This document shows, one piece after another, positions 1-64,000 of a DNA stretch of 64,000 bases. Numbering within the stretch: position 1 is the first letter of the stretch; every line of letters starts with the position of its first letter. The translations under genes were made by a program, and so were the position numbers. The DNA comes from Flavobacterium sp. NG2 (GTDB lineage Bacteria; Bacteroidota; Bacteroidia; Flavobacteriales; Flavobacteriaceae). Below the pieces are notes generated by a model. It worked only from the letters and a program-made list of their open reading frames with translations, had not been told where the DNA came from and ran no database searches. The stretch spans positions 1,900,001 through 1,964,000 of the forward strand of contig NZ_CP139420.1 in assembly GCF_034119845.1 (NCBI RefSeq), written 5' to 3'.

Positions 1-543
1 CAAACACAACGAGAAATTGCAGAAGTTACTAATGTGGCTTTGGGTAACATTCCATTAATTATAAATGGATTATTGGAAACTAATTTGATTGTTAGGCTAA
101 ACAAAAATGAATATGTAATCAATAATTATGAAGAACTATTAAACAAGTGGATTACAGAGTTCGAACAAACGTTGAAACCTACTCTTTTCAAACAACGATT
201 TAGATATCAAAATAAAGATAAAGACTGGAGAACAATACCATTAAACACAGACAAAACAGTTTGGGGTGGCGAGCCTGCTGGAGATATACTTACAAACCAT
301 TTACGTCCAGAAAAATTTACTATTTATACAAAAGAGACCACAAAAGAACTAATACTAAACTACAAGTTATTGCCTGATGATGAGGGGGAAATAACAGTCT
401 ATGATATGTTTTGGAATAATGAATACAATACGAATACAGCCCCAAACGAATTAGTATACACTGATTTAATGATTACAGATGATAAAAGGTGTAAAGAAAC
501 TGCAAAATTAATTTTCAATGAACATATCCAACCAAACCTATAA
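1..543 (+). CDS. AbiEi-like type IV antitoxin / transcriptional regulator (5' truncated)
   Basis: The reading frame is open from the first base, so the true start lies outside the window; 180 residues are visible. The visible N-terminus (QTQREIAEVTNVALGNI and onward) looks like a helix-turn-helix recognition segment, followed by an alpha/beta domain without enzyme motifs. The stop overlaps the start of the next gene, a nucleotidyltransferase, by 26 bases. A winged-helix protein overlapping an AbiEii-type nucleotidyltransferase is the standard layout of type IV toxin-antitoxin systems, in which the first protein represses the operon and counteracts the toxin. The family is assigned mainly from this context and the HTH; an unrelated HTH regulator cannot be excluded. 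Confidence 0.6.
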   Translation, partial: QTQREIAEVTNVALGNIPLIINGLLETNLIVRLNKNEYVINNYEELLNKWITEFEQTLKPTLFKQRFRYQNKDKDWRTIPLNTDKTVWGGEPAGDILTNHLRPEKFTIYTKETTKELILNYKLLPDDEGEITVYDMFWNNEYNTNTAPNELVYTDLMITDDKRCKETAKLIFNEHIQPNL

Positions 544-1360
544 AGAACTAGCGATACCATACTTCAAAGAAGTTTTCGATTGTATTGATGAAGTAATGAT
601 CAAACTAAATGTACCCTATTATTTAATCGGGGCAAGTGCAGTAGCTTTAAACCTTTTAAGAGACGGAATCAAACCCAGTAGAGGTACAAAAGATATCGAT
701 TTTGCAATAATGATTTCTTCTATTCAGGAGTTCGAATCAATTGTGGAAGAACTTGTTAACTTTGGATTTAACAAAGTGCAAGCACCTTGGACACTTTACC
801 ATCCCAAATTTAATACCGTTATTGACTTAATGCCATTTGGCGAAATTGAAGAAAAATTCACAGTAAATTTCAATCAGCGTAACACCTATTTACACGTATT
901 AGGACTTACGGAAGTATTACAAGAGCCGGAAACAATTAAGATAGAAGAAAAATCTTTGCAAATTCCATCATTACCTGGAATGGTTGTTTTAAAACTAATT
1001 GCTTGGAGCGATAGACCCGAAGATCGTGGTAATGATTTGTATGATATTTTAAGAATTATAGAACATTATTTTGACTTAAATTTTGATGAAATAGTAGAAC
1101 ACCATTTTGATATTTTTCCAAATGATGATAAACTAGACCAACTTAAAATTTCAGCAAGAGTATTAGGACGAAAAGCCAGTAAGTTTTTAAATGTTTCCAA
1201 AGCAATAAACGATAGAATCCTAAAAACCATAAATGAGAATGTTGTAAATGTCGAGAAATCAGCAATCGCAAAACAATGGATTAGGGATAAAGACTGGGAC
1301 TTAAAATATGCTGTTGAAATACTGGAGGAATTAAAAAAAGGATTGACAGAAATAAAGTAG
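518..1360 (+). CDS. AbiEii-like nucleotidyltransferase toxin
   Basis: A 280-residue protein of the nucleotidyltransferase fold. Near residues 37-64 it has the signature GAS followed by a DID acidic pair (TKDIDFAIMI), which in this family binds the metal and NTP; a further acidic position (VIDLMPFGE) follows near residue 107. The rest is helical. AbiEii toxins transfer nucleotides onto RNA targets such as tRNA and can abort phage infection. The gene overlaps the preceding HTH gene by 26 bases, indicating translational coupling. With that partner it is best read as the toxin of a type IV toxin-antitoxin system, though stand-alone nucleotidyltransferases of this shape also exist. Confidence 0.7.
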   Translation: MNISNQTYKELAIPYFKEVFDCIDEVMIKLNVPYYLIGASAVALNLLRDGIKPSRGTKDIDFAIMISSIQEFESIVEELVNFGFNKVQAPWTLYHPKFNTVIDLMPFGEIEEKFTVNFNQRNTYLHVLGLTEVLQEPETIKIEEKSLQIPSLPGMVVLKLIAWSDRPEDRGNDLYDILRIIEHYFDLNFDEIVEHHFDIFPNDDKLDQLKISARVLGRKASKFLNVSKAINDRILKTINENVVNVEKSAIAKQWIRDKDWDLKYAVEILEELKKGLTEIK

Positions 1361-1465
1361 CCTTGTTTTTTTTTACAATAGCTAAAATGAATTATTCGTT
1401 TTAAATTTAATGTAATCACTTACATTTCAATCCATAAATAGATTATTATAACGTAATTAAATATT

Positions 1466-4400
1466 ATGAGACTTATTACTACTGGAGAGATCGAGAATTG
1501 GGCTGACACGATTGAGTGCAAGTATTATCTTCCACAACTGATTAGGAAATTAATAATAGCAACTATCGATTTTAATTCTATAAAACATTTACAATTCTCT
1601 TATGGTGAGGATGTAAATACAGGAGGGTATGATGGAGAATTATTAACTGAATCTGAAAATTTATTTGTTCCTTTTGGAGAAACTGTATGGGAATTTGGAA
1701 CAACCAATAATAAAAAAGGAAAAGCAGACGAAGACTATGAAAAAAGAAAATTAAACCCATTAGATAAAATACCTAGTGAAACTACTTATGTAAATATTAA
1801 TGGAAAAAAATATCGTGATAAAAAAAAGTGGATTACTGAAAAAAAAGCAGAGAGTTTTTGGAAGGATGTAAGGTATCTAGATGCAATTGATATTGACCAA
1901 TGGCTCGAATTGGCTCCACAAGTTGAAATCTGGCTTGCAGAAAAATTAGGAAAACCTACTAATGGAATATTTACTGCTGAGGAATATTGGAAAAGATGGA
2001 GTGATAATAAAGAAGTTAAAATACTACCAGAAATAATTGCGGGAGAGAGTAGAAAACAAGAAATCGAAAAAGTAAAACAGTTCTTAAATAGTGAATATGG
2101 TGTTTTATATATAAAATCAATTACAAAAGATGAAGCCCTAGTTTTTCCTTTAGCAATTTTAGAGCAATTTGATGTATCCGAAAAAAATGATTTATCATCA
2201 AGAACACTTATAATTGATAATAAGGAATCTTTTAATCGAATAATACAAACAAGTAGTCCTCTAATTATTATCACAAAATTTCAAGCAGATAGTACTGATA
2301 TAAGTGGAGCAATACACAAAGGACATAAAATTATAGTTCCATTGAGTCCTTCTGATGAAATTAATGCAGATAAAATCGATTTATCAATCATTTCATCGGA
2401 TGATTTTGAAAATGGCTTAAAAAAGATGGGAGTTGATGACGAACAAGCTCGATTATTAACAAAAAATTCGGGACGAAATATTTCAGTCCTTAGAAGATTA
2501 TTGAAGCTCGACAATATGCAACCTAAATGGCTTGAAAAGATAAATGCTACCGATATCATTCCAATACTTTTAGCAAATAGATTTTCCGAATACAAAAATG
2601 GAGACAAAGAGATAATTGAAAGAATAAGTGGTACATCATTTCCTGAATATGAAAAATTTTTAAAGAACTTATTAAATCAAGAAGATACTCCTATTTACCA
2701 TATAAATGGTGTTTGGAGATTAATCTCTCCAACAGATATTTGGTTATATATCGCAAAATACGTTTCAAAAGATGATTTTGAAAAACTACAAAAAATCTGC
2801 TTAGATGTTTTAAGTGAAATTGCTTATAAGTATAGTCTACCAGTAGCTGAAAGAGGTGATTTTATTCAAAGACCTACTACATCATCTACATTTTCATCCA
2901 ACCTTAAAGAAGGCTTATGTGAAACTTTAGCAATAATATCAATATTGGGTGAAAAATACGGAATTGACACTATTCTTCCTGACATATTTGTTGATAGAAT
3001 AATTCAACTTATCCTCGAAAAAGACACTGTTGTTTGGCGGTCTTTATCAAGTAACCTTATGATACTTGCAGAAGCATCACCGATAGTTTTCCTAAACAAT
3101 TTGGAAAGAATATTAAAAGATAAATCCGCATTAGCATTCTTTGAAGAACAACAAGGATTTTTACATACCTCGAATGATTTAGCTCCCTTATTATGGTGCT
3201 TAAATATTATTGGCTGGATGCCAGAAAATTTAACTCGTGTTACTTTAACTCTATGTGAACTTATAAATTCTTCTCCTGATAAATTCCCAACCACAAATAC
3301 ACCTTATGACACTATAAAAAGTATATACCGAGTTTGGTACCCTCAGACTAATGCTAGTGCTGAAGATAGAAAAAAAATATTAGATGTAATTATAAAAAAA
3401 CATCCCGACATATCATACAATCTTCTTGTAAGTATGGTTGGAAGTCGTAATGATACTGCCTTTCATACTCCAAGACCCAAATTTAGATTGTTTTCTGAAT
3501 TAAGAAAAATTAAAGTTACTTATAATGAGATTTCATATTTGAGGAGATTTTGTGTTGATAATATAATTACACTCTCATTAAATAATTTAAATAGGACACT
3601 AAATCTTATTGATTTACTAGATGATATTGATTGGGACAAAATCGAAGTGACTCTTAATGCAATTGAAACAGGTTTAACATTCGATTCAGAATCAAAAAAT
3701 GAAGTTTATCAAAAATTCAGAGAGTTTATTGGGAGACATCGGAGTTATCCTGATGCTGATTGGTCATTAAATACTGAGATACTTGATCACATTGAGGAGA
3801 CAGCTGTAAAATTTAAAACTGATGATTATATATTAAGCGAAAAATATCTTTTTGAACATCATCATCCAACATCAATTGAAGGAAAGCTTGGAAATGATTA
3901 CAGAAAACAAGAACAAGAAATTTTAGAAAAGAGAAAAATATTTTTAGAAAAAATCATTTTAAATTATGGGATTGAGAAAGTTTTCGAATTAGCAGACACA
4001 GTTGAACATCCTCATATCTATGGAAATGTTTTAGCTATGATTTTAGAAATTTCTTCGGAAGATACTTTTAAGATCTATCAACTTATAGATTCTGATAATT
4101 CTAAATATATTTCTTTAGCAAATAATTTTATTTGGGTTTCTGAAAACAGGACAAGTAGGAAAGAACAAATCATTGTTTTAGACAAAATGATTCAATCCGG
4201 CATTTCTAAAAATGGAGTTGTGAAGTTTCTAATGTCTATGCGAGGAAATATTGATTTATGGAAATACATACAAGAAGAGCAAAACAATGAAATTGAAAGC
4301 CTCTATTGGAAATCTCAGCAGTCTAACCTTTTCCCAAATAGTAAAGAAGAATTAATGTTTTCATTAGATAAACTGCATAAATTTAAAAAATCTATTGTTT

Positions 4401-5266
4401 TCCTGAATACTTTAGCAACAAATATTAATCAGTATTCTGAAATAAAAATTTCTTCAGATGAATTATTAATCTTACTGGAAAAAGTTGAACTGATTGATTT
4501 TGAAGATAGTTCTCAATTTGACAGTCATAGCTTTGAAAATATACTGGAATTTCTGTATTCCCAAAATGATTATGATGAAGAACAAGGAGCAAAAATTGAA
4601 ATGAAATTCCATTTTATGTTTAAAAGCTATCATTATCTCAAACCTAAAAATCTTTATAAAATAATGTCTAAAAATCCTTCTGAGTATATGGCAGTAGTTT
4701 GTCAAATGTATTTACCAGATGATGAAAAGCTTCGAGCGGAGGAGATAGAAACAAGAACCAAGAATCAGAATTCGCAACTTTTTTTTGAATTTAATTATAC
4801 CTTATTAGAAAGTTTTGATTATATCCCTTCATTAAAGTTAGACGGAACATTAATTAAAGAAGAGCTTAACGGTTGGGTTAATGAGGTTCAAAATTTAGCA
4901 AAAGATAATTATAGAGCAGAAATTACAGATCGATGCATTGGAAAATTATTAGCTAAATACCCGATTAATATCTCGGAGACAAAAGGCTATCCTATTGAAA
5001 TATATGACATAATTGAAGATATAAATAGTGAGAATATAAATTCAGCCTTTGAAATGCAAATTTCAAACAACTTAGGTTCTACAACCAGAGGAGCTTTTGA
5101 AGGTGGAAATATAGAACGCCACAAAGCTAAATTCTTCAATACTCTTTTTGAAGACACAAAAATAATTTATCCTAATGTATCTTTAATATTTAAAAATTTA
5201 CGAGAAAAATATTTACGAGAAGGGAATTGGGAAGATGAAAATGCTTTACTTAGAAGTTTAAGTTAA
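1466..5266 (+). CDS. Large (1266 aa) uncharacterised protein, candidate defence protein
   Basis: I do not recognise a named family. The N-terminus (about residues 1-170) has a block with GGYDG (D56), VWEFGT (E76) and a following lysine-rich KA..DYEKR segment, reminiscent of restriction-endonuclease-like modules at the front of STAND-type immune proteins. Residues 190-330 look like an NTPase domain that has lost its Walker A loop: there are hydrophobic beta strands but no GxxxxGK[ST]. The remaining 900 residues are mostly helical and repeat-like, without transmembrane segments or a signal peptide. It starts 105 bases after a toxin-antitoxin pair and is followed by a gene-poor mobile-type region, which fits a defence role. 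Base composition is AT-rich. The function is inferred only. Confidence 0.45.
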   Translation: MRLITTGEIENWADTIECKYYLPQLIRKLIIATIDFNSIKHLQFSYGEDVNTGGYDGELLTESENLFVPFGETVWEFGTTNNKKGKADEDYEKRKLNPLDKIPSETTYVNINGKKYRDKKKWITEKKAESFWKDVRYLDAIDIDQWLELAPQVEIWLAEKLGKPTNGIFTAEEYWKRWSDNKEVKILPEIIAGESRKQEIEKVKQFLNSEYGVLYIKSITKDEALVFPLAILEQFDVSEKNDLSSRTLIIDNKESFNRIIQTSSPLIIITKFQADSTDISGAIHKGHKIIVPLSPSDEINADKIDLSIISSDDFENGLKKMGVDDEQARLLTKNSGRNISVLRRLLKLDNMQPKWLEKINATDIIPILLANRFSEYKNGDKEIIERISGTSFPEYEKFLKNLLNQEDTPIYHINGVWRLISPTDIWLYIAKYVSKDDFEKLQKICLDVLSEIAYKYSLPVAERGDFIQRPTTSSTFSSNLKEGLCETLAIISILGEKYGIDTILPDIFVDRIIQLILEKDTVVWRSLSSNLMILAEASPIVFLNNLERILKDKSALAFFEEQQGFLHTSNDLAPLLWCLNIIGWMPENLTRVTLTLCELINSSPDKFPTTNTPYDTIKSIYRVWYPQTNASAEDRKKILDVIIKKHPDISYNLLVSMVGSRNDTAFHTPRPKFRLFSELRKIKVTYNEISYLRRFCVDNIITLSLNNLNRTLNLIDLLDDIDWDKIEVTLNAIETGLTFDSESKNEVYQKFREFIGRHRSYPDADWSLNTEILDHIEETAVKFKTDDYILSEKYLFEHHHPTSIEGKLGNDYRKQEQEILEKRKIFLEKIILNYGIEKVFELADTVEHPHIYGNVLAMILEISSEDTFKIYQLIDSDNSKYISLANNFIWVSENRTSRKEQIIVLDKMIQSGISKNGVVKFLMSMRGNIDLWKYIQEEQNNEIESLYWKSQQSNLFPNSKEELMFSLDKLHKFKKSIVFLNTLATNINQYSEIKISSDELLILLEKVELIDFEDSSQFDSHSFENILEFLYSQNDYDEEQGAKIEMKFHFMFKSYHYLKPKNLYKIMSKNPSEYMAVVCQMYLPDDEKLRAEEIETRTKNQNSQLFFEFNYTLLESFDYIPSLKLDGTLIKEELNGWVNEVQNLAKDNYRAEITDRCIGKLLAKYPINISETKGYPIEIYDIIEDINSENINSAFEMQISNNLGSTTRGAFEGGNIERHKAKFFNTLFEDTKIIYPNVSLIFKNLREKYLREGNWEDENALLRSLS

Positions 5267-6397
5267 TGTATTAGTAAACAAAAAGATATAAATTAAAAAT
5301 AATATTTTTTTCATTCGCTGGTAAAAGGGAATTTTACATTTTATAAGTCACTCCTTTGCCAACGCTCCTAAAGTTTTTGTACGTCCTAGAACGTTTAGGG
5401 TTCAAAAGAAAATTTAATGGTAGGGCAACAACTTTCCAAAGCTATGTTGCATAATATGGCATTATAGTGCATAAAAAATCACGGGCAATCAAGCGGTCTC
5501 TCTTCGGTCGTTCCCTTTGTTCCGTTCGGCTGTTCCAGTCGGGCTACACTATTTTGTGGAATTACTTATTTCAATTTAACTACCCATAATCCTGAACTTT
5601 TCGAATTGCCCTCCGTTCCACAGACACGGCGCAGTCACAATAAAACAGCAGCTTGAAAATAAGCAGCTGTTTTATTGCACTGCTTGTTCCTCATCTTCAC
5701 ACGGTCTCTTCCTGCGTTCGGTCGGGCTTATGCATCCATAATACCGCTTCATTCCGTTACACTCCGCAGGCTACGTTTCTCTACATTCCAGCAGTATTAT
5801 GTCTGCCGCCCTCCATTTTTTCAGCGGTTGCTCCTTCGCCCAGCCATCGGGGTTGGCTCGCTCCACAATCTACATATAAGTATGTTTAATGTAAAAGGGC
5901 TATTATGATTTCTTTTCAACTTTAGTACCTGATGGTCGCTATGCCCTGAATCAAGGTTACCCGCCAAAAAAAGGCGGGAGTCTTTTATTGTTTCCCCGCC
6001 GTTACACGCTCATACCCGCTACGTTTCGCTCCGTACCTGCGCTCAACTCTCGCGTCTATGGTGGCTGTTCGATTGCCGCAACCCCGCCACTGCGCTCCTC
6101 ATCCGCAAATAAAGTTCCTTGCCCCAAAAAAGGGGCACCACTTTATTTGCTCCTTGCGGTGCTTGGGGGTGTTTGATTGCTGTTTTTATAAAGACGTTTA
6201 TGCAAAAAAACTAGAACGCTACTGCATTTTTTTAAAAGAAAAAGAAAAAAAGGCAGCAAGTTTAGCATCCATTCCTCACTTTCAGTCGGTCGTTCCTCCC
6301 TCCGTTTTCGTTCGTCATTCCTGCTATTATAGTGGCTTTCTTTTTTTCTCTTTTTTCTTTTTAAAAAATAGGTTGAAATTTTTAAACCAAAAGTCTT
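5267..6397. other. 1.1 kb gene-poor region with dyads, mobile-element-like
   Basis: No convincing protein gene was seen on either strand. The stretch is locally richer in G+C and contains many short near-repeats of the type TTCGGTCG and CGTTCG. At 5448-5474 two copies of TGCATAA, 20 bases apart, flank an ATAAT/ATTAT dyad. At 5642-5676 there is an inverted repeat (AAAACAGC arms), and at 5960-5986 a terminator-like hairpin. Similar sequence is common between genes of flavobacterial conjugative or mobilisable elements, so it may be the remnant of one, but no relaxase, integrase or transposase is visible. Confidence 0.4.
5960..5986 (+). terminator. Rho-independent terminator-like hairpin
   Basis: A six-base GC stem (CCCGCC / GGCGGG) with a seven-A loop is followed by AGTCTTTT. 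It lies inside the gene-poor region, so its transcript is unknown. Confidence 0.55.
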
Positions 6398-6820
6398 ATG
6401 TCGAACTTCATCATTAAAACTCACCAAAAAGGCACTGTTTATATAGGAAGCCAAATCTTTATTTTGAATAAAGGTTTAAATAGTGGTAAACCCCAAAAAG
6501 AACCTTTTACCAATAGCTATGTAATTCTTTTCCAAAACGAAGAAGATATCGAAACAATTTATTGGTTAGCATATAGTCTTTGGAAATCCAGTTTTTGGAA
6601 ACCATTACTTGTTGGTTCTGTAATTCCATTTTTACGGATTCATGATTTCAAAAATACATTTAGCAGCAAAATAAATCTAACGCTGCAGGAACACGAACAA
6701 CACCTTAAACAAGTTCAAGCGTTGAGGTTGCTAGAGCAAAAAGAAAACCATTTGAAGCAAAATATAGCAATGATTAATACAATGCGTACAGCTATTTTAC
6801 ATTGGTATCACAAAGTATAA
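6398..6820 (+). CDS. DUF6943-like small protein
   Basis: A 140-residue protein beginning MSNFIIKTHQKGT, with the block IFILNKGLNSGKP and a later LVGSVIPFLRIHDF segment. This pattern matches, from memory, the DUF6943 family found on flavobacterial plasmids and integrative elements; its function is unknown. The C-terminus (residues 95-140) is a long charged helix. There is no signal peptide. A 59-residue gene follows after 18 bases, suggesting a small operon. Its presence supports a mobile-element origin for the first 9.9 kb. Confidence 0.6.
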   Translation: MSNFIIKTHQKGTVYIGSQIFILNKGLNSGKPQKEPFTNSYVILFQNEEDIETIYWLAYSLWKSSFWKPLLVGSVIPFLRIHDFKNTFSSKINLTLQEHEQHLKQVQALRLLEQKENHLKQNIAMINTMRTAILHWYHKV

Positions 6821-6838
6821 TCTTAAAAAACCTTAACT

Positions 6839-7018
6839 ATGAAACTATTTATTTTATATCAAACGGATAAATGGAAGAATAAAGCATCTAGAGTTTACTT
6901 TGGTGTATTTGATAGCAGAAATAAGGCTATTGATATTGCAAAATACCATGGCTTATATTGTTCTTGTGCCGAAGTGGTAATTGAAGAAATCACTTTGAAC
7001 CAATTTGAAGAAAGTTAA
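6839..7018 (+). CDS. Small hypothetical protein (59 aa)
   Basis: An ATG-started 59-residue frame begins MKLFILYQTDKWKNKASRVY and ends with an acidic tail. It has a compact alpha/beta look, with two nearby cysteines (CSC, residues 41 and 43) and no signal peptide. The 18-base gap after the upstream DUF6943-like gene suggests co-transcription. Codon use and the lack of any competing frame make it likely real. I do not recognise a family. Confidence 0.55.
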   Translation: MKLFILYQTDKWKNKASRVYFGVFDSRNKAIDIAKYHGLYCSCAEVVIEEITLNQFEES

Positions 7019-7182
7019 CAATTAATAAAGAGTCTAATCAATCTAAATTAGGCTTTGTTTTCTTTTGGAATATTCTTTAATGTACTGTCAAAAATAAATA
7101 AATTAAAATATTTGATTTTATTGTAGGATTTATAAAACATAATTATTTAAATTAGTAATCTATAAACTTAAAAATCAATAAA

Positions 7183-7515
7183 ATGGGGAAATTTGTAATT
7201 ACTAAAAGAAACAATGGTGAATTTCAATTTAATTTAAAAGCGAATAATGGCCAAATCATCCTAAGCAGTGAAGGTTATACTACTAAAAGTGCCTGTGAAA
7301 ATGGTATTGAATCGGTGAGACGTAATTCCCAAGACGATAATAAATTCGACCGCAAAACTTCCTCTAATGGTAAACCATATTTCAATCTAAAAGCCACCAA
7401 TGGTCAAATCATTGGGACAAGTGAAATGTATGAAAGTACCGCTGCTCGTGATAATGGAATAGCTTCAGTTAAAAGCAATGCACCAGATGCTTCAGTTGAA
7501 GACTTAACAAATTAA
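7183..7515 (+). CDS. YegP-family protein (two DUF1508 repeats)
   Basis: The 110 residues consist of two tandem copies of the roughly 48-residue DUF1508 unit. Each has the pattern F.[FL]NLKA.NGQII..SE.Y and a second NGI.SV helix, at about residues 10-47 and 60-96. The family is small, soluble and widespread; its function is not established. A rho-independent terminator follows 20 bases after the stop. The gene stands alone on the plus strand, facing the convergent minus-strand cassette. Confidence 0.85.
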   Translation: MGKFVITKRNNGEFQFNLKANNGQIILSSEGYTTKSACENGIESVRRNSQDDNKFDRKTSSNGKPYFNLKATNGQIIGTSEMYESTAARDNGIASVKSNAPDASVEDLTN

Positions 7516-7535
7516 CGATTTTACTAAACACAAAA

Positions 7536-7568
7536 AAAGCCTGATCTCACGACCAGGCTTTAATTTTG
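7536..7568. terminator. Bidirectional terminator
   Basis: Perfect 8-bp stem AAAGCCTG (7536-7543) / CAGGCTTT (7554-7561), preceded by an A-run and followed by a T-rich stretch. It separates the yegP-like gene from the convergent holin-like cassette and can act on both strands. Confidence 0.8.
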
Positions 7569-7602
7569 TTTAACCCAAAGGTCACCACAACTAGGGCTAA
7601 AC

Positions 7603-7779
7603 TTATTTTTTGTGCCTCTTATTTAGGCTTTTAAGCAGTAACGAAATCGTAAAACTGACAATTGCTCCAACAGTAGCCAAGACAGCTGTTTTTACAATAT
7701 CTTCAGATTGAATATTAGGTACTATACTTAAAAATGTGCCTCCAGCAGTTCCCATTAAAGTATGGTTATTGGCTGTCAT
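7603..7779 (-). CDS. Holin-like small membrane protein (58 aa)
   Basis: A 58-residue minus-strand frame begins MTANNHTLMGTAGGTFLSIV. It has a glycine-rich hydrophobic segment near residues 9-20, a second membrane segment near residues 30-50, and a basic tail (LKSLNKRHKK). Two short membrane helices with a charged C-terminus is the layout of small phage holins. The start overlaps the end of the upstream 71-residue gene by 14 bases, indicating translational coupling. It is the last gene of a four-gene cassette. The holin assignment rests on topology and context only. Confidence 0.55.
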   Translation of the reverse strand: MTANNHTLMGTAGGTFLSIVPNIQSEDIVKTAVLATVGAIVSFTISLLLKSLNKRHKK

Positions 7780-7981
7780 CAATCGTACTTAGCTGGCTTG
7801 CAGCTGACAAAACACCTCCCGCTACAGCAATATAACCTCCAATAGTAATTACTATTACAGGCAGAGCAATTGGAGCTGCTAAGATTGTTCCTCCGATAGC
7901 TGCCATAGCCAAACCAACATTTCGAAGCACTTTAAAAAATTTTGGTGTGGGAGCTGTCGCTCTATTTATAATTTTTTTCAT
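7766..7981 (-). CDS. Small membrane protein (71 aa)
   Basis: A 71-residue protein with a basic N-terminus (MKKIINRATAPTPKFFKVLR) and two closely spaced hydrophobic segments rich in Gly, Ala and Ile (about residues 24-43 and 45-60), then a short polar tail. It overlaps the upstream DUF5675 gene by 20 bases and the downstream holin-like gene by 14 bases, so the three are probably translated together. I know no family function. A membrane role beside the holin-like protein is likely from context. Confidence 0.6.
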   Translation of the reverse strand: MKKIINRATAPTPKFFKVLRNVGLAMAAIGGTILAAPIALPVIVITIGGYIAVAGGVLSAASQLSTIDDSQ

Positions 7982-8387
7982 AATTTTTAAATTTAGATTG
8001 AATAATTAACTCGATCCGTTCGTTATTGTCTAAAGCTTTATAAATAAAGGCTTTTAGGCTCGTAAAAGCTTTTCTAGACATCAAACCTAAACCTGGTCCT
8101 GAAAGTTTTGTTACTGGAGCAATACAACCTTTCAATTCATGCAAAGCATTATTGGCAGGATGAAATAAAATCAGACTTCTGTTTTTTACTTCCAATACTT
8201 CCAAATGCCATTGAAATTTTTGACTGTATCGCTTTCTTATACAATATTTCCCTTCCGGAATGCAGGAAACTTGCGTTTCGTTATTCTTCCAAGGCAATTC
8301 AATGGTGTTACAGATGAATTTACCCTCGCATTCAAGTTTACCATTAGTTCCATCAGTGAAATAAGTTCTATTTAATATAAGTATCAT
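7962..8387 (-). CDS. DUF5675 family protein
   Basis: A 141-residue protein from the ATG at 8387; a GTG nine bases upstream is a possible alternative start. Characteristic blocks are the opening LNRTYFTDGTNGKL, ICNTIELPWKNN, CIPEGKYCIRKR and ILFHPANNALHELKGCIAP, which match my recollection of DUF5675. This family often sits in phage or phage-like loci, beside membrane or lysis-type proteins. No catalytic role is established. Here it sits between a 252-residue conserved protein and two small membrane proteins, all on the minus strand. Confidence 0.7.
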   Translation of the reverse strand: MILILNRTYFTDGTNGKLECEGKFICNTIELPWKNNETQVSCIPEGKYCIRKRYSQKFQWHLEVLEVKNRSLILFHPANNALHELKGCIAPVTKLSGPGLGLMSRKAFTSLKAFIYKALDNNERIELIIQSKFKNYEKNYK

Positions 8388-8423
8388 ACTGATCACTAAT
8401 TACTGAACACTGAATACTAATTA

Positions 8424-9182
8424 TTAAACACCGCTATCAACTTTCACAATCGATAATGGATTGTAAGAACCATTTTTCAAAGGATACATTGCTCCATTTA
8501 CATCTTGGTAAAACTCTAGTCCAAGAGCCAAGAATAACGGTTTTGTGCTAGCTGGTGTAACAGCATTTGTTTGGCTAATTACGGCCGTAGCATTTATATC
8601 CCAAGGCAAAATTGCCGTTTCTGAATGCGCTTCAACAAATGTTTCCGCTTCAAAATCAATTTCCGCACCTGCAGATATGATTTTAAAATGCGTTGTTCCA
8701 GATGGAGCAGCAATCATATTCAACGGAACAAATGAAGCCAAATCAACAGTAATATTTCCAGTCGCACGATCAATTGTCCCTACAAAAGGAGCAAATAAAC
8801 TGGTTCCCAGTTTCCCTCTAATATTGAATTCGAAGCCTGCTAAAAGTTCAGCTTCGCCATCAATTACATTTCTTAATCCCCTAACACTTATGATATCAGC
8901 TTGGATAACCTTAACCATTTGTTGCGTCAATCGACTAACCATTTTACTGTCTGCAGAATTCAATAGTAAAGCTCTAAAAGCCGTTCTTAAAATCTTTCCC
9001 GCCTTACCTGCTCTACCAAACTCAGAACCGTTTTCACGTGTTCTTTGAAACGCTGGATCATTTTTAATTCTGCTGGCATCAATACCTCCTTTTTCACGTG
9101 CCAAATGCCCATCTTGCGTTTTGTAAAAAGTAATATCACCGATAGTACCTTTCAATTTAATTATGCCTTTCTGTCTTGCCAT
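8424..9182 (-). CDS. Conserved flavobacterial protein of unknown function, first gene of a four-gene cassette
   Basis: A 252-residue soluble protein starting MARQKGIIKLKGTIGDITFY, followed by a basic patch (AREKGGIDASRIKNDPAFQR) and a beta-rich C-terminal half (from about residue 95). I recall close relatives in other flavobacteria with the same opening, but no function. There is no signal peptide. It precedes the DUF5675 gene by 36 bases and appears to head the cassette ending with the holin-like gene. The basic N-terminus and phage-type neighbours would fit a phage-derived or contractile-particle component, but this is a guess. Confidence 0.6.
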   Translation of the reverse strand: MARQKGIIKLKGTIGDITFYKTQDGHLAREKGGIDASRIKNDPAFQRTRENGSEFGRAGKAGKILRTAFRALLLNSADSKMVSRLTQQMVKVIQADIISVRGLRNVIDGEAELLAGFEFNIRGKLGTSLFAPFVGTIDRATGNITVDLASFVPLNMIAAPSGTTHFKIISAGAEIDFEAETFVEAHSETAILPWDINATAVISQTNAVTPASTKPLFLALGLEFYQDVNGAMYPLKNGSYNPLSIVKVDSGV

Positions 9183-9372
9183 AATTTCTAAAATTTAAGT
9201 TTAAAACTCACTAAACACTCCTTCATTCCGAATACTCGTTGCAACTAAATCTCGAATGATTTTTAGCAAAGTTTCTACCTTTTAAACCTAATTTCAAAAA
9301 GCGAATGTCAATAATGGTACTAAAGAGTAAATAATTACCCATTTTAATCACTTATTCATAAAGTGAATTCCA

Positions 9373-9380
9373 TAACTTTG
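9373..9380 (+). promoter_or_regulatory. Possible Bacteroidota -7 promoter element
   Basis: TAACTTTG matches the TAnnTTTG consensus of Bacteroidota promoters and lies about 85 bases upstream of the small HTH-like gene. No clear -33 TTTG partner is seen. Confidence 0.3.
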
Positions 9381-9464
9381 TAGAAAAACGAAGCTTATTG
9401 ATTCTATGTTGAGGTTACTCATAAGCATACCAAAGGCATAGATAATGTATTAAAATATAGAAAT

Positions 9465-9668
9465 GTGGTAGGAAGTAATACTAGGGTATGTATTTATCCA
9501 AAGGATGTACAACGTATTACAGGTAAAACATATAGACAGGCAAGATTGTATTTAATTAAGGTAAAAAACAGCCTCAATAAAGAGCCTCATCAATTAATTT
9601 CAATAGAAGAGTTTTGTGACTTTTCAGGACTACAAATTGAACACGTTTTACGTTGTATTATCGGATAG
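9465..9668 (+). CDS. Small HTH-like protein (67 aa)
   Basis: About 67 residues. The frame has no ATG at the front; GTG at 9465 is the likeliest start. The sequence YPKDVQRITGKTYRQARLYL resembles the helix-turn-helix of small excisionase-like or regulatory proteins in Bacteroidota, and ISIEEFCDFSGLQIEHVLRC reads as a second helix pair. The 3' neighbour is the tRNA-like scar near 9.9 kb, where an element-encoded regulator would be expected. Function is inferred from size and pattern. Confidence 0.5.
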   Translation: MVGSNTRVCIYPKDVQRITGKTYRQARLYLIKVKNSLNKEPHQLISIEEFCDFSGLQIEHVLRCIIG

Positions 9669-9888
9669 CATTTGATGCTTCTATGAAGCTTTAAACTGTT
9701 CCCTATTCATTAAAAACTAGTTTATTAAGTAGTTCAAAGAATAGTCTAAAGTATTGTATTATATAGGAATATTGATTATATTTACATGAAATATTTTTTA
9801 ATGTTCTTTACTGGTTTTTACTAGTGACCTATTTAATGACCTATCGAAACATATAACAGCTAAAGCCTTATAAACACTAGCATAAAAA

Positions 9889-9917
9889 GAGGAATACAAA
9901 TCCCTCTTTCTCCGCCA
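9889..9917 (+). other. tRNA-Ser-like 3' end fragment, possible attachment site
   Basis: AGAGG, a loop, then CCCTCTTTCTCCGCCA resembles the T arm, acceptor strand and CCA end of a bacterial tRNA-Ser. The loop lacks the normal TTCGAAT and no tRNA body precedes it. Tyrosine-recombinase elements often integrate at tRNA 3' ends and leave such copies. No integrase gene was found in the window. Confidence 0.45.
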
Positions 9918-9921
9918 AAAG

Positions 9922-9952
9922 AAACCCGAAACGAAAGTTTCGGGTTTTTTGT
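9922..9952. terminator. Strong bidirectional terminator
   Basis: Perfect 11-bp stem AAACCCGAAAC / GTTTCGGGTTT with a GAAA loop. It is followed by a T-run on the plus strand, and by TTTCTTTT on the minus strand, where it would end the DUF4252 transcript. Confidence 0.85.
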
Positions 9953-9980
9953 TTTAAGATTGTAATTGAGAATAATTTTG

Positions 9981-10508
9981 TTACCTCTGTTTGGTAGCTT
10001 TTTTCAATTCATCGCCGCCGGGTATTTTCATTTTGTCGGTTAAAACGGCTATTTCATTTAAGCCAAAATTTCCAGTTAAAGACATTAAAACAGTTTCGTT
10101 ATCTCGGCCACTACCTTCGATAAACATTAATAATTCTTTTATTTGAGAATCTGAAGCACCTGATTTTACAACAATTCTAATGTTTTTTCCGTTTTCGTTT
10201 ACTTTCATTAGTTCTTCCAAGCCCACTGTTTTAATGTATTTATCTGCAGTAGCTTTCATATCTGAAGCAGCTTTGGAATTTGTAGTTGTAAATACTTTCA
10301 GATGGTCTAGTTTTTTGATTAAAGTCATATATTGTTGCATCTCTTTGTCGGAGGCATCTACTTTTACCTTACTCATCAATTCAAACATTTTTTTATTTAC
10401 GACAACTGCTGTAATGCCATCTTGGTCACTGAATTTATCTAATATGTTTTGAGCAAACAAAGTCGGTGCAACTGCTATCAGTAAGAATAGCACGATGTAT
10501 TTTTTCAT
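9981..10508 (-). CDS. DUF4252 domain-containing exported protein
   Basis: 175 residues with a Sec signal peptide (MKKYIVLFLLIAVAPTLFAQ, cleavage after FAQ). The mature part has the pattern of DUF4252: an N-terminal helix (ILDKFSDQDGITAVVVNKKMFELM), a KLDHLKVFTT strand and a closing LTGNFGLNEIAVLTDKM. In Bacteroidota the family commonly sits near sigma-factor or anti-sigma genes, and its role is unknown. It lies 6 bases after the 84-residue membrane gene and so is likely in one operon. No sigma factor is present here. Confidence 0.8.
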   Translation of the reverse strand: MKKYIVLFLLIAVAPTLFAQNILDKFSDQDGITAVVVNKKMFELMSKVKVDASDKEMQQYMTLIKKLDHLKVFTTTNSKAASDMKATADKYIKTVGLEELMKVNENGKNIRIVVKSGASDSQIKELLMFIEGSGRDNETVLMSLTGNFGLNEIAVLTDKMKIPGGDELKKATKQR

Positions 10509-10514
10509 AGTTTT

Positions 10515-10769
10515 TTATTTTTCTTTAAATATTTTGTTTTTTGCAAGTTCGTATTCTTGAATCTGTATTACACTTTTCATGCCACGATTCAATTGAATAG
10601 AAACTGAAGTTAATGTTTTTTGTGTGTACAGGAGTGCTATTTCAGGATTTTCAAAACTTCCTAATTCTGTTTTTTTGCTCTTAAGGTTAAAAATAGTTGT
10701 TATGATGATACCCACAAATATTAATAAAACGATACATTTTGCTATTGTTAAATTCATGGTAGTAATCAA
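10515..10769 (-). CDS. Small single-span membrane protein (84 aa)
   Basis: A hydrophobic helix at about residues 8-27 (AKCIVLLIFVGIIITTIFNL) is followed by a polar region that is largely helical. The start may be the first Met or Met5. The protein resembles small membrane partners encoded beside DUF4252 proteins in flavobacteria, but no family name is secure. The next gene begins 6 bases later on the minus strand. Confidence 0.55.
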   Translation of the reverse strand: MITTMNLTIAKCIVLLIFVGIIITTIFNLKSKKTELGSFENPEIALLYTQKTLTSVSIQLNRGMKSVIQIQEYELAKNKIFKEK

Positions 10770-10844
10770 TTATTTAAGTTCGTAAAGCAATTAATTAAAA
10801 CTAAAGATAGTATTTTTACGTTAATTAGTTATAAAAACAATATT

Positions 10845-12239
10845 ATGAAGATCAGATTATCGATTTTATTTTTCTTTTTAGTTGCAGGCTTTGTTTTTCA
10901 GGGATGTGAAGATAATGATGATATTGCACTTCCTACCTCGCTTCAAATTAATGATTTTATTTGGAAAGGACTTAATATAAATTACTTATGGCAAGCGGAT
11001 GTTTCTAATTTAGCAGATAATCGATTTCCAAATCAAGGACAATACACCAGCTTTTTGTCTAATTATACTCCCGAGGATTTATTTAATGTTTTGCGAATTG
11101 ATAAGTCAATTGATCGCTTTAGTTGGATTGTAAGTGATTATACGGTATTAGAGCAGGCTTTGCAGGGAACGACAAAAAATAACGGAATAGAGTTTGGATT
11201 GAGCTATAAACCAGGAAGTCAAACGGAAATTATTGGCTATGTTCGATATATAATTCCGGGTTCAGATGCTGCCACAAAAAATATAAAACGAGGGGATATA
11301 TTTTATGCAGTTAACAATGTGTCGCTGACGATTTCAAATTATTCATCGCTTTTATATAGTGCAGCGGAAAATTATAGTTTAAGTTTTGCTGATTTTGATG
11401 GAACCAATTTTATTCCTAATGGTAAAGTTATTGATTTTACAAAAACGGTTTTGAATGAAAATCCTATTTTTATCAATAAGATAATCAATTCAGGAAGTCA
11501 TAAGATAGGCTATTTAATGTATAATGGATTTTATTCCAATTATGATGTACAATTAAATAATGCTTTTGGTTTTTTAAAAAGTGAAGGGATTACGGATTTG
11601 GTATTAGACTTAAGATATAACGGTGGAGGGTCTGTGCTTACGGCAACACGATTAGCAAGTATGATAACAGGACAGTTCACTAATCAAGTTTTTACTAAAC
11701 TAACCTATAATAAAAAAAAGAGTGCTAATAATGTGAATTACCTATTTCCTAGTAAAATTAGCGCTACAGAGATTAATAGTTTAAACTTATCTAAAATATA
11801 CATACTAACAACGCAAAGTACGGCTTCTGCAAGTGAATTAATTATTAATGGTTTGTCTCCGTATATTAATGTTATACAAATAGGGGATGTGACTTACGGT
11901 AAAAACGTTGCTTCGGTTACTTTGTATGATTCTTCTAATTTTAGTTCTTCAAATCGAAATCCAGATCATAAATATGCAATGCAGCCTATTGTAGCCAAAT
12001 CAGTAAATAAAAATGGTTTTGGCGAGTACGAAAAAGGATTGGTTCCTAATCATAGTTTGAAAGAGTCATTACGTACACTTGGTGTTCTTGGTGATGCCTC
12101 AGAACCATTATTAAGTACAGCAATTGGGAAAATTACAGGTACAAGTAGATGGGTAAAACAAACTACGGAAAATGGAGCGATAGACTTAGTTAATGATTCA
12201 AAAACCTTAAGTGGTCGTAACGAATTGCATATTGAGTAG
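10845..12239 (+). CDS. S41 family (C-terminal processing) peptidase, lipoprotein
   Basis: A 464-residue protein with a lipoprotein signal peptide (LVAGFVFQGC, Cys20). Residues 110-200 contain a PDZ-like segment with GSDAATKNIKRGDIF, which binds C-termini. The S41 core includes DLVLDLRYNGGGS (around 250-262) and the nucleophile region STASASELI (Ser328/Ser330). Family members cleave misfolded or tagged envelope proteins. An N-terminal FIWKGLNINYLW block is typical of Bacteroidota members. The gene stands alone, just before the polysaccharide region, and is probably not part of it. Confidence 0.85.
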   Translation: MKIRLSILFFFLVAGFVFQGCEDNDDIALPTSLQINDFIWKGLNINYLWQADVSNLADNRFPNQGQYTSFLSNYTPEDLFNVLRIDKSIDRFSWIVSDYTVLEQALQGTTKNNGIEFGLSYKPGSQTEIIGYVRYIIPGSDAATKNIKRGDIFYAVNNVSLTISNYSSLLYSAAENYSLSFADFDGTNFIPNGKVIDFTKTVLNENPIFINKIINSGSHKIGYLMYNGFYSNYDVQLNNAFGFLKSEGITDLVLDLRYNGGGSVLTATRLASMITGQFTNQVFTKLTYNKKKSANNVNYLFPSKISATEINSLNLSKIYILTTQSTASASELIINGLSPYINVIQIGDVTYGKNVASVTLYDSSNFSSSNRNPDHKYAMQPIVAKSVNKNGFGEYEKGLVPNHSLKESLRTLGVLGDASEPLLSTAIGKITGTSRWVKQTTENGAIDLVNDSKTLSGRNELHIE

Positions 12240-12330
12240 TAGTAAAGAACTGTTGAAATTTGTTTTATTGTTATATTTTGTCTAGTCATGAAAAATATGC
12301 TATCCTAAGTAGAAAATAGTAGTTATGTTC

Positions 12331-12345
12331 AGTTATTGTCTAGTT
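12331..12345 (+). promoter_or_regulatory. 15-base motif shared with the 47.3 kb GH16 promoter
   Basis: AGTTATTGTCTAGTT, ending 87 bases before the GH16 start, is identical to the sequence at 47239-47253, and ATGTT precedes both copies by one base. A partial copy (TTGTCTAGT) lies at 12278-12286. It is probably an operator or promoter element. Confidence 0.5.
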
Positions 12346-12431
12346 TGAAATTCATTAAGTCACTCCATGAATAATTAATTTTGTATATGGATTAATCTTG
12401 ATTCAAATGAATTAAAATCAAATAAAAAACA

Positions 12432-13703
12432 ATGCAAGCAAAAAACTTTAAGCAAATTAAAAAACAAGTTAGCCTCATTTTGATAGCTGCGGTTATTTTA
12501 TTCAGTTGTAGTAGTTCTCCAAATGAAGAACCTGCAACTGTGAATAGTAAACCTACAGCCCAGGACGATAATCTAACTGTAAATAGAAACAGTAGTTCTG
12601 GAGTGGCTAACCAAGTGACGGTTTCTTCCAATGATAACATAGGTAAAGATGGTGGTAGTGGTGATAATTTTAAATTATTGTCAAATGCCACAAATGGTAC
12701 GGTAACTGAAATTAGAGACGGGGTTTTTGAATACATTCCCAAAGCAAATTTTCATGGATCGGATAGTTTTACCTACACCATAACTGACAAAGATGGCGAC
12801 AAAGCTACAGCAACTGTTCATGTTACAGTAAATTTTGTACTTGTAGCTGCAGATTTTAACAATATTGATCCTAATTTACCTTCTTTCGTATCCTTACAGA
12901 ATACCACGCCAGAGGGTAAAAAATGGGTAAAACAAGAAAATTTATCGGATGAATTTAACAGCTGGGATGCTAACAAATGGTTTAAATCTACATGGAATTA
13001 CGGCGTTCCTGTTTTTATGTCTACATCTAGTGCTAATTCTGGAGTTGCTGATGGAAATTTATGGATAAAAGCTACGTTGAATGAAACTAATCCTGAAGGG
13101 CGCTGGTTTCAGTCGGCTAGGATTCACTCTAAGACTAAGATTAGTTACCCTATGTACACTGAGGCGAGAATTAAAGCAGCACATATTTCGGCCTACAATA
13201 CTTATTGGCTAAATAACGGAAACTCCACAAATAGAGATGAGATTGATATTATTGAAAACAACTCAAAGCCTTCTTGTGGTTGTCAACCTAATTTTCCATT
13301 GCAAATGAATTCGCAATATTTTCATGCTGATTCAAATAAAACACCTGTTGAAATAAGGAATGAGGACAATTTTCATCAAAACAATTTATCAAGTGTGAAT
13401 CCGCTTAAAGGAGTAAAGTGGAACGAAAACTACCACACTTTCGGGGTTTGGTGGAAAGATTCTAAAAACATTCAATTTTATCTTGATGGTGAGCCAGCGG
13501 GTAAGGTAGTGGTAGGACAAGACCGTTCAGGACAAACCTATATCAATCGTGAGTTTACAAGAGAATTAGAGATCATTTTTGACCTATGGACAGCCGATGC
13601 TAGTTGGCTAGGTGGTCTTGCATCCAAATCTGATTTAGGGGATAATTCAATCAATACAATGAAAGTGGACTGGGTAAGAACTTGGAAATTAGAAAATAAA
13701 TAA
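12432..13703 (+). CDS. GH16 endo-galactanase (agarase/porphyranase type) with Ig-like domain, lipoprotein
   Basis: 423 residues. The signal peptide ends in a lipobox-like LFSCSSS, so surface anchoring is likely. Residues 40-135 form one cadherin/Big_9-like domain with the typical HGSDSFTYTITDKDGDKA motif. The C-terminal GH16 domain (about 155-423) carries the catalytic motif E270-I-D272-I-I-E275. GH16 enzymes cut internal beta-1,4 linkages of agar and porphyran by a retaining mechanism. Precise specificity cannot be read from sequence. The gene is monocistronic and faces a convergent GH16 gene, with a terminator between them. It shares a 15-base upstream motif with the GH16 gene at 47.3 kb. 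Confidence 0.85.
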   Translation: MQAKNFKQIKKQVSLILIAAVILFSCSSSPNEEPATVNSKPTAQDDNLTVNRNSSSGVANQVTVSSNDNIGKDGGSGDNFKLLSNATNGTVTEIRDGVFEYIPKANFHGSDSFTYTITDKDGDKATATVHVTVNFVLVAADFNNIDPNLPSFVSLQNTTPEGKKWVKQENLSDEFNSWDANKWFKSTWNYGVPVFMSTSSANSGVADGNLWIKATLNETNPEGRWFQSARIHSKTKISYPMYTEARIKAAHISAYNTYWLNNGNSTNRDEIDIIENNSKPSCGCQPNFPLQMNSQYFHADSNKTPVEIRNEDNFHQNNLSSVNPLKGVKWNENYHTFGVWWKDSKNIQFYLDGEPAGKVVVGQDRSGQTYINREFTRELEIIFDLWTADASWLGGLASKSDLGDNSINTMKVDWVRTWKLENK

Positions 13704-13899
13704 GCTCAATTATTGGTCACAAAAAAGAGTTAAAACTATGCACTTTAGTGCATTTCGCTTTAGCTTCTAAAAATTTTAGCCACAGATTATAAAGATTTAA
13801 AGGATTAATCTGTGCTAATCTTTTTAATCTGACAACCAAATCTACGGGCTTTCAGTTCATAGTAGTTTAGTTATAGTGATTGAACAGCTTTGTAGCTAT

Positions 13900-13949
13900 A
13901 AAGGTTATTCTGGAAAAACATCCTAATAGTTTTTCAGAATAACCTTTTT
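13900..13949 (+). terminator. Terminator between convergent GH16 genes
   Basis: 13-bp perfect stem AAAGGTTATTCTG (13900-13912) / CAGAATAACCTTT (13935-13947), extended by GAAAAA/TTTTT pairing, and followed by T residues. A dispersed AATCTGTGCTAATC-type sequence lies just upstream (13790-13835). Confidence 0.75.
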
Positions 13950-13983
13950 GATTTATAAAGTATTGAAATATTTTCTACGATTG

Positions 13984-14847
13984 TTATTTTTTCTGCCAAG
14001 CTCTAAAATATTTCACACGCATTTCTCCATTTAAGCTGTTGTCATCAGGTAAGGCGCCAAACCATTTGTTGGATTCACAATTGAAATTAATTTCTAGTGG
14101 CTGGTGCCAATGCGTATTTTTAGCTTCTCTAAACAAGATGCCGTCAATGTAAAACCGAATGTATTCAGGCGTCCATTCTAATCCCCAAACATGATAGTCA
14201 GCTTGTAACTCTTTTGGGAAATAATATTTTTCGGTTCTGGAAAAATGAGCTTTTACATTGCCTTGATTTTCGGGTGATTTAAAAACGTGAATATTCGAAT
14301 TCAAGTCATGACGGTTTTGTAGAACTCCTGGGGCATTTTCGCAAATATCAATTTCTGTCCACCAGTCTTTGCTTACATTGGTCATCCAAAAACCTGATAC
14401 CCAAGGAGCATCCATCAATTTGCATTCAGCTTCAAAATAACCGTATAAAAATTGTTTTTTGCTTTTAATAAATCCTGTTGAGTGTGTAAAACCCTCGGGT
14501 AATTTTTCATCTCCATGTTGGTTCACCTTAATCACTAATTCACCTTTGTTTAAACTGATATTTGAAGGGTGAAAATACGTGGGCTGACGGCCTTTCCATT
14601 TAGGGTTATTAGGAAACCATTTGCTTTCGTTTAAATTATTCGAATCAAATTCGTCTGAATATTCTTTTAGCAATACCCATTTTGAACTGTTTTTTTGGTC
14701 TGAAAGCGGAAATGTATTATTGAGTCTTTTAGGTGCTTTTTCTAACGTAATAGAATCAGCATATTTTTTGGGAGGTATTGTTAAATCCTGGGAGTAGGCA
14801 TTTGTTAAAAAAGCCATAGTAAGTAGTAGGATGATTTTTGTTTTCAT
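13984..14847 (-). CDS. GH16 glycoside hydrolase, exported
   Basis: The likely start is the ATG at 14847 (an upstream in-frame start six codons earlier would spoil the signal peptide), giving 287 residues. Signal peptide MKTKIILLLTMAFLTNAYSQ. The GH16 core contains WKGRQPTYFHPSNIS and the catalytic motif E165-I-D167-I-C-E170. The final FNCESNKWFGALPDD and the RVKYFRAW strand are typical of the fold. It probably cleaves a sulfated or neutral galactan; agarase, porphyranase and carrageenan-type activities are all possible. It is transcribed divergently from the sulfatase-GH29 operon. Confidence 0.85.
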   Translation of the reverse strand: MKTKIILLLTMAFLTNAYSQDLTIPPKKYADSITLEKAPKRLNNTFPLSDQKNSSKWVLLKEYSDEFDSNNLNESKWFPNNPKWKGRQPTYFHPSNISLNKGELVIKVNQHGDEKLPEGFTHSTGFIKSKKQFLYGYFEAECKLMDAPWVSGFWMTNVSKDWWTEIDICENAPGVLQNRHDLNSNIHVFKSPENQGNVKAHFSRTEKYYFPKELQADYHVWGLEWTPEYIRFYIDGILFREAKNTHWHQPLEINFNCESNKWFGALPDDNSLNGEMRVKYFRAWQKK

Positions 14848-15205
14848 AATAATAGAGATTAGCAATATTTTATAGTTGGTTTTAGGCGCTATATAATAGG
14901 AATTTAAAGTTTAAATATAATGAGTTCTATAGGAGAAGAAAAATGCATGCACTAGAGTGCTACTTAAAAAACCAAATGTGGTAGTTTTTAAATCAAATCT
15001 TATTATTCGCCCACCTATATTTCTTTTTCCTATAAAAAGAAATACGAGATTTGAAAATGTATCTGTCAGTAAATATTGATTGTAAAAACCATTTGTGGTG
15101 GGGATAAATACATTTGAAAAGCTTTTAATAAATGGATTGAAATATTTTTGGTGAATCAAAAAACAGAAATTAAAACTACTATTTCATCTAATTCTATAAT
15201 TTATT
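14848..15205. promoter_or_regulatory. Divergent promoter region, GH16 (-) and sulfatase (+)
   Basis: A 358-base region with two 12-base copies of an imperfect palindrome, ACCAnnnGTGGT, at 14971-14982 and 15088-15099. They could be operator sites for a regulator of both transcripts. No canonical TAnnTTTG promoter was located with confidence. Confidence 0.4.
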
Positions 15206-17068
15206 ATGAATACAAAAGTATATGTGCTTGCAATGATAGCTTTGATATCATTGATACCAAAAGTAACAGCGCAAAATCAATCTAAGAAACCCAATATTCT
15301 TTGGATTTTAACAGATGATCAAAGAAAAGACTCTAATGGATATTATAATCAAATTACGTCTGGAAAAAATGATAGCCCACTGGGGTATGTTTCATCTCCT
15401 AACTTGGATGCATTGGCAAAAGAAGGAATCGTCTTTACTAATATGTACTGCAATTCACCTGCTTGTGCCCCCTCTAGAAATGGTATTCTAGCAGGTAAAT
15501 ATCCTCATCATTCTGGAGTGTATGGTTTTGAATATTTTAATGGAGAAGCTCCATTTTTTACAAAAACAATGCCTCAGATCATGGCTGAAAATGGGTATGA
15601 AACTAGCTTGTTTGGAAAAGCGGGATACCGTAACAAAAGTGTAGATAAAAAGAGTAAAGAAGTTTATAAAGGCTTTTATCAACAATATATTTTAGATACA
15701 GAATTGTCTAAGGCTGGAATTACGGATTGGAATAGCGCTGCCATTTATGGTAAGCAACCTAATGGTAAATCAGGGAAATTAGATACTCGAGTGGAGTTTT
15801 ATTATCCAAACGGAGAAAAGAAATCATGGAGTAGGGAAAATACCATATCTGATGAAGAAAAAGCAATTAAAGCATCGGTTGAAAAGGAATTGGATATACT
15901 TTACCACAATACAACAGATGGCGAAGAATCGGGACTAATAATTGGAGGAGTAAACTCGATGCCTGCTGACAAAACCTTAGACGGCAATATTTTGACTGAG
16001 TATTTGAATTATCTAAAAAATCAAGGTCAGCCTTATAAGTCATTACAAGGTATAAAAATGAATGGAGCCGATTCAAGGAAGCCCATTTTTACGAGTTTAA
16101 GTTTTCATTTTCCTCATACACCCGTAATGCCTCCAAAGGAATTTAGGGATCGTTTTAAGGATAAGGTATATAAAATACCTGAATTTGACAAAAAAGAAGA
16201 GTTAAGCAAGTTGCCAAAGCAGTTGGTTGATTTATACAAAAAACTGCAAATTGATGGGTATTCGTATAAAGAAAAACAGCAGGCTATACGTGATTATTAT
16301 GCGTTTTGTGCTTATGGTGATTTTATTATTGGTAAAGCCATTGAAGCATTCAAAGTTTATTCTCAAAAAAACAATCAAGAATACGTGATTTTATATACCT
16401 CAGGAGATCACGGTTGGCAATTGGGTGAACAAGGAATTGAATCTAAATTTTCGCCTTGGGATTTGTCAACTCATACTACAGGTATTTTAGTTTCCTCGGA
16501 TAAAAAAGCCATTCCAGCCGGAAAAGTATATGAAGGCTTTACCGAATACGTTGATATTATGCCAACAGTTTTGGCTGCAGGCGGAGTTGATTTGTCAGAT
16601 AAAGAATATGATTTTTTAGATGGTTATAATATGGCTGCATTGTATGCCAATAAAAAACTAAACAAAGAATATATCATTGGAGAAATTAATAGTGTTGCTG
16701 GTCCGCGAACTTATATGCGTACAAGAGATTTTGCTTTTTCGATGCGACCAAGACCTTTAAATGGTGGCCCTGGTGGAAAATATAAACCGAATGAAAATGT
16801 TCGCTGGGGATTAGATGCCCCAAGAGAAGAAGTGCAACTCGCCTTATATGATTTGCGTAAAGACCCTATGGAACGCAATAATGTGGCAAATGACAAAAAG
16901 TATATCGAATTGACAGATTGGTTTCGCAAAAAACTGGGGAATATTGTTTTGGGTGATGGTCGTATTGAATGTGATTGGAAGCAAAAGGATGTGTACAGTC
17001 GGACTGATTTTGCGTTAGGAGCTGATGATAAGAAGATAAATATTCCTTCGGCCATAATTCCAAAATAA
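15206..17068 (+). CDS. Sulfatase (formylglycine-dependent), exported
   Basis: 620 residues with a Sec signal peptide (cleavage near VTAQ). The N-terminal sulfatase motif PNILWILTDDQR provides metal-binding acidic residues. The C-x-P-S-R motif places the residue converted to formylglycine at Cys87 (CAPSR). TSGDHGWQLGEQ is the second metal-binding block. The C-terminal LYDLRKDPMERNNVAND is typical of S1 family sulfatases. It likely removes sulfate from red-algal galactan, perhaps L-galactose-6-sulfate. A GH29 gene follows after 39 bases, suggesting desulfation before exo-cleavage. An anaerobic or aerobic maturase must be supplied elsewhere. Confidence 0.9.
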   Translation: MNTKVYVLAMIALISLIPKVTAQNQSKKPNILWILTDDQRKDSNGYYNQITSGKNDSPLGYVSSPNLDALAKEGIVFTNMYCNSPACAPSRNGILAGKYPHHSGVYGFEYFNGEAPFFTKTMPQIMAENGYETSLFGKAGYRNKSVDKKSKEVYKGFYQQYILDTELSKAGITDWNSAAIYGKQPNGKSGKLDTRVEFYYPNGEKKSWSRENTISDEEKAIKASVEKELDILYHNTTDGEESGLIIGGVNSMPADKTLDGNILTEYLNYLKNQGQPYKSLQGIKMNGADSRKPIFTSLSFHFPHTPVMPPKEFRDRFKDKVYKIPEFDKKEELSKLPKQLVDLYKKLQIDGYSYKEKQQAIRDYYAFCAYGDFIIGKAIEAFKVYSQKNNQEYVILYTSGDHGWQLGEQGIESKFSPWDLSTHTTGILVSSDKKAIPAGKVYEGFTEYVDIMPTVLAAGGVDLSDKEYDFLDGYNMAALYANKKLNKEYIIGEINSVAGPRTYMRTRDFAFSMRPRPLNGGPGGKYKPNENVRWGLDAPREEVQLALYDLRKDPMERNNVANDKKYIELTDWFRKKLGNIVLGDGRIECDWKQKDVYSRTDFALGADDKKINIPSAIIPK

Positions 17069-17107
17069 GAAGAATAAGAAAGTATTAAATTAAGAATAGA
17101 AAGTAAG

Positions 17108-18595
17108 ATGAAGAAAAAAATAAATATCGCCTTAGTACTTTTTTGTGTAACGATTAACCTATTCTCGCAAGCTAAAAAGGAAGTTTTTAAACCTGACTGG
17201 GAATCTATTAGAGCAAATTATAAAGTTGCCGAATGGTTTAGAGATGCTAAATTTGGAATCTTTTTGCATTGGGGACCCTATGCTGTACCTGCTTATAGTA
17301 GCGAAAAATATCCAAAAGGCATTTATGACCAAAAATGGAGTAAGGGTGGAACAAAACCTTATACCTATCATAGAGAACATTACGGAGAGCCATCTCAATT
17401 TGGTTATAAAGATTTTATTCCTCAATTTAAAGCTGAGAATTTTGATGCCAATGAGTGGATTACGCTTTTCAAAGAAGCAGGAGCGCGTTATGTAGTTCCA
17501 GTTGCCGAGCACCATGATGGATATGCGATGTATAATTCTAAGTTTACAAGATGGAATGTGGTGCAAACAGGACCAAAGAAAGATGTGATGAAAATGCTTT
17601 CGGATGCATGTCACAAACAAGATTTAAAGTTTGGAGTTTCTTCTCACTTTGCTTACAATCGTTTATACTACAAACGTGATGATCCAAGTTGGGATACTAA
17701 TGACCCACAATATTTTGATTTATACGGAAAACCAGTAAAAGAAGGGGAAAAACCCACACAAGAATACCTGGATTTATGGTGGAATCGTACCACGGATATT
17801 ATCGATAACTATAAACCTGATTTATTATGGTTTGATTATGGATTAGATGATGAAGGATTCAAATCTGTACACAAGAAAATTTTAGCATACTACTATAACA
17901 AAGGTGTCGAATGGAAAAAAGAGGTGGTTTTTCAAGATAAAAACATGAAGTACGAATCGTTTCCTGAAGATTTAATTGTGCTTGATTTAGAGCGTGGTCG
18001 TATGGACGGGATCAATAAGTATCCATGGCAAACGGATACTTCAATTGGTAAAATTTCCTGGGGATATGTCACCACCGAGGAATACAAAACTTCGGATTAC
18101 TTACTAGACGAATTGATTGATATTGTCAGTAAAAACGGTTGTTTGCTATTGAACGTGGGGCCTAAAGCCGACGGGACTATTCCTGCTGAAGCTCAGTCTA
18201 TTTTAAAAGATATGGGGAAATGGATTAAAATTAATGGTCAAGCCATATTTGATACACGCCCTTGGAAAATTTTTGGTGAAGGCCCTACCAAAGTGAGTAA
18301 AGGAAACCATACTGAAAAAGAAAATAAAGATGCTGTAGCCGAGGATATCCGTTTTACAGCCAAGGGAGATGTATTGTACGCTACCGCCTTAGCTTGGTCT
18401 GAAAAAGGGAATTACACCATCAAATCATTAGCTTTAAATAATCCTTATGAAATAAGAGCAGTAAAATCAGTTCAGTTTGTTAGTGGACCAAATAAGATAA
18501 ACTGGAAACAAACAGCGGAAGGATTGGTTATTGATGTCCAAGGAAACAAACCTTGTGAGTCGGCTTATGTCTTTAAAATTGAATTTAAAAAATAA
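17108..18595 (+). CDS. GH29 alpha-L-fucosidase/alpha-L-galactosidase-like, exported
   Basis: 495 residues with a Sec signal peptide (MKKKINIALVLFCVTINLFS). GH29 signatures include EWFRDAKFGIFLHWGPYAVP, AEHHDGYAMYNSKFTRWNVV and LLWFDYG, with the nucleophile Asp243. GH29 enzymes release alpha-L-fucose with retention; a related porphyran-locus GH29 releases alpha-L-galactose. Because porphyran carries L-galactose and not fucose, L-galactosidase activity is my preferred inference here. It follows the sulfatase in a two-gene operon and ends in a terminator. It is one of three GH29 paralogues in the window. Confidence 0.85.
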   Translation: MKKKINIALVLFCVTINLFSQAKKEVFKPDWESIRANYKVAEWFRDAKFGIFLHWGPYAVPAYSSEKYPKGIYDQKWSKGGTKPYTYHREHYGEPSQFGYKDFIPQFKAENFDANEWITLFKEAGARYVVPVAEHHDGYAMYNSKFTRWNVVQTGPKKDVMKMLSDACHKQDLKFGVSSHFAYNRLYYKRDDPSWDTNDPQYFDLYGKPVKEGEKPTQEYLDLWWNRTTDIIDNYKPDLLWFDYGLDDEGFKSVHKKILAYYYNKGVEWKKEVVFQDKNMKYESFPEDLIVLDLERGRMDGINKYPWQTDTSIGKISWGYVTTEEYKTSDYLLDELIDIVSKNGCLLLNVGPKADGTIPAEAQSILKDMGKWIKINGQAIFDTRPWKIFGEGPTKVSKGNHTEKENKDAVAEDIRFTAKGDVLYATALAWSEKGNYTIKSLALNNPYEIRAVKSVQFVSGPNKINWKQTAEGLVIDVQGNKPCESAYVFKIEFKK

Positions 18596-18625
18596 AATAC
18601 CCATCGAAACTTGAACTGTTTTGGT

Positions 18626-18662
18626 AAAAAGTCTTTAGAATTTTAATCTAAAGGCTTTTTTT
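18626..18662 (+). terminator. Terminator of the sulfatase-GH29 operon
   Basis: Stem AAAAAGTCTTTAGA / TCTAAAGGCTTTTT (one G-T pair) with a seven-base loop and a trailing T-run. Confidence 0.8.
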
Positions 18663-18732
18663 ATTGAAATAGTAAAGAACGAGTGGTGATTGTATTCAAT
18701 TTTGTTATGTTTATTGGTTTTGGTATAAAATA

Positions 18733-18765
18733 TTGATGTAATAGTTTATTTTTTTGATGTAATAG
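18733..18765 (+). promoter_or_regulatory. Direct repeat upstream of the alcohol dehydrogenase operon
   Basis: TTGATGTAATAG occurs at 18733-18744 and 18754-18765, 21 bases apart (two helical turns), ending 68 bases before the start codon. Between and overlapping the copies is AATAGTTTATTT (18740-18751), which recurs upstream of the P450 gene at 25814-25825. This spacing suits an AraC-type activator. Confidence 0.5.
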
Positions 18766-18832
18766 GCACTATTTACGCTGTGCTTAGTTTGTAATTTTAT
18801 AGTTTATAACTATTAATTATCAAGTATATAAT

Positions 18833-19951
18833 ATGAGTTTAAATTGTAAAGCAGCAATCGCTAAAGGAGACGGAACATTTTCAATAGAAACCATCACAGT
18901 AGAAAACCCAAAGGAAGATGAGGTTTTAGTAGCCATCAAAGCGGCGGGTTTGTGTCACACAGACCACGACTCTTTAAATTGGGGCAAACCTATTGTCATG
19001 GGACATGAGGGAGCTGGAATTGTAACTGCTATTGGTTCTAATGTCAAAAGCGTACAAGTAGGTGATGCAGTGATTTTAAATTGGGCTACGCCTTGCGGAA
19101 AATGCTTTCAATGCGAACATGAAAACGAACATATTTGTGAAAATAACTCGCCTGTAGTGGCAGGTGGAAATGGGTACACCCCAGGACATGCGCACTTGGA
19201 AGGAACCACTTGGAACGGAACTCCTATTATTCGTTCGTTTAATATTGGAACACTTTCAGAATATACTTTAGTAAAAGAATCGGCAGTAGTTAAAAATCCT
19301 ATTCAAGATATGAGTTTTCCTGCGGCCAGTATTGTGAGTTGTGGGGTAATGACGGGATTTGGTTCTGCGGTCAATACAGCCAAAGTGGAGTCAGGTTCTT
19401 CAGCAGTCGTTCTAGGAACTGGTGGTGTAGGATTGAATGTGATTCAAGGAATTAAAGTGTCTAAAGCTTCCAAAATTATTGCGATTGACATTAACCAGCA
19501 GCGATTGGATATGGCAGTAGAGTTTGGTGCTACTCATACGATTTTGGCAGATAAAAATGATAAAGGTTTGCTACAAGCGGCTCAAAAAGTTAAAGAAATG
19601 ACAGATGGTCGTGGTGCTGATTATGCCTTTGAATGTACTGCAATTCCGGCTTTGGGTGCAGCGCCGTTGGCTATGGTTCGAAATGCGGGTACTGCCGTTC
19701 AAGTAAGCGGTATCGAACAAGAAGTTTTGATTGATATGGCTTTATTCGAATGGGATAAAAAATACATCAATCCGTTGTATGGAAAATGCAATCCGCAAAA
19801 AGACTTCCCAATAATTATCGAGCATTATCGAAAAGGAGAAATCAAATTAGACGAGATGATTACGAATGCCTATCCGCTAGAAAATTTACAGCAAGCTCTT
19901 GATGATATGTTGTCAGGTAAAAATGCCAAAGGAGTGATTGTTTTCGAATAA
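18833..19951 (+). CDS. Zinc-dependent alcohol dehydrogenase (6-O-methylgalactose locus type)
   Basis: 372-residue medium-chain dehydrogenase. The catalytic zinc site has Cys41 and His58-Glu59 (GHEGAG), and the structural zinc uses Cys88, Cys91, Cys94 and Cys102. The Rossmann motif GTGGVGLN follows near residue 196. No signal peptide is present, so it is cytoplasmic. Zinc alcohol dehydrogenases are conserved beside P450 demethylase genes in porphyran-degrading flavobacteria. Published work on Zobellia and Formosa relatives reports that they are needed for growth on 6-O-methyl-galactose, yet do not detoxify formaldehyde. It heads an operon with GH16, GH2 and an esterase, and shares an upstream element with the P450 gene. 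Confidence 0.85.
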   Translation: MSLNCKAAIAKGDGTFSIETITVENPKEDEVLVAIKAAGLCHTDHDSLNWGKPIVMGHEGAGIVTAIGSNVKSVQVGDAVILNWATPCGKCFQCEHENEHICENNSPVVAGGNGYTPGHAHLEGTTWNGTPIIRSFNIGTLSEYTLVKESAVVKNPIQDMSFPAASIVSCGVMTGFGSAVNTAKVESGSSAVVLGTGGVGLNVIQGIKVSKASKIIAIDINQQRLDMAVEFGATHTILADKNDKGLLQAAQKVKEMTDGRGADYAFECTAIPALGAAPLAMVRNAGTAVQVSGIEQEVLIDMALFEWDKKYINPLYGKCNPQKDFPIIIEHYRKGEIKLDEMITNAYPLENLQQALDDMLSGKNAKGVIVFE

Positions 19952-19975
19952 TTGGTACACTAAGTAAGTTAAAAA

Positions 19976-20845
19976 ATGATATATAAAATCTGTTTTGCGT
20001 TACTCTTAGGTATCCTTATTTCAACACCATCATGCGCACAAATTGAAGCGCCTACAGGAAAAAAGTGGGTAAAAATAAATCATCTTTCGGATGAATTTGA
20101 CGGAAAATTGTTAGATACAAAAAAGTGGGTAGCTGATCCTGAAGGACATCCAGATTTTGGGTGGATAGGAAGACCACCAGCACTTTTTAAAGCATCGGCT
20201 GTGACGGTTGCTGACGGTTTTATGAACATAGAAGTAGGGAAATTAGACAGCCCGTTTGTCAGTAATAAATACGCCCAAACCGCTACTTATGAATATTATG
20301 GTGGGATTATTCGCGCTACTCAGTCGATATCGTACGGGAATTATTTTGAATCCCGATTCAAAATGAGTAAAACCGAAATGGGTGGCGGTTTTTGGTTAAT
20401 GTCAAAAAACAATTGCGGTAAAAAACACGAAATTGATATCACAGAATCCATAGGAGTCGTTTCACCATTGGCAGAAGAATGGGGCAAAAAATGGGATAAA
20501 ATTATGCATTCTAATACCATTCATAGAGAAACACAATGCAACAAAGCAGCCAGAAGCCAAACGATGATGTATCCTGAAACTAAAAATTCAGACGAATTTC
20601 ATACCTATGGTTGTTGGTGGAAAAGCCCCACCGAATTGTTGTTTTACCTTGATGGGAAATATGTGTACACGCTAAAACCACCAGTTGATTTTGATCAAGA
20701 ACTATTTTTACATTTTTCTATCGAAAGTTACGATTGGAACCCCATTCCTAAAGAAGGAAGCAAGCTAACAAGTGCAACTAAAGAAGAACGTACCGCATTG
20801 ATTGATTACATCCGAACGTATAAACTGGTTGAGGCAAAAAACTAA
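19976..20845 (+). CDS. GH16 endo-galactanase (agarase/porphyranase type), exported
   Basis: 289 residues with an N-terminal signal sequence (LLLGILISTPSCAQ). The catalytic motif is E152-I-D154-I-T-E157 in HEIDITES. Upstream, WIGRPPALFKASAVTV is shared with the GH16 at the window end (WIGRAPGLFMAENITV), and both share FYLDGKY/FFLDGKF and KPP.DFD blocks, so the two are close paralogues. The likely substrate is agar or porphyran; the subfamily cannot be fixed by eye. It lies 24 bases after the dehydrogenase and 30 before the GH2 gene. Confidence 0.85.
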   Translation: MIYKICFALLLGILISTPSCAQIEAPTGKKWVKINHLSDEFDGKLLDTKKWVADPEGHPDFGWIGRPPALFKASAVTVADGFMNIEVGKLDSPFVSNKYAQTATYEYYGGIIRATQSISYGNYFESRFKMSKTEMGGGFWLMSKNNCGKKHEIDITESIGVVSPLAEEWGKKWDKIMHSNTIHRETQCNKAARSQTMMYPETKNSDEFHTYGCWWKSPTELLFYLDGKYVYTLKPPVDFDQELFLHFSIESYDWNPIPKEGSKLTSATKEERTALIDYIRTYKLVEAKN

Positions 20846-20875
20846 ACTTCGACCCTTATAAAATAGTATAAAAAC

Positions 20876-23380
20876 ATGAAAAAAATAATATCCGCTTTGT
20901 TCTTAATGGGGGTCATTAGCCTGACGCTCGCTCAAAATAGAAAGGTTGAACTGCTGAAACAATGGAAGTTTACCAATTACGATTCGGGTGCATCTTTTCA
21001 AGAAAATTTTGATGACAGTGATTGGGAGAAAGTAACAGTTCCTCATGATTGGGCTGTTAAGGGAGATTTTGATTTTGCTAACGATTTGCAACTTACGATG
21101 GTGATTCAAGATGGAGAGTCCAAACCCAAATACAGAGCGGGACGAAGTGGGGCTTTGCCTTATGTAGGTGTGGGATGGTACCGTACCCAATACCAGATTG
21201 AAAAGGCAGATTTAAAGGGCAAAGTACAAGTATTGTTTGACGGTGCTATGAGTAATGCTAGAGTCTATGTCAACGGGCGGTATGTAGGGGAAAGACCTTT
21301 TGGTTACATCTCTTTTTATTTTGATATCACCCCTTATTTGAAAGAAGGAAATAACACCCTCGCCGTTCGATTAGAAAATTACAACAGCCAATCGCGTTGG
21401 TATCCGGGGGCTGGTTTGTATCGCAAAGTATCGCTGATTAAAACGAATCCCACTCATATCAAAACTTGGGGAACATTTGTCACCACTCCTGAAATTTCTA
21501 AAAAAAGAGCAACTGTAAAACTGGATTTGGAACTAGAAGGAACAGGAAATTATACGCTGAAAAATGAAATTATTGATGCCAAAGGAAAAGTAGTAGTGTC
21601 CAAAAATAAGGAGGTTACAATTGATGCAACTACCAAATTTTCGGAAAACTTCGAACTGGCAAAACCGAATTTATGGAGTCTTGAAACGCCCACTTTATAC
21701 AAATTAAAAACAACGCTTTACAAAGGAGAGCAACAAATAGACGAATACGAAACCAATTTCGGAATTCGTTCGCTTCGTTATGAAGTAGATGGTTTTTATT
21801 TGAATGATAAAAAAATACGCTTCAAAGGTGTGAACATGCACCACGATTTAGGACCTGTGGGAGCGGCTTTTCACAGAGAGTTGTTTGTGAGACAAATGAC
21901 AAAAATGAAAGAAATGGGAGTAAATGCGATTCGGTTTTCGCATAATCCTCCAGCACCAGAAGCTTTGGATGTGTGTGACGAAATGGGGATTTTGGCAATT
22001 GATGAAGCTTTTGACGAATGGCAAATAGGAAAAGTAATCAATGGTTACGGAATTCATTTTGACAAATGGGCCAAAACCGATTTGACTGATATGATTCTGC
22101 GAGACAGAAATCATCCTTCTATAATTATGTGGAGTATTGGGAACGAAATCATGGAACAATACAAACACGATCCTAATAAAATCACAGCCTACTTAAACGG
22201 TATTGTAAAATCATTAGATACAACAAGAGCTACAACCGCAGGATTCAACTCGGCTAAGAATGCCATTGATAGCGGAATGGCAACGACAGTTGATGTGGCT
22301 GGTTTTAATTATAAGGCAGGTATATATGGTGCTATTCGCAAACAAAATCCAAACTTGAAATTTTATGCCAGTGAAACGGGTGGAGCAGTTAGTGTGCGTA
22401 ACAGTTATAAATTTCCAGTTGTTTTTGATACCATTCACGGTAAAAGAGGCGATTCTGCCCATACGATTGTGTATCCTGACGGACATCCGGATAATTATGA
22501 AACCACAAATGTACCTTGGGGGTATCCTGCCTACAAAGAATTTGCAGCCCAAGAAAAAAACACTTCTGTTTATGGCGAATTTGTGTGGACGGGCTATGAT
22601 TATTTAGGAGAGCCTTCACCCTATCACGATGCCAAGTCCCGTAGTTCGTATTTTGCACCAGTTGATTTTGTAGGTTTAGAAAAAGATAAATTCTACCTGT
22701 ATCAATCCCAATGGAAGAAAGATAAAAATGTACTTCACTTTTTCCCACATTGGACTTGGAACAAAACCGAAGTAAAATCATTTCCTGTTGTATGTTATAC
22801 GACGTATGAGAAAGCAGAATTGTTTGTCAACGGAAAAAGCTATGGGGTGAAAACCAAACAACCCTTAACTAAATTAAGTTTTGAAGGGAATAATATTGCC
22901 CGAGAGGCTTCAGGTGGTGGAAATTGGGAGTTATTCAAAGCTTACGCTATCGTTTGGGATGAGGTAGTTTATGAGCCAGGCGAAGCTAAAATTGTAGCCT
23001 ACGATAAAAACAACAAAAAAGTAGCCGAGACCAAAAGAGTGACTGCTGGTGCACCGCATCATATTAGCATTGGACCTGAAATCAAAACCATTCAAAACGG
23101 TGAGGTGGGAGTTTATGTCGTTTCGGTGGTAGATAAAGACGGAAATTTATGTCCGCATTTTAATGAAAATATGAGTATTGAAGTCGGTGGAGCGGGAACG
23201 TTTTTGGCAGCTGGCAATGGAGATCCTGTCAACATGCAAAACTTATCGAAACCTCAAAGAAAATTCTTGAATGGCCAAGCGGTTATTTTTGTTCAATCCA
23301 CTCAAATAGGAAATGTGAGTCTAACAACCACGACTCAAAATTTAAAAGCAACCAATACCGCATTGGAAGTAAAAGAATAA
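20876..23380 (+). CDS. GH2 beta-galactosidase-like enzyme, exported
   Basis: 834 residues with a signal peptide (cleavage near LTLAQ). Domain order: sugar-binding beta-sandwich (about 20-190), Ig-like domain (190-300), TIM barrel (300-600) and C-terminal domains resembling DUF4982 and a GH2 C-terminal sandwich. The acid/base is Glu424 (WSIGNE) and the nucleophile is likely Glu500 (SETGG). Retaining exo-beta-galactosidases of this kind act on the non-reducing ends of agar or porphyran oligosaccharides, including methylated galactose. Its operon position next to the dehydrogenase suggests it yields galactose or 6-O-methyl-galactose for the P450 step. Confidence 0.85.
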   Translation: MKKIISALFLMGVISLTLAQNRKVELLKQWKFTNYDSGASFQENFDDSDWEKVTVPHDWAVKGDFDFANDLQLTMVIQDGESKPKYRAGRSGALPYVGVGWYRTQYQIEKADLKGKVQVLFDGAMSNARVYVNGRYVGERPFGYISFYFDITPYLKEGNNTLAVRLENYNSQSRWYPGAGLYRKVSLIKTNPTHIKTWGTFVTTPEISKKRATVKLDLELEGTGNYTLKNEIIDAKGKVVVSKNKEVTIDATTKFSENFELAKPNLWSLETPTLYKLKTTLYKGEQQIDEYETNFGIRSLRYEVDGFYLNDKKIRFKGVNMHHDLGPVGAAFHRELFVRQMTKMKEMGVNAIRFSHNPPAPEALDVCDEMGILAIDEAFDEWQIGKVINGYGIHFDKWAKTDLTDMILRDRNHPSIIMWSIGNEIMEQYKHDPNKITAYLNGIVKSLDTTRATTAGFNSAKNAIDSGMATTVDVAGFNYKAGIYGAIRKQNPNLKFYASETGGAVSVRNSYKFPVVFDTIHGKRGDSAHTIVYPDGHPDNYETTNVPWGYPAYKEFAAQEKNTSVYGEFVWTGYDYLGEPSPYHDAKSRSSYFAPVDFVGLEKDKFYLYQSQWKKDKNVLHFFPHWTWNKTEVKSFPVVCYTTYEKAELFVNGKSYGVKTKQPLTKLSFEGNNIAREASGGGNWELFKAYAIVWDEVVYEPGEAKIVAYDKNNKKVAETKRVTAGAPHHISIGPEIKTIQNGEVGVYVVSVVDKDGNLCPHFNENMSIEVGGAGTFLAAGNGDPVNMQNLSKPQRKFLNGQAVIFVQSTQIGNVSLTTTTQNLKATNTALEVKE

Positions 23381-23382
23381 AT

Positions 23383-24180
23383 ATGGCATCAAAATTCAAA
23401 ACGACCGAAATTTCTAACCCAGAATTTGAGAGTAACCACCTTAGATTCATAACCGTGAAGACGCCCAATTTGAACGGACGCGGTGATATTTGTGTATTCG
23501 TACCGCCTTTTCCAGAGGCACAAGATGTACCTATTGTAACGCTTTTGCATGGAGTGTATGGTAGTGCTTGGATTTGGGCACACAAAGCAGGCGTGCATTT
23601 TACAGCTTTGGAAATGATGCAACAAGGCTTGATTAAACCGATGGTAATTGCAATGCCTTCGGATGGATTATGGGGAGACGGCTCGGCTTATTTGCCACAC
23701 AACAATGCCCATTATGAAAAATGGATTGTTGAGGATGTGATTGATGCGGTGAGAGAAAACATCAGTTGTACCAGTGAAAAATCCAAATTATTTATCTCGG
23801 GACTTTCGATGGGCGGGTACGGTGCTTTGCGTTTGGGAGCCAAATTCCCAGAGCATTACCAAGGCATTTCGGGGCATTCTTCGATTACCAATAAAAATCA
23901 GATGCATTTGTTTGTAGAAGAAGACGAAAGCAACTACAATCAATTCGACCCAATTGATGAGGACGTTTTAAGTTTGATTATAAAAAATAAAGACCAATTG
24001 CCACTCTTGCGTTTTGATTGTGGTAAAGAGGATTTACTCATCGAATACAATCGGGAGTTGCATAGCGGTTTAACAGATGCGAATATAAAACATCAATACC
24101 AAGAATTTGAAGGCGCACACGAATGGCCGTACTGGCAAGAACACATCAAAGACAGTTTGCTGTTCTTTAATCAATTATAA
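23383..24180 (+). CDS. Esterase, alpha/beta hydrolase (esterase D / S-formylglutathione hydrolase-like fold)
   Basis: 265 residues, without a signal peptide. LLHGVYGSAW gives the oxyanion region and GLSMGGYGA the nucleophile Ser142; the likely catalytic acid and His (EGAHEW) lie near residue 247. The fold group includes S-formylglutathione hydrolase, and formaldehyde is produced by the nearby P450 system, so a link is conceivable; deacetylation or another ester cleavage is equally possible. It starts two bases after the GH2 stop and is followed by a terminator, so it ends the operon. Confidence 0.75.
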   Translation: MASKFKTTEISNPEFESNHLRFITVKTPNLNGRGDICVFVPPFPEAQDVPIVTLLHGVYGSAWIWAHKAGVHFTALEMMQQGLIKPMVIAMPSDGLWGDGSAYLPHNNAHYEKWIVEDVIDAVRENISCTSEKSKLFISGLSMGGYGALRLGAKFPEHYQGISGHSSITNKNQMHLFVEEDESNYNQFDPIDEDVLSLIIKNKDQLPLLRFDCGKEDLLIEYNRELHSGLTDANIKHQYQEFEGAHEWPYWQEHIKDSLLFFNQL

Positions 24181-24184
24181 CACT

Positions 24185-24216
24185 AAAGCTGATTCGGTTA
24201 GGAATCAGCTTTTTTA
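24185..24216 (+). terminator. Terminator of the dehydrogenase-GH16-GH2-esterase operon
   Basis: 11-bp perfect stem AAAGCTGATTC / GAATCAGCTTT with a GGTTAG loop, followed by six T residues. Confidence 0.9.
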
Positions 24217-24360
24217 TTGATTCCAAAAATAGTTAAAGCTAGATTACGGATTGGAGCATAGACCTGTCTGCCGACAGGCAAGTTAAAAAGATTAAAAGAA
24301 TTAATCTGTGCTAATCTTTTTTAGATCTATTTAACTTCTTTTTTTGAGTTGAATAAATAA

Positions 24361-24409
24361 AAGCCACGAATTCACGAATTAAATTTCTTAATTCGTGAAT
24401 TCGTGGCTT
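24361..24409. repeat. Perfect 22-bp palindromic hairpin element
   Basis: Arms 24361-24382 and 24388-24409 are perfect inverted repeats around ATTTC and contain GCCACGAATTCAC. A related hairpin is at 45377-45422. Flanks (24241-24320 and 24520-24560) hold dispersed sequences also seen near 13.8 kb. No gene is present in 24181-24564. Confidence 0.75.
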
Positions 24410-24564
24410 TTCTAAATTAGATATTCTAATTGATTTACTAAGTTAGCAATATTATCGTTAAAGTCCAAAAACCACTTTCTTCAAATCCGTGGCTAATTAT
24501 AATATTTTCATATGCAGACTTTAAGTCTGCCAACCAAATTTATGGGTCAAAAGTCCCTAGAGGT

Positions 24565-25401
24565 TTATTTAAGATGCTTCTTTCGATATCGGGTAGGGGA
24601 GATTTGATAGATTTCATTAAATTTTTTGAAGAAAAATGGAGGGGATTCAAACCCACAATCATAGCCTATTTGAGAAACCGATTTGTCCGAATACAACAAC
24701 ATACGGCTGGCCATATTAATGCGGTATTCATTTAGGAAAGTAAAAAAAGAACGTCCCATCATTTTATTAAAAAAGCGAGAAAAAGACTGTTCCGACATAT
24801 TGACTAAATCAGCGACCTCTTTCAGATAGACTTTTCGATTAAAGTTTTTTTCAATAAAATCATGTACTTTGGTAATGCGATTGTTGTGTTCGTATGGAAT
24901 ATCATCCACAAAACTTGATTCGGATAGGGTTTTGTAGTGGCATTTTGATAAGCGAACGAGCACATGCAAAAATTGGATATAGAGTTCGTCACTAGCCAAA
25001 TTCAGTAAGTTTTGAATCGAAGGAAGGATGGGTTTTATTTCTTCAGTATCAAAAATAATTCCTTTGGAGGCAGTGGTAAGCATTTCAAATAATGCCTCAA
25101 GTTCAGGAACCTTTGCAAATACACCTTTGTTCCACTGAATCACAATGGAGCGAGAGGGAACGCCTTCTTGTTCTTGGTTTTTCCAACAATGGGGTAGGTT
25201 GGATCGTACCAAAACCAATTCACCTGGCTCATAAGGACCAACATAATCCCCAATAAACTTAGTTCCAAAACTGGATTCAATAAAAGTCAATTCATGTTGC
25301 GGATGAAAATGCCAAGGCGCATCAAAATTGTCTTTGATATAATTAAAAACAGTAATCGTTTTTTGTTCCCCTAAATGAATGGCTTCAAGAATAGGTTTCA
25401 T
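24565..25401 (-). CDS. AraC-family transcriptional regulator
   Basis: 278 residues. The N-terminal half (about 20-110) is a cupin-like sugar-sensing domain with WHFHPQHELTFI. The C-terminal 100 residues are a double helix-turn-helix: VYLKEVADLVNMSEQSFSRF and SVSQIGYDCGFESPPFFFKK, ending in the typical SPTRYRK. AraC regulators usually activate carbohydrate genes on binding a monosaccharide or derivative. It is divergent from the P450 operon, and a 12-base element shared by the P450 and dehydrogenase promoters may be its target. This link is inference. Confidence 0.85.
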   Translation of the reverse strand: MKPILEAIHLGEQKTITVFNYIKDNFDAPWHFHPQHELTFIESSFGTKFIGDYVGPYEPGELVLVRSNLPHCWKNQEQEGVPSRSIVIQWNKGVFAKVPELEALFEMLTTASKGIIFDTEEIKPILPSIQNLLNLASDELYIQFLHVLVRLSKCHYKTLSESSFVDDIPYEHNNRITKVHDFIEKNFNRKVYLKEVADLVNMSEQSFSRFFNKMMGRSFFTFLNEYRINMASRMLLYSDKSVSQIGYDCGFESPPFFFKKFNEIYQISPTRYRKKHLK

Positions 25402-25440
25402 GTTAAGTTATTTGCATTGATAAATAAACGGTATTTTACG

Positions 25441-25746
25441 TTTCTTTGTTTTTAAACATATAAGTCATATAAGTAATTTTTAATATTATGACCTAAGTAA
25501 AAAAAAAGTTCATTGAAGTTTTTTCATTCTCTATTACTGATTTTTCAAGAAAAAAAGATTTTTTTAATTTCTCAAATTTTTCCAATCTGTGTTCCTTATT
25601 TTTTAAACATATAAGTCATATAAGTTTTTTTTAAAATTATCACCTAAGTAAAAAATAAGTTCATTTAAGTGTTTTTCATTCTCTATTCTTGATTTTTAAT
25701 CCTGAAAGGAATTAATATTTCTCAAATTTCTCTAATCTGTGTTGCT
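25441..25746. repeat. Imperfect tandem duplication of about 150 bp, between araC-like and P450 genes
   Basis: Each unit contains AACATATAAGTCATATAAGT (25455-25474, 25608-25627), then a GACCTAAGTA/CACCTAAGTA block, a TTTCATTCTCTATT block and AATCTGTGT. Similarity runs through most of both units, with small indels. A close single copy of the 20-base core is at 45339-45358, so it belongs to a dispersed family. Confidence 0.7.
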
Positions 25747-25903
25747 ACTAAATTCAATGGAAATTAGTATCTATATCATCATTAAAAAACAAAAATAAGA
25801 TTTATATCTACAGAATAGTTTATTTATGTGATAAAAAACAATAGTCAAATCTTCGCTTTTATAACAATCTTTGCATAGTACTAGCAATTAAACATTTTTT
25901 GAT
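25747..25903 (+). promoter_or_regulatory. P450 operon promoter region
   Basis: Contains AATAGTTTATTT at 25814-25825, ending 78 bases before the P450 start, identical to the element ahead of the alcohol dehydrogenase (81 bases before its start). AATCTTTG near 25867 resembles the Bacteroidota -7 box but has A at its first base. Confidence 0.45.
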
Positions 25904-27055
25904 ATGAAAAAAAGTGAATTTAACGACCCGTTTGAAGAAGCGAGAATCACCAAAGGTTTTGGCGAAATGGACGATCAAAATGATCCCGTGACCATGTTGT
26001 TGCGCCATAAGGACGTACGTAAAGCAGCGCATGATTGGAAAACCTTTCAATCAGGGTCGGTTCCTGGTCGTATTGTGATTCCGTCTGAAGTAAATATTAG
26101 AACGACACGTCAAATTCCTTTTGAAGTGGATCCTCCGCAACATAAAGACTATAGAGACTTGCTAGATGCTTGGTTCAAAAGACCTCTGGGAGAAGAATAC
26201 CAAGCCCAATTAAAAGCGCAAATCAGTGCTTTGGTAGATGAGGTCTTGGCAAAAGATTCGGTTGAGGTGATTAGTGAGTTTTCTTTAAAATTACAGTCAA
26301 GAGCGTTGACTTTATTGTTAAACATCCCTTATGAAGAGTCTGATTTATGGATTTCATGGGGAACACATGTTTTTCGCTCCGAAGGCGAAGCATTAGATGG
26401 AGACAAAGCCGCTATTTTATACGATTACATCGATGCCCAAATTGACAAAGCGATAGCAAATCCTGGCGAAGACCTGTATTCGGTACTATTAAATGCTGAG
26501 GTTGACGGCAAAAAGTTAACCAAAGAAGAAGTGAAAGGAGTGATGATTTTGACTTTTGCGGGCGGACGCGATACGGTTATTAATGCAGTATCCAACTCCA
26601 TCGCTTATTTTGCGGAGCATCCCCAATCGTTAGACCGATTGCGAGTAGAACCTGAAATTAGAAACCGCGCGATTGAAGAACTGATTCGTTATTTTGCCCC
26701 TTTAACCCAAATGGGAAGAGTGGTTACAACGGATACCGCTGTTTGTGAACACGCCATCAAGGCTGATACACGTGCAGGTTTGTGTTGGGCTTCTGCCAAT
26801 AGAGATGCAAATGTTTTCGAAAATCCTAATGAGGTCGTATTAGACCGCAAAATGAATCCGCATTTGAGTTTTGGATTTGGAACCCATAATTGTTTAGGTG
26901 CCACCCATGCCCGTACGATTATGAAAGTTTTAGTAGAGGTTTTGACCGAAAAAGTACAAAGCATGCAAATACTTAGTGCCGAAGAAAATATAGAAGAGTT
27001 AGGTGAATTCAAACGTAAAGTAGGTTTCCACAGTTTACAACTAAAGTTTAACTAA
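25904..27055 (+). CDS. Cytochrome P450, likely 6-O-methyl-D-galactose demethylase
   Basis: 383-residue soluble P450. The heme-binding loop FGFGTHNCLG has the ligand Cys330; the I-helix AGGRDT and the K-helix motif EELIR (ExxR) are present. It is bacterial class I, with its redox partners in the same operon. P450s of the CYP236A type in porphyran-degrading flavobacteria demethylate 6-O-methyl-D-galactose to galactose and formaldehyde. The surrounding porphyran genes and dehydrogenase make that role likely here, but other oxidations cannot be ruled out by sequence. The N-terminus lacks a membrane anchor. Confidence 0.9.
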   Translation: MKKSEFNDPFEEARITKGFGEMDDQNDPVTMLLRHKDVRKAAHDWKTFQSGSVPGRIVIPSEVNIRTTRQIPFEVDPPQHKDYRDLLDAWFKRPLGEEYQAQLKAQISALVDEVLAKDSVEVISEFSLKLQSRALTLLLNIPYEESDLWISWGTHVFRSEGEALDGDKAAILYDYIDAQIDKAIANPGEDLYSVLLNAEVDGKKLTKEEVKGVMILTFAGGRDTVINAVSNSIAYFAEHPQSLDRLRVEPEIRNRAIEELIRYFAPLTQMGRVVTTDTAVCEHAIKADTRAGLCWASANRDANVFENPNEVVLDRKMNPHLSFGFGTHNCLGATHARTIMKVLVEVLTEKVQSMQILSAEENIEELGEFKRKVGFHSLQLKFN

Positions 27056-27068
27056 AAAAGAAATAGAA

Positions 27069-27377
27069 ATGGCAAAAATAACCTTTATAACGAGTGATAA
27101 CGAAAGCATCACTTTAGAAGCGACTTCGGGATCTGTGATGAATTTAGCCTTTGATAACGGTGTCAAAGGAATTGATGGCGATTGTGGTGGTGTGTGTTCT
27201 TGTGCTACTTGCCATGTACATGTGTTGCCAGAGCATCTTTCTAAAACGGGTGAAGCCAGCGAAATCGAGACAGATATGTTAGAATTGGCAGATAATGCAA
27301 CCGAATTCAGTCGTTTGTGTTGCCAGCTTGAAATCTCTGAAGCACTGGATGGATTGGTATTGCAAGTGGCTAAATAG
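27069..27377 (+). CDS. [2Fe-2S] ferredoxin, P450 electron donor
   Basis: 102 residues of the adrenodoxin/putidaredoxin type. Cluster ligands are Cys39, Cys45, Cys48 and Cys85 (C-x5-C-x2-C-x36-C); extra cysteines are at 43 and 84. It lies 13 bases after the P450 and 6 before the reductase, so the three are one operon. It would carry electrons from the reductase to the P450 during oxidative demethylation. Confidence 0.9.
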   Translation: MAKITFITSDNESITLEATSGSVMNLAFDNGVKGIDGDCGGVCSCATCHVHVLPEHLSKTGEASEIETDMLELADNATEFSRLCCQLEISEALDGLVLQVAK

Positions 27378-27383
27378 TAGAGT

Positions 27384-28634
27384 ATGATAGCAAAAGAACC
27401 TATTGATAGCGTTTGTGTAATTATTGGCGCCAGTCATGCGGGAGTCAACTGTGCTACGGCTTTGCGTCGCGAAGGTTGGGAAGGGCAAATCATCCTTTTT
27501 GATGCCGACCCTGTGATGCCGTACCACAAACCGCCTTTGTCTAAAGCCTATTTGACTAGTGATGACGGAATCGATAAAAACCTACTCAAGTCTGTAGAAA
27601 GTTATGAAAAGGAGAATATTCGCCTTTGTCTTGGCGTTTGGGTAAGTGCCATAAATCCTGAAAATCAAACCATCACTTTGGCCGATGGTAGTACACAAGC
27701 CTATGACAAATTGGTTCTTGCTACGGGCGCTCGTCCTATCATTCCTGTCATTCCGGGATTAGATACCGCTACGAATGTTTTTCCGTTGCGTACGGCTCAA
27801 AATGTTACGGATATTCGCCATTTTATGCAAAACCAAACGCAAAAAAGAGTCGTAGTTATCGGTGGTGGTTATATTGGACTTGAAACGGCTGCTTCTCTTA
27901 AAAAGTTGGGTGCTGATGTCGTGGTTTTAGAACGAGAAACACGTATTCTGGCTCGGGTTACTGCACCTGAAATGTCCACTTTTTTTCATGATTTGCACCA
28001 TAGTCATGGGGTTGAAGTTTTGACGAACAAAAATGTAACGGCAATCGAAAATAACGGTGAGAGCAATTCGGTTATTTGTGCCGATGGTTCTCGCTATGTT
28101 GCAGATATGATTATAGTGGGAGTAGGGATTTTTGTCAATAAAGAATTGGCCGAGAAAGCCCAACTGAAGATAGAAAACGGTATTGTAGTCGATGAAACCT
28201 CTCAAACCAGTCAGGCTAATGTTTATGCTATAGGCGATTGTACCTATCATTTTAACCCACATTACAACCGATACATCCGACTAGAATCGGTGCAAAATGC
28301 GGTAGATCAGTCCAAAGTAGCTGCAGCGGCCATTTGTGGCAAACAACCCGTTTACGACAGCATTCCTTGGTTTTGGTCGGATCAATACGATGTCAAATTG
28401 CAAATGGTGGGCTTGTCACAAGGCTATAACCAAATTGTAATCCGCAATGAAGAAAACCCGAATAGCTTTTCGGTTTGGTACTTTCAGGACGAACACTTAT
28501 TGTCTGTAGATGCGGTCAATAATGCCAAGGCCTATGTCATGGGTACAAAGGCTCTCAAAGACCGTAAACTTATCGATAAAGAAAAATTAAAAGACATTTC
28601 TCTTCCGCTAAAACTGGAAAATATTCTAGTCTAA
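27384..28634 (+). CDS. Ferredoxin reductase (FAD/NAD(P)-dependent)
   Basis: 416 residues with two Rossmann motifs: GASHAGVNCATALR for FAD and GGGYIGLETA for NAD(P)H. An ATG motif (LVLATGARP) and the later VYAIGDC segment complete the reductase pattern. It belongs to the putidaredoxin-reductase type, which passes electrons from NAD(P)H to ferredoxin. It is the last gene of the P450 operon, and a terminator follows 20 bases after its stop. It completes a self-sufficient class I P450 chain. Confidence 0.9.
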   Translation: MIAKEPIDSVCVIIGASHAGVNCATALRREGWEGQIILFDADPVMPYHKPPLSKAYLTSDDGIDKNLLKSVESYEKENIRLCLGVWVSAINPENQTITLADGSTQAYDKLVLATGARPIIPVIPGLDTATNVFPLRTAQNVTDIRHFMQNQTQKRVVVIGGGYIGLETAASLKKLGADVVVLERETRILARVTAPEMSTFFHDLHHSHGVEVLTNKNVTAIENNGESNSVICADGSRYVADMIIVGVGIFVNKELAEKAQLKIENGIVVDETSQTSQANVYAIGDCTYHFNPHYNRYIRLESVQNAVDQSKVAAAAICGKQPVYDSIPWFWSDQYDVKLQMVGLSQGYNQIVIRNEENPNSFSVWYFQDEHLLSVDAVNNAKAYVMGTKALKDRKLIDKEKLKDISLPLKLENILV

Positions 28635-28653
28635 GCAAGAAATAAAACACAGC

Positions 28654-28695
28654 AGAAACCCATTTTGAATGCCTCAAAGTGGGTTTCTTTTTTTG
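28654..28695 (+). terminator. Terminator of the P450 operon
   Basis: AGAAACCCA / TGGGTTTCT stem (28654-28662, 28680-28688), extended inward by TTTGA/TCAAA pairing with one mismatch, then a run of T. Confidence 0.85.
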
Positions 28696-28745
28696 GAGTA
28701 GGTACTATAGGATTGAATGATGCATCCACCTGCTGTCCGCTATAT

Positions 28746-28776
28746 CTTGTGGCGGCATAACGCCCGCCGCCACAAG
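28746..28776. repeat. GC-rich hairpin of a dispersed extragenic element
   Basis: 11-bp perfect stem CTTGTGGCGGC / GCCGCCACAAG within a block (28720-28796) whose reverse complement contains GGTAGCGGCATCC. Such elements are scattered in Flavobacterium genomes. Following sequence to 28910 has repeated AATCTGTG units. Confidence 0.55.
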
Positions 28777-28795
28777 GATGCCGCTACCATCAGGA

Positions 28796-29132
28796 CTATT
28801 CATTAAGATTTTTTTAAATAAGGATGATTTTTTTTTACGTAGATTAGGCAGATTTTATGTTATAAAAACTATTAAAAGAATCTGTGTAAATCTGTGTAAT
28901 CTGTGTTTGTTTAAGTATGCCTGTCGGTAGGTCTGTGTTCCAATGTGTAATATAGGTTAAAACCACACTTTATTCATTATTAGGTATTTAAAAAGGATTT
29001 GTTCAGTTTTTATAGGGGCAAATAGGAGTATTCCCTTGCAGTATTAACCATATGTGATAGTAGTTGTGATTTTTGTGATACCGTTTGGAAATTGGAGTAT
29101 GTAATTTTGTTATAAACCAAAAACCATATAAA
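28796..29132 (+). promoter_or_regulatory. Leader of the beta-helix gene with TGTGAT repeats
   Basis: Three TGTGAT copies start at 29053, 29065 and 29074, 54-80 bases before the start codon. They may be regulator sites. The rest of this stretch is AT-rich, with AATCTGTG-type dispersed repeats near 28865-28905 and no gene. Confidence 0.35.
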
Positions 29133-31265
29133 ATGAATAAACCATTACTCTTTTTTTTATCCTTAGTTTTTCTGTTGCCCACTTTTCTCATGGCGCAGAC
29201 TATTTACGTTTCCACTACAGGAAATGATTCCAATACGGGTACAATTAACAGTCCTTATAAAACCTTTAGCAAAGCCGTTTCGATGATGTCAGCGGGTAAA
29301 ACCTGTATTATTAGAGGAGGAGTGTACGAAGAGGAATTGCTAATAAACAAAAGCGGAACCTCTGGAAACCCTCTCATTTTTAAGGCAGAGGAAGGAGAGA
29401 AAGTTGCTATTCGTGCTACAAAAAAAGTGGATGGTTGGCAGTTGCATAGCGGTTCGATTTATAAAGCTACTGTTAGCACCGCAATTGAAAGCAGGTATCG
29501 TACGGTCTATTACAACACTGAAATTATGGATTTAGCCCGTTGGCCTAACAATACAGATAACAATCGCTGGACCTTAAACACTATTCCCGTTACTGGCGGT
29601 GATGGTTCTTCATTTACCGTGAGTGCTATTCCAAATATCGACTGGACAGGAGCATTGGTGTATTATCTCGGTGCCCATTCAGGAACGAGTTGGACTCGTA
29701 CCATCACGAGTAATACAACTACGCAAATCAATCATACTGGGGTCGATATTACAAAATGGCCTTTCAACCCGCACAATCCTACTGTTTGGCGAGACTTGCC
29801 AGGAAACAATAGAGGACAATTGTACCTTTTTAATAAATTAGAAGCCTTAGATTATGCCAGAGAATGGTATTTTGACAGCAATACAAATACTCTTTATTTT
29901 CAAACTCCCGACGGAAATATGCCCGCTTCAGGCACTGTCGAAATCGCTACCCGAAAATATGCTGCTCAATTAACAGGACAATATATTAGAGTAGAAGGTC
30001 TGGATTTCTTTGGCGGAAGCATCAAAATTAGTGGTGCTAATAATGAATTTCTGAATAGTAAAGTCATTCATGGCAGTGAAGGACATGATAATTTGAATAA
30101 TACCGGAGCCAGTGTAGGGGAAGCCGCTATCGAAGTTTTGGGAGGGAATACCTTGGTAAAGGGATGTACCATCGATCATAGTGCTGTCAACGGAATCATT
30201 ATTCAAAGCTATTCAGGGGCACATAACACTATTATCGAAGGAAATTATATTAGTAATATTGATTATGTTGGGATTCACGCCACTCCTGTGAGAGCTACGG
30301 CTAATAATGTCAAAATCTGGAAAAATACTGTTTGGAATGCGGGTCGTGATGGGCTGTATGTAAATGGACTGAATTGTGAAACGTCTTATAATGATGTTTC
30401 TCGTGCCGAATTGATTAACAGTGATTCGGGGGTGTTTTATACCGTTGGGAATACCGAATTAAAAGGAAGTGTCATTCATCACAATTGGTTTCATGATTCG
30501 GCTTCTCCCTCTTATTCCTCTGCTAAGGCTGCAGGAATATATTTAGACAATGACAGCAAAGGCTATTTGGTGCATCACAATGTAATTTGGAATGTTTCAT
30601 GGTCAGGATTTCAGGTGAATTGGGCCAATTGGAATATTGATTTTTTTAACAATACGATATGGAATGCTGGCGGTGCGATGGATTCTTGGGTTAATGGTAG
30701 GGAACAAAAAGACAATCGCATTTACAATAATTTTGCCTCTACTGGGGATTGGTTCAGAGGAATTGGGTTTGATATACAAAACAATAGTATTACCGCAACG
30801 TCTCCTTTTGAAGATGCAGCCAATCTAAATTTTATGCCAAAATCAGGAACAGCTCTCATTGATAGCGGACGGATTATAGCAGGTTTTGCAAATCCGTACA
30901 AAGGCAACGCACCCGATATTGGAGCCTATGAACGCGGAGGGACAGCCTGGACTGCAGGTGTAAACGCCATTGAAGATACAGGACAACCGCTTAGCGTGAA
31001 TGATTTTTTGAACAAAAAAATGACTCTTGTAATTTTCCCCAATCCAGCGACCGAGGAACTATCTATTTCTTTTAAAAATCCACTGCCTTCAAGGAATCTT
31101 AGCATCAAAATTTACAATATGCTGGGAAGTTTGGTGCAAACCCATTATGGGAAAGCAAGCTCAGAAAGCATCAGTATTCCAGTTCAAAACCTGGCTAAAG
31201 GCAATTATCTGGTAAAAGTGGTTTCAAATAACAATACGTACAACGGGAAGTTTATTAAAAAATAA
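29133..31265 (+). CDS. Exported right-handed beta-helix protein with type IX secretion domain
   Basis: 710 residues from the ATG at 29133, chosen because it begins a clear signal peptide (MNKPLLFFLSLVFLLPTFLMAQ). A DUF1565-like start (TIYVSTTGNDSNTGTINSPY) leads into a long parallel beta-helix, with repeated N-[HNY]-[IVW] turns (about residues 280-560). The C-terminal 80 residues (FPNPATEELSIS to GKFIKK) are a type IX sorting domain, so it is surface-bound or released. Beta-helix proteins of this kind include polysaccharide lyases and hydrolases; no catalytic motif is clear. It is followed by a terminator. Its substrate is unknown. Confidence 0.75.
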   Translation: MNKPLLFFLSLVFLLPTFLMAQTIYVSTTGNDSNTGTINSPYKTFSKAVSMMSAGKTCIIRGGVYEEELLINKSGTSGNPLIFKAEEGEKVAIRATKKVDGWQLHSGSIYKATVSTAIESRYRTVYYNTEIMDLARWPNNTDNNRWTLNTIPVTGGDGSSFTVSAIPNIDWTGALVYYLGAHSGTSWTRTITSNTTTQINHTGVDITKWPFNPHNPTVWRDLPGNNRGQLYLFNKLEALDYAREWYFDSNTNTLYFQTPDGNMPASGTVEIATRKYAAQLTGQYIRVEGLDFFGGSIKISGANNEFLNSKVIHGSEGHDNLNNTGASVGEAAIEVLGGNTLVKGCTIDHSAVNGIIIQSYSGAHNTIIEGNYISNIDYVGIHATPVRATANNVKIWKNTVWNAGRDGLYVNGLNCETSYNDVSRAELINSDSGVFYTVGNTELKGSVIHHNWFHDSASPSYSSAKAAGIYLDNDSKGYLVHHNVIWNVSWSGFQVNWANWNIDFFNNTIWNAGGAMDSWVNGREQKDNRIYNNFASTGDWFRGIGFDIQNNSITATSPFEDAANLNFMPKSGTALIDSGRIIAGFANPYKGNAPDIGAYERGGTAWTAGVNAIEDTGQPLSVNDFLNKKMTLVIFPNPATEELSISFKNPLPSRNLSIKIYNMLGSLVQTHYGKASSESISIPVQNLAKGNYLVKVVSNNNTYNGKFIKK

Positions 31266-31318
31266 GGGTGTGAAATAGTTTTTTCTTGAAAGAATGAGGC
31301 TGTCCGAAAACAAAAATA

Positions 31319-31365
31319 AACCTCGTTTATCCCGAAGTTTCGGGAGTTTAAACGAGGTTGTTTTT
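31319..31365 (+). terminator. Terminator of the beta-helix gene
   Basis: Nested stems AACCTCGTTTA / TAAACGAGGTT and CCCGAA / TTCGGG, followed by six T residues. Confidence 0.85.
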
Positions 31366-31427
31366 TATGCTTACTTTTAGAATTTTTTAATGGGGTTAGG
31401 CAACGGTTAGGTGTATATGCAAAAGTA

Positions 31428-31831
31428 CTAATTACGCACAATCCAATTTTCAATTTTAATATCCTTCAACCTTTCAAAATCTTTGGTGTTTTCAGTTACT
31501 AAAATTAATTTATTTTCAATTGCTGTTACACCAATTAATAAGTCGAATTCGTCATTTTGAGGTTTCCCAAGTTTGTTCAAACGAACCTTTTCTTCAGCGT
31601 ATTTTTTGATTGAACCGAAAATTGGAATTATTACAATACCTTTTAAAAAAAGATCAACAGCTTTATGTGATTTAGTTTTGTCAGCACTATTTTCTGCACC
31701 GAATCTTAATTCTAATACTGTTATTTCAGAAATGTAACAGTTTTCAAGACCTTTTGATTTAAGTATTTTATCTACTTCAAACTTTCCACGTAAAAAATGA
31801 ATGCAGATGTTCGTATCGAGTAAATCTTCAT
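31428..31831 (-). pseudogene. VapC-like PIN-domain toxin with a frameshift at its start
   Basis: A 133-codon open stretch on the minus strand encodes a full PIN domain, with LLDTNICIHFLRG, VLELRFGAE, NDEFDLLIGVTA and LVTENTKDFE, but no start codon is in its frame. The ATG that overlaps the antitoxin stop (TAATG, 31831-31829) is one base out of frame: ATGAAGATTTACTCGAT would encode MKILLDTN with one more T. This looks like a recent single-base deletion, or a sequencing error. PIN toxins are RNases, and the acidic residues (D in LDTN, E in VLELRFG, D in FDLLIG) are intact. Confidence 0.75.
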
Positions 31832-32070
31832 TAGAATTTAATTTCTTTATTTCTAAATTTTCTACTTGATTTTATCTCGGCATTTATTTCGTCAGATGTT
31901 TTTTCACTCGAAAATGCACCAAAAGATTTGTAAAAGTTGTTTTCTTTACTTTTAGTTTCCGCTTTTAATGATTTCGTCAACTTTTCAATTAGTTCAAGTT
32001 TGCTCATTGAGTTTAAGCTCTCGAATAATTCGAAATAATTTTCTATAATTTTTTTGTCAGTAAAAGTCAT
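31831..32070 (-). CDS. VapB-like antitoxin
   Basis: 79 residues. The N-terminal part is helical, with the LELIEKLTKSLK DNA-binding or dimer segment; the C-terminal half (SFGAFSSEKTSDEINAEIKSSRKFRNKEIKF) is the disordered toxin-binding tail seen in flavobacterial VapB-type proteins. Its stop overlaps the toxin ATG by one base (TAATG), the usual coupling. Since the toxin is frameshifted, the antitoxin may be orphaned. Confidence 0.75.
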   Translation of the reverse strand: MTFTDKKIIENYFELFESLNSMSKLELIEKLTKSLKAETKSKENNFYKSFGAFSSEKTSDEINAEIKSSRKFRNKEIKF

Positions 32071-32558
32071 TTTGGTGTTGTTTTATTCAAAGATATGATT
32101 TTTTCTGTTTTCTGTCACCAACGTCATTATGTGAAAAAACTAACATTTATTTCAATGAAATGTAAGTGAGTAATTTATTATTGGTAAGAAAAGTTGTTTG
32201 TTTAAATATGCGAAATATCACCTTTTTGCTAGTGAGAGCGTCACGCTCGTACCCGTTCCAATTGTTACGTACTTGGTTATATGTTTTTCTTTGTGTGCAC
32301 GAGTGTGGCGTTTCCGCTAGACATGGGGGAGTTTTTATTATTTATTTTTTTTAGAACCCTGCTAGAGTTCAAAACTCTAGCAGGGTTGAAATAGAAAAAA
32401 CTACGACCATTTTACTGATTGTAGTTTCTTGTTTTATACAGTTTGCGGGAGCTAACGTGACGCTCTCGCCAGCCTAGGGGATTTCTCCTTCGTCGAAATG
32501 ATACAAAAAAATGCTTAACTTAATGACATTGCGCTGCCGCCAGCTTGGGGTAGTTATT
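32071..32558. other. Intergenic region between the antitoxin and helicase genes
   Basis: No gene seen. It holds GAGCGTCACGCTC-type sequence near 32226 and again, inverted, near 32455, plus the perfect hairpin at 32355-32387. Confidence 0.5.
32355..32387. repeat. Perfect 15-bp hairpin
   Basis: Stem AACCCTGCTAGAGTT / AACTCTAGCAGGGTT with loop CAA. It lacks a T-run on either strand, so it is more likely a repeat or RNA-processing element than a simple terminator, though it lies just after the helicase gene. Confidence 0.65.
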
Positions 32559-34901
32559 TTATATATATCGTTGGATTAACTTTAAATTGTCTGGATTAAT
32601 AATAAATTCATTAATACTTTCCTTAAAGATAATTTCAGTTTCATCGATTCTTTCAATATGTTCAATTAATTCCTCGATTTCGTCAAAGCTAAAGCCATAT
32701 TTGATTAACCATATTTCAGTATCATTATTTGTACCGTATTTGATATAATTACTTAATACTTTAGCTCTTATATCATTAGTCTTTTGGTAATAAAGTAAAA
32801 AAGAACTTGAAACAGGGTCTTTTATTGATAATGAAAGTACTTTATCGATATAGTCATAAGTATCATAAATTACTTTGTCAAAGTCAATATCTGTAATACT
32901 AGTACTTTGCGAAAAAAGAGGAACTGCTCTTTTAAAAGATTTATTAGGCAAAGATTCGGCAATACAAGAGAATCTTACTTTTTTCTTTGATAATAATAGT
33001 CTAAATTCTTTTGGAGTTATTTCTTTTCTTATTAATTGTCTTCTAAGTTTTCTTCTAAAATCTTTTTCAGAAAGAAATGCATATCTTAATGATATAATTT
33101 CGGCAAAAGATTTACCTTGAATTTGCCATAGTAGGATTGGAATTGAAGTACTTAAAACATTTTTTTCACCATCTGCTAAGTCTGACCGTCTCAAGTGCGC
33201 TTTGTAGATGTTTTCAAATGCTTGCTTTATTTTTTTTCGATGAATAATTTCTAATGCATAATACTCTTTTACTGTTAATGGTTGTAGCTGTTTATTTAAA
33301 AAATTATCTAAAATAAAAGTTATTTCATCATCAAGATTTGCATTTGTTATTCGTTCAATTTGTCTTTCTGTAAGTTGTAAATCGGCATTAAAAGTATCGT
33401 TTTTAATGGCTTCAACAATATCAATAAAATCTTCATTATTCGGATCTGTTTCATTATCTAAATTTGAGGTTATTGATAAGGAAGACTCTTTATTTAATCT
33501 TTCGATAAAAAGTTTCTTGTTTTTTTTCTCAATTATTACATATCCATAGTCAAAAAAATCATCTTCTATTGTCGTTCTTCCAGCTCTACCAATAAGATTT
33601 TTTAAATTAAGTGTTTTTTGGTCTTCATTACCTATGAAACTAAAATTATTAATCCACACAATATCAAAAGGCATATTGATTCCTTGAATTAATGTTGATG
33701 TTGAAAAACAAATTTTTGCATGATGACCATTTACAAATTCTTCAATTATTAACCTAGCATTTAATGGGATAGAGCCGTGATGTATTACAATACCTCTTTT
33801 CATTAAAAAAATTAAGATTGAATTCTTATCTCTGTCATTTTTTGTTCCTAGAAATTCCTCTAGTTTATTTATGTAATGTAAACTGCTTTCATCTGTAATT
33901 TCAGGACATAACTCTATATAATCAGAAAAAATTTCAAGAAAACTTCCATCATAAATTTTAGATTTGGATATATAAATTAAGGCAGTTCCATTATTAAGAA
34001 TTACATCTTTTACTATGTTTCCATCAATGTTTAAACCTTTTATTTTATCATCAAATGGAGAAAAATATTTAAATTTTTCTTCTGAATGTTCAATATATAT
34101 TTTACCAACCGTCTTTTGATTATATGTCTCAGAATCTATATTATTAATGATGTTGTGTTTTTTAAACTGAGCATCTGGATTTAGTACAAAAGGATGAGTA
34201 AAAACTTTTTTTATATTATTTAATTTTTTATCAATTCTTCTTACCAAAGAGTCAAATTTCATTCCTCGAATACCTTCTTCTGAGATTTGTGCTTCATCTA
34301 ATAGTATAAGTTCTAAATTAAGTTTGTCAACATTTTTAAAAATTTCTTCACCTCTTTCGGGGGTTATGATGTAGATCCTATTTTTTGTTCTTTTTGTGTT
34401 TACTATTTCAATAAATTGTAGAACTAGTGTTTCATTTGAAACTAATTTTTTGACTTTAATTAGATATTCTGATAGTAAAGCTCTTGATGGTAATATGATA
34501 ATTATATCACCCTTTGTTTCCTTAATCAACTCTTGAAATAGATATGATTTTCCGGCACTAGTTGGTGCAGAAAAAGAGAAGTTTGTATATTTTTTTATTG
34601 AGTTATAAGCATCGGCTTGTACAGGCGTGAAATTGTGACCAGTTTCTTCAATTATAGTTTGAGCATATGCATTATAGATAGCCTCAATAAAAGAGTTAGG
34701 CTCACTTGTTTTGTAAAATAATCCCATCAAAAACATCAATTTGCCTTCATAAGCTTTGAATTGTTCGGGATTATATTTTTTTAAGTACGATAGTGATTCA
34801 AGGTGGCTATTGTCAATAGGTCCATAGTTATGAAAGTCAAAAAAAATTTCTTTGATTAACTCAGAATCAATAGTTTGATTAAAAAGGATTTCGCTTAGCA
34901 T
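32559..34901 (-). CDS. hamB: HamB-like SF2 helicase (Hachiman/AbpAB-type defence)
   Basis: 780 residues. A DEAD/DEAH-type superfamily 2 helicase with Walker A SAPTSAGKSY (Lys118), Walker B DEAQ (Asp202-Glu203) and motif VI-like LIGRAGRTT. The N-terminal 100 residues and long helical C-terminus are as expected for HamB. The upstream gene encodes a DUF1837-like nuclease, and the two overlap by 7 bases. In Hachiman systems the helicase senses aberrant DNA and releases the nuclease HamA. AbpB is a close alternative name for such helicases. It sits inside a polysaccharide locus, suggesting insertion. Confidence 0.8.
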   Translation of the reverse strand: MLSEILFNQTIDSELIKEIFFDFHNYGPIDNSHLESLSYLKKYNPEQFKAYEGKLMFLMGLFYKTSEPNSFIEAIYNAYAQTIIEETGHNFTPVQADAYNSIKKYTNFSFSAPTSAGKSYLFQELIKETKGDIIIILPSRALLSEYLIKVKKLVSNETLVLQFIEIVNTKRTKNRIYIITPERGEEIFKNVDKLNLELILLDEAQISEEGIRGMKFDSLVRRIDKKLNNIKKVFTHPFVLNPDAQFKKHNIINNIDSETYNQKTVGKIYIEHSEEKFKYFSPFDDKIKGLNIDGNIVKDVILNNGTALIYISKSKIYDGSFLEIFSDYIELCPEITDESSLHYINKLEEFLGTKNDRDKNSILIFLMKRGIVIHHGSIPLNARLIIEEFVNGHHAKICFSTSTLIQGINMPFDIVWINNFSFIGNEDQKTLNLKNLIGRAGRTTIEDDFFDYGYVIIEKKNKKLFIERLNKESSLSITSNLDNETDPNNEDFIDIVEAIKNDTFNADLQLTERQIERITNANLDDEITFILDNFLNKQLQPLTVKEYYALEIIHRKKIKQAFENIYKAHLRRSDLADGEKNVLSTSIPILLWQIQGKSFAEIISLRYAFLSEKDFRRKLRRQLIRKEITPKEFRLLLSKKKVRFSCIAESLPNKSFKRAVPLFSQSTSITDIDFDKVIYDTYDYIDKVLSLSIKDPVSSSFLLYYQKTNDIRAKVLSNYIKYGTNNDTEIWLIKYGFSFDEIEELIEHIERIDETEIIFKESINEFIINPDNLKLIQRYI

Positions 34902-35593
34902 AATTCAACAGCAATTAAATAAAGTTCTTTATGCTTAATTATTTCAGCTATAGGCGCAGAGAGTAAAGCATTATTTAAAATTGTAAGTATATTTTCCCCG
35001 TTAAATGAAAATGCTGCAGTATAACCTTTTTCATCCTTGATTATGTTTGCTTTTGTAGTAGAGTCTAGAAAAGGTTCAAGCCATTTAAGCTCTGCATTGT
35101 CTCTATCTCCAATGAATTTTTCAATTTGTTCTAATGCTTTTGCTCTTGGAGTTGAGTCCAAACTGAATTTTGCTTCGCCAAAAACTAAATAATTATTTGT
35201 GCTAATCGTATGAAAATCAAATCCAGGGTTTCCTGTAATCTTTTCCTTTAAAAGTTCTGCTAAGGGAATTCTTTGGTGTAAGTGTTCTATTTCCAAAGCA
35301 AGTTGTGCAGAGTAGGAAACTATAAATTCTCCTATGTCTTCATTTAAAGATGTAGTAATTCCAGCAATTATTTCATTTACTATTTTATCAATTGTTTTTT
35401 CGGCGTTTACCTTAAAAACTTTTTTTGAAATCTCATCTAAGCTATTTATCCAACTAGAATCTGTAATATAAGTTTCAAATTCTTTAACAATAGGTTTGAA
35501 GTCTTTAATTTTGATGTGCAGGCAATTTATATCACAACTTGTAGAAGATGGAAAATGCTTCAAAGTTTTTTTGTCAATTAAGTCTATTTTCAT
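34895..35593 (-). CDS. hamA: HamA-like DUF1837 effector nuclease
   Basis: 232 residues. The DUF1837 signature is seen in GNPGFDFHTISTNNYLVFGE, where Asp126 and Glu140-A-Lys142 form a D...ExK nuclease active site. There is no signal peptide. HamA proteins degrade DNA after activation by HamB during phage infection. Length is similar to known HamA/AbpA proteins. The overlap with the helicase gene supports a two-gene operon. The assignment to Hachiman or AbpAB depends on closer comparison, but the DUF1837-helicase pair is distinctive. Confidence 0.8.
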   Translation of the reverse strand: MKIDLIDKKTLKHFPSSTSCDINCLHIKIKDFKPIVKEFETYITDSSWINSLDEISKKVFKVNAEKTIDKIVNEIIAGITTSLNEDIGEFIVSYSAQLALEIEHLHQRIPLAELLKEKITGNPGFDFHTISTNNYLVFGEAKFSLDSTPRAKALEQIEKFIGDRDNAELKWLEPFLDSTTKANIIKDEKGYTAAFSFNGENILTILNNALLSAPIAEIIKHKELYLIAVELC

Positions 35594-35838
35594 TGTTTAA
35601 TACTACTGTATTTTATAATTACCTCCAACCAGTTTGTAAGTCTGACAAAACCAGACCTATCACCCCAAAATTGGGCGGATAGGTCTGATAGCCGTCAGAT
35701 TTTATTTTTCCCAAACATACAATTTAATCCCCAAAAATACTTACAAGTACTTTTACAGTTATCAACATTTTTCAAAGATAATTCCTTCTTTATTATAAGT
35801 GTTACGGTAAACCACAATACATGAAAATTTATACCAAA

Positions 35839-35990
35839 CGCCTAGCCCCGGTAGCAGTGAAAAGCGAATGCAGGTTGAAAACCATTTTTTTCTTGTGCTG
35901 GTAGAGCGACTGGAAGAAGCTCCTGCCAGTGCTTAGAAAAAAGGGTTGAAACCAAATTCCTTGTAACGGATAACGGGAATAGCTCCTAAA
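35839..35990 (+). repeat. Dispersed Flavobacterium-type extragenic element
   Basis: It begins near CCTAGCCCCGGTAGCAGTG and ends GGGAATAGCTCCTAAA, a pattern I recall as a scattered intergenic element of the genus. A hairpin-like ACCTATC / GATAGGT pair sits upstream at about 35655-35685. No gene is seen in 35594-36039. Confidence 0.5.
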
Positions 35991-36021
35991 AAAAAGAAAA
36001 GCCATGATTACTCACGGCTTT
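35985..36021 (-). terminator. Terminator of the IclR gene (minus strand)
   Basis: AAAGCC / GGCTTT stem with a TGA/TCA extension and one mismatch; on the minus strand it is followed by a T-rich tract. Confidence 0.7.
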
Positions 36022-36039
36022 GGATGGTTGTATTGTTTT

Positions 36040-36810
36040 TTAGCCACCTATTAATTTGTTGATTTCGGCTTGGGTGGTTTTGAGTGCTTTTAGTATTTGT
36101 TCCTCGCTTATTTCTTCGTCCAAGCAGGAGGTAAATACGGAGATGGCCAAAACCGCTTTTAGGTCGGAATCGTCTAGGCCTATGGGAACGGCAAAATCAG
36201 TGATGCCGCTGGTGATTTTACTTTGGGCAAAACGATGTCCGTCCTGTTTTACCTTTTCGATGGATTGTATGAGTTCGTCCTTTTGTTTTTGATTCCACTT
36301 GGTATAATGCACATCGCGGTTGAGGAGGTCGTTCCTTTTGTCTTCGGGAAACATCGATAGGAAAACCCTTCCTGAGGTGGTCAATGTAAGCGGAAAATGA
36401 GTTCCTTCTTCGATGGAAAGCGATACGGCATTGGGGCTGCGGGTTTGTGCAATAATCAACAATTGGTCGTTGTTGATGATGCTCAAATGACAAGATTGAC
36501 GGGTGCTTGCCGATAAATTGTGCATAGGGTAGTGGGCTACGCGCTTTAATTCGTCAAATGGCGTGTGACGATGTGAAAGGCTATACATTTTGAGTGACAA
36601 ACGGTATTTACCTGCATTGGAACTACGGGTGATGTAGCCTCTTTCTTCCAGGCAAACCAGCATACGGTAAATTTCACTAGGGGTTTTTTGGATGCCTTGG
36701 GCAATTTCTGCTTGTGATAACGGAACTCCTTCTTTAGAGAGATATTCTAATATATCAAGACCTTTATCTAAGGCTGGAGCATTGTATTTTGTAGTGTTTT
36801 CTTCCGTCAT
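36040..36810 (-). CDS. IclR-family transcriptional regulator
   Basis: 256 residues. The N-terminal winged helix-turn-helix contains LSQAEIAQGIQKTPSEIYRM. The rest is an IclR effector-binding GAF-like domain with ISSG-type segments (TTSGRVFLSMF, KITSGITDFAVPI). IclR regulators usually repress catabolic operons and release on binding a small acid or sugar derivative. It is divergent from the RhaT-like transporter, with a palindrome in the 115-base gap. This makes it the likely local controller of the CoA-linked catabolic genes. Confidence 0.85.
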   Translation of the reverse strand: MTEENTTKYNAPALDKGLDILEYLSKEGVPLSQAEIAQGIQKTPSEIYRMLVCLEERGYITRSSNAGKYRLSLKMYSLSHRHTPFDELKRVAHYPMHNLSASTRQSCHLSIINNDQLLIIAQTRSPNAVSLSIEEGTHFPLTLTTSGRVFLSMFPEDKRNDLLNRDVHYTKWNQKQKDELIQSIEKVKQDGHRFAQSKITSGITDFAVPIGLDDSDLKAVLAISVFTSCLDEEISEEQILKALKTTQAEINKLIGG

Positions 36811-36861
36811 CTTTTAAAATTTTAAACAAATTTAATAAAACTTAATTTAATTCTTGTGTAT

Positions 36862-36892
36862 TTCATATATAAAATATAGATTTGTATATGAA
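36862..36892. promoter_or_regulatory. Inverted repeat in the IclR/transporter divergent region
   Basis: TTCATATA (36862-36869) and TATATGAA (36885-36892) are perfect 8-base arms with a 15-base spacer, 34 bases before the transporter start. It is a candidate IclR operator. Confidence 0.5.
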
Positions 36893-36925
36893 TTAACAAA
36901 ATCAAAAAACCAAAACTATTAAATT

Positions 36926-37978
36926 ATGTCAAATCCGCTATTGGGAACCTTTGTCCATGCCGTAGGTGGGGTCTCTGCTTCTACTTGTTATGTTCCTTTT
37001 CAAAAAGTAAAAAAATGGTCGTGGAATACCTACTGGTTGTTGCAAGCTGCTTTTGCTTGGTTTGTATTTCCGGTAATTATTGGGTTTTTGACAGTGCCTG
37101 ATTTGGTGTCCGTTTTCAAGGATTCGCCTATTTCGGTTATTGTTAATGCGACTTTACTGGGAGCGGTTTATGGTTTTGGCGGAATGTGTTTTGGTTTTGC
37201 CATCAGGCACATTGGCTATTCGTTGACTTATACTATTTCGATTGGGATTTCGGCGGTTTTAGGGACAATTGTCCCTTTATTAATGCACGGGAATTTGGTC
37301 GAAAAATACAAGGCTCCGGGAGGCGCTATAATTTTTATAGGAATGTTTATTGCCATTATAGGGATTGCCATTTGTGGAGTAGCAGGTTACCGCAAGGAAG
37401 CCGATTTAAAACGAAATGCTCAGCAAGGGGATGCTATCATCAGTTTTGATATGAAAAAAGGCTTGATATTAACGCTTATTGCAGGGGTTTTATCGGCTGT
37501 TTTTGGGATTTCTCTTGAAGTAGGAGCGCCAGTGGCTGAAATGGCGGGGAAATATGGCGCGGGTAATTTTGAAGGCAATGCTAGTTTGATTCTTTCCACT
37601 TTTGGGGCTTTTGCAACCAATTTGGTTTGGTTTGTAATGGCGGGCATCAAGAACAATACCTTAAAGGAATTTACGGATGTCAAAGGTATTGGAAAACGCA
37701 GTTTCGGAATCAATTTCGGCATGTCGGTGTTGAGTGGTGCGTTGTGGTACGGTCAGTTTTTCTTTTATGGAATTGCACACGTACAAATGGGAGCCTTCAA
37801 ATTTGCCAGTTGGGTAATCCATATGTCGATGTTGATTTTCTTTAGTTACATCATCGGGATTATAATGAAAGAATGGCAAGCAGTTAGTAAACGAACGTAT
37901 AACACACTGATTTTGGCCTTATTTGTATTAATAGCTTCGTTTTTTATCATGACTTATGGCAGTATGCAAGGCGCTTAA
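36926..37978 (+). CDS. RhaT-family sugar:proton symporter
   Basis: 350 residues and about 10 transmembrane segments. The opening GTFVHAVGGVSASTCYVPFQKVKKWSW and the later YGQFFFYGIAHVQMG align well by eye with E. coli RhaT (L-rhamnose-proton symporter). The substrate is likely a neutral L-sugar. It lies 115 bases from the divergent IclR gene and 74 before the CoA-transferases, so it appears to open the operon. A second, more distant RhaT-like carrier is encoded at 55090-56115. Confidence 0.8.
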   Translation: MSNPLLGTFVHAVGGVSASTCYVPFQKVKKWSWNTYWLLQAAFAWFVFPVIIGFLTVPDLVSVFKDSPISVIVNATLLGAVYGFGGMCFGFAIRHIGYSLTYTISIGISAVLGTIVPLLMHGNLVEKYKAPGGAIIFIGMFIAIIGIAICGVAGYRKEADLKRNAQQGDAIISFDMKKGLILTLIAGVLSAVFGISLEVGAPVAEMAGKYGAGNFEGNASLILSTFGAFATNLVWFVMAGIKNNTLKEFTDVKGIGKRSFGINFGMSVLSGALWYGQFFFYGIAHVQMGAFKFASWVIHMSMLIFFSYIIGIIMKEWQAVSKRTYNTLILALFVLIASFFIMTYGSMQGA

Positions 37979-38052
37979 AACTGGTTTTTACATTGGCTAA
38001 AAAAAACAACAACTTTAAACTTTTAAACAAAAAAACTTTAAACTAAAAAGTA

Positions 38053-39195
38053 ATGAAACCATTAGAAGGAATTGTAGTTCTTGAATTTGCCCAATTTATG
38101 GCAGGTCCCTCAGCGGGTTTGCGATTGGCTGATTTAGGAGCAAGAGTAATCAAGATAGAAAGACCCACACACGGGGAGGCGGGAAGACAAATTGCACTTA
38201 AAAACTTGTTTTTGGATGGCAGTAGTTTGGTTTTTCATACCGTAAACAGAAATAAAGAATCCTATGCAGCCGATTTAAAAAATCCAGAAGATTTAGAATG
38301 TGTCAAAAAACTCATCGCTCAAGCGGATGTGATGACGCATAATTTTCGCCCGGGAGTGATGGAGAAAATAGGTTTGGATTACGAAAAAGTAAAAGCGATT
38401 AATCCTAAAATGGTGTATGCTACCGTTACGGGATATGGCACGACAGGACCTTGGGTTAAAAAACCAGGTCAGGATTTATTAGTACAATCCATGTCGGGTT
38501 TTGTGAATTTAACAGGGAATAAAAACGATGATCCAGTGCCTGTGGGAGCAGCGGTTTCGGATATTATTACGGGTTGTCATTTGGCACAAGGAATTCTTTC
38601 CAGTTTATTCAAAAGAACTAAAACAGGATTAGGCGCTTGGGTTGAAGTGAGTTTATTAGAATCAACTTTGGATTTCCAATTTGAAGCCTTAACTACTTAT
38701 TTGAATGATGGTCACCAAAAGCCATCAAGAGCCGAAAAAGGTTCGGCGCAACCGTATTTGGGTGCGCCATACGGAGTGTACAAAACTAAAGATGGATATC
38801 TCTCACTAGCTATGGGTTCACTACTGCGTTTGGGTGAAGTTTTGGGTTGTGAGGCTATTCAAAATTATACCGATACCAACTCTTGGTTTACAAAAAGAGA
38901 CGAAATTATGACCCTTTTAGGTGATTTCTTAATTCATAAAAACACCCAAGATTGGTTGGCTGTTTTAGAGCCTGCTGGCATTTGGTGTTCGGATGTGTTT
39001 GATTACCAAACTTTATTGAATCACGAGGCCTACAAAGTTTTGGCAATGGATCAAAAATTACCATTACTATCCGGTGAAGAGGTGCATACCTTACGTTGTC
39101 CGATTCGTGTGAATGACGAACGAATTTTTGCAAAAAAACCAGCACCCCGAGTAGGACAACATACAAACGATATTAGAAAAGAATTTAATTTGTAA
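38053..39195 (+). CDS. Family III CoA-transferase (CaiB/BaiF), first of a tandem pair
   Basis: 380 residues of the family III CoA-transferase fold. Signatures are [27 protein letters not shown] at the front, and the catalytic Asp170 in [26 protein letters not shown] and the C-terminal CPIRV complete the family pattern. These enzymes move CoA between organic acids, such as succinate and a hydroxy acid. The downstream paralogue is 11 bases away, has the same length and the same catalytic Asp, so the two may be subunits of one enzyme, as in SmtAB or BbsEF. No signal peptide. The acid substrate is unknown. Confidence 0.9.
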
Positions 39196-39206
39196 CCCAA
39201 GCCAAA

Positions 39207-40349
39207 ATGAAACCATTACAAGATATATTAATCGTTGATTTGAGTCAGTTTTTATCGGCTCCTTCCGCTACTTTGCGTTTAGCTGATTTAGGAGCGCGTG
39301 TCATCAAAGTAGAAAAACCAGAAACGGGTGATATTTGCCGTCAATTATATGTTTCCAATGTCATATTAAATGGCGAATCTTCTGTTTTTAGAGCGATTAA
39401 TCGAAATAAAGAAAGTTTTCAAGCCGATTTAAAAAAGGAAGCCGACAAACAACAAGTACTAAAATTGATTGCCAAAGCAGATGTGTTAGTTCATAATTTT
39501 CGCCCCGGTGTTATTGACCGTTTGGGCTTGGATTACGAAACTGTAAAAAAAATTAATCCTTCCATTGTTTACGGAAACATTTCAGGTTATGGTACCGAAG
39601 GTCCTTGGAAGGCAAAACCCGGACAGGATTTATTAGCACAATCCTTATCAGGTTTGACTTGGCTAAACGGAAAAGCCACCGATGGTCCTGTTCCTGTAGG
39701 AGTAGCTATTGTTGATATTTTATCAGGAGCTCATTTGGCTCAAGGAATTTTGGCTGCTTTAATCAAAAGAGCCAAAACAGGGGAAGGAAGTAAAATCTCG
39801 GTCTCTATGTTGGAATCTATTTTAGATTTTCAATTTGAATCGATTACTACTTTTTATCACGATGGAGGCCAACCTACAGTGCGTCCTGAGAGTAATAGTG
39901 CACATGCGTATTTAGGTGCGCCTTACGGAATTTATCAAACACAATCAGGCTATATGTCACTAGCCATGGGAGCAATTCCAGTTATTGGCGAATTAATAGA
40001 CTGTGAAGCTTTATTAAATTATCCCGAAAGAGCGAGTTGGTTTACGGAACGTGACGAAATCAAAAAGATTTTAGCTCAACATTTACTAACCCATACAACG
40101 GAGCATTGGTTGAGTTTGTTAGAACCCGCCGATATTTGGTGTGCGCAAGTGATGAGTTGGGACGAACTTTTTGCTCATGATGGATTCAAAATTTTAGAAA
40201 TGATTCAAAAAGTGCGCATGGGAGATGGTTTTGAATACGAAACCACCCGTTGCCCGATTAAAATTGACGGACAATATTTTACTTCCCCCTTAGGCTCACC
40301 CGTATTAGGCGAGCATAATGAATCCATAAGCAATGAATTTAAGATATAA
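39207..40349 (+). CDS. Family III CoA-transferase (CaiB/BaiF), second of a tandem pair
   Basis: 380 residues, the same length and domain order as its upstream neighbour: [36 protein letters not shown], catalytic Asp170 in [10 protein letters not shown], and CPIKI near the end. The high similarity points to tandem duplication followed by divergence. Both keep the catalytic Asp, so either homodimers or a heteromer could be active. The stop shares its last base with the start of the solute-binding-fold gene (TAATG), which implies tight coupling and a shared process. Confidence 0.9.
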
Positions 40350-41581
40350 TGAAAAAGCCAAAGTTTAAAATAGCGGTACGTAAATTTGATGCTTTCGAAT
40401 CATCAATAGCTAGAATTTGGGATTCTTTTTGTCAAAAAACAAACTGTGATTTTGAGTTGGAGGCTGTCGCATTCGACCTTCATCCTTTATACGATACTAT
40501 TTTAAAAAATAAGGGTTTGGCTAATGGCGATTGGGATGTTTCCTTAATCAATACCGATTGGATTACCGAGGCCTATGCCGCCCAAGCCATCGAAGATTTA
40601 ACTCCCTATATTGCTAAAAAAGCACCAGAAAATTTCCCAGAAGGTTGGTCAGAATCCTTGTTGTACAAACAACGTTTTGACGGTGGGACTTATGGATTGC
40701 CTTTTCATGATGGACCTGAATGTTTGATTTATCGAAAAGACCTATTTGAATCCATAGACGAAGGTGTCGCTTTTTACAGAGATTATGGGAAACCGTTGCA
40801 AGTACCCCAAACATGGGATGATTTGATGGAAGTGGCCGATTTTTTCAACAGACCAGAGGAAAATTTGTACGGGACTACTTTTGCAGCTTTTCCTGATGGT
40901 CACAATACGGTTTTTGATTTTTGTTTGCAATTGTGGACCCGTGGAGGTGATTTATTTGATGCAAATAAAAAAATAAAAATCAATACAGCGGTTGCGATTG
41001 AAGGAATGGAGTTTTATCGTAAGGCGTTACAAAATACGAATGCAATTCATCCTGATTCTAGAAACTTTGATTCGGTTAAGTCTGGTATGGCTTTCGCCAA
41101 TGGGAATCTAGCGATGATGGTGAATTGGTTTGGATTTGCCTCATTCAGCGAAGTCTATGCAGATTCGAAAGTAAAAGGAAAAGTGGATGTGACTAATGTG
41201 CCAGCCGGACCTAATGGCGAAGGTGTTTCGTTGAATGCTTATTGGATGTACGTAATAGGAAAAGGCAGTAAAAACAAACAGTTAGCCTATGATTTTATCC
41301 AGTTTGCGGTCAATGCTCAAAATGATAAATTATTGACTTTAGAAGGCGGTATTGGTTGCCGAAAATCCACTTGGCATGACCCTGAAGTCAATACAGTAGT
41401 TCCATATTATTACAAATTAGAAGAATTGCATCAAAACACCCGTTCGTTACCACGTAAGAGCAATTGGTCAACCATTGCTGATGTAATTGATCAAGTCGTT
41501 CTCGATGTGATTAATAGTGAAAAGGATATCGAAACCATTCTCAACCAAGCACAACTAAAAATTGACCAAATAGAAAATTAG
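40349..41581 (+). CDS. Solute-binding-fold protein without signal peptide
   Basis: 410 residues resembling family 1 extracellular solute-binding proteins for sugars (LPFHDGPECLIYRKDLFES, PQTWDDLMEVADFF, GNLAMMVNWFG). Unusually, the mature domain starts at once ([14 protein letters not shown]) with no signal or lipobox, and no ABC permease is nearby. It begins by a one-base overlap with the CoA-transferase stop, so it is probably cytoplasmic and works with it. Periplasmic-binding folds have become enzymes elsewhere (thiaminase I, Thi5), so a cytoplasmic enzyme, sensor or carrier is possible. A start upstream can be excluded by the overlap. Confidence 0.75.
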   Translation: MKKPKFKIAVRKFDAFESSIARIWDSFCQKTNCDFELEAVAFDLHPLYDTILKNKGLANGDWDVSLINTDWITEAYAAQAIEDLTPYIAKKAPENFPEGWSESLLYKQRFDGGTYGLPFHDGPECLIYRKDLFESIDEGVAFYRDYGKPLQVPQTWDDLMEVADFFNRPEENLYGTTFAAFPDGHNTVFDFCLQLWTRGGDLFDANKKIKINTAVAIEGMEFYRKALQNTNAIHPDSRNFDSVKSGMAFANGNLAMMVNWFGFASFSEVYADSKVKGKVDVTNVPAGPNGEGVSLNAYWMYVIGKGSKNKQLAYDFIQFAVNAQNDKLLTLEGGIGCRKSTWHDPEVNTVVPYYYKLEELHQNTRSLPRKSNWSTIADVIDQVVLDVINSEKDIETILNQAQLKIDQIEN

Positions 41582-42029
41582 ATTTTTAAGAGTAAATAAG
41601 GTGAAGGATTTAAAGTCGCCATTATTAAAAGAGTTTTTGCCACAGGTTTTAAGAAAGTGGGGTGCTTTACTTCGTTCGTTCGATTTCGCTCAGGTGACAA
41701 AGCGTTCCTACCTTTAATATAGATTAAAATCTAAACTATTATCTGCGAAAATCTGCCAAATCTGCGTAAATCTGCGTGTAATGTTTTTTCACGCAAATTT
41801 GGCAGATTATCAAAAGAGTAAGCTAGAATTAGAATGATAAAAAAGATTTTCAGGTCAATTAAAGAATTAATCTAAGCTAATCTGTGAAATCCGTGGCAAA
41901 AGAATTCATTTAGACACGACATTCAATTATAGCTATTATTTAGTACGAATTACGGATATGTGGTAGCTAATAAATCATATGTAACATACAAAATACAGCA
42001 ATTTATAGAAATTAGCAAAAAGAATTAAA
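41582..42029 (+). other. Intergenic region with a hairpin, between two halves of the cluster
   Basis: No gene is seen. Inverted repeats AATCTGCCAAAT (41750-41761) / ATTTGGCAGATT (41797-41808) and TGCGTG (41773-41778) / CACGCA (41790-41795) make a hairpin; AATCTGCG-type units repeat around it. GGATATGTGGTAGC near 41953 may be a regulatory motif. Confidence 0.5.
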
Positions 42030-43100
42030 ATGGATATTAACTACAAACCCGAATTGCCTTTAGAGAATCGCCCTATTTACATCATTGGTGCGGGAGGCAT
42101 TGTGCGTGATGCTCATTTGCCTGCCTATAAAAGTGTAGGATTTACAATAGCTGGAATTACCAATAGAACACGTCCAAGGGCTGAAGAATTAGCGACTCAG
42201 TTTGGTATTCCGATGGTTTACGAAACAGTAGCTGAAATGGTTCAAGATGCTCCAGAAAATGCTGTTTTTGATTTAACATTAATGCCGAATCAATTTGTGC
42301 AAACCTTAGAACAATTACCTGATGGGGCGGCAGTTTTGATTCAGAAACCAATGGGAGATGATTTTAAGCAAACTCTCGAAATTCTGAACGTTTGTAGAAG
42401 AAAAAAATTAAAAGCAGCCATCAACTGTCAGATGCGTTTTGCACCTTATGTGATGGCAGCAAAATATTTAATAGAACAAGGATTAATAGGCGAATTGTAT
42501 GATTTTGAAGTAAGACTTACGACTTATACACCTTGGGAATATTTTCCCAATGTGGTCCATCATCCAAGATTAGAAATCCAGCAACACAGCATTCATTATA
42601 TTGATTTGATCCGCTCGTTTTTAGGAAATCCAAAAGGGGTATATTCCAAAACCCTTCGCAATCCTGCCAAACCGATGTCTTCGACCCGAACCACAACTAT
42701 TATGGATTATCAAGATTCGATTCGCGCTATTATCAATACCAATCATGATCATAATTTTGGTGAAAAAAATCAAGAAAGTTTTGTGAAATGGGAAGGAACA
42801 AAGGGAGCTATCAAAGCACGAATTGGTTTATTACTAGATTACCCAAATGGAAAACCTGATTTGTTTCAATATTGTATTCTCAAAGAAGGTGAAGAACCAA
42901 AATGGGTTGAAGTTCCTCTTGAAGGCTCGTGGTTTCCAGATGCTTTTGTGGGAACGATGGCTTCGTTGATGCGCTTTGTAGAAGGTTCCACAACCGAATT
43001 ACCAACGAGTGTAGAAGATGTGGTGCATTCGATGGCGATTGTCGAAGCGGCTTATGAATCGAATGACAAAGGTGGGGTAAGTCCCAATTATAATATCTAA
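42030..43100 (+). CDS. Gfo/Idh/MocA-family oxidoreductase, atypical active site
   Basis: 356 residues. N-terminal Rossmann motif [16 protein letters not shown] and the Gfo/Idh lysine in QKPMG (Lys106; the usual form is EKP). The C-terminal domain starts near residue 125. In the usual active-site segment D-x-G-x-H-x-x-D, this protein has QHSIHYID, so the first acidic residue appears replaced by Gln. The family oxidises sugars and sugar acids with NAD(P). It is cytoplasmic and shares an operon with a MaoC hydratase and an exported GH29, tying it to a sugar released outside. Confidence 0.8.
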
Positions 43101-43110
43101 AATAAAAAAC

Positions 43111-43554
43111 ATGCATATTGTATCACGATTTTATGAAGACTACGAATTAGGTAGTACACGAGAAACTTTAGGGAGAACGATAACCGAAACCGATTTTGTT
43201 GTCCACGCAGGACATACAGGCGATTTTTTTCCGCATCATATGGATGCCGAATGGTGTAAAACACAGCCTTTCAAACAACGTATTGCGCATGGTACCTTGA
43301 CTTTTGCAGTAGGAATTGGCATGACTGCCACCGAAATTAATCCAGAGGCTTTTTCAAAAGGCTATGACCGTTTGCGTTTTGTAAAACCGGTTTTCATTGG
43401 AGATACCATTCGAGTGGTGGTGACCATTAGTGAAAAGAAAGAATCCAACAAGCCAGACCTTGGACATATCACAGAACATGTAGAAATATTCAATCAAAAC
43501 GACCAGTTGGTTTTGGTTTGTGACCATATTTTATTAGCAAAATATAAATCATAA
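43111..43554 (+). CDS. MaoC-like (R)-specific enoyl-CoA hydratase/dehydratase
   Basis: 147-residue single hot-dog domain. The catalytic motif is seen as [10 protein letters not shown] (Asp38 and His42/His43), matching the SGD.NP.H.D pattern of (R)-hydratases, and [11 protein letters not shown] forms the central helix. The enzyme would add or remove water on a CoA thioester. It lies 10 bases after the oxidoreductase and 3 before a GH29. Its presence next to family III CoA-transferases implies a CoA-thioester intermediate; the substrate is not known. Confidence 0.85.
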
Positions 43555-43557
43555 CAG

Positions 43558-45123
43558 ATGAAAAATACCCTTTTAGGATTAGCCAGTTTAGCGTTAATCT
43601 CCTGTAACGCACAGCAACAAACAACAAAAAAGAAAGTTGCGACAAAGAAAATTGAATACAAAGCCGATTGGGAGTCGTTAAAACAACACCAAACTCCAGA
43701 ATGGTTTTTGGATGCTAAATTTGGTATCTATTGCCATTGGGGACCTTATTCGGTACCTGAGTATAAAAACGAATGGTATTCTCATTGGATGTATGTACAC
43801 AAAGACAATCCTGAAGCCAGAAACGGAAAAGACAGTGAGTACTATACGCATCACGTGAAAACCTATGGCCCACTAGATAAATTCGGCTACAAAGATTTTA
43901 TTCCAATGTTCAAAGCCGAAAAATTTAATGCAGCAGAATGGGCTGATTTATTTGAAAAATCGGGAGCTAAATTTGCTGGTCCCGTTTCGGAACATGCCGA
44001 TGGTTTTGCGATGTGGGATAGTGATTTGACCAAATGGGATGCCAAAGATATGGGGCCTAAACGCGATGTTATGGGCGAATTATCCAAAGAAATTCGTAAA
44101 CGAAACATGAAGTTTATCGCTACTTTCCACCGCCAATGGTTGTATGCTTGGTTTCCTACTTGGGATGAAACAACGGATGCCTCAGATCCAAAATATGCTG
44201 GTTTGTATGGTCCAAAAGTGAAAAAAGGAGATTTCCTTTTCCCAGATAACCCAAACAGAAAAAAACTAGGAGCGGCATCTTATTATCCTTATCCTGACGA
44301 ACAATTTAACAAAGAATGGTTGGATCGTTTGAAGGAAATTATCAATAAATACAACCCTGACATGGTATGGTTTGATAATAAAATGGATATTATCGGTGAA
44401 AAATACCGCAAAGAATTTTTGCAATATTACTACAACCATGGTCAAAAAAGAAACCAAGAAGTCGTTTCGACTTATAAGTTTAATGATTTTGTTAAAGGGA
44501 CTGCCGTTTTGGATTTAGAGCGTTCTCGTATGAAAGAGAAACAGCCTTTTCCTTGGTTAACAGATGATTCAATCGACTGGAAATCATGGTCGCATATTGC
44601 CGATCCGAATTATAAATCCACCAATCGTTTGATTGATTTCTTAGTCGATGTTGTCAGCAAAAATGGAGGCGTATTATTAAATATAACACCTAAGGCTAAT
44701 GGTGAAATTCCTGAGCCAGTAAAAGAACGTTTATTGCAAATGGGCGATTGGCTTCGTACCAATGGGGAGGCTATTTACGGAACACGTACTTTTGATATTT
44801 ATGGAGAAGGCGATTTTGAAGTAAAAGAAGGGCATTTAAGTGAAGACAAAAATGCAGACAATACAGCCAAAGACATTCGCTTTACAACCAAAGGGGATAT
44901 TGTTTATGCTACGGTCTTAGACTGGCCAGCTGGAGACAAGCTTGTTATTCATTCATTTAAGAAAGAGGGGCCTTATTTGAAAAACGGAATTCAATCCATT
45001 GAATTTTTGGCCAATAAAAAAATGATGAAGTATCGTATGGAAAATGATGGCTTGCATATTCAGTTACCAAAAGAAAAAGTAGGGGACTATGCATTTGTAT
45101 TTAAAATCACTCCGAAAAAATAA
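43558..45123 (+). CDS. GH29 alpha-L-fucosidase/galactosidase-like lipoprotein
   Basis: 521 residues with a lipoprotein-type signal (LALISCNAQQ, Cys16). GH29 motifs are PEWFLDAKFGIYCHWGPYSVP, SEHADGFAMWDSDLTKWDA and MVWFDNKMD with the nucleophile Asp273. The enzyme would remove a terminal alpha-L-fucose or, in this porphyran-type context, alpha-L-galactose. Placing it 3 bases after a cytoplasmic MaoC gene is unusual and links the hydrolase to a CoA-based pathway. It is the second of three GH29 paralogues; a MITE-like element follows. Confidence 0.85.
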   Translation: MKNTLLGLASLALISCNAQQQTTKKKVATKKIEYKADWESLKQHQTPEWFLDAKFGIYCHWGPYSVPEYKNEWYSHWMYVHKDNPEARNGKDSEYYTHHVKTYGPLDKFGYKDFIPMFKAEKFNAAEWADLFEKSGAKFAGPVSEHADGFAMWDSDLTKWDAKDMGPKRDVMGELSKEIRKRNMKFIATFHRQWLYAWFPTWDETTDASDPKYAGLYGPKVKKGDFLFPDNPNRKKLGAASYYPYPDEQFNKEWLDRLKEIINKYNPDMVWFDNKMDIIGEKYRKEFLQYYYNHGQKRNQEVVSTYKFNDFVKGTAVLDLERSRMKEKQPFPWLTDDSIDWKSWSHIADPNYKSTNRLIDFLVDVVSKNGGVLLNITPKANGEIPEPVKERLLQMGDWLRTNGEAIYGTRTFDIYGEGDFEVKEGHLSEDKNADNTAKDIRFTTKGDIVYATVLDWPAGDKLVIHSFKKEGPYLKNGIQSIEFLANKKMMKYRMENDGLHIQLPKEKVGDYAFVFKITPKK

Positions 45124-45138
45124 ATTTAACATAACCCG

Positions 45139-45330
45139 TTGGGTGTAATTAGTTTTTGATGATGTTTTTTCGTCAGTTCGAGTAAATTTTCAGAAAATGC
45201 GAATAGCTTTTTCAGAAAATTTGTATCGAGAACAAGAAAAATAGCAGCAAAAACGGTTCTCGATACATTTTTTGTTCCGTTTCTCTCCACAAAAAACACT
45301 CGAACTGACGTTTTTAATAATTACACCCAA
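45139..45330. mobile_element. MITE-like palindromic element (about 192 bp)
   Basis: Nested perfect inverted repeats: TTGGGTGTAATTA (45139-45151) / TAATTACACCCAA (45318-45330), CGTCAGTTCGAGT (45171-45183) / ACTCGAACTGACG (45298-45310), and TGTATCGAGAAC (45222-45233) / GTTCTCGATACA (45256-45267). It encodes nothing and looks like a dispersed non-autonomous repeat. Confidence 0.65.
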
Positions 45331-45376
45331 TGCGTTTCAACATATAAGTCATATCAGTTAATTGAGTAATAAAAAA

Positions 45377-45422
45377 AGCCACGAATTCACTAATTACAAT
45401 AAAAATTAGTGAATTCGTGGCT
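45377..45422. repeat. Palindromic hairpin related to that at 24.4 kb
   Basis: 19-bp perfect arms (45377-45395, 45404-45422) sharing AGCCACGAATTCAC with the element at 24361-24409. A copy of AACATATAAGTCATAT (45339-45354) lies just upstream, as seen in the araC-P450 spacer. Confidence 0.7.
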
Positions 45423-45488
45423 AAAACAACTTAGTATCAATTGATTGTTGGTGTGCCTTTTTGATTTAAAGGTTTTAAAAGATAAAAA

Positions 45489-47072
45489 ATGAAAAATTTG
45501 TATGTAAAAATCCCGTTGACTTTGCTGTTGTTTTGCCAAGTTCTATTGGGACAATCTTCAAAAAACAAACCGAATATTATTTACATCATGTCTGACGATC
45601 ATACTTCCCAAGCTATTGGAGTGTATGGAGGACGATTGGCTCGCTTGAATCCTACGCCAAATATTGATGCCTTGGCTAATGAGGGGCTTTTGTTTAAAAA
45701 TGCTTTTACAACCAATTCCATTTGTACGCCTAGCCGCGCTAGTATTATTACTGGACAATATTCGCAAACCAATGGGGTATTGGATTTGGATGGCGAATTA
45801 GATCCAGCCAAAGAATACCTGCCGATGGAGATGAAAAAGTTAGGCTATGTTACAGCTATGATTGGGAAATGGCATCTCAAAAATGAGCCCTCAGCTTTCG
45901 ATTTTTACAAAGTATTAGATGGTCAAGGAAAATATTTTAATCCTTCCTTTCTTGAAAAAGGAAAAGGAACTTGGCCTAAAAACGAAGTGAAATCAGTAGG
46001 GCATTCTTCGGATGTGATTACAGATATCACTTTAGATTACTTGAAAAATAGAGACAAATCCAAGCCCTTTTTTATCATGCATCACTACAAAGCACCGCAT
46101 GATATGTTTGAATTTGCCCCGCGCTACAAAGACTATTTAGCCGATGTCGAAATTCCAGAACCGGCTAGTTTGTATTACCAACCTAATTTTGGTTCCGCCG
46201 CTACCATGGGCGAAAACGGCAAAATGAGAGCGGTAGTAGGTTCGTCCGTTTCTGATAAACATTTGAGAAGAAACTATGTCAATATGTTGCTAAACGATAC
46301 AGTTTCAGGGACTATTGGAACCCATCTGGCCTATCAAGAATACCTCAAAAGATATTTGCGTTGTGTCAAAGGTGTTGATGATAATTTAGGTCGCCTTTTT
46401 GATTATTTGAAAAAAGAAGGACTTTGGGAAAACACCGTGATTGTTTACACGGCCGATCAAGGAATGATGTTGGGCGAACACGATATGATTGATAAGCGTT
46501 GGATGTATGAAGAGTCGATGCGTATGCCGTTTATCGTGCATTATCCTAAAATGATAAAATCAGCTAGAACAACTGATTTATTGATTAACAATACTGATTT
46601 TGCTCCAACTTTAATCGAATTGGCCAAAGGTAAAAAACCAGATTATATGCAGGGTATGAGTTTCATCAATACCTTACAAGGCAAAGAAGAGAAAAACTGG
46701 AGAACGGCTACCTATTACCGCTATTGGATGCATAACATTCATCATTGGGTACCTGCGCATTTTGGGGTGCGAACTAATCAGTACAAATTGATTTTCTATT
46801 ATTCTAAACATTATTTACCAGAAGCCGAATGGGACAAATTTTATTGGTCGAAAGAAATGAAAAGCATTGGATGGAACACATCAGTGGCTTGGGAATTTTA
46901 TGATTTAAAAAATGACCCTGAGGAACTAAACAATCAATATAAAAATCCAAAATTCAAAACGATTATAGCCTCCTTAAAAGAAGAAATCTTACGTCAACGA
47001 AATCAATGGAATGAAACGGATAAAAAATATCCTGAAATTCAAAAAGTGATTGATAAGCATTGGAATGATTAA
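45489..47072 (+). CDS. Sulfatase (formylglycine-dependent), exported
   Basis: 527 residues with a signal peptide (LLLFCQVLLGQ). The metal-binding start is PNIIYIMSDDHTSQ. The formylglycine motif is SICTPSR with Cys79, and DQGMMLGEHDM is a second metal block; IGKWHLKNE supplies a catalytic Lys-His. The C-terminal EFYDLKNDPEELNN is typical of S1 sulfatases. It likely desulfates galactan oligosaccharides or monosaccharides. It is monocistronic, with a GH16 following 247 bases later. Confidence 0.9.
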   Translation: MKNLYVKIPLTLLLFCQVLLGQSSKNKPNIIYIMSDDHTSQAIGVYGGRLARLNPTPNIDALANEGLLFKNAFTTNSICTPSRASIITGQYSQTNGVLDLDGELDPAKEYLPMEMKKLGYVTAMIGKWHLKNEPSAFDFYKVLDGQGKYFNPSFLEKGKGTWPKNEVKSVGHSSDVITDITLDYLKNRDKSKPFFIMHHYKAPHDMFEFAPRYKDYLADVEIPEPASLYYQPNFGSAATMGENGKMRAVVGSSVSDKHLRRNYVNMLLNDTVSGTIGTHLAYQEYLKRYLRCVKGVDDNLGRLFDYLKKEGLWENTVIVYTADQGMMLGEHDMIDKRWMYEESMRMPFIVHYPKMIKSARTTDLLINNTDFAPTLIELAKGKKPDYMQGMSFINTLQGKEEKNWRTATYYRYWMHNIHHWVPAHFGVRTNQYKLIFYYSKHYLPEAEWDKFYWSKEMKSIGWNTSVAWEFYDLKNDPEELNNQYKNPKFKTIIASLKEEILRQRNQWNETDKKYPEIQKVIDKHWND

Positions 47073-47238
47073 GGAATAATCAGAAGAACACTAGTAATTG
47101 AAAAAGATATTTTAGCTCAAAAAGAATTTGTTATTGGCTAAAAGCTTTTTGAATTATAAGAATATCACTGTCTATTTGATTTTGAACTGCTTTTAATTAA
47201 AAAAAGCATTAAATAAAGGGGGAAATACGGAAATGTTG

Positions 47239-47253
47239 AGTTATTGTCTAGTT
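47239..47253 (+). promoter_or_regulatory. 15-base motif shared with the 12.4 kb GH16 promoter
   Basis: AGTTATTGTCTAGTT, identical to 12331-12345, ending 66 bases before the GH16 start. ATGTT lies one base before it in both places. A likely common operator for GH16 genes. Confidence 0.5.
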
Positions 47254-47319
47254 GATTTGGAATTGAATTATACCGCTTAGCTTTATTTTTGTTACAAATT
47301 AATTATTCCAAAAAAAACA

Positions 47320-48501
47320 ATGAATTATTGTAAACTATCACAAACCATTTTGCTGGGGCTTTTTTTTCTTTCATCAAATGCACAGCAACAGGCTAAAAGC
47401 CTAAATCTGGAAAGTAAGAGTAATGAAGATATTCGAACACTTGCTTTACCGAGCTATTTGCAAAAAGAAGGAGATTGGGAATTTCAAGCTAATGTCTCTG
47501 ATGATTTTAATTATAAGTATTCTGAAACGAATGCTAAGACCAATTTTGGAAAAAATAAATGGGTTAATTTCTACTATAGCAATTGGGATGGACCCGGAAC
47601 AACTTATTGGAAATACAATCATGTGGCAGTGGATGGAAACGATTTGATTATTAAATCTTCCCGAAGAAATAAGGCAACCGAATTTAATCCGATTTTTTCA
47701 AAAGCGGACAAAATGAACAAACCTGACGGAGGTATCAATGCAGGTTGTATTAGTTCCATAGACAAAGTGTCGTTTCCAGTTTTTATAGAATCTAAGGTAA
47801 GTGTGGCTAATATTGCTTTGGCTTCGGATGTGTGGTTGTTAAGCCCTGATGCAACCCAAGAAATTGATATTATTGAATGTTATGGAGGTAAAGGTTCCGG
47901 AAATGCTTTTTTTGCCAAATCCATTCATCTAAGTCATCATTCATTTATTAGAAAACCATTTACTGATTACCAGCCTAGAGATAAAGGCGCATGGTATGAA
48001 AGAAAGGGCGTTGAAGCTTGGGGCGACTATTGTTGGAACAACGGGGATAGAGAATATGTAAGAGTGGGTGTTTATTGGAAAAGTGCATTTCATTTTGAAT
48101 ATTATATTGATGGGGAGCTAGTACGAGTATTATACGATAAAAGTTTAGCCACCAAACGCAACGGGAAATGGGAGTACGGTTATCCTACAATGACGGATGG
48201 TAAATTAGATGTTGAAGCTGGAAAACAAAAGATTATCAATTTTAGTACAACTGAAAACTATTCTTTTGAAGAACTCCAAAAAGCGAATGCTGTTTCGAAA
48301 GTGAGTATTATAGATCCTAATCACTATCAAAACGGAAATGGTTATACCAAAGAGTTAAACATTATCATCAATATGGAGTCTCAAGATTGGCATGTTGCGG
48401 CTGGTAGAACTCCATCAGATGCGGATTTGGCTGATGATACTAAAAACACGGTGAAAGTAGATTGGATTCGCGTATTCAAACCTAAAAGTTCCGATAAATA
48501 G
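47320..48501 (+). CDS. GH16 beta-agarase-like enzyme (DagA-type), exported
   Basis: 393 residues with a signal peptide (GLFFLSSNAQQ). The catalytic motif is E181-I-D183-I-I-E186. The block SHHSFIRKPFTDYQPRD followed by YVRVGVYWKSAFHFEYYIDG is, as I recall, characteristic of beta-agarases such as DagA, which cut beta-1,4 bonds in agar. An insert near residues 285-350 before the last strands is typical of that subgroup. It is monocistronic, with a long AT-rich leader downstream before the GH2 gene. Confidence 0.85.
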   Translation: MNYCKLSQTILLGLFFLSSNAQQQAKSLNLESKSNEDIRTLALPSYLQKEGDWEFQANVSDDFNYKYSETNAKTNFGKNKWVNFYYSNWDGPGTTYWKYNHVAVDGNDLIIKSSRRNKATEFNPIFSKADKMNKPDGGINAGCISSIDKVSFPVFIESKVSVANIALASDVWLLSPDATQEIDIIECYGGKGSGNAFFAKSIHLSHHSFIRKPFTDYQPRDKGAWYERKGVEAWGDYCWNNGDREYVRVGVYWKSAFHFEYYIDGELVRVLYDKSLATKRNGKWEYGYPTMTDGKLDVEAGKQKIINFSTTENYSFEELQKANAVSKVSIIDPNHYQNGNGYTKELNIIINMESQDWHVAAGRTPSDADLADDTKNTVKVDWIRVFKPKSSDK

Positions 48502-48893
48502 AATAGGTAGGGAATAGGTACTTTCTAATTATTTTAAATTTTCAATGGCGATGATGATTTTTATTAGAATCAAGCCATAATTTGTAATCAGTACATTTTT
48601 TAGGATTCTTATAAAGCTATACATTGAAAAAAGAGAGTAGCTAAATAAGTACTGATTCAATTACTTCTTTGACGCACTGTTTAATATTCTTTTGGTCTTT
48701 TCTATTCTAAAATAGGATAGAAAAGACTAAAAAGTTATAAATTACTAGGTCTTTTTTAAGACACACTTAAGGTTTAATCACCTACAATCTTTTTTATTTC
48801 ATTGTATTTTAATCGTACGATAAGGAAATAAAAAAATTTTGGCTTATTTTTAATTATGAATGTTATATTTATATATAAATTAAATAGAGAATT
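48502..48893. other. Intergenic region with hairpin and AT-rich palindrome
   Basis: No gene seen. GTCTTTTCTAT / ATAGAAAAGAC (48695-48705, 48717-48727) forms an 11-bp stem with no T-run after it. TTTATATATAAA (48868-48879) lies 15 bases before the GH2 start and may be part of its promoter. Confidence 0.45.
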
Positions 48894-51446
48894 ATGAAAA
48901 TCAAATTATCGAAAACAATTGTTTTCCTACTGTTATTTTGTATGGGTACGGCACTTATGCAAGCGCAACCCAACACAACCTTATCGCTAGAGGATTCAAG
49001 TCAGCAAATACTGGATTTGAGCGGGAAGAGATGGCGATTCAAAATGATGGCGCCAGGCGAGGGTGTGAAAAAAGGACTTCACAAACTACCATCCGAAGAC
49101 ATTGAAACGCTGGTTTGGAACAACGCCAAAGTTCCAGGCGATGTTTATACTGATTTATGGAAAGCAGGGGTAATTGACGACCCTCATTTTGGAAGAAACA
49201 GTGTAAAAGCGCAATGGGTACAACAATACGAATGGTGGTATGCCTTACAATTTAGTGTAACCGAAGGTGTAGAAAACCAAATGGTGGACCTCGTTTTTGA
49301 AGGGGTTGACTATAGTTGTGAAGTTTGGCTTAACGGCCATTATTTAGGCAAGCACGCAGGAGTGTTTTCACCTTTTTCATTTAATGTTAATGAGTATTTA
49401 AGAATTCATAAATGGGATTTCTTGAAAGGACGAAATATGTTGGTGGTCAAATTAGATACACCGCCACAAGTCAATGCTTTTGTAGCAGGTAAAAAAACAC
49501 CTTGGTTTGGTGATTATTGGAGAGATATTACCCCAATAGGTATTGTTGGACCAGTAAAACTAATACGTACAGGTAAGGCTCGTTTTAAAGATGTGTACGC
49601 TAATAATACGATTAATAAAGATGGTTCAGCAGATGTTAATTTAGAAATCACAGTTGAAAACACAAATAAAGAACCAAAAGAATACACCTTTGAAACGGCG
49701 CTTAATGGTAAAAACTTTAAGATGAAGGAGGAGAGAATGGTATTTAAAAAGACCATTCAGCCAGGGACTCATAAAGTAATTCATAAAATTCATTTAAAAG
49801 AAGCAAAACTCTGGTGGCCTTGGGATTTAGGGGACCAAAATTTATATATCGCAAAAATTGCTATTAAAGATGGAAAACTAAATCAAGATGTAAACGAAAC
49901 TACTTTTGGTATTCGTGAAGTTACGTCAAAATGGAATCCTGGTTTTGTAAAAGATGTGGATGTTACCTTCCCACGTTCGACTTATATCAATGGTAAATTT
50001 CATTTCATCCGTTCGGCTTGTTGGGGTGGACCACCAAATATTTTTGTAGGTCGTACAGAAATTAGCGATTACAAAGAATTGATTCGTTTAGCCAAAGAAA
50101 TGAATATGAATAATATTCGAATTTTTGGATGGCATCCTCCTGAAATTCCTGAGTTTTATCAATATTGTGACGAGATGGGAATGACGGTTTGGCAAGACAT
50201 TATTCCGCTTGGAACAGGAAATATTCCTTATGATGAGGAAAATTTATCCCAAATTTTCAATGAGGGGGTAAAAGTGGTTGTGGCTCGTAGAAACCATCCT
50301 TCATTAATCATGATGGAAGGTGGAGAAGAAATGATGTTTCGTACCCGTGACCCTAAAATGGGTAGAAAATTTTTGGAGCGCTTAGGTGATTCTTTACAAG
50401 CACATGTAAAATTGCCTTATGTTCCAGATTCACCAATGACCGACCACGTAGGACAACAAGCTGGCTTTAAACCAAAAGAAGCCGTGCATGCCTTGCGTTA
50501 TTTTTACGAAATGGGGCGTTGGTTACACGAAGATTGGTACCAAACGAATGCCAATGGTTTCCCAATTGTACCAGAATTTGCGATTACTTCTGTGCCTTCA
50601 GTAGAGAGTTTGAAAAAGTTCATTCCTGAAAACGAAATGTGGCCTCCTGGATTAAGTTGGGGACACCACTGGGCTGATTTAACGCATTTGCGCATGCAAA
50701 ACTGGGATGTTTTTGGCAGTGAAATGAAAAGCTCATTAGAGGAATTTGTCAATGCTACACAAGATGCACAGGGAATCATTTTCCAAAACGGGATTGAACA
50801 TTTCCGTCGTGACAAACCGAGTTTGAGTGGAATTGCATTGTGTCACTACATCACTTATGGACCCGATATGAAATGGGCGATTGTGGATAATTACAGAAAG
50901 CCTAAAAACTCTTATTATTTTGTTCAAAAAGCGTATCAGCCGTTGTTAGTGAATTTTGAATTCAAAAAACGCCGTTGGGATACTAATGAGCCATTTGTGG
51001 GGAACATATGGATTATCAATGATTTTTACAAAGAGTACAAGGATTGTAAAGTGAAATTCGAAATGAAAGATGACTCAGGAGCAGTTATTTCTAGCAAAAA
51101 TTTTGAGGTTTCAAAAATTGATCAAAACAGTGCCAAATCGTTCTTCCCTATAAACGAAAAAGTACTGAAAACAGTAAAATCAAAATTCTATGTTAATCTG
51201 GAATTGACTGATAAATCTGGGAAAGTGATCTCTAAAAACGATTATTTCTTCTTGATAGGGGACCAAAAAGAAGCTACTAAATATTTTAACGAGTGGAAAA
51301 AAATCCGTTTGAAAGAAGAAAATGAAAATGGCGGTTATGGTTCTTATTACCATTATTTCAAAGAATTTACAGGAGAAGATGGTATGAGATATGAAAGCCA
51401 AAATCAAAATCCTAGAGCGACAGGATTTGAACCAAACAAAAAATAA
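48894..51446 (+). CDS. GH2 family glycosidase (beta-mannosidase-like), exported
   Basis: 850 residues with a signal peptide (MGTALMQAQ). Domains follow beta-mannosidase GH2: a sugar-binding sandwich (30-230), Ig-like domain (230-345), TIM barrel (345-690) and C-terminal sandwich. In place of the usual Asn-Glu acid/base pair it has MMEGGEEM, with Glu478-Glu479, so the Asn is replaced. The nucleophile is likely the Glu of VPEFAITS. The substrate could be a beta-linked galactose, mannose or uronate. It is followed after 45 bases by a signal-less solute-binding-fold gene. Confidence 0.8.
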   Translation: MKIKLSKTIVFLLLFCMGTALMQAQPNTTLSLEDSSQQILDLSGKRWRFKMMAPGEGVKKGLHKLPSEDIETLVWNNAKVPGDVYTDLWKAGVIDDPHFGRNSVKAQWVQQYEWWYALQFSVTEGVENQMVDLVFEGVDYSCEVWLNGHYLGKHAGVFSPFSFNVNEYLRIHKWDFLKGRNMLVVKLDTPPQVNAFVAGKKTPWFGDYWRDITPIGIVGPVKLIRTGKARFKDVYANNTINKDGSADVNLEITVENTNKEPKEYTFETALNGKNFKMKEERMVFKKTIQPGTHKVIHKIHLKEAKLWWPWDLGDQNLYIAKIAIKDGKLNQDVNETTFGIREVTSKWNPGFVKDVDVTFPRSTYINGKFHFIRSACWGGPPNIFVGRTEISDYKELIRLAKEMNMNNIRIFGWHPPEIPEFYQYCDEMGMTVWQDIIPLGTGNIPYDEENLSQIFNEGVKVVVARRNHPSLIMMEGGEEMMFRTRDPKMGRKFLERLGDSLQAHVKLPYVPDSPMTDHVGQQAGFKPKEAVHALRYFYEMGRWLHEDWYQTNANGFPIVPEFAITSVPSVESLKKFIPENEMWPPGLSWGHHWADLTHLRMQNWDVFGSEMKSSLEEFVNATQDAQGIIFQNGIEHFRRDKPSLSGIALCHYITYGPDMKWAIVDNYRKPKNSYYFVQKAYQPLLVNFEFKKRRWDTNEPFVGNIWIINDFYKEYKDCKVKFEMKDDSGAVISSKNFEVSKIDQNSAKSFFPINEKVLKTVKSKFYVNLELTDKSGKVISKNDYFFLIGDQKEATKYFNEWKKIRLKEENENGGYGSYYHYFKEFTGEDGMRYESQNQNPRATGFEPNKK

Positions 51447-51491
51447 TTTAAGTCAAAATACAATTGATAATTTAAAAAAAAACGACTAAAA

Positions 51492-52649
51492 ATGTCACAA
51501 GAAAAGATACAATTAAAAGGAATTACTTGGGACCACAGTAGAGGGTTCACATCAGCAGTTGCTACGGCACAACGTTTTCATGAATTATATCCTAATGTAG
51601 AAATTACATGGGAAAAAAGATCTTTGCAAGCCTTTGCTGATGAGCCTATCAACAAATTAGCAGAGCGTTATGATTTACTCATTATTGACCATCCTTGGGC
51701 AGGTTTTGCGGCAAGAACCAAAGTGATTATTCCGTTAAACGAGTATTTACCAAAGGAATTTTTAGAGGATCAAGCCGCTAATTCGGTAGGAAAATCTCAT
51801 GAGAGCTATTGTTTTGATGGATACCAAAGCGCGTTGGCTATCGATGCAGCCACTCCAGTAGCAGCTAGTCGCCCCGATTTATTAGAAAAATTAGGAAAAA
51901 AAGCTCCTGAAACTTGGGAAGATGTTATGGATTTAGCCAAGGAAGGTTTGGTTGCCATTCCGGGAATTCCGCAAGATACGTTGATGAGTTTTTATATGAT
52001 TTGCTGTACTCTAGGGGAAGATGTAGCCTTAACAAAAGACTATTTTGTTTCTGAAACGATTGGTTTGAAAGCATTAGAAATTTTAAAGGAATTAGGGAAA
52101 TATATCGATCCAGCTTGTTACGACATGAACCCAATAAAGGTATATGAAGCCATGACGCTTACGGATAAATATGCCTATTCTCCTTTTGCTTATGGCTATA
52201 CAAACTATTCGAGACAAGGATATGCGAAGCATTTTTTAAAATTTCATGACGTTGTTAGTCTCGAAGGGAACAAACTAATTACGACTTTGGGAGGAACAGG
52301 TTTGGCTATTTCTGCCAATTCAAATCATAGAGAAATTACGTTAGCTTATGCGCAGTATGTGGCCTCTCCAGAAACTCAAAAAGGGGTGTTTTTTGATAAT
52401 GGCGGACAGCCAGGGCATAGAGGTGCTTGGTTAGACGAAAGAACCAATGCGGTTACGTCGAACTATTTTATAGATACTTTACCTACACTAGACCGCGCTT
52501 TTTTAAGACCGCGTTACCATGGACATATGTATTTTCAAGATCATGCAGGTGCCCCAATTAGGGAGTATATGATGAAGGGAGGAGATACTAAAAAAGTATT
52601 AGACGGCTTAAATCAATTGTATATTGAATCATTAAAAAAAACAATGTAA
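51492..52649 (+). CDS. Second solute-binding-fold protein without signal peptide
   Basis: 385 residues of the sugar-binding protein fold (YDLLIIDHPWAGFA, KAPETWEDVMDLAKEG, ISANSNHREITLAYAQYVASPETQ), beginning directly with MSQEKIQLKGITWDHSRG and no signal or lipobox. It is not closely similar to the other such protein at 40349 beyond the fold. It is followed by an enoyl-CoA hydratase and aldehyde dehydrogenase, again without any ABC permease. Two such proteins, each beside CoA enzymes, suggest a repurposed cytoplasmic role. Confidence 0.75.
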   Translation: MSQEKIQLKGITWDHSRGFTSAVATAQRFHELYPNVEITWEKRSLQAFADEPINKLAERYDLLIIDHPWAGFAARTKVIIPLNEYLPKEFLEDQAANSVGKSHESYCFDGYQSALAIDAATPVAASRPDLLEKLGKKAPETWEDVMDLAKEGLVAIPGIPQDTLMSFYMICCTLGEDVALTKDYFVSETIGLKALEILKELGKYIDPACYDMNPIKVYEAMTLTDKYAYSPFAYGYTNYSRQGYAKHFLKFHDVVSLEGNKLITTLGGTGLAISANSNHREITLAYAQYVASPETQKGVFFDNGGQPGHRGAWLDERTNAVTSNYFIDTLPTLDRAFLRPRYHGHMYFQDHAGAPIREYMMKGGDTKKVLDGLNQLYIESLKKTM

Positions 52650-52685
52650 GCTAGGTCAGGTCGGCTACTAGCGATTGTTCAAACC

Positions 52686-52740
52686 TATGGCAGGACGACT
52701 TTTAAAGTGTTTCAATAAAGCACTTTTTGAGTACCTGCCA
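52686..52740. promoter_or_regulatory. Hairpin between the solute-binding-fold and hydratase genes
   Basis: ATGGCAGG (52686-52693) / CCTGCCAT (52733-52740), with an inner AAAGTG / CACTTT pair (52703-52708, 52720-52725). It could attenuate or process transcripts inside the operon. Confidence 0.5.
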
Positions 52741-52813
52741 TTTGATGTATTCCAATAAAGGGGAATAAACAAGATGAGTCGATAATGAATGAGCACAATA
52801 AAACCAAATAATT

Positions 52814-53596
52814 ATGAGTGATTTATCCACCTATTTAGTAGTACGAAAAGAAGCTGCTATAGCCACAATTAGTTTGAATAGGCCTAAGGCGAATAGTTAT
52901 TATCTCGATTTTTTACAATTAATAAGTCAAGCGATTCGTGAGGCGAGTGCTGATAATGCGATTAAAGTTATTTTAATCAACAGTACTTCAGAAAAATTTT
53001 TCTGTGCGGGTGCCGATATTAAAATATTTAGTACCAATACCACAGCGGAAAATGCTGAAATGGTCAAAGCCGCTCGTGCAGTTTCTGAAGCGATTGTTTC
53101 CAGTTCCAAAATAGTGATTGCAGCCATTAGCGGTCATGTTTTAGGAGGAGGATTGGAAATGGCCATGGCTTGTGATATTCGCTTAGCTGCAAAAGGAGAT
53201 TATTTGATTGGTTTGCCTGAGGTAAAACTGGGTTTGATGCCTGGAAATGGAGGAACGCCCCGAATGATTGATTTAATTGGGGCGAGTAGAGCTATGGAAC
53301 TTTTAGTAACGGGTAATTCAATTGCACCTGATTTAGCCTATCAGTATGGATTATTCAATCAGCTTTTTGAAGCCCATGAATTTGACGCTAAGGTTCAAGA
53401 CTATGTAACTGAATTAGCGCAAGGAGCTGGAGAAGCCATGACAGCTATAAAAAAATATGTACAACTGCATAAGGGAATGAGCTTACAAGAATCATTAGAT
53501 TTTGAAACCCAATCGGTGGAGTCTTTGTATGATACCCATGATGCAAAAGAAGGGTTTGAAGCTTTTGTAGAAAAGCGAAAACCTAAATTTAAGTAA
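52814..53596 (+). CDS. Enoyl-CoA hydratase (crotonase family)
   Basis: 260 residues of the crotonase fold. The oxyanion-hole region FFCAGADI and both catalytic glutamates are kept: GGGLEMAMACD and GLPEVKLGLMPGNGG. The enzyme adds water across a CoA-linked double bond or acts on a related thioester. Together with the MaoC protein it could handle both stereochemistries. It is 24 bases before the aldehyde dehydrogenase gene and lies after a hairpin. The substrate is unknown, but its association with sugar enzymes is notable, as crotonases mainly handle fatty or aromatic acids. Confidence 0.85.
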   Translation: MSDLSTYLVVRKEAAIATISLNRPKANSYYLDFLQLISQAIREASADNAIKVILINSTSEKFFCAGADIKIFSTNTTAENAEMVKAARAVSEAIVSSSKIVIAAISGHVLGGGLEMAMACDIRLAAKGDYLIGLPEVKLGLMPGNGGTPRMIDLIGASRAMELLVTGNSIAPDLAYQYGLFNQLFEAHEFDAKVQDYVTELAQGAGEAMTAIKKYVQLHKGMSLQESLDFETQSVESLYDTHDAKEGFEAFVEKRKPKFK

Positions 53597-53620
53597 CGAA
53601 ACAACCAAAGATCAATTATT

Positions 53621-55072
53621 ATGAATCAAGAAATCAAACATTACCGATGTTATATTAACGGTGAATGGTTAGATTCTACTACCAGAGATCGTATCAAAGT
53701 GGAATACCCTGCAACCAATGAAGTTTTTGCTACAGTCACCGCTTGTACCAAAGAGGATGTGCAATATGCCTTAGAAACATCTGAAAAAGCACAATTTAGT
53801 TGGGGCTTACTAGCGGCTCAAACTCGGGCTAATTATATTTATGCTATCTGTGATCGTTTAAAGCTAGAACGAGAACATTTTGCCCAATTGCTAGTAATGG
53901 AGCAAGGAAAAACCTATGCCGAAGCCTTAGGGGAAGTTGACGATACCATTCGCTATATGACGTATTCTGCTGAAGCAGGGCGTCGTATTCAAGGGGCTAT
54001 TTTTCCGACTGAAAATCCTAATGAACGTTTAGAAATTCACAAAGTTCCTTATGGTGTCACGGTTGCCTTATGTGCATTTAACTATCCGTTGGCCTTAATT
54101 GGACGAAAATTAGGCCCAGCTTTGGTTACTGGAAATACGATTATTATAAAACCTCATGAGTTAACACCTGTCACCGCTTCAGAATTTTGCCGTTTGGTGG
54201 AAGATGCAGGTTTGCCAAAGGGTGTTGTAAATATGGTCTCTACCCAAAATGCCGCAGCGGCTTCTTTATTAGTCGAAAGTCCCATTACGAAGTTAATCAG
54301 TTTGACAGGAAGTACAAATGCTGGTCGAGCCATGTATCGTGCTGCAGCTAATAATATCACGGGTTTAATCTTGGAATTGGGCGGTAAAGCGCCATTTATT
54401 GTACTAGAAGATGCGGACATTGACAAAGCGGTCGAAGCGGCTGTAATTTCGCGTTTTGCTAACTGTGGACAGGTTTGTATTTGTAACGAAATGGTCATGG
54501 TAGCGGATAAAATTGCCGATGAGTTTACCGATAAATTAATCCAGCGTGTTGCACAAATTAAGGTGGGAGATCCATTTGCTTCAGGCATCAATATGGGGCC
54601 AAATGTGAGTACTTCTGGTTTAGAGCGCGTAAATCAATTGGTGAAAGACAATATCGCAGAAGGAGCTGAATTAGTTATGGGTGGTGGACGTCCTGAAGGA
54701 GCTGCTTTTGAAAAAGGAAATTGGTATGCGCCTACTGTTTTGACCCAAGTTAAAAATGGAGATGCAACGACTAAACATGAATTGTTTGCTCCTGTTTTAC
54801 CGATTATGAAAGTTTCTGGATTTGAGGAAGCAATGGCATATTCTAATGCTAGAGAAGAAGGTTTGTCGGCTTATTTGTTCACCAACGATTATAAAATTCA
54901 CCAAAAAGCAATTGACCAACTACAGGTTGGAACCATTTTTATCAACAAACAGATTGTTGGCTATATTCAGGGATACCACTCAGGACATAAAACATCAGGT
55001 TTGGGAGGAGAAGACGGTATATACGGTATTGAACATTATTTGCAAAAAAGAACCATTTACTTGGAATATTAA
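53621..55072 (+). CDS. Aldehyde dehydrogenase, AldA (lactaldehyde dehydrogenase)-like
   Basis: 483 residues. NAD(P)-dependent aldehyde dehydrogenase with the catalytic Cys286 ([10 protein letters not shown]) and the general base Glu252 (LELGGKAP). The C-terminal [25 protein letters not shown] resembles E. coli AldA, which oxidises lactaldehyde and glycolaldehyde. An L-sugar pathway could give L-lactaldehyde or L-glyceraldehyde as its substrate. An alternative is 3,6-anhydro-L-galactose dehydrogenase, also an ALDH family member needed for agar breakdown. It is cytoplasmic and part of the operon ending in the second transporter. Confidence 0.85.
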
Positions 55073-55089
55073 TCACTAATTAAAGCATT

Positions 55090-56115
55090 ATGATAATAGG
55101 ATTTTTATGGGTACTGTTTGCAGCTATCCTGTTGGGTTTTTACGCCTTTCCGTCTAAGTATGTCAAAGGGTATGATGTCGAAAATACTTGGGGTGTTTTT
55201 TGGTTGTTAGCCATGTTTATAGTTCCCGTTTTGGCTTCAATTCTGTTAGTTAATGGCTTGATGGATACCTATGCACAAGTGCCTACTTCTATTTTCATAA
55301 GTATCTTTTTCCTAAGTTTATTGTGGGGTATTGGAAACCTTTTATGGGGAATTAGTATTTCGAAAATTGGAATGGCTTTAGGTTTTTCGTTATTGATTGG
55401 TGTGGGAACTTTAGTCGGTTCTGTTTTGCCTTTTTTTATGGGAAATATAGAGCAGTTAGCTACGCCAGGTGGAATGATTATTGTTTTTGGGATTTTGATT
55501 ATCATGGTTGGAATTATTCTAAACGGTAAAGCAGGTTTGTTGCGTGAGGCCAATGAATCTTCGGATGCTGGGACTTCCAATAAAAACATGAAAGTGGGTA
55601 TTATTATGTGTGTTGTTGGCGGAATTTGCGCAGCAGGATTTAATCTGTCTTATCATGTGGCTGATAGTATAGGACATATAGGCGACATATCCCAAAATCA
55701 ATACGCAAACTCGCCTTGGATTGCCCGCTTGGCTGTTATGTTGCCTTCTTTTATAGGAAGTGGAGTGATAACGGTTTTCTATTTTGCGTATCAGTTAAGC
55801 AAAGGAAAAACATGGGTAAAATTTGCCGTTCCATCAAGTCCTAAGAACATTGTATTAATTGGGCTAATGGCTATCGTCTATGTGACTTCATTAATCATTT
55901 ATGGTTTAGGAGCATACAGTTTAGGCGCATTAGGAACCTCAGTGGGTTTTGCAGTTTTTCAAACAGGTTGTATTATGGTGGCCAATATATTAGGGTTGTT
56001 CTCAGGGGAATGGTCTCAAGCGGGTGATAAAAGTAAGCGATTTTTGTATTCAGGATTGTCAGTAATGAGCCTTGGAATTCTCGTGATTGCTTTTGGGAAT
56101 TATATGATGAGTTGA
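55090..56115 (+). CDS. Second RhaT-like / drug-metabolite superfamily sugar transporter
   Basis: 341 residues with about 10 transmembrane segments. The pattern AAILLGFYAFPSKYVKGYDVENTW and LLWGIGNLLWGISISKIG is that of the RhaT/sugar-transport branch of the drug-metabolite transporter superfamily, less like E. coli RhaT than the first transporter. It follows the AldA-like gene by 17 bases and closes that operon. It is a likely inner-membrane sugar importer; two carriers may serve two related sugars. Confidence 0.75.
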   Translation: MIIGFLWVLFAAILLGFYAFPSKYVKGYDVENTWGVFWLLAMFIVPVLASILLVNGLMDTYAQVPTSIFISIFFLSLLWGIGNLLWGISISKIGMALGFSLLIGVGTLVGSVLPFFMGNIEQLATPGGMIIVFGILIIMVGIILNGKAGLLREANESSDAGTSNKNMKVGIIMCVVGGICAAGFNLSYHVADSIGHIGDISQNQYANSPWIARLAVMLPSFIGSGVITVFYFAYQLSKGKTWVKFAVPSSPKNIVLIGLMAIVYVTSLIIYGLGAYSLGALGTSVGFAVFQTGCIMVANILGLFSGEWSQAGDKSKRFLYSGLSVMSLGILVIAFGNYMMS

Positions 56116-56664
56116 TCGATTAGGAATAATATTCGTTGTTTAAAAACGGTTTATCATTAGCAAATGTGACTGAATAGCTATTTAAAACAAGGATAAGATT
56201 TCTTGTCAATTGAATTTAAATAGGGATTTCAGTAGCGTTCGAAGCCTGCATTTTAAGAGAAAGCTTTGGAGCACGAATTATTTATTGGAAAAAAAATTAG
56301 GAGCGCCCTAATAAACCGAATGTTTTATAATACATAACAAATGGTTTATTGGGGCTTTTTTAGTGTTGTAGATTTTCGAGGGGCAACAGATTGCTTTAGT
56401 TTTACAATAAAAAATAATTGAATTGTAAAAAAGATAAAATGGATGGATTGAAATTGTTTTCTAAAACGGTTTTAATCGTACTACTTTTTTTGTTTGCGAT
56501 TCTTTTAGTCAACAAATAAAAAGGTATCTAAAATGCAATTAAAATAGATTGTTGTAACAAGGGTACTTTAAAGTTTGACACAATAAAACAATTCAAGATT
56601 TAATCAAAAAAGCGGTGAGGCATTTTTAAAATTTCGTACCTCATTGGATTAAAAAAAAATCAAA
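56116..56664 (+). other. Intergenic region with a terminator-like hairpin
   Basis: Near 56302-56360 GCGCCCTAATAAACC pairs with GGTTTATTGGGGC and is followed by six T residues: a likely terminator of the 48.9-56.1 kb operon. A short decayed frame follows. Confidence 0.55.
56439..56519 (+). pseudogene. Orphan signal-peptide-like frame (26 aa)
   Basis: MDGLKLFSKTVLIVLLFLFA plus ILLVNK then stop: a basic start and hydrophobic core, like the beginning of an exported protein, with no continuing frame. It may be a remnant of a lost exported enzyme gene ahead of the GH29, or chance. Confidence 0.35.
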
Positions 56665-58227
56665 ATGAAAAAAGTAAAATTCAGTCTGTTAAGCCTTTTT
56701 GTTGCAGTAGCTCTACATGCTCAAAAGGAAACTTCGCAAAAAAAAGGAAAATACAAGGAAAGTTGGGAATCAGTATCTACTGTAAATCAAGTTCCGGAAT
56801 GGTTTCAAGATGCAAAACTTGGAATTTATGCGCATTGGGGGCCAGTATCCGCTGCTTTTGAAGGAACCGAACCAAACCAGTTTTATAGTGGTTGGCACGG
56901 GATGCAAATGTACACTGATGGTAAAATAGTACCTACTAAAAATGGCAAACCATCCAATAACTACCTCCATCACCAAAAAAAGTATGGAGATCCTAAAGAA
57001 TTTGGTTATAAATACATCATCGAACAATTTAAACCTTCTGGTTTTGATGCCAAAAAATGGGCGGATTTATTCCAAAAATCGGGTGCTAAATTTGCTGGAC
57101 CTGTGGCCATGCATCATGATAATTTTGCGATGTGGAATAGTAAAGCCACGCGTTGGAATTCAATGAACTATGGAGGAATTGACCCTTCGGCGGCTTTGAA
57201 AAAAGAAATTGAAGCCCGAGGAATGAAGTTTATGGCTTCCTTTCATCATGCTTTTACTTGGAAATATTTTGCTCCAGCCCATGCGCATGGCAATATAGAC
57301 CCTAAGGATTATGATTTGTACACTTCCCCACATTCGTTAGAATCTGATACGCCTGATGAGCGTTTTTATAAAGAATGGTGGGCTAAATTAAAGGAATATA
57401 TCGATGTGTATCAACCCGATTTGATTTGGTTTGACTGGTGGTTAGAAAATATGACCGAAGAATGCAGATTGAAATTTTTGGCTTACTATTATAACAAAGG
57501 TTTGGAATGGAATAAAGAAGTAGGAGTGGCTTACAAAGAAAGTACTTTTACGCTGGATACCGCTATTAAAGATTATGAACGCGGCAGACCCAATCAGCCT
57601 AAAAATCCAACTTGGTTAACTGATACTTCGCCAGGGGCTTGGTTTTATAGACCACACGCAAAATTCAAATCAGCTAACGAGTTGGTGGATATTTTGGTCG
57701 ATATTGTTTCTAAAAACGGCGTGATGTTGTTAAACGTACCCCCTGATCCTGATGGTACCATTCCTGTGGTGATGGAAAATTTATTGGTAGATATGGGAAA
57801 ATGGTTAGCGGTCAATGGAGAGGCAATTTATGGTACCAGACCTTGGACTATTTTTGGTGAAGGCCCTAATCGATTACCAGAGGGCGGACATAAGGTAGAA
57901 GAAAGCCATACCATTGTGTATTCTAATAAGGATATTCGATTCACAAAAAAATCAGATAAAGAATTTTATGCCATTGTATTAGACAAACCCGAGGATAAAA
58001 TAGTAATCAAATCCTTAAGTACGCAAATAGGAGTTTTGAATTCGAAAATCAATAAAATTGAATTGTTAGGGAGTGATGAAAAAATCGAATGGGAACGCAA
58101 TGCCGAAGGCTTGATTATTAAAGCACCCAAATCCTATCCTTCGGACTACGCACATTCTTTCAAAATTTTGATGGAAGGATACAAAGAAAATAATATTGGA
58201 GGAGCTGTAGAAGCTCATAAAGATTAA
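56665..58227 (+). CDS. GH29 alpha-L-fucosidase/galactosidase-like, exported
   Basis: 520 residues with a signal peptide (SLFVAVALHAQ). GH29 motifs: PEWFQDAKLGIYAHWGPVSA, AMHHDNFAMWNSKATRWNS and LIWFDWWLE with nucleophile Asp257. It diverges from the other two paralogues around the active site (His-Asp-Asn where they have His-Asp-Gly or His-Ala-Asp), so linkage or substituent preference may differ. It starts a five-gene operon with two sulfatases, a GH28 and a GH16, consistent with stepwise breakdown of a sulfated galactan. Confidence 0.85.
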   Translation: MKKVKFSLLSLFVAVALHAQKETSQKKGKYKESWESVSTVNQVPEWFQDAKLGIYAHWGPVSAAFEGTEPNQFYSGWHGMQMYTDGKIVPTKNGKPSNNYLHHQKKYGDPKEFGYKYIIEQFKPSGFDAKKWADLFQKSGAKFAGPVAMHHDNFAMWNSKATRWNSMNYGGIDPSAALKKEIEARGMKFMASFHHAFTWKYFAPAHAHGNIDPKDYDLYTSPHSLESDTPDERFYKEWWAKLKEYIDVYQPDLIWFDWWLENMTEECRLKFLAYYYNKGLEWNKEVGVAYKESTFTLDTAIKDYERGRPNQPKNPTWLTDTSPGAWFYRPHAKFKSANELVDILVDIVSKNGVMLLNVPPDPDGTIPVVMENLLVDMGKWLAVNGEAIYGTRPWTIFGEGPNRLPEGGHKVEESHTIVYSNKDIRFTKKSDKEFYAIVLDKPEDKIVIKSLSTQIGVLNSKINKIELLGSDEKIEWERNAEGLIIKAPKSYPSDYAHSFKILMEGYKENNIGGAVEAHKD

Positions 58228-58253
58228 TTTTAAAGAATAAAAACTTTTGATAA

Positions 58254-59906
58254 ATGGAAAAAAAAATAATCATTCTTATTCTCCTTTTTCTAAATAGTCT
58301 AACGATTACGGCTCAAGTTCGTCCTAATATTATCTTTGTCTTGACCGATGATCAATCTTATGAATTATTAGGTTGTACAGGGAATACGATTGTACAAACT
58401 CCAGCAATTGATAAAATGGCGGGCGAAGGCATTTTGTTTACCAATGCTCATATCACTAGTGCGATTTGTACTCCTAGTCGTGTTTCTATTTTATTAGGAC
58501 AATACGAACGCAAACATGGAGTGAATTTTAATTCGGGAACCAGTATCTCTGACAAAGCTTGGGAACAATCTTATCCTATGGTGATGCGTGCCAATGGCTA
58601 TTATACGGGATGGATTGGCAAAAATCATGCACCCATTGGTAAAGGAGGTTATGACAGTGGACTGATGGAAAAAAGTTTCGATTATTGGTATGCAGGTCAC
58701 GGCCATTTGAGTTTTTATCCTAATGACAGACATTCTATTTTTAATGATGCTATAGCTTTTACCCAACCCGAAATTATCAACGAAGGAGTTAATGATTTTT
58801 TAGACCCTAACGAAAGAAAACTTAAAGGAGCTATTAAATTTCTTGAAACAAGACCTTCGGACAAACCTTTTATGTTGTCTATCAACTTCAATTTGCCCCA
58901 TGGAGCGAGTACAGAGACGATGAAAATGAAAGCCGAGGACGATGAAATTTATAAAACCCTGTATCGTGATAAGGATATTCCATTGCCACCAAATTATATT
59001 GCCAAAGCGGATATCAAAACACCAAAATTACCAGCAGATTTATTACATGCCGAAGACCGTCAAGTGGGCTATAATTATGTAGATACGCCAGCGGGAATCA
59101 AAGAACGATTGATTCGGGAAATGGAAGCCATGACAGGAATTGACAGAATGATAGGCAATCTTAGAAAAAAATTAAAAAATCTTAAAATAGACAAAAATAC
59201 CGTGATTATTTTTACCTCAGATCATGGTTTATTTGGTGGAGAATATGGTTTGGGCGGGAAAGCGCTTTGTTACGAAAAAACAACCCATGTTCCCTTTATT
59301 GTCTATGACCCAAGAGCTCCCAAAAAAGCCAAAGGAATTACTAGCGATGCCTTGGTACAAACTTTGGATATTGCCCCAACAATGTTAGCAATGGCAGGAA
59401 TTCCTGCTCCTAAAACCTTTCAGGGAAAAGACATTTCAAACCTAATTAAAGGGGATAAAGAAGAAGTGCGCAACTACGTTTATACGGAGAATTTATGGTC
59501 AACTCATTTTGGGAATCCTCGCTGTGAAGCCGTTCAGAATAAGGAATGGAAATACATTCGCTATTATAAAAATAATAATTTTTCGGCTACTAAAGAAATT
59601 AAGTATGCCAAAGAAATAGGTATCAGTCAAAGCGAAATGCTATACAATATGCACGACCCTGAAATTGCTGTTTACCGTGATTATATTGATTCACCATTAA
59701 ATGGGGAAAAACCCGTTTACGAAGAACTGTATCATCTAAAACAAGACCCACAAGAATTACATAATTTAGTCAATGATAATAAATATGCTGCTGTTTTAGA
59801 AACCTTAAAAAAGCAATGGAAAATAGAAATTAAGAACGCTAGAGGAGAAGGCAAAGCCGAAGTACTCCGTTATACCAATGATTTATATCCTAAATCAGGA
59901 CATTAA
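58254..59906 (+). CDS. Sulfatase (formylglycine-dependent), exported
   Basis: 550 residues with a signal peptide (LLFLNSLTITAQ). It has the motif PNIIFVLTDDQSYE, the formylglycine motif SAICTPSR with Cys72, and SDHGLFGGEYGLGG as the second metal block. The C-terminal ELYHLKQDPQELHN is typical of S1 sulfatases. It sits 26 bases after the GH29 and 9 before the GH28 in the same operon. It probably removes one sulfate class from galactan pieces. Confidence 0.9.
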   Translation: MEKKIIILILLFLNSLTITAQVRPNIIFVLTDDQSYELLGCTGNTIVQTPAIDKMAGEGILFTNAHITSAICTPSRVSILLGQYERKHGVNFNSGTSISDKAWEQSYPMVMRANGYYTGWIGKNHAPIGKGGYDSGLMEKSFDYWYAGHGHLSFYPNDRHSIFNDAIAFTQPEIINEGVNDFLDPNERKLKGAIKFLETRPSDKPFMLSINFNLPHGASTETMKMKAEDDEIYKTLYRDKDIPLPPNYIAKADIKTPKLPADLLHAEDRQVGYNYVDTPAGIKERLIREMEAMTGIDRMIGNLRKKLKNLKIDKNTVIIFTSDHGLFGGEYGLGGKALCYEKTTHVPFIVYDPRAPKKAKGITSDALVQTLDIAPTMLAMAGIPAPKTFQGKDISNLIKGDKEEVRNYVYTENLWSTHFGNPRCEAVQNKEWKYIRYYKNNNFSATKEIKYAKEIGISQSEMLYNMHDPEIAVYRDYIDSPLNGEKPVYEELYHLKQDPQELHNLVNDNKYAAVLETLKKQWKIEIKNARGEGKAEVLRYTNDLYPKSGH

Positions 59907-59915
59907 GATTAATCA

Positions 59916-61295
59916 ATGAAAAAGATACTATTCTTATTATTGCTGCTGTTTACGGTTGTTATCCAAGCCAAGGACTATAATGTCTTAGACTTTGGAGCAA
60001 AAGGGGATGGATTGACCAAAGATACCCAGGCCGTTCAAAAAGCAATAGACTTGTGTTCCAAAGAAGGCGGCGGGAAAGTTATCATTCCATCGGGTAAAAA
60101 AGTGCTTATAGGAACCATTTACTTGAAAGATTTTGTAACGCTCTATCTCGAAAACGGTTCAGTTTTATTAGGGAGTCCTGATTATTCGGATTATGCAACG
60201 GATACGCATAAAAACACCTATAAGAACGAACCTCATATGGATCGTTGCTTGATTTTTGCGAATGAGGCCAAATCTTTTTCAATTGAAGGAAAAGGCACAA
60301 TTGATGCCAATGGTCATCCGAAGAATTTTACCAAAGAAAAAGGCGGTCGCCCGATGATGCTTCGTTTTCTCAATTGTAATGACATTCATTTAAGTGATGT
60401 TACGCTAATTAATCCTGCAGCTTGGACATCGGCTTGGTTGTATTGCAACGAAATTGTAGTGGACGGAATCAAAATCATCAGTAGAGTCAATCACAATGGT
60501 GATGGACTGGATTTTGATGGGTGTACCAATGTGAGAGTCTCTAATTCCTCATTTGACACCAGTGACGATTCCATTTGTTTACAAACTTCCAGACCTGATA
60601 AACCTTGTAAAGATATAGTGATTACCAATTGTGTGTTTACGAGTAAATGGGCGGCCATGCGTTTTGGTTTGGCTTCCAGAGGCGATTTTGAGTCGGTTAC
60701 AGTGAATAATTGTACCTTTCATGATATATCAGATTCAGGTTTAAAAATCCAAATGAACGAAGGAGGCGAAATGAAAAACATGATTTTTTCGAATATTGTA
60801 ATGAAAAACGTGCCACGCCCTATTTTTATGACTTTTTGCCAGCAAAGAGCAGGGGTAGATGCACCCAAAGAAATGGCACCAATGAATGCCATGCACGGAT
60901 TTATTTTCGAAAATATAATAGTTGACAATAGAGCGTTGGACAAAAATTCGGTCATTTTTATAACAGGAATGCCAAATCATTATATTGCCGATATTCAGTT
61001 GAAAAACATACAAATGACTGTTTCAGGTGGTGGAACAAAGGAAGAAGCTTTGAATAAAAACATAAAAGAATTTACGCTAGAAACCTTGGGCGATTGGTGG
61101 CCAGAATTCAGTAAAGTAGGCACTTTACCCGCTTCAGGGATTTTTGCCCGCCATGTTGATGGTTTGTCTATTGATAATTTCCATATCAATATTGTGAACA
61201 AGGACGAACGTAAGCCTGTTGTTTTTGATGATGTGTTGAATGGTTCAACGGATACCATTTTTGTAAATAGAAAAAAAGTAAAACATAATAATTGA
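59916..61295 (+). CDS. GH28-like parallel beta-helix glycosidase with altered active site
   Basis: 459 residues with a short signal peptide (LLLLLFTVVIQAK). The start YNVLDFGAKGDGLTKDTQAVQKAI is the GH28/pectate-type hallmark. NHNGDGLDFDG and TSDDSICLQ (Asp217, Asp218) match catalytic blocks of GH28. The third block, normally GHG, and the fourth, normally RIK, read RFGLASRGD and LKI, so the substrate or mechanism may differ from polygalacturonase. In a galactan operon it may act on a non-uronic alpha-linkage. It is followed by a sulfatase after 3 bases. Confidence 0.8.
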   Translation: MKKILFLLLLLFTVVIQAKDYNVLDFGAKGDGLTKDTQAVQKAIDLCSKEGGGKVIIPSGKKVLIGTIYLKDFVTLYLENGSVLLGSPDYSDYATDTHKNTYKNEPHMDRCLIFANEAKSFSIEGKGTIDANGHPKNFTKEKGGRPMMLRFLNCNDIHLSDVTLINPAAWTSAWLYCNEIVVDGIKIISRVNHNGDGLDFDGCTNVRVSNSSFDTSDDSICLQTSRPDKPCKDIVITNCVFTSKWAAMRFGLASRGDFESVTVNNCTFHDISDSGLKIQMNEGGEMKNMIFSNIVMKNVPRPIFMTFCQQRAGVDAPKEMAPMNAMHGFIFENIIVDNRALDKNSVIFITGMPNHYIADIQLKNIQMTVSGGGTKEEALNKNIKEFTLETLGDWWPEFSKVGTLPASGIFARHVDGLSIDNFHINIVNKDERKPVVFDDVLNGSTDTIFVNRKKVKHNN

Positions 61296-61298
61296 GAA

Positions 61299-63143
61299 AT
61301 GAATAATAAACTAATAAAACTATTTTTAGTCAATCTAATCACTACGGTTGCCTCGTATGCACAACAACCTAACATTGTTTGGATTGTTTCTGAGGACAAT
61401 TCGAAACATTATATGAAATTGTTTGATGAACACGGTATTGCCACGCCCAACATTGAGAATTTAGCTAAGGAAGGAATTGTTTTTGACTGTGCTTTTTCGA
61501 ATGCTGCGGTATGTAGTGCTGCTCGTTCTACTTTGATTACGTCAACGTATGGACCAAAATTAGCAACACATTACCACCGAGCGGAAGGCAAAGTGACCTT
61601 GAACAATACCCAAGAAATGTTTCCCGCTTATTTGAGAAAAGCGGGTTATTATACAGCCAATAATGCTAAGGAAGATTATAATATTTATAAATCCAATGAA
61701 GTTTGGGACGAATCGTCTAAAAAGGCATCCTATAAAAACAGAAAGCCAGGGCAACCTTTCTTTTACGTTTTTAATATCGAAACCACTCACGAAAGCCGTA
61801 TTCATTTTACTAATGAAACGATGAATACGACCAAAACTACGATGAATCCTGCTGAGGTTTTTGTACAACCGAATCACCCTCAAACGGATTTGTTTAGATA
61901 TACAAACACCTATTACCGCGATAAAATCAAGGCAATGGACACTGAAGTAGGCGCCGTTTTAGACCAATTGAAAAAAGATAATTTACTAGAGAATACCATT
62001 ATTTTCTACTATGGAGATCATGGTGGCGTGTTGCCTGATAGCAAAGGCTATTTGACCGAAACGGGATTACATATTCCACTGGTTGTTTATGTGCCAAAGA
62101 AATACCAGGATTTAGCAGCCTTTCAACCGGGTTCACGAACCAATTCTTTTGTGAGTTTTGTGGATTTTGGAGCGACTGTTTTGAATCTTGCAGGTGTTAG
62201 TGTCCCTAAAACAATGGATGGAAAACCTTTTTTAGGGAAAAATATTTCGAAAAATGAACTTGAAAAGAGAGATGAAACCATCGGTTATGCAGATCGTTTT
62301 GACGAAAAGTACGATATGGTAAGAAGTCTTCGAAAAGGAAACCTGAAGTACGTGCGCAATTTTGAACCTTTCAATGTAGATGGGTTAATGAATGAGTACC
62401 GTTACAAACAATTGGCGTATAAGGAATGGTTTGAGTTATTCAAGGCTGGAAAATTAAATGCAGTGCAATCGCAGTTTTTTGAGCCCAAAGCAGCCGAAGC
62501 CTTATATGATTTAGACAAAGACCCATTTGAAACTAAAAATTTGGCAAACGATCCTGCTTATCAGTCACAGTTAGTGAGTTTGCGCAAAAAGTTGCATTCT
62601 TGGATGGAAAAACAACCTGATTTGTCCTTGTATCCTGAATTTTATTTGTTGGATAATGCCATTCAGAATCCGTTGGAGTTTGGAAAAAAACATCAAAAAG
62701 ACATCAAGAAGTACCTTAAAATTGCTGATTTAGAGGTGTTAAATTTTGACAAAGCAGCCCCTAAGATTGTAAAATGTTTGCAATCAAAAGACAAATGGGA
62801 GCGTTACTGGGGATTAATTGTAGCGACTTCTTTTGGAGAGCAAGCAAAATCGTTGACAGCACAAATTACAACTCTAATGAAATCGGATACTGAAATCATA
62901 AACAGAGTTAGAGCTGCTGAATTTTTGGCAATTGTCGCACATCAAAACACAAGCCAACCTATTCTGGAAGCGCTTTATCAATCTAAAAAAGAAACGGAAG
63001 CCTTGTTGATTTTAAATAGCATTGTTCTATTAAAAGATTTCTATCAAAAATATCCATTCCAACTTGAGTTGGAAAAAATAGACAAAAAAGTGCGTGAAAA
63101 TTATACAGTAGGCAGAAGATTAGAATATTTAGCAACCAAATAA
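61299..63143 (+). CDS. Sulfatase with HEAT-like C-terminal extension, exported
   Basis: 614 residues with a signal peptide (NLITTVASYAQ). The start PNIVWIVSEDNSKHYM and YYGDHGGVLPDS are sulfatase metal sites. The formylglycine motif is VCSAARS with Cys72, where Ala replaces the usual Pro. After the LYDLDKDPFETKNLAND end mark (about residue 405), residues 460-614 are helical repeats that resemble HEAT units. The extension could mediate partner or membrane association. It is the fourth sulfatase in the window, in the operon with GH28 and GH16. Confidence 0.85.
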   Translation: MNNKLIKLFLVNLITTVASYAQQPNIVWIVSEDNSKHYMKLFDEHGIATPNIENLAKEGIVFDCAFSNAAVCSAARSTLITSTYGPKLATHYHRAEGKVTLNNTQEMFPAYLRKAGYYTANNAKEDYNIYKSNEVWDESSKKASYKNRKPGQPFFYVFNIETTHESRIHFTNETMNTTKTTMNPAEVFVQPNHPQTDLFRYTNTYYRDKIKAMDTEVGAVLDQLKKDNLLENTIIFYYGDHGGVLPDSKGYLTETGLHIPLVVYVPKKYQDLAAFQPGSRTNSFVSFVDFGATVLNLAGVSVPKTMDGKPFLGKNISKNELEKRDETIGYADRFDEKYDMVRSLRKGNLKYVRNFEPFNVDGLMNEYRYKQLAYKEWFELFKAGKLNAVQSQFFEPKAAEALYDLDKDPFETKNLANDPAYQSQLVSLRKKLHSWMEKQPDLSLYPEFYLLDNAIQNPLEFGKKHQKDIKKYLKIADLEVLNFDKAAPKIVKCLQSKDKWERYWGLIVATSFGEQAKSLTAQITTLMKSDTEIINRVRAAEFLAIVAHQNTSQPILEALYQSKKETEALLILNSIVLLKDFYQKYPFQLELEKIDKKVRENYTVGRRLEYLATK

Positions 63144-63171
63144 GATTACAATTAATAACACCAATAAAAAA

Positions 63172-64000
63172 ATGAAAAAAATCATCAAAACAATAAAACA
63201 AATTGCACCTTTTATTTTAGTATTAGCCGCAAATAGTATTGTGGCACAAAAAAGTCCCGTTTTTGAAAAAGGGCAAGATCCGAAACCAGATGGCAAAAAA
63301 TGGGAATTAGTAAAAAACATGTCGGATGAATTTAACGGAAAAAAAGTGGATGAAGACAAATGGCAAATTTCCGGTCAAGGCTGGATAGGTCGTGCTCCTG
63401 GATTGTTCATGGCCGAAAATATAACGGTATCCGATGGAAGTTTGAAAATTATAACAAACATGCTTCCGCAACCCGTGGTAAAACAAAATAAAACCTATAC
63501 ACACGGAGGTGGGTATGTAGGTTCCAGAAATGCAATGAAATATGGCTATTATGAATGTGAAATGAAAGCCAATAAAACCTTTATGTCATCCACTTTTTGG
63601 TTGATTAATGAAGGCAAAGGAGCGCAAGGTTGTGACAAAAGAACTACCGAATTGGATATTCAGGAATGTGTAGGGCAGATTGTAAACAAAGCCGAATGGA
63701 TGAAAAATTTTGATCAAAAAATGAATTCCAATACCCACAGTCGTAACATACCTGAGGGCTGTGATTATGCCAAAGGTTCTAACAAAGGTGGAGGCGATAT
63801 TGGTGGGAAAGTATATGATGCTTTTCATGTGTATGGCGTTTGGTGGAAATCTAAAGACGAAATTTTATTCTTTTTAGACGGTAAATTTGTAACCAAAGTG
63901 AAACCACCTGCAGATTTTGATATCGATATGTATTTAAGAATGGTAGTTGAAACCTATGATTGGAATCCAGTTCCTGACGATGGTGGAATGAATGGGACTA
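63172..64000 (+). CDS. GH16 endo-galactanase (agarase/porphyranase type), 3' truncated by window
   Basis: 276 codons are visible from the ATG at 63172. A signal peptide (LVLAANSIVAQ) leads to the GH16 domain, with WIGRAPGLFMAENITV and the catalytic motif E160-L-D162-I-Q-E165. It is a close relative of the GH16 at 19976-20845 (same WIGR block, FFLDGKF, KPPADFD). The stop lies beyond the window. It lies 28 bases after the sulfatase and completes the operon as far as seen. Confidence 0.85.
   Translation, partial: MKKIIKTIKQIAPFILVLAANSIVAQKSPVFEKGQDPKPDGKKWELVKNMSDEFNGKKVDEDKWQISGQGWIGRAPGLFMAENITVSDGSLKIITNMLPQPVVKQNKTYTHGGGYVGSRNAMKYGYYECEMKANKTFMSSTFWLINEGKGAQGCDKRTTELDIQECVGQIVNKAEWMKNFDQKMNSNTHSRNIPEGCDYAKGSNKGGGDIGGKVYDAFHVYGVWWKSKDEILFFLDGKFVTKVKPPADFDIDMYLRMVVETYDWNPVPDDGGMNGT

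Follow-up and report, generated by a model that had tools for sequence, protein, structure and literature searches.

A conserved CoA-transferase and solute-binding-family gene module in a porphyran-type cluster of Flavobacterium sp. NG2, a candidate CoA-dependent route for sugar acids

Gene content and setting of the locus

We analysed a 64,000-nucleotide stretch of the Flavobacterium sp. NG2 genome (the window), in which the following features lie side by side:

36040..36810, minus strand: IclR-family regulator of module A (Pfam IclR_C and HTH_IclR)
36862..36892, no strand: candidate IclR operator upstream of RhaT1, inverted repeat TTCATATA-N15-TATATGAA
36926..37978, plus strand: RhaT1, probable L-galactose/H+ symporter, substrate inferred (Pfam RhaT, 180.5 bits)
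38053..39195, plus strand: CaiB1, class III CoA-transferase (CoA_transf_3, 328 bits; Asp170 kept)
39207..40349, plus strand: CaiB2, class III CoA-transferase (CoA_transf_3, 328 bits)
40349..41581, plus strand: SBP1, cytosolic solute-binding-family protein (SBP_bac_1, 110 bits)
42030..43100, plus strand: Gfo, Gfo/Idh/MocA dehydrogenase, proposed L-galactose 1-dehydrogenase (Pfam family match)
43111..43554, plus strand: MaoC, proposed L-galactonyl-CoA dehydratase (MaoC_dehydratas, 79.8 bits)
43558..45123, plus strand: GH29a, exported GH29, probable exo-alpha-L-galactosidase (structure matches)
45489..47072, plus strand: Sulf1, exported sulfatase, probable exo-L-galactose-6-sulfatase (7lha, 661 bits, residues 26-523)
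47320..48501, plus strand: exported GH16, beta-agarase-like (4asm, beta-agarase D, 264.5 bits; porphyranase A, 25.8)
48894..51446, plus strand: exported GH2, opening module B (in L195 and L196, orthologues at 75-76% sit just ahead of SBP2)
51492..52649, plus strand: SBP2 of module-B type, cytosolic solute-binding-family protein (no hydrophobic N-terminus)
52814..53596, plus strand: ECH, crotonase-type hydratase (ECH_1, 183 bits)
53621..55072, plus strand: ALDH, AldA-like (Aldedh, 480 bits; 80-84% identical in L195/L196)
55090..56115, plus strand: RhaT2 carrier, module B (Pfam RhaT; 76% in L196)

Pfam matches recovered every family named in the original prediction: IclR, two RhaT carriers, the CoA-transferase pair, MaoC, ECH, Gfo/Idh/MocA, ALDH, GH29 and GH2. 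The substrate that it suggested, L-galactose released by GH29, also gained support. GH29a matches 7snk (384 bits) and 7ljj (371 bits), and the next-best fucosidase scores 261. L-galactose is thus the likely substrate in this window, because GH29a fits exo-alpha-L-galactosidases best and the next gene resembles exo-L-galactose-6-sulfatases. By sequence, the cluster carries markers of porphyran utilisation, namely this sulfatase, the exo-alpha-L-galactosidase and a demethylase P450 with its reductase. We compared its make-up with the porphyran loci outlined in the available parts of PMC12316285 and PMC10033563, and the genes place the locus inside a porphyran-type cluster. Porphyran loci also have a GH16 porphyranase and a GH2 beta-galactosidase; in this cluster the GH16 at 47320 looks like a beta-agarase and the GH2 at 48894 is nearest to beta-mannosidases. 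A second GH16, assigned from a Pfam match alone, lies at 19976, and an anhydrogalactose cluster lies about 20.6 kb past the window end. On a hydropathy measure, GH29a, Sulf1, GH16, GH2 and a second GH29 (GH29b) all have an N-terminal hydrophobic segment (1.97-2.6).

The IclR gene is found at the equivalent position in L020, L021, L198-L201 and L203. The candidate operator pattern matched once in the window and in 0 of 100 shuffles; no second copy was found in the window or in L136. Compared by eye, the site upstream of RhaT1 recurs with no mismatches in L198/L200, two in L124/L201 and three in L021, is degenerate in L203 and was not seen in L020.

Two gene modules shared with relatives

Comparison with relatives revealed a conserved gene set, SBP2-CaiB1-CaiB2-SBP1-Gfo-MaoC (module A), and a second one, GH2-SBP2-CaiB-CaiB-ECH-ALDH (module B). 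The genes that had been read as a single system are indeed present, but they are parts of both: the window copy of module A is without SBP2, and that of module B is without the CaiB pair. The six module A genes form one run in 12/12 fetched Flavobacteriaceae flanks. Among the 53 named loci of at least 18 kb, which span several phyla, 41 have SBP2, CaiB, MaoC and Gfo all within 10 kb of SBP1. Since the 4.15-Mb genome also has no PF02515 genes besides CaiB1 and CaiB2, the grouping goes beyond chance. A lack of co-occurrence in other genomes would have refuted the original prediction; co-occurrence was found, and it supports the idea of a galactan locus with a conserved, CoA-linked system for sugar use.

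SBP1 and CaiB2 overlap by one base. SBP2 and CaiB are same-strand neighbours no more than 200 nt apart in 46/60 cases, as are Gfo and SBP1 in 63 of 80 loci, although 448 nt separate the latter two in the window. SBP2 is absent from 6/53 long loci and from the archaeal stretch, and the stretches fetched for four separate module A loci (L198, L199, L200 and L124/L201) show no MaoC. Related gene sets occur in many bacteria, with a variant form in a haloarchaeon. An open-access literature search returned no paper that we recognised as describing the module and none with any of six sugar-acid-CoA names; the module A enzyme set is apparently undescribed to date.

Module B stretches are without SBP1. 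The window SBP2 is 77-83% identical to those of L195/L196, 73% to that of L197 and 64-68% to five module-A SBP2 proteins. The nearest structures to GH2 are beta-mannosidases (200 bits), and no RhaT2 was seen in L195 or L197. A deleted-CaiB scar between SBP2 and ECH was considered and rejected (scores 20 and 22 versus shuffles up to 32 and 30). The A+T-rich leader before CaiB1 matches that of L020 (score 51, shuffle maximum 34), with no match to L198 (18, shuffle maximum 35).

The most unusual conserved part of the module is its signal-less solute-binding-family proteins. Profile matches, which for SBP1 include 6dtq and 1eu8, place SBP1 and SBP2 in the CUT1 ABC sugar-binding family and assign them a solute-binding fold. 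Both had been described as signal-less, which the hydropathy measure, used here in place of a signal-peptide predictor, bore out: the window proteins score 0.35 and 0.38. An N-terminal signal (peptide or lipoprotein) was detected in 0/240 family members, the highest value being 1.22 versus 1.8-3.1 for seven secreted binding proteins. No ABC permease or ATPase was present among the window genes scanned by Pfam, nor matched in the L020-L031 flanks. Several proteobacterial loci do contain ABC genes, paired with their own secreted binding protein, and in rhizobial loci the only SBP1-like proteins are secreted ABC binding proteins, 25-27% like SBP1. A true transport role for SBP1 and SBP2 was rejected on N-terminus and operon content. 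Homologues at E <=1e-10 number 2650 for SBP1 and at least 5762 for SBP2, counts that include ordinary binding proteins.

The CoA enzymes retain key residues, counted over the window's own copies and those aligned over at least 85%. CaiB Asp170, which we take to be catalytic, and Asn97 and Arg99, presumably of the HNFRPG CoA-binding motif, are present in 101/101 aligned copies, and Asp170 of CaiB2 lines up with an Asp of the solved CoA-transferases 10uh and 4hl6. By these residues CaiB1 and CaiB2 fit class III (CaiB/FRC) enzymes, for which CoA transfer is predicted. MaoC Asp38 and His43 are kept in all 63 aligned copies, a dyad that suggests an (R)-specific hydratase; the motif GD[FY][FY]PHH is unlike the canonical GDxNPLH of MaoC hydratases. 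In ECH, both Glu positions that we assume from crotonases to be active-site residues are kept in 6/6 aligned sequences. None of CaiB1, CaiB2, MaoC and ECH attains an NCBIfam equivalog cut-off (for the itaconate hydratase RipB/Ich, 54.9 bits versus 340). A citramalyl-CoA lyase is neither annotated in L033 nor hit by Pfam in any of the 20 window proteins that were scanned. By these two features the module does not fit itaconate degradation (Ict-Ich-Ccl).

A candidate CoA-dependent dehydration pathway

On the reading to which we give about even chances, module A would convert an L-configured sugar acid to its 2-keto-3-deoxy acid by CoA-dependent steps, here most likely for the L-galactose of porphyran. 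Its reaction steps, substrates and the SBP2-CaiB partnership are all predictions. The exported sulfatase and GH29a, encoded directly beside the module, would free L-galactose, RhaT1 would import it and Gfo would oxidise C1. The resulting lactone would open to L-galactonate, via a lactonase or unaided. CaiB, with cytosolic SBP2, would then move CoA onto L-galactonate, and MaoC would take off the 3R-hydroxyl, helped by the acidity of the thioester, to yield the CoA ester of 2-keto-3-deoxy-L-galactonate, whose CoA a CaiB may hand to the next L-galactonate. L-galactonate, L-fuconate and L-rhamnonate are all 3R, which suits an (R)-type hydratase. Two enzymes encoded in the anhydrogalactose cluster of this genome, the Zn-dehydrogenase and KduD, would then convert 2-keto-3-deoxy-L-galactonate to 2-keto-3-deoxy-gluconate. 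In module B, the SBP2-CaiB unit would work with a crotonase on another sugar.

A 2-keto-3-deoxy acid product is implied by gene neighbours in relatives' module A operons. Relatives of the KduD-type SDR (80-87%) and Zn-ADH (71-84%) of the anhydrogalactose cluster lie inside five Bacteroidota module A operons (L033, L102, L110, L115 and L116), and the Chloroflexi locus L096 has them at 74% and 50%. For such clusters, the part of PMC5069468 available names 2-keto-3-deoxy-L-galactonate 5-dehydrogenase and 2,5-diketo-3-deoxy-L-galactonate 5-reductase. Over 31 kb, the Persicobacter locus L033 encodes a lactonase-family protein, and none of its genes is annotated as an aldonate dehydratase. In eight of 23 loci (sphingomonad and other proteobacterial), Gfo is followed by an SDR that resembles, at 65-69%, its counterpart in the Shinella fuconate locus. 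Nine Flavobacterium loci have the module beside a lactonase/dehydrogenase/diketo-acid hydrolase cluster. A search of these nine genomes for three dehydratase families (enolase superfamily, IlvD/EDD and UxaA) found none up to 100 kb away along the contig that carries the module, some contigs ending 5-31 kb away, and 7/9 have no enolase-superfamily match above 111 bits.

Other observations count against CoA-dependent dehydration. All seven proteobacterial fucose-type loci (L038-L041, L044, L045 and S. meliloti L138) also have an enolase-superfamily gene, three with an annotated L-fuconate dehydratase and one with a UxaA pair. The NG2 genome itself has two enolase-superfamily genes without an assigned role (215 and 158 bits). 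Among 395 sampled Bacteroidota genomes, SBP1 occurs in 13, the KduD-type SDR in 39 and both in four; in none of these four are they within 10 kb, being about 46 kb apart here and on different contigs in the other three. The gaps in gene content described above also count against it: MaoC missing from four module A loci, SBP2 from six long loci and the archaeal stretch, SBP1 from the module B stretches, and rhizobial loci with nothing closer to SBP1 than secreted ABC binding proteins.

We think it unlikely that the module serves L-fucose or L-rhamnose, the L-galactose enzymes nearby reflecting a relaxed substrate range, although the CaiB-SBP2 and Gfo-MaoC genes of rhizobial and some further loci do sit in fucose-type operons. 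One Flavobacterium locus, scored in detail, also has fuconolactonase-like and didehydro-rhamnonate-hydrolase-like genes, below cut-offs, in a cluster mostly common to eight more loci. GH29a and Sulf1 are, however, nearest to L-galactose enzymes. At another site, the NG2 genome groups an L-fucose isomerase with an FGGY kinase and a class II aldolase, a separate set that also makes L-fucose less likely as the sole substrate in this genome.

The original prediction had a CoA ester cleaved and AldA acting on a C3 aldehyde. A retro-aldol C2-C3 cut of a sugar-acid CoA ester by ECH or MaoC, modelled on feruloyl-CoA hydratase/lyase, would give glycolyl-CoA and an aldehyde for ALDH. ECH does adjoin ALDH in the window, L195, L196 and L197, with its Glu positions kept. 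But both belong to module B, and several module A operons hold 2-keto-3-deoxy-acid enzymes, pointing to dehydration instead; the window ALDH is also 46% identical to that of the anhydrogalactose cluster, so it may oxidise a sugar and not a fragment. We consider such cleavage doubtful, and the analysis did not support it.

It is improbable that the CoA genes treat a small hydroxy acid (lactate or glycerate) ending an otherwise conventional sugar breakdown: acid breakdown typically involves class III CoA-transferases and MaoC hydratases, and L-lactate is among the compounds in which the diketo-acid hydrolase route ends, but lactate has no 3-hydroxyl for MaoC (glycerate has one), the module conserves two proteins of a sugar-binding family, and no C3 acyl-CoA gene was found in L033 or in the ten L025/L022/L026 proteins scanned. 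We give equally little credence to Gfo and MaoC forming a 3-keto-glycoside pathway (C3 oxidation, elimination and hydration, no CoA ester) on imported oligosaccharides. Gfo is weakly like a disaccharide 3-dehydrogenase and DgpA-type enzymes, and SBP-family proteins could bind glycosides, yet this leaves CaiB with its conserved Asp unexplained, the exported enzymes most like those of the window free single sugars, and RhaT-type carriers transport monosaccharides.

Returning to CoA-dependent dehydration, we tentatively extend it, at somewhat less than even chances, to a general system. SBP2 and CaiB would form a new two-part sugar-acid CoA-transferase, in which a formerly periplasmic SBP2 catches the acid in the cytosol. 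With swappable hydratases, MaoC acting on 3R and a crotonase on 3S substrates, it would be a CoA-dependent aldonate dehydratase system replacing metal-dependent dehydratases in several bacterial phyla and, as a variant, a haloarchaeon, and allowing bacteria to turn L-galactose into 2-keto-3-deoxy-L-galactonate.

Comparison with known systems

Dehydration of sugar acids normally falls to metal enzymes, with the free acid as substrate. If true, a widely distributed alternative by way of CoA thioesters would add a new strategy to the chemistry of carbohydrate breakdown and would explain L-galactose use by porphyran degraders. Solute-binding proteins would have been recruited to cytosolic metabolism, and many 'ABC transporter substrate-binding protein' entries would gain a function. 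SBP1 and SBP2 match the family of CUT1 ABC sugar-binding proteins but differ in having no hydrophobic N-terminus and no permease among the window genes scanned.

The non-phosphorylating L-fucose and L-rhamnose pathways use C1 oxidation, a lactonase, an enolase-superfamily dehydratase, an SDR and an FAH hydrolase, with a 2-keto-3-deoxy acid as hub. Flavobacterium and rhizobia have similar genes next to the module; the nine Flavobacterium loci differ in holding CaiB, MaoC and SBP-family genes without the tested dehydratase families within 100 kb. The 3,6-anhydro-L-galactose pathway (AHG dehydrogenase, cycloisomerase) shares related Zn-ADH/KduD enzymes and the proposed product, 2-keto-3-deoxy-L-galactonate, as given in the available part of PMC11219438. 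Its cycloisomerase, however, is of the enolase superfamily, and no CoA is involved. Catabolism of 2-deoxy-D-ribonate does combine a sugar acid with CoA chemistry, through a keto-acid cleavage enzyme, ligase or thiolase; to our knowledge it has no CaiB/MaoC/SBP module. In the itaconate and carnitine systems, too, a class III CoA-transferase is followed by a hydratase (CaiB-MaoC and CaiB-crotonase), and to this the module described here adds an SBP-family partner and the setting of a sugar locus.

Anatomy and spread of the module

Pfam and NCBIfam scans of the window proteins recovered every gene family named in the original prediction. The 4.15-Mb genome holds exactly two class III CoA-transferase genes (PF02515), CaiB1 and CaiB2, both in this locus. 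SBP1, a solute-binding-family protein without a signal, was found in 17 of 395 Flavobacteriales genomes, counting the window's own. Flanks were fetched for 12 of the 16 relatives carrying it, and in all 12 the genes SBP2-CaiB1-CaiB2-SBP1-Gfo-MaoC (module A) form one run. At L026:9855-12134 (genome G281), SBP1 and Gfo are joined in a single 759-aa open frame; this suggests joint action of the two but may also be a sequencing or assembly artefact.

Among named genomes, a scan found 392 SBP1 relatives; the best 80, ranked by closeness to a sphingomonad sequence, were kept. SBP1 lies next to Gfo, on the same strand and at most 200 nt away, in 63 of 80 loci, and SBP2 is placed likewise beside CaiB in 46 of 60. 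Fifty-three loci span 18 kb or more; within 10 kb of SBP1 they contained SBP2 (47), CaiB (51), MaoC (48) and Gfo (48), with all four in 41, these being frequencies among loci retrieved through SBP1 or SBP2 and not among genomes. SBP2 was absent from six of these long loci and CaiB from two, and four module A loci (L198, L199, L200 and L124/L201) showed no MaoC in the sequence fetched. We regard the module anatomy as real with near certainty.

Module genes occur in Alpha-, Beta- and Gammaproteobacteria, Bacteroidota, Acidobacteria, Chloroflexi and an Opitutus bin. A Latescibacterota locus (L109) has SBP1 with no other module gene. The haloarchaeal plasmid locus L035 encodes SBP1 (36% identity), CaiB (37%), MaoC (41%) and Gfo (35%), together with an AMP-ligase, a GH29 and a rhamnose mutarotase; SBP2 had no match there. 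Rhizobial plasmid records carry CaiB-SBP2 and Gfo-MaoC; the CaiB-SBP2 pair of S. meliloti is separated from the fucose-type operon by about 12 kb that include other genes. Eleven of the 80 named loci, and plasmid locus L034 too, have a RuBisCO-like gene adjoining the module, mostly with GH127; Mucilaginibacter L113 has it without GH127.

Loci with a RuBisCO-like gene
L034, L059, L071, L073, L075, L077, L081, L082, L083, L089, L090, L113

By profile, SBP1 and SBP2 resemble CUT1 sugar-binding proteins, with MalE3 and a trehalose/maltose-binding protein as best matches. A hydrophobic N-terminus was seen in none of the 240 homologues listed (120 of each; 237 start with Met), the highest hydropathy being 1.22, compared with 1.8-3.1 for seven secreted binding proteins of related loci. 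Among copies with an alignment coverage of 85% or more, one of each set being the window's protein, CaiB Asp170, Asn97 and Arg99 are kept in 101/101 and MaoC Asp38, His42 and His43 in 63/63. From these alignments, CaiB and MaoC appear to be functional enzymes.

Parts of two modules in the window

SBP2 was found in 17 of the 369 Flavobacteriaceae genomes searched, the window's included. Nine loci were fetched from SBP2-bearing genomes; six have module A and three a second arrangement, module B, with a crotonase-type hydratase (ECH).

Module B loci
G814 (L195): IclR-GH2-SBP2-CaiB1-CaiB2-ECH-ALDH
G133 (L196): IclR-GH2-SBP2-CaiB1-CaiB2-ECH-ALDH, then RhaT2
G087 (L197): ECH-ALDH-SBP2-CaiB1-CaiB2

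SBP1, Gfo and MaoC were found in none of these three stretches. The window has the order GH2-SBP2-ECH-ALDH-RhaT2 without the CaiB pair, its genes matching those of the module B loci (GH2 75-76%, SBP2 77-83%, ECH 75-77%, ALDH 80-84%, carrier RhaT2 76%), and a module A without SBP2. The leader before its CaiB1 is similar to the leader after SBP2 in L020 but not to that in L198; upstream of ECH, the search for a CaiB remnant found none. SBP2 is likewise missing between the carrier RhaT1 and CaiB1 in Flavobacterium sp. UMI-01, which shares 97% SBP1 identity with the window's genome. A local divergence stands out there: CaiB1 and CaiB2 (L118:7683-9986) share 86% and 93% identity with their window counterparts, against 97-99% for the nine other matched genes.

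On the simplest reading, the modules share one activation unit of SBP2, CaiB1 and CaiB2, retained once where the two meet, and MaoC and ECH are alternative hydratase arms. The CoA-transferase-SBP2-ECH trio of rhizobial L043 is an example of this swap. At L043 an SDR, a CoA-transferase, an SBP2-like protein and an enoyl-CoA hydratase stand beside a ribose-type ABC transporter; at L044:13921-20225, the neighbours of a transporter of this type are a CoA-transferase, an enoyl-CoA hydratase and an SDR, with no adjacent SBP2-like gene.

Surroundings and predicted product

Judged by its gene content, the locus sits in a porphyran-type cluster, in which no porphyranase was identified.

Features of the window
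18833-19951: Zn-alcohol dehydrogenase
25904-28634: cytochrome P450 and ferredoxin-reductase-type gene
32559-35593, minus strand: DEAD-box helicase (170.6 bits to Hachiman HamB) with a 232-aa gene upstream
36862-36892: 31-bp inverted repeat between IclR and RhaT1
43558: GH29a, exported; 384 bits to 7snk, 371 to 7ljj, 261 to the best other fucosidase
45489: Sulf1, 661 bits to exo-L-galactose-6-sulfatase
47320: GH16, beta-agarase-like
48894: GH2, nearest structures beta-mannosidases

7ljj is labelled exo-alpha-L-galactosidase; 7snk carries the PDB label fucosidase, yet is named BpGH29 alpha-L-galactosidase in PMC12316285. The second exported GH29 is also nearer the galactosidases (301/299 bits against 243). 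The upstream P450 and reductase resemble the 6-O-methyl-galactose demethylation system of PMC10033563. Together with the Zn-alcohol dehydrogenase they probably make up the set with which porphyran users demethylate 6-O-methyl-D-galactose. In L198, relatives of the P450 and the reductase adjoin module A, and in L197 relatives of the reductase and the dehydrogenase adjoin module B genes. The helicase and a 232-aa gene upstream of it, which matched no PADLOC model, are a possible variant Hachiman defence pair.

The inverted repeat, a candidate operator, occurs once in the window at up to three mismatches and never in 100 shuffles. By eye, it is at the same place in L198 and L200 (no mismatches), L124/L201 (two) and L021 (three); L203 has a degenerate form, and none was seen in L020.

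Three gene contexts suggest a 2-keto-3-deoxy sugar acid as product. The first is a 3,6-anhydro-L-galactose cluster about 20.6 kb beyond the window end (L136, G000:C1:1984649-1992348), which has an IclR, a RhaT2-like carrier and a cycloisomerase of its own. Against 3,6-anhydro-L-galactonate cycloisomerase, the enolase-family gene of this cluster reaches 641 bits; the SDR reaches 327 bits against KduD (cut-off 339). In five Bacteroidota loci, module A operons include close relatives of the cluster's Zn-dehydrogenase and SDR; those in a Chloroflexi module A locus are less close. PMC5069468 places 2-keto-3-deoxy-L-galactonate 5-dehydrogenase and 2,5-diketo-3-deoxy-L-galactonate 5-reductase in such clusters, and from family and position we infer that the two proteins are these enzymes. 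Second, nine Flavobacterium loci have the module beside a cluster with lactonase (in seven fetched stretches), hydrolase (eight) and Zn-ADH (nine) genes; at L025, the one locus scored, L-fucono-1,5-lactonase reached 271 bits (cut-off 400) and 2,4-didehydro-3-deoxy-L-rhamnonate hydrolase 368 (cut-off 500). Third, of 23 loci examined, eight, all sphingomonad or other proteobacterial, have behind Gfo an SDR that shares 65-69% identity with the one in the Shinella fuconate locus.

The anhydrogalactose marker (nine genomes) and SBP1 (17) overlap in three of 395 Flavobacteriales genomes against 0.4 expected (hypergeometric P 0.005), which is weak evidence because the window's own genome is counted and relatedness is disregarded. 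SBP1 and KduD co-occur in four of 395 Bacteroidota genomes, on different contigs in three and about 46 kb apart in the window's genome.

A proposed CoA-dependent dehydration and the known routes

The gap in these routes would be the step from aldonate to 2-keto-3-deoxy acid. CaiB would supply a CoA thioester, rendering the C2 proton acidic, so that a hydratase running in reverse could remove the C3 hydroxyl; CaiB might also recycle CoA from product to substrate. L-Galactonate, L-fuconate and L-rhamnonate share the 3R configuration, which MaoC-type (R) hydratases handle; crotonases act on 3S. The most likely role of SBP2 is to bind the sugar acid for CaiB. We infer all reactions of the pathway; a role in sugar-acid breakdown is well favoured, and CoA-dependent dehydration of L-galactonate to 2-keto-3-deoxy-L-galactonate is an even bet. 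Searches of an open-access library listed no description of the module; subscription journals fall outside this coverage, and the result does not prove that none exists.

The known aldonate dehydratase route gave a split result, failing in Flavobacterium and holding in fucose-type loci. All seven proteobacterial fucose-type loci examined have an enolase-superfamily gene, three with an annotated L-fuconate dehydratase and one with a UxaA pair, so the module there is not the sole dehydratase or has a different role. In the nine Flavobacterium loci, no enolase-superfamily, IlvD or UxaA gene was found within 100 kb on the same contig, some contigs ending 5-31 kb away. Best enolase-superfamily matches reach at most 111 bits in seven of these genomes, 179 in G002 and 166 in G388, and all nine carry IlvD and UxaA-type genes, one or two of each, distant from the module. 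The window's genome has two unassigned enolase-superfamily genes (215 and 158 bits). Like the enolase-superfamily genes of the fucose-type loci, the loci that lack MaoC, SBP2 or CaiB and the separation of SBP1 from KduD, these count against the proposed dehydration. The module fails the tests for both ABC transport and itaconate breakdown.
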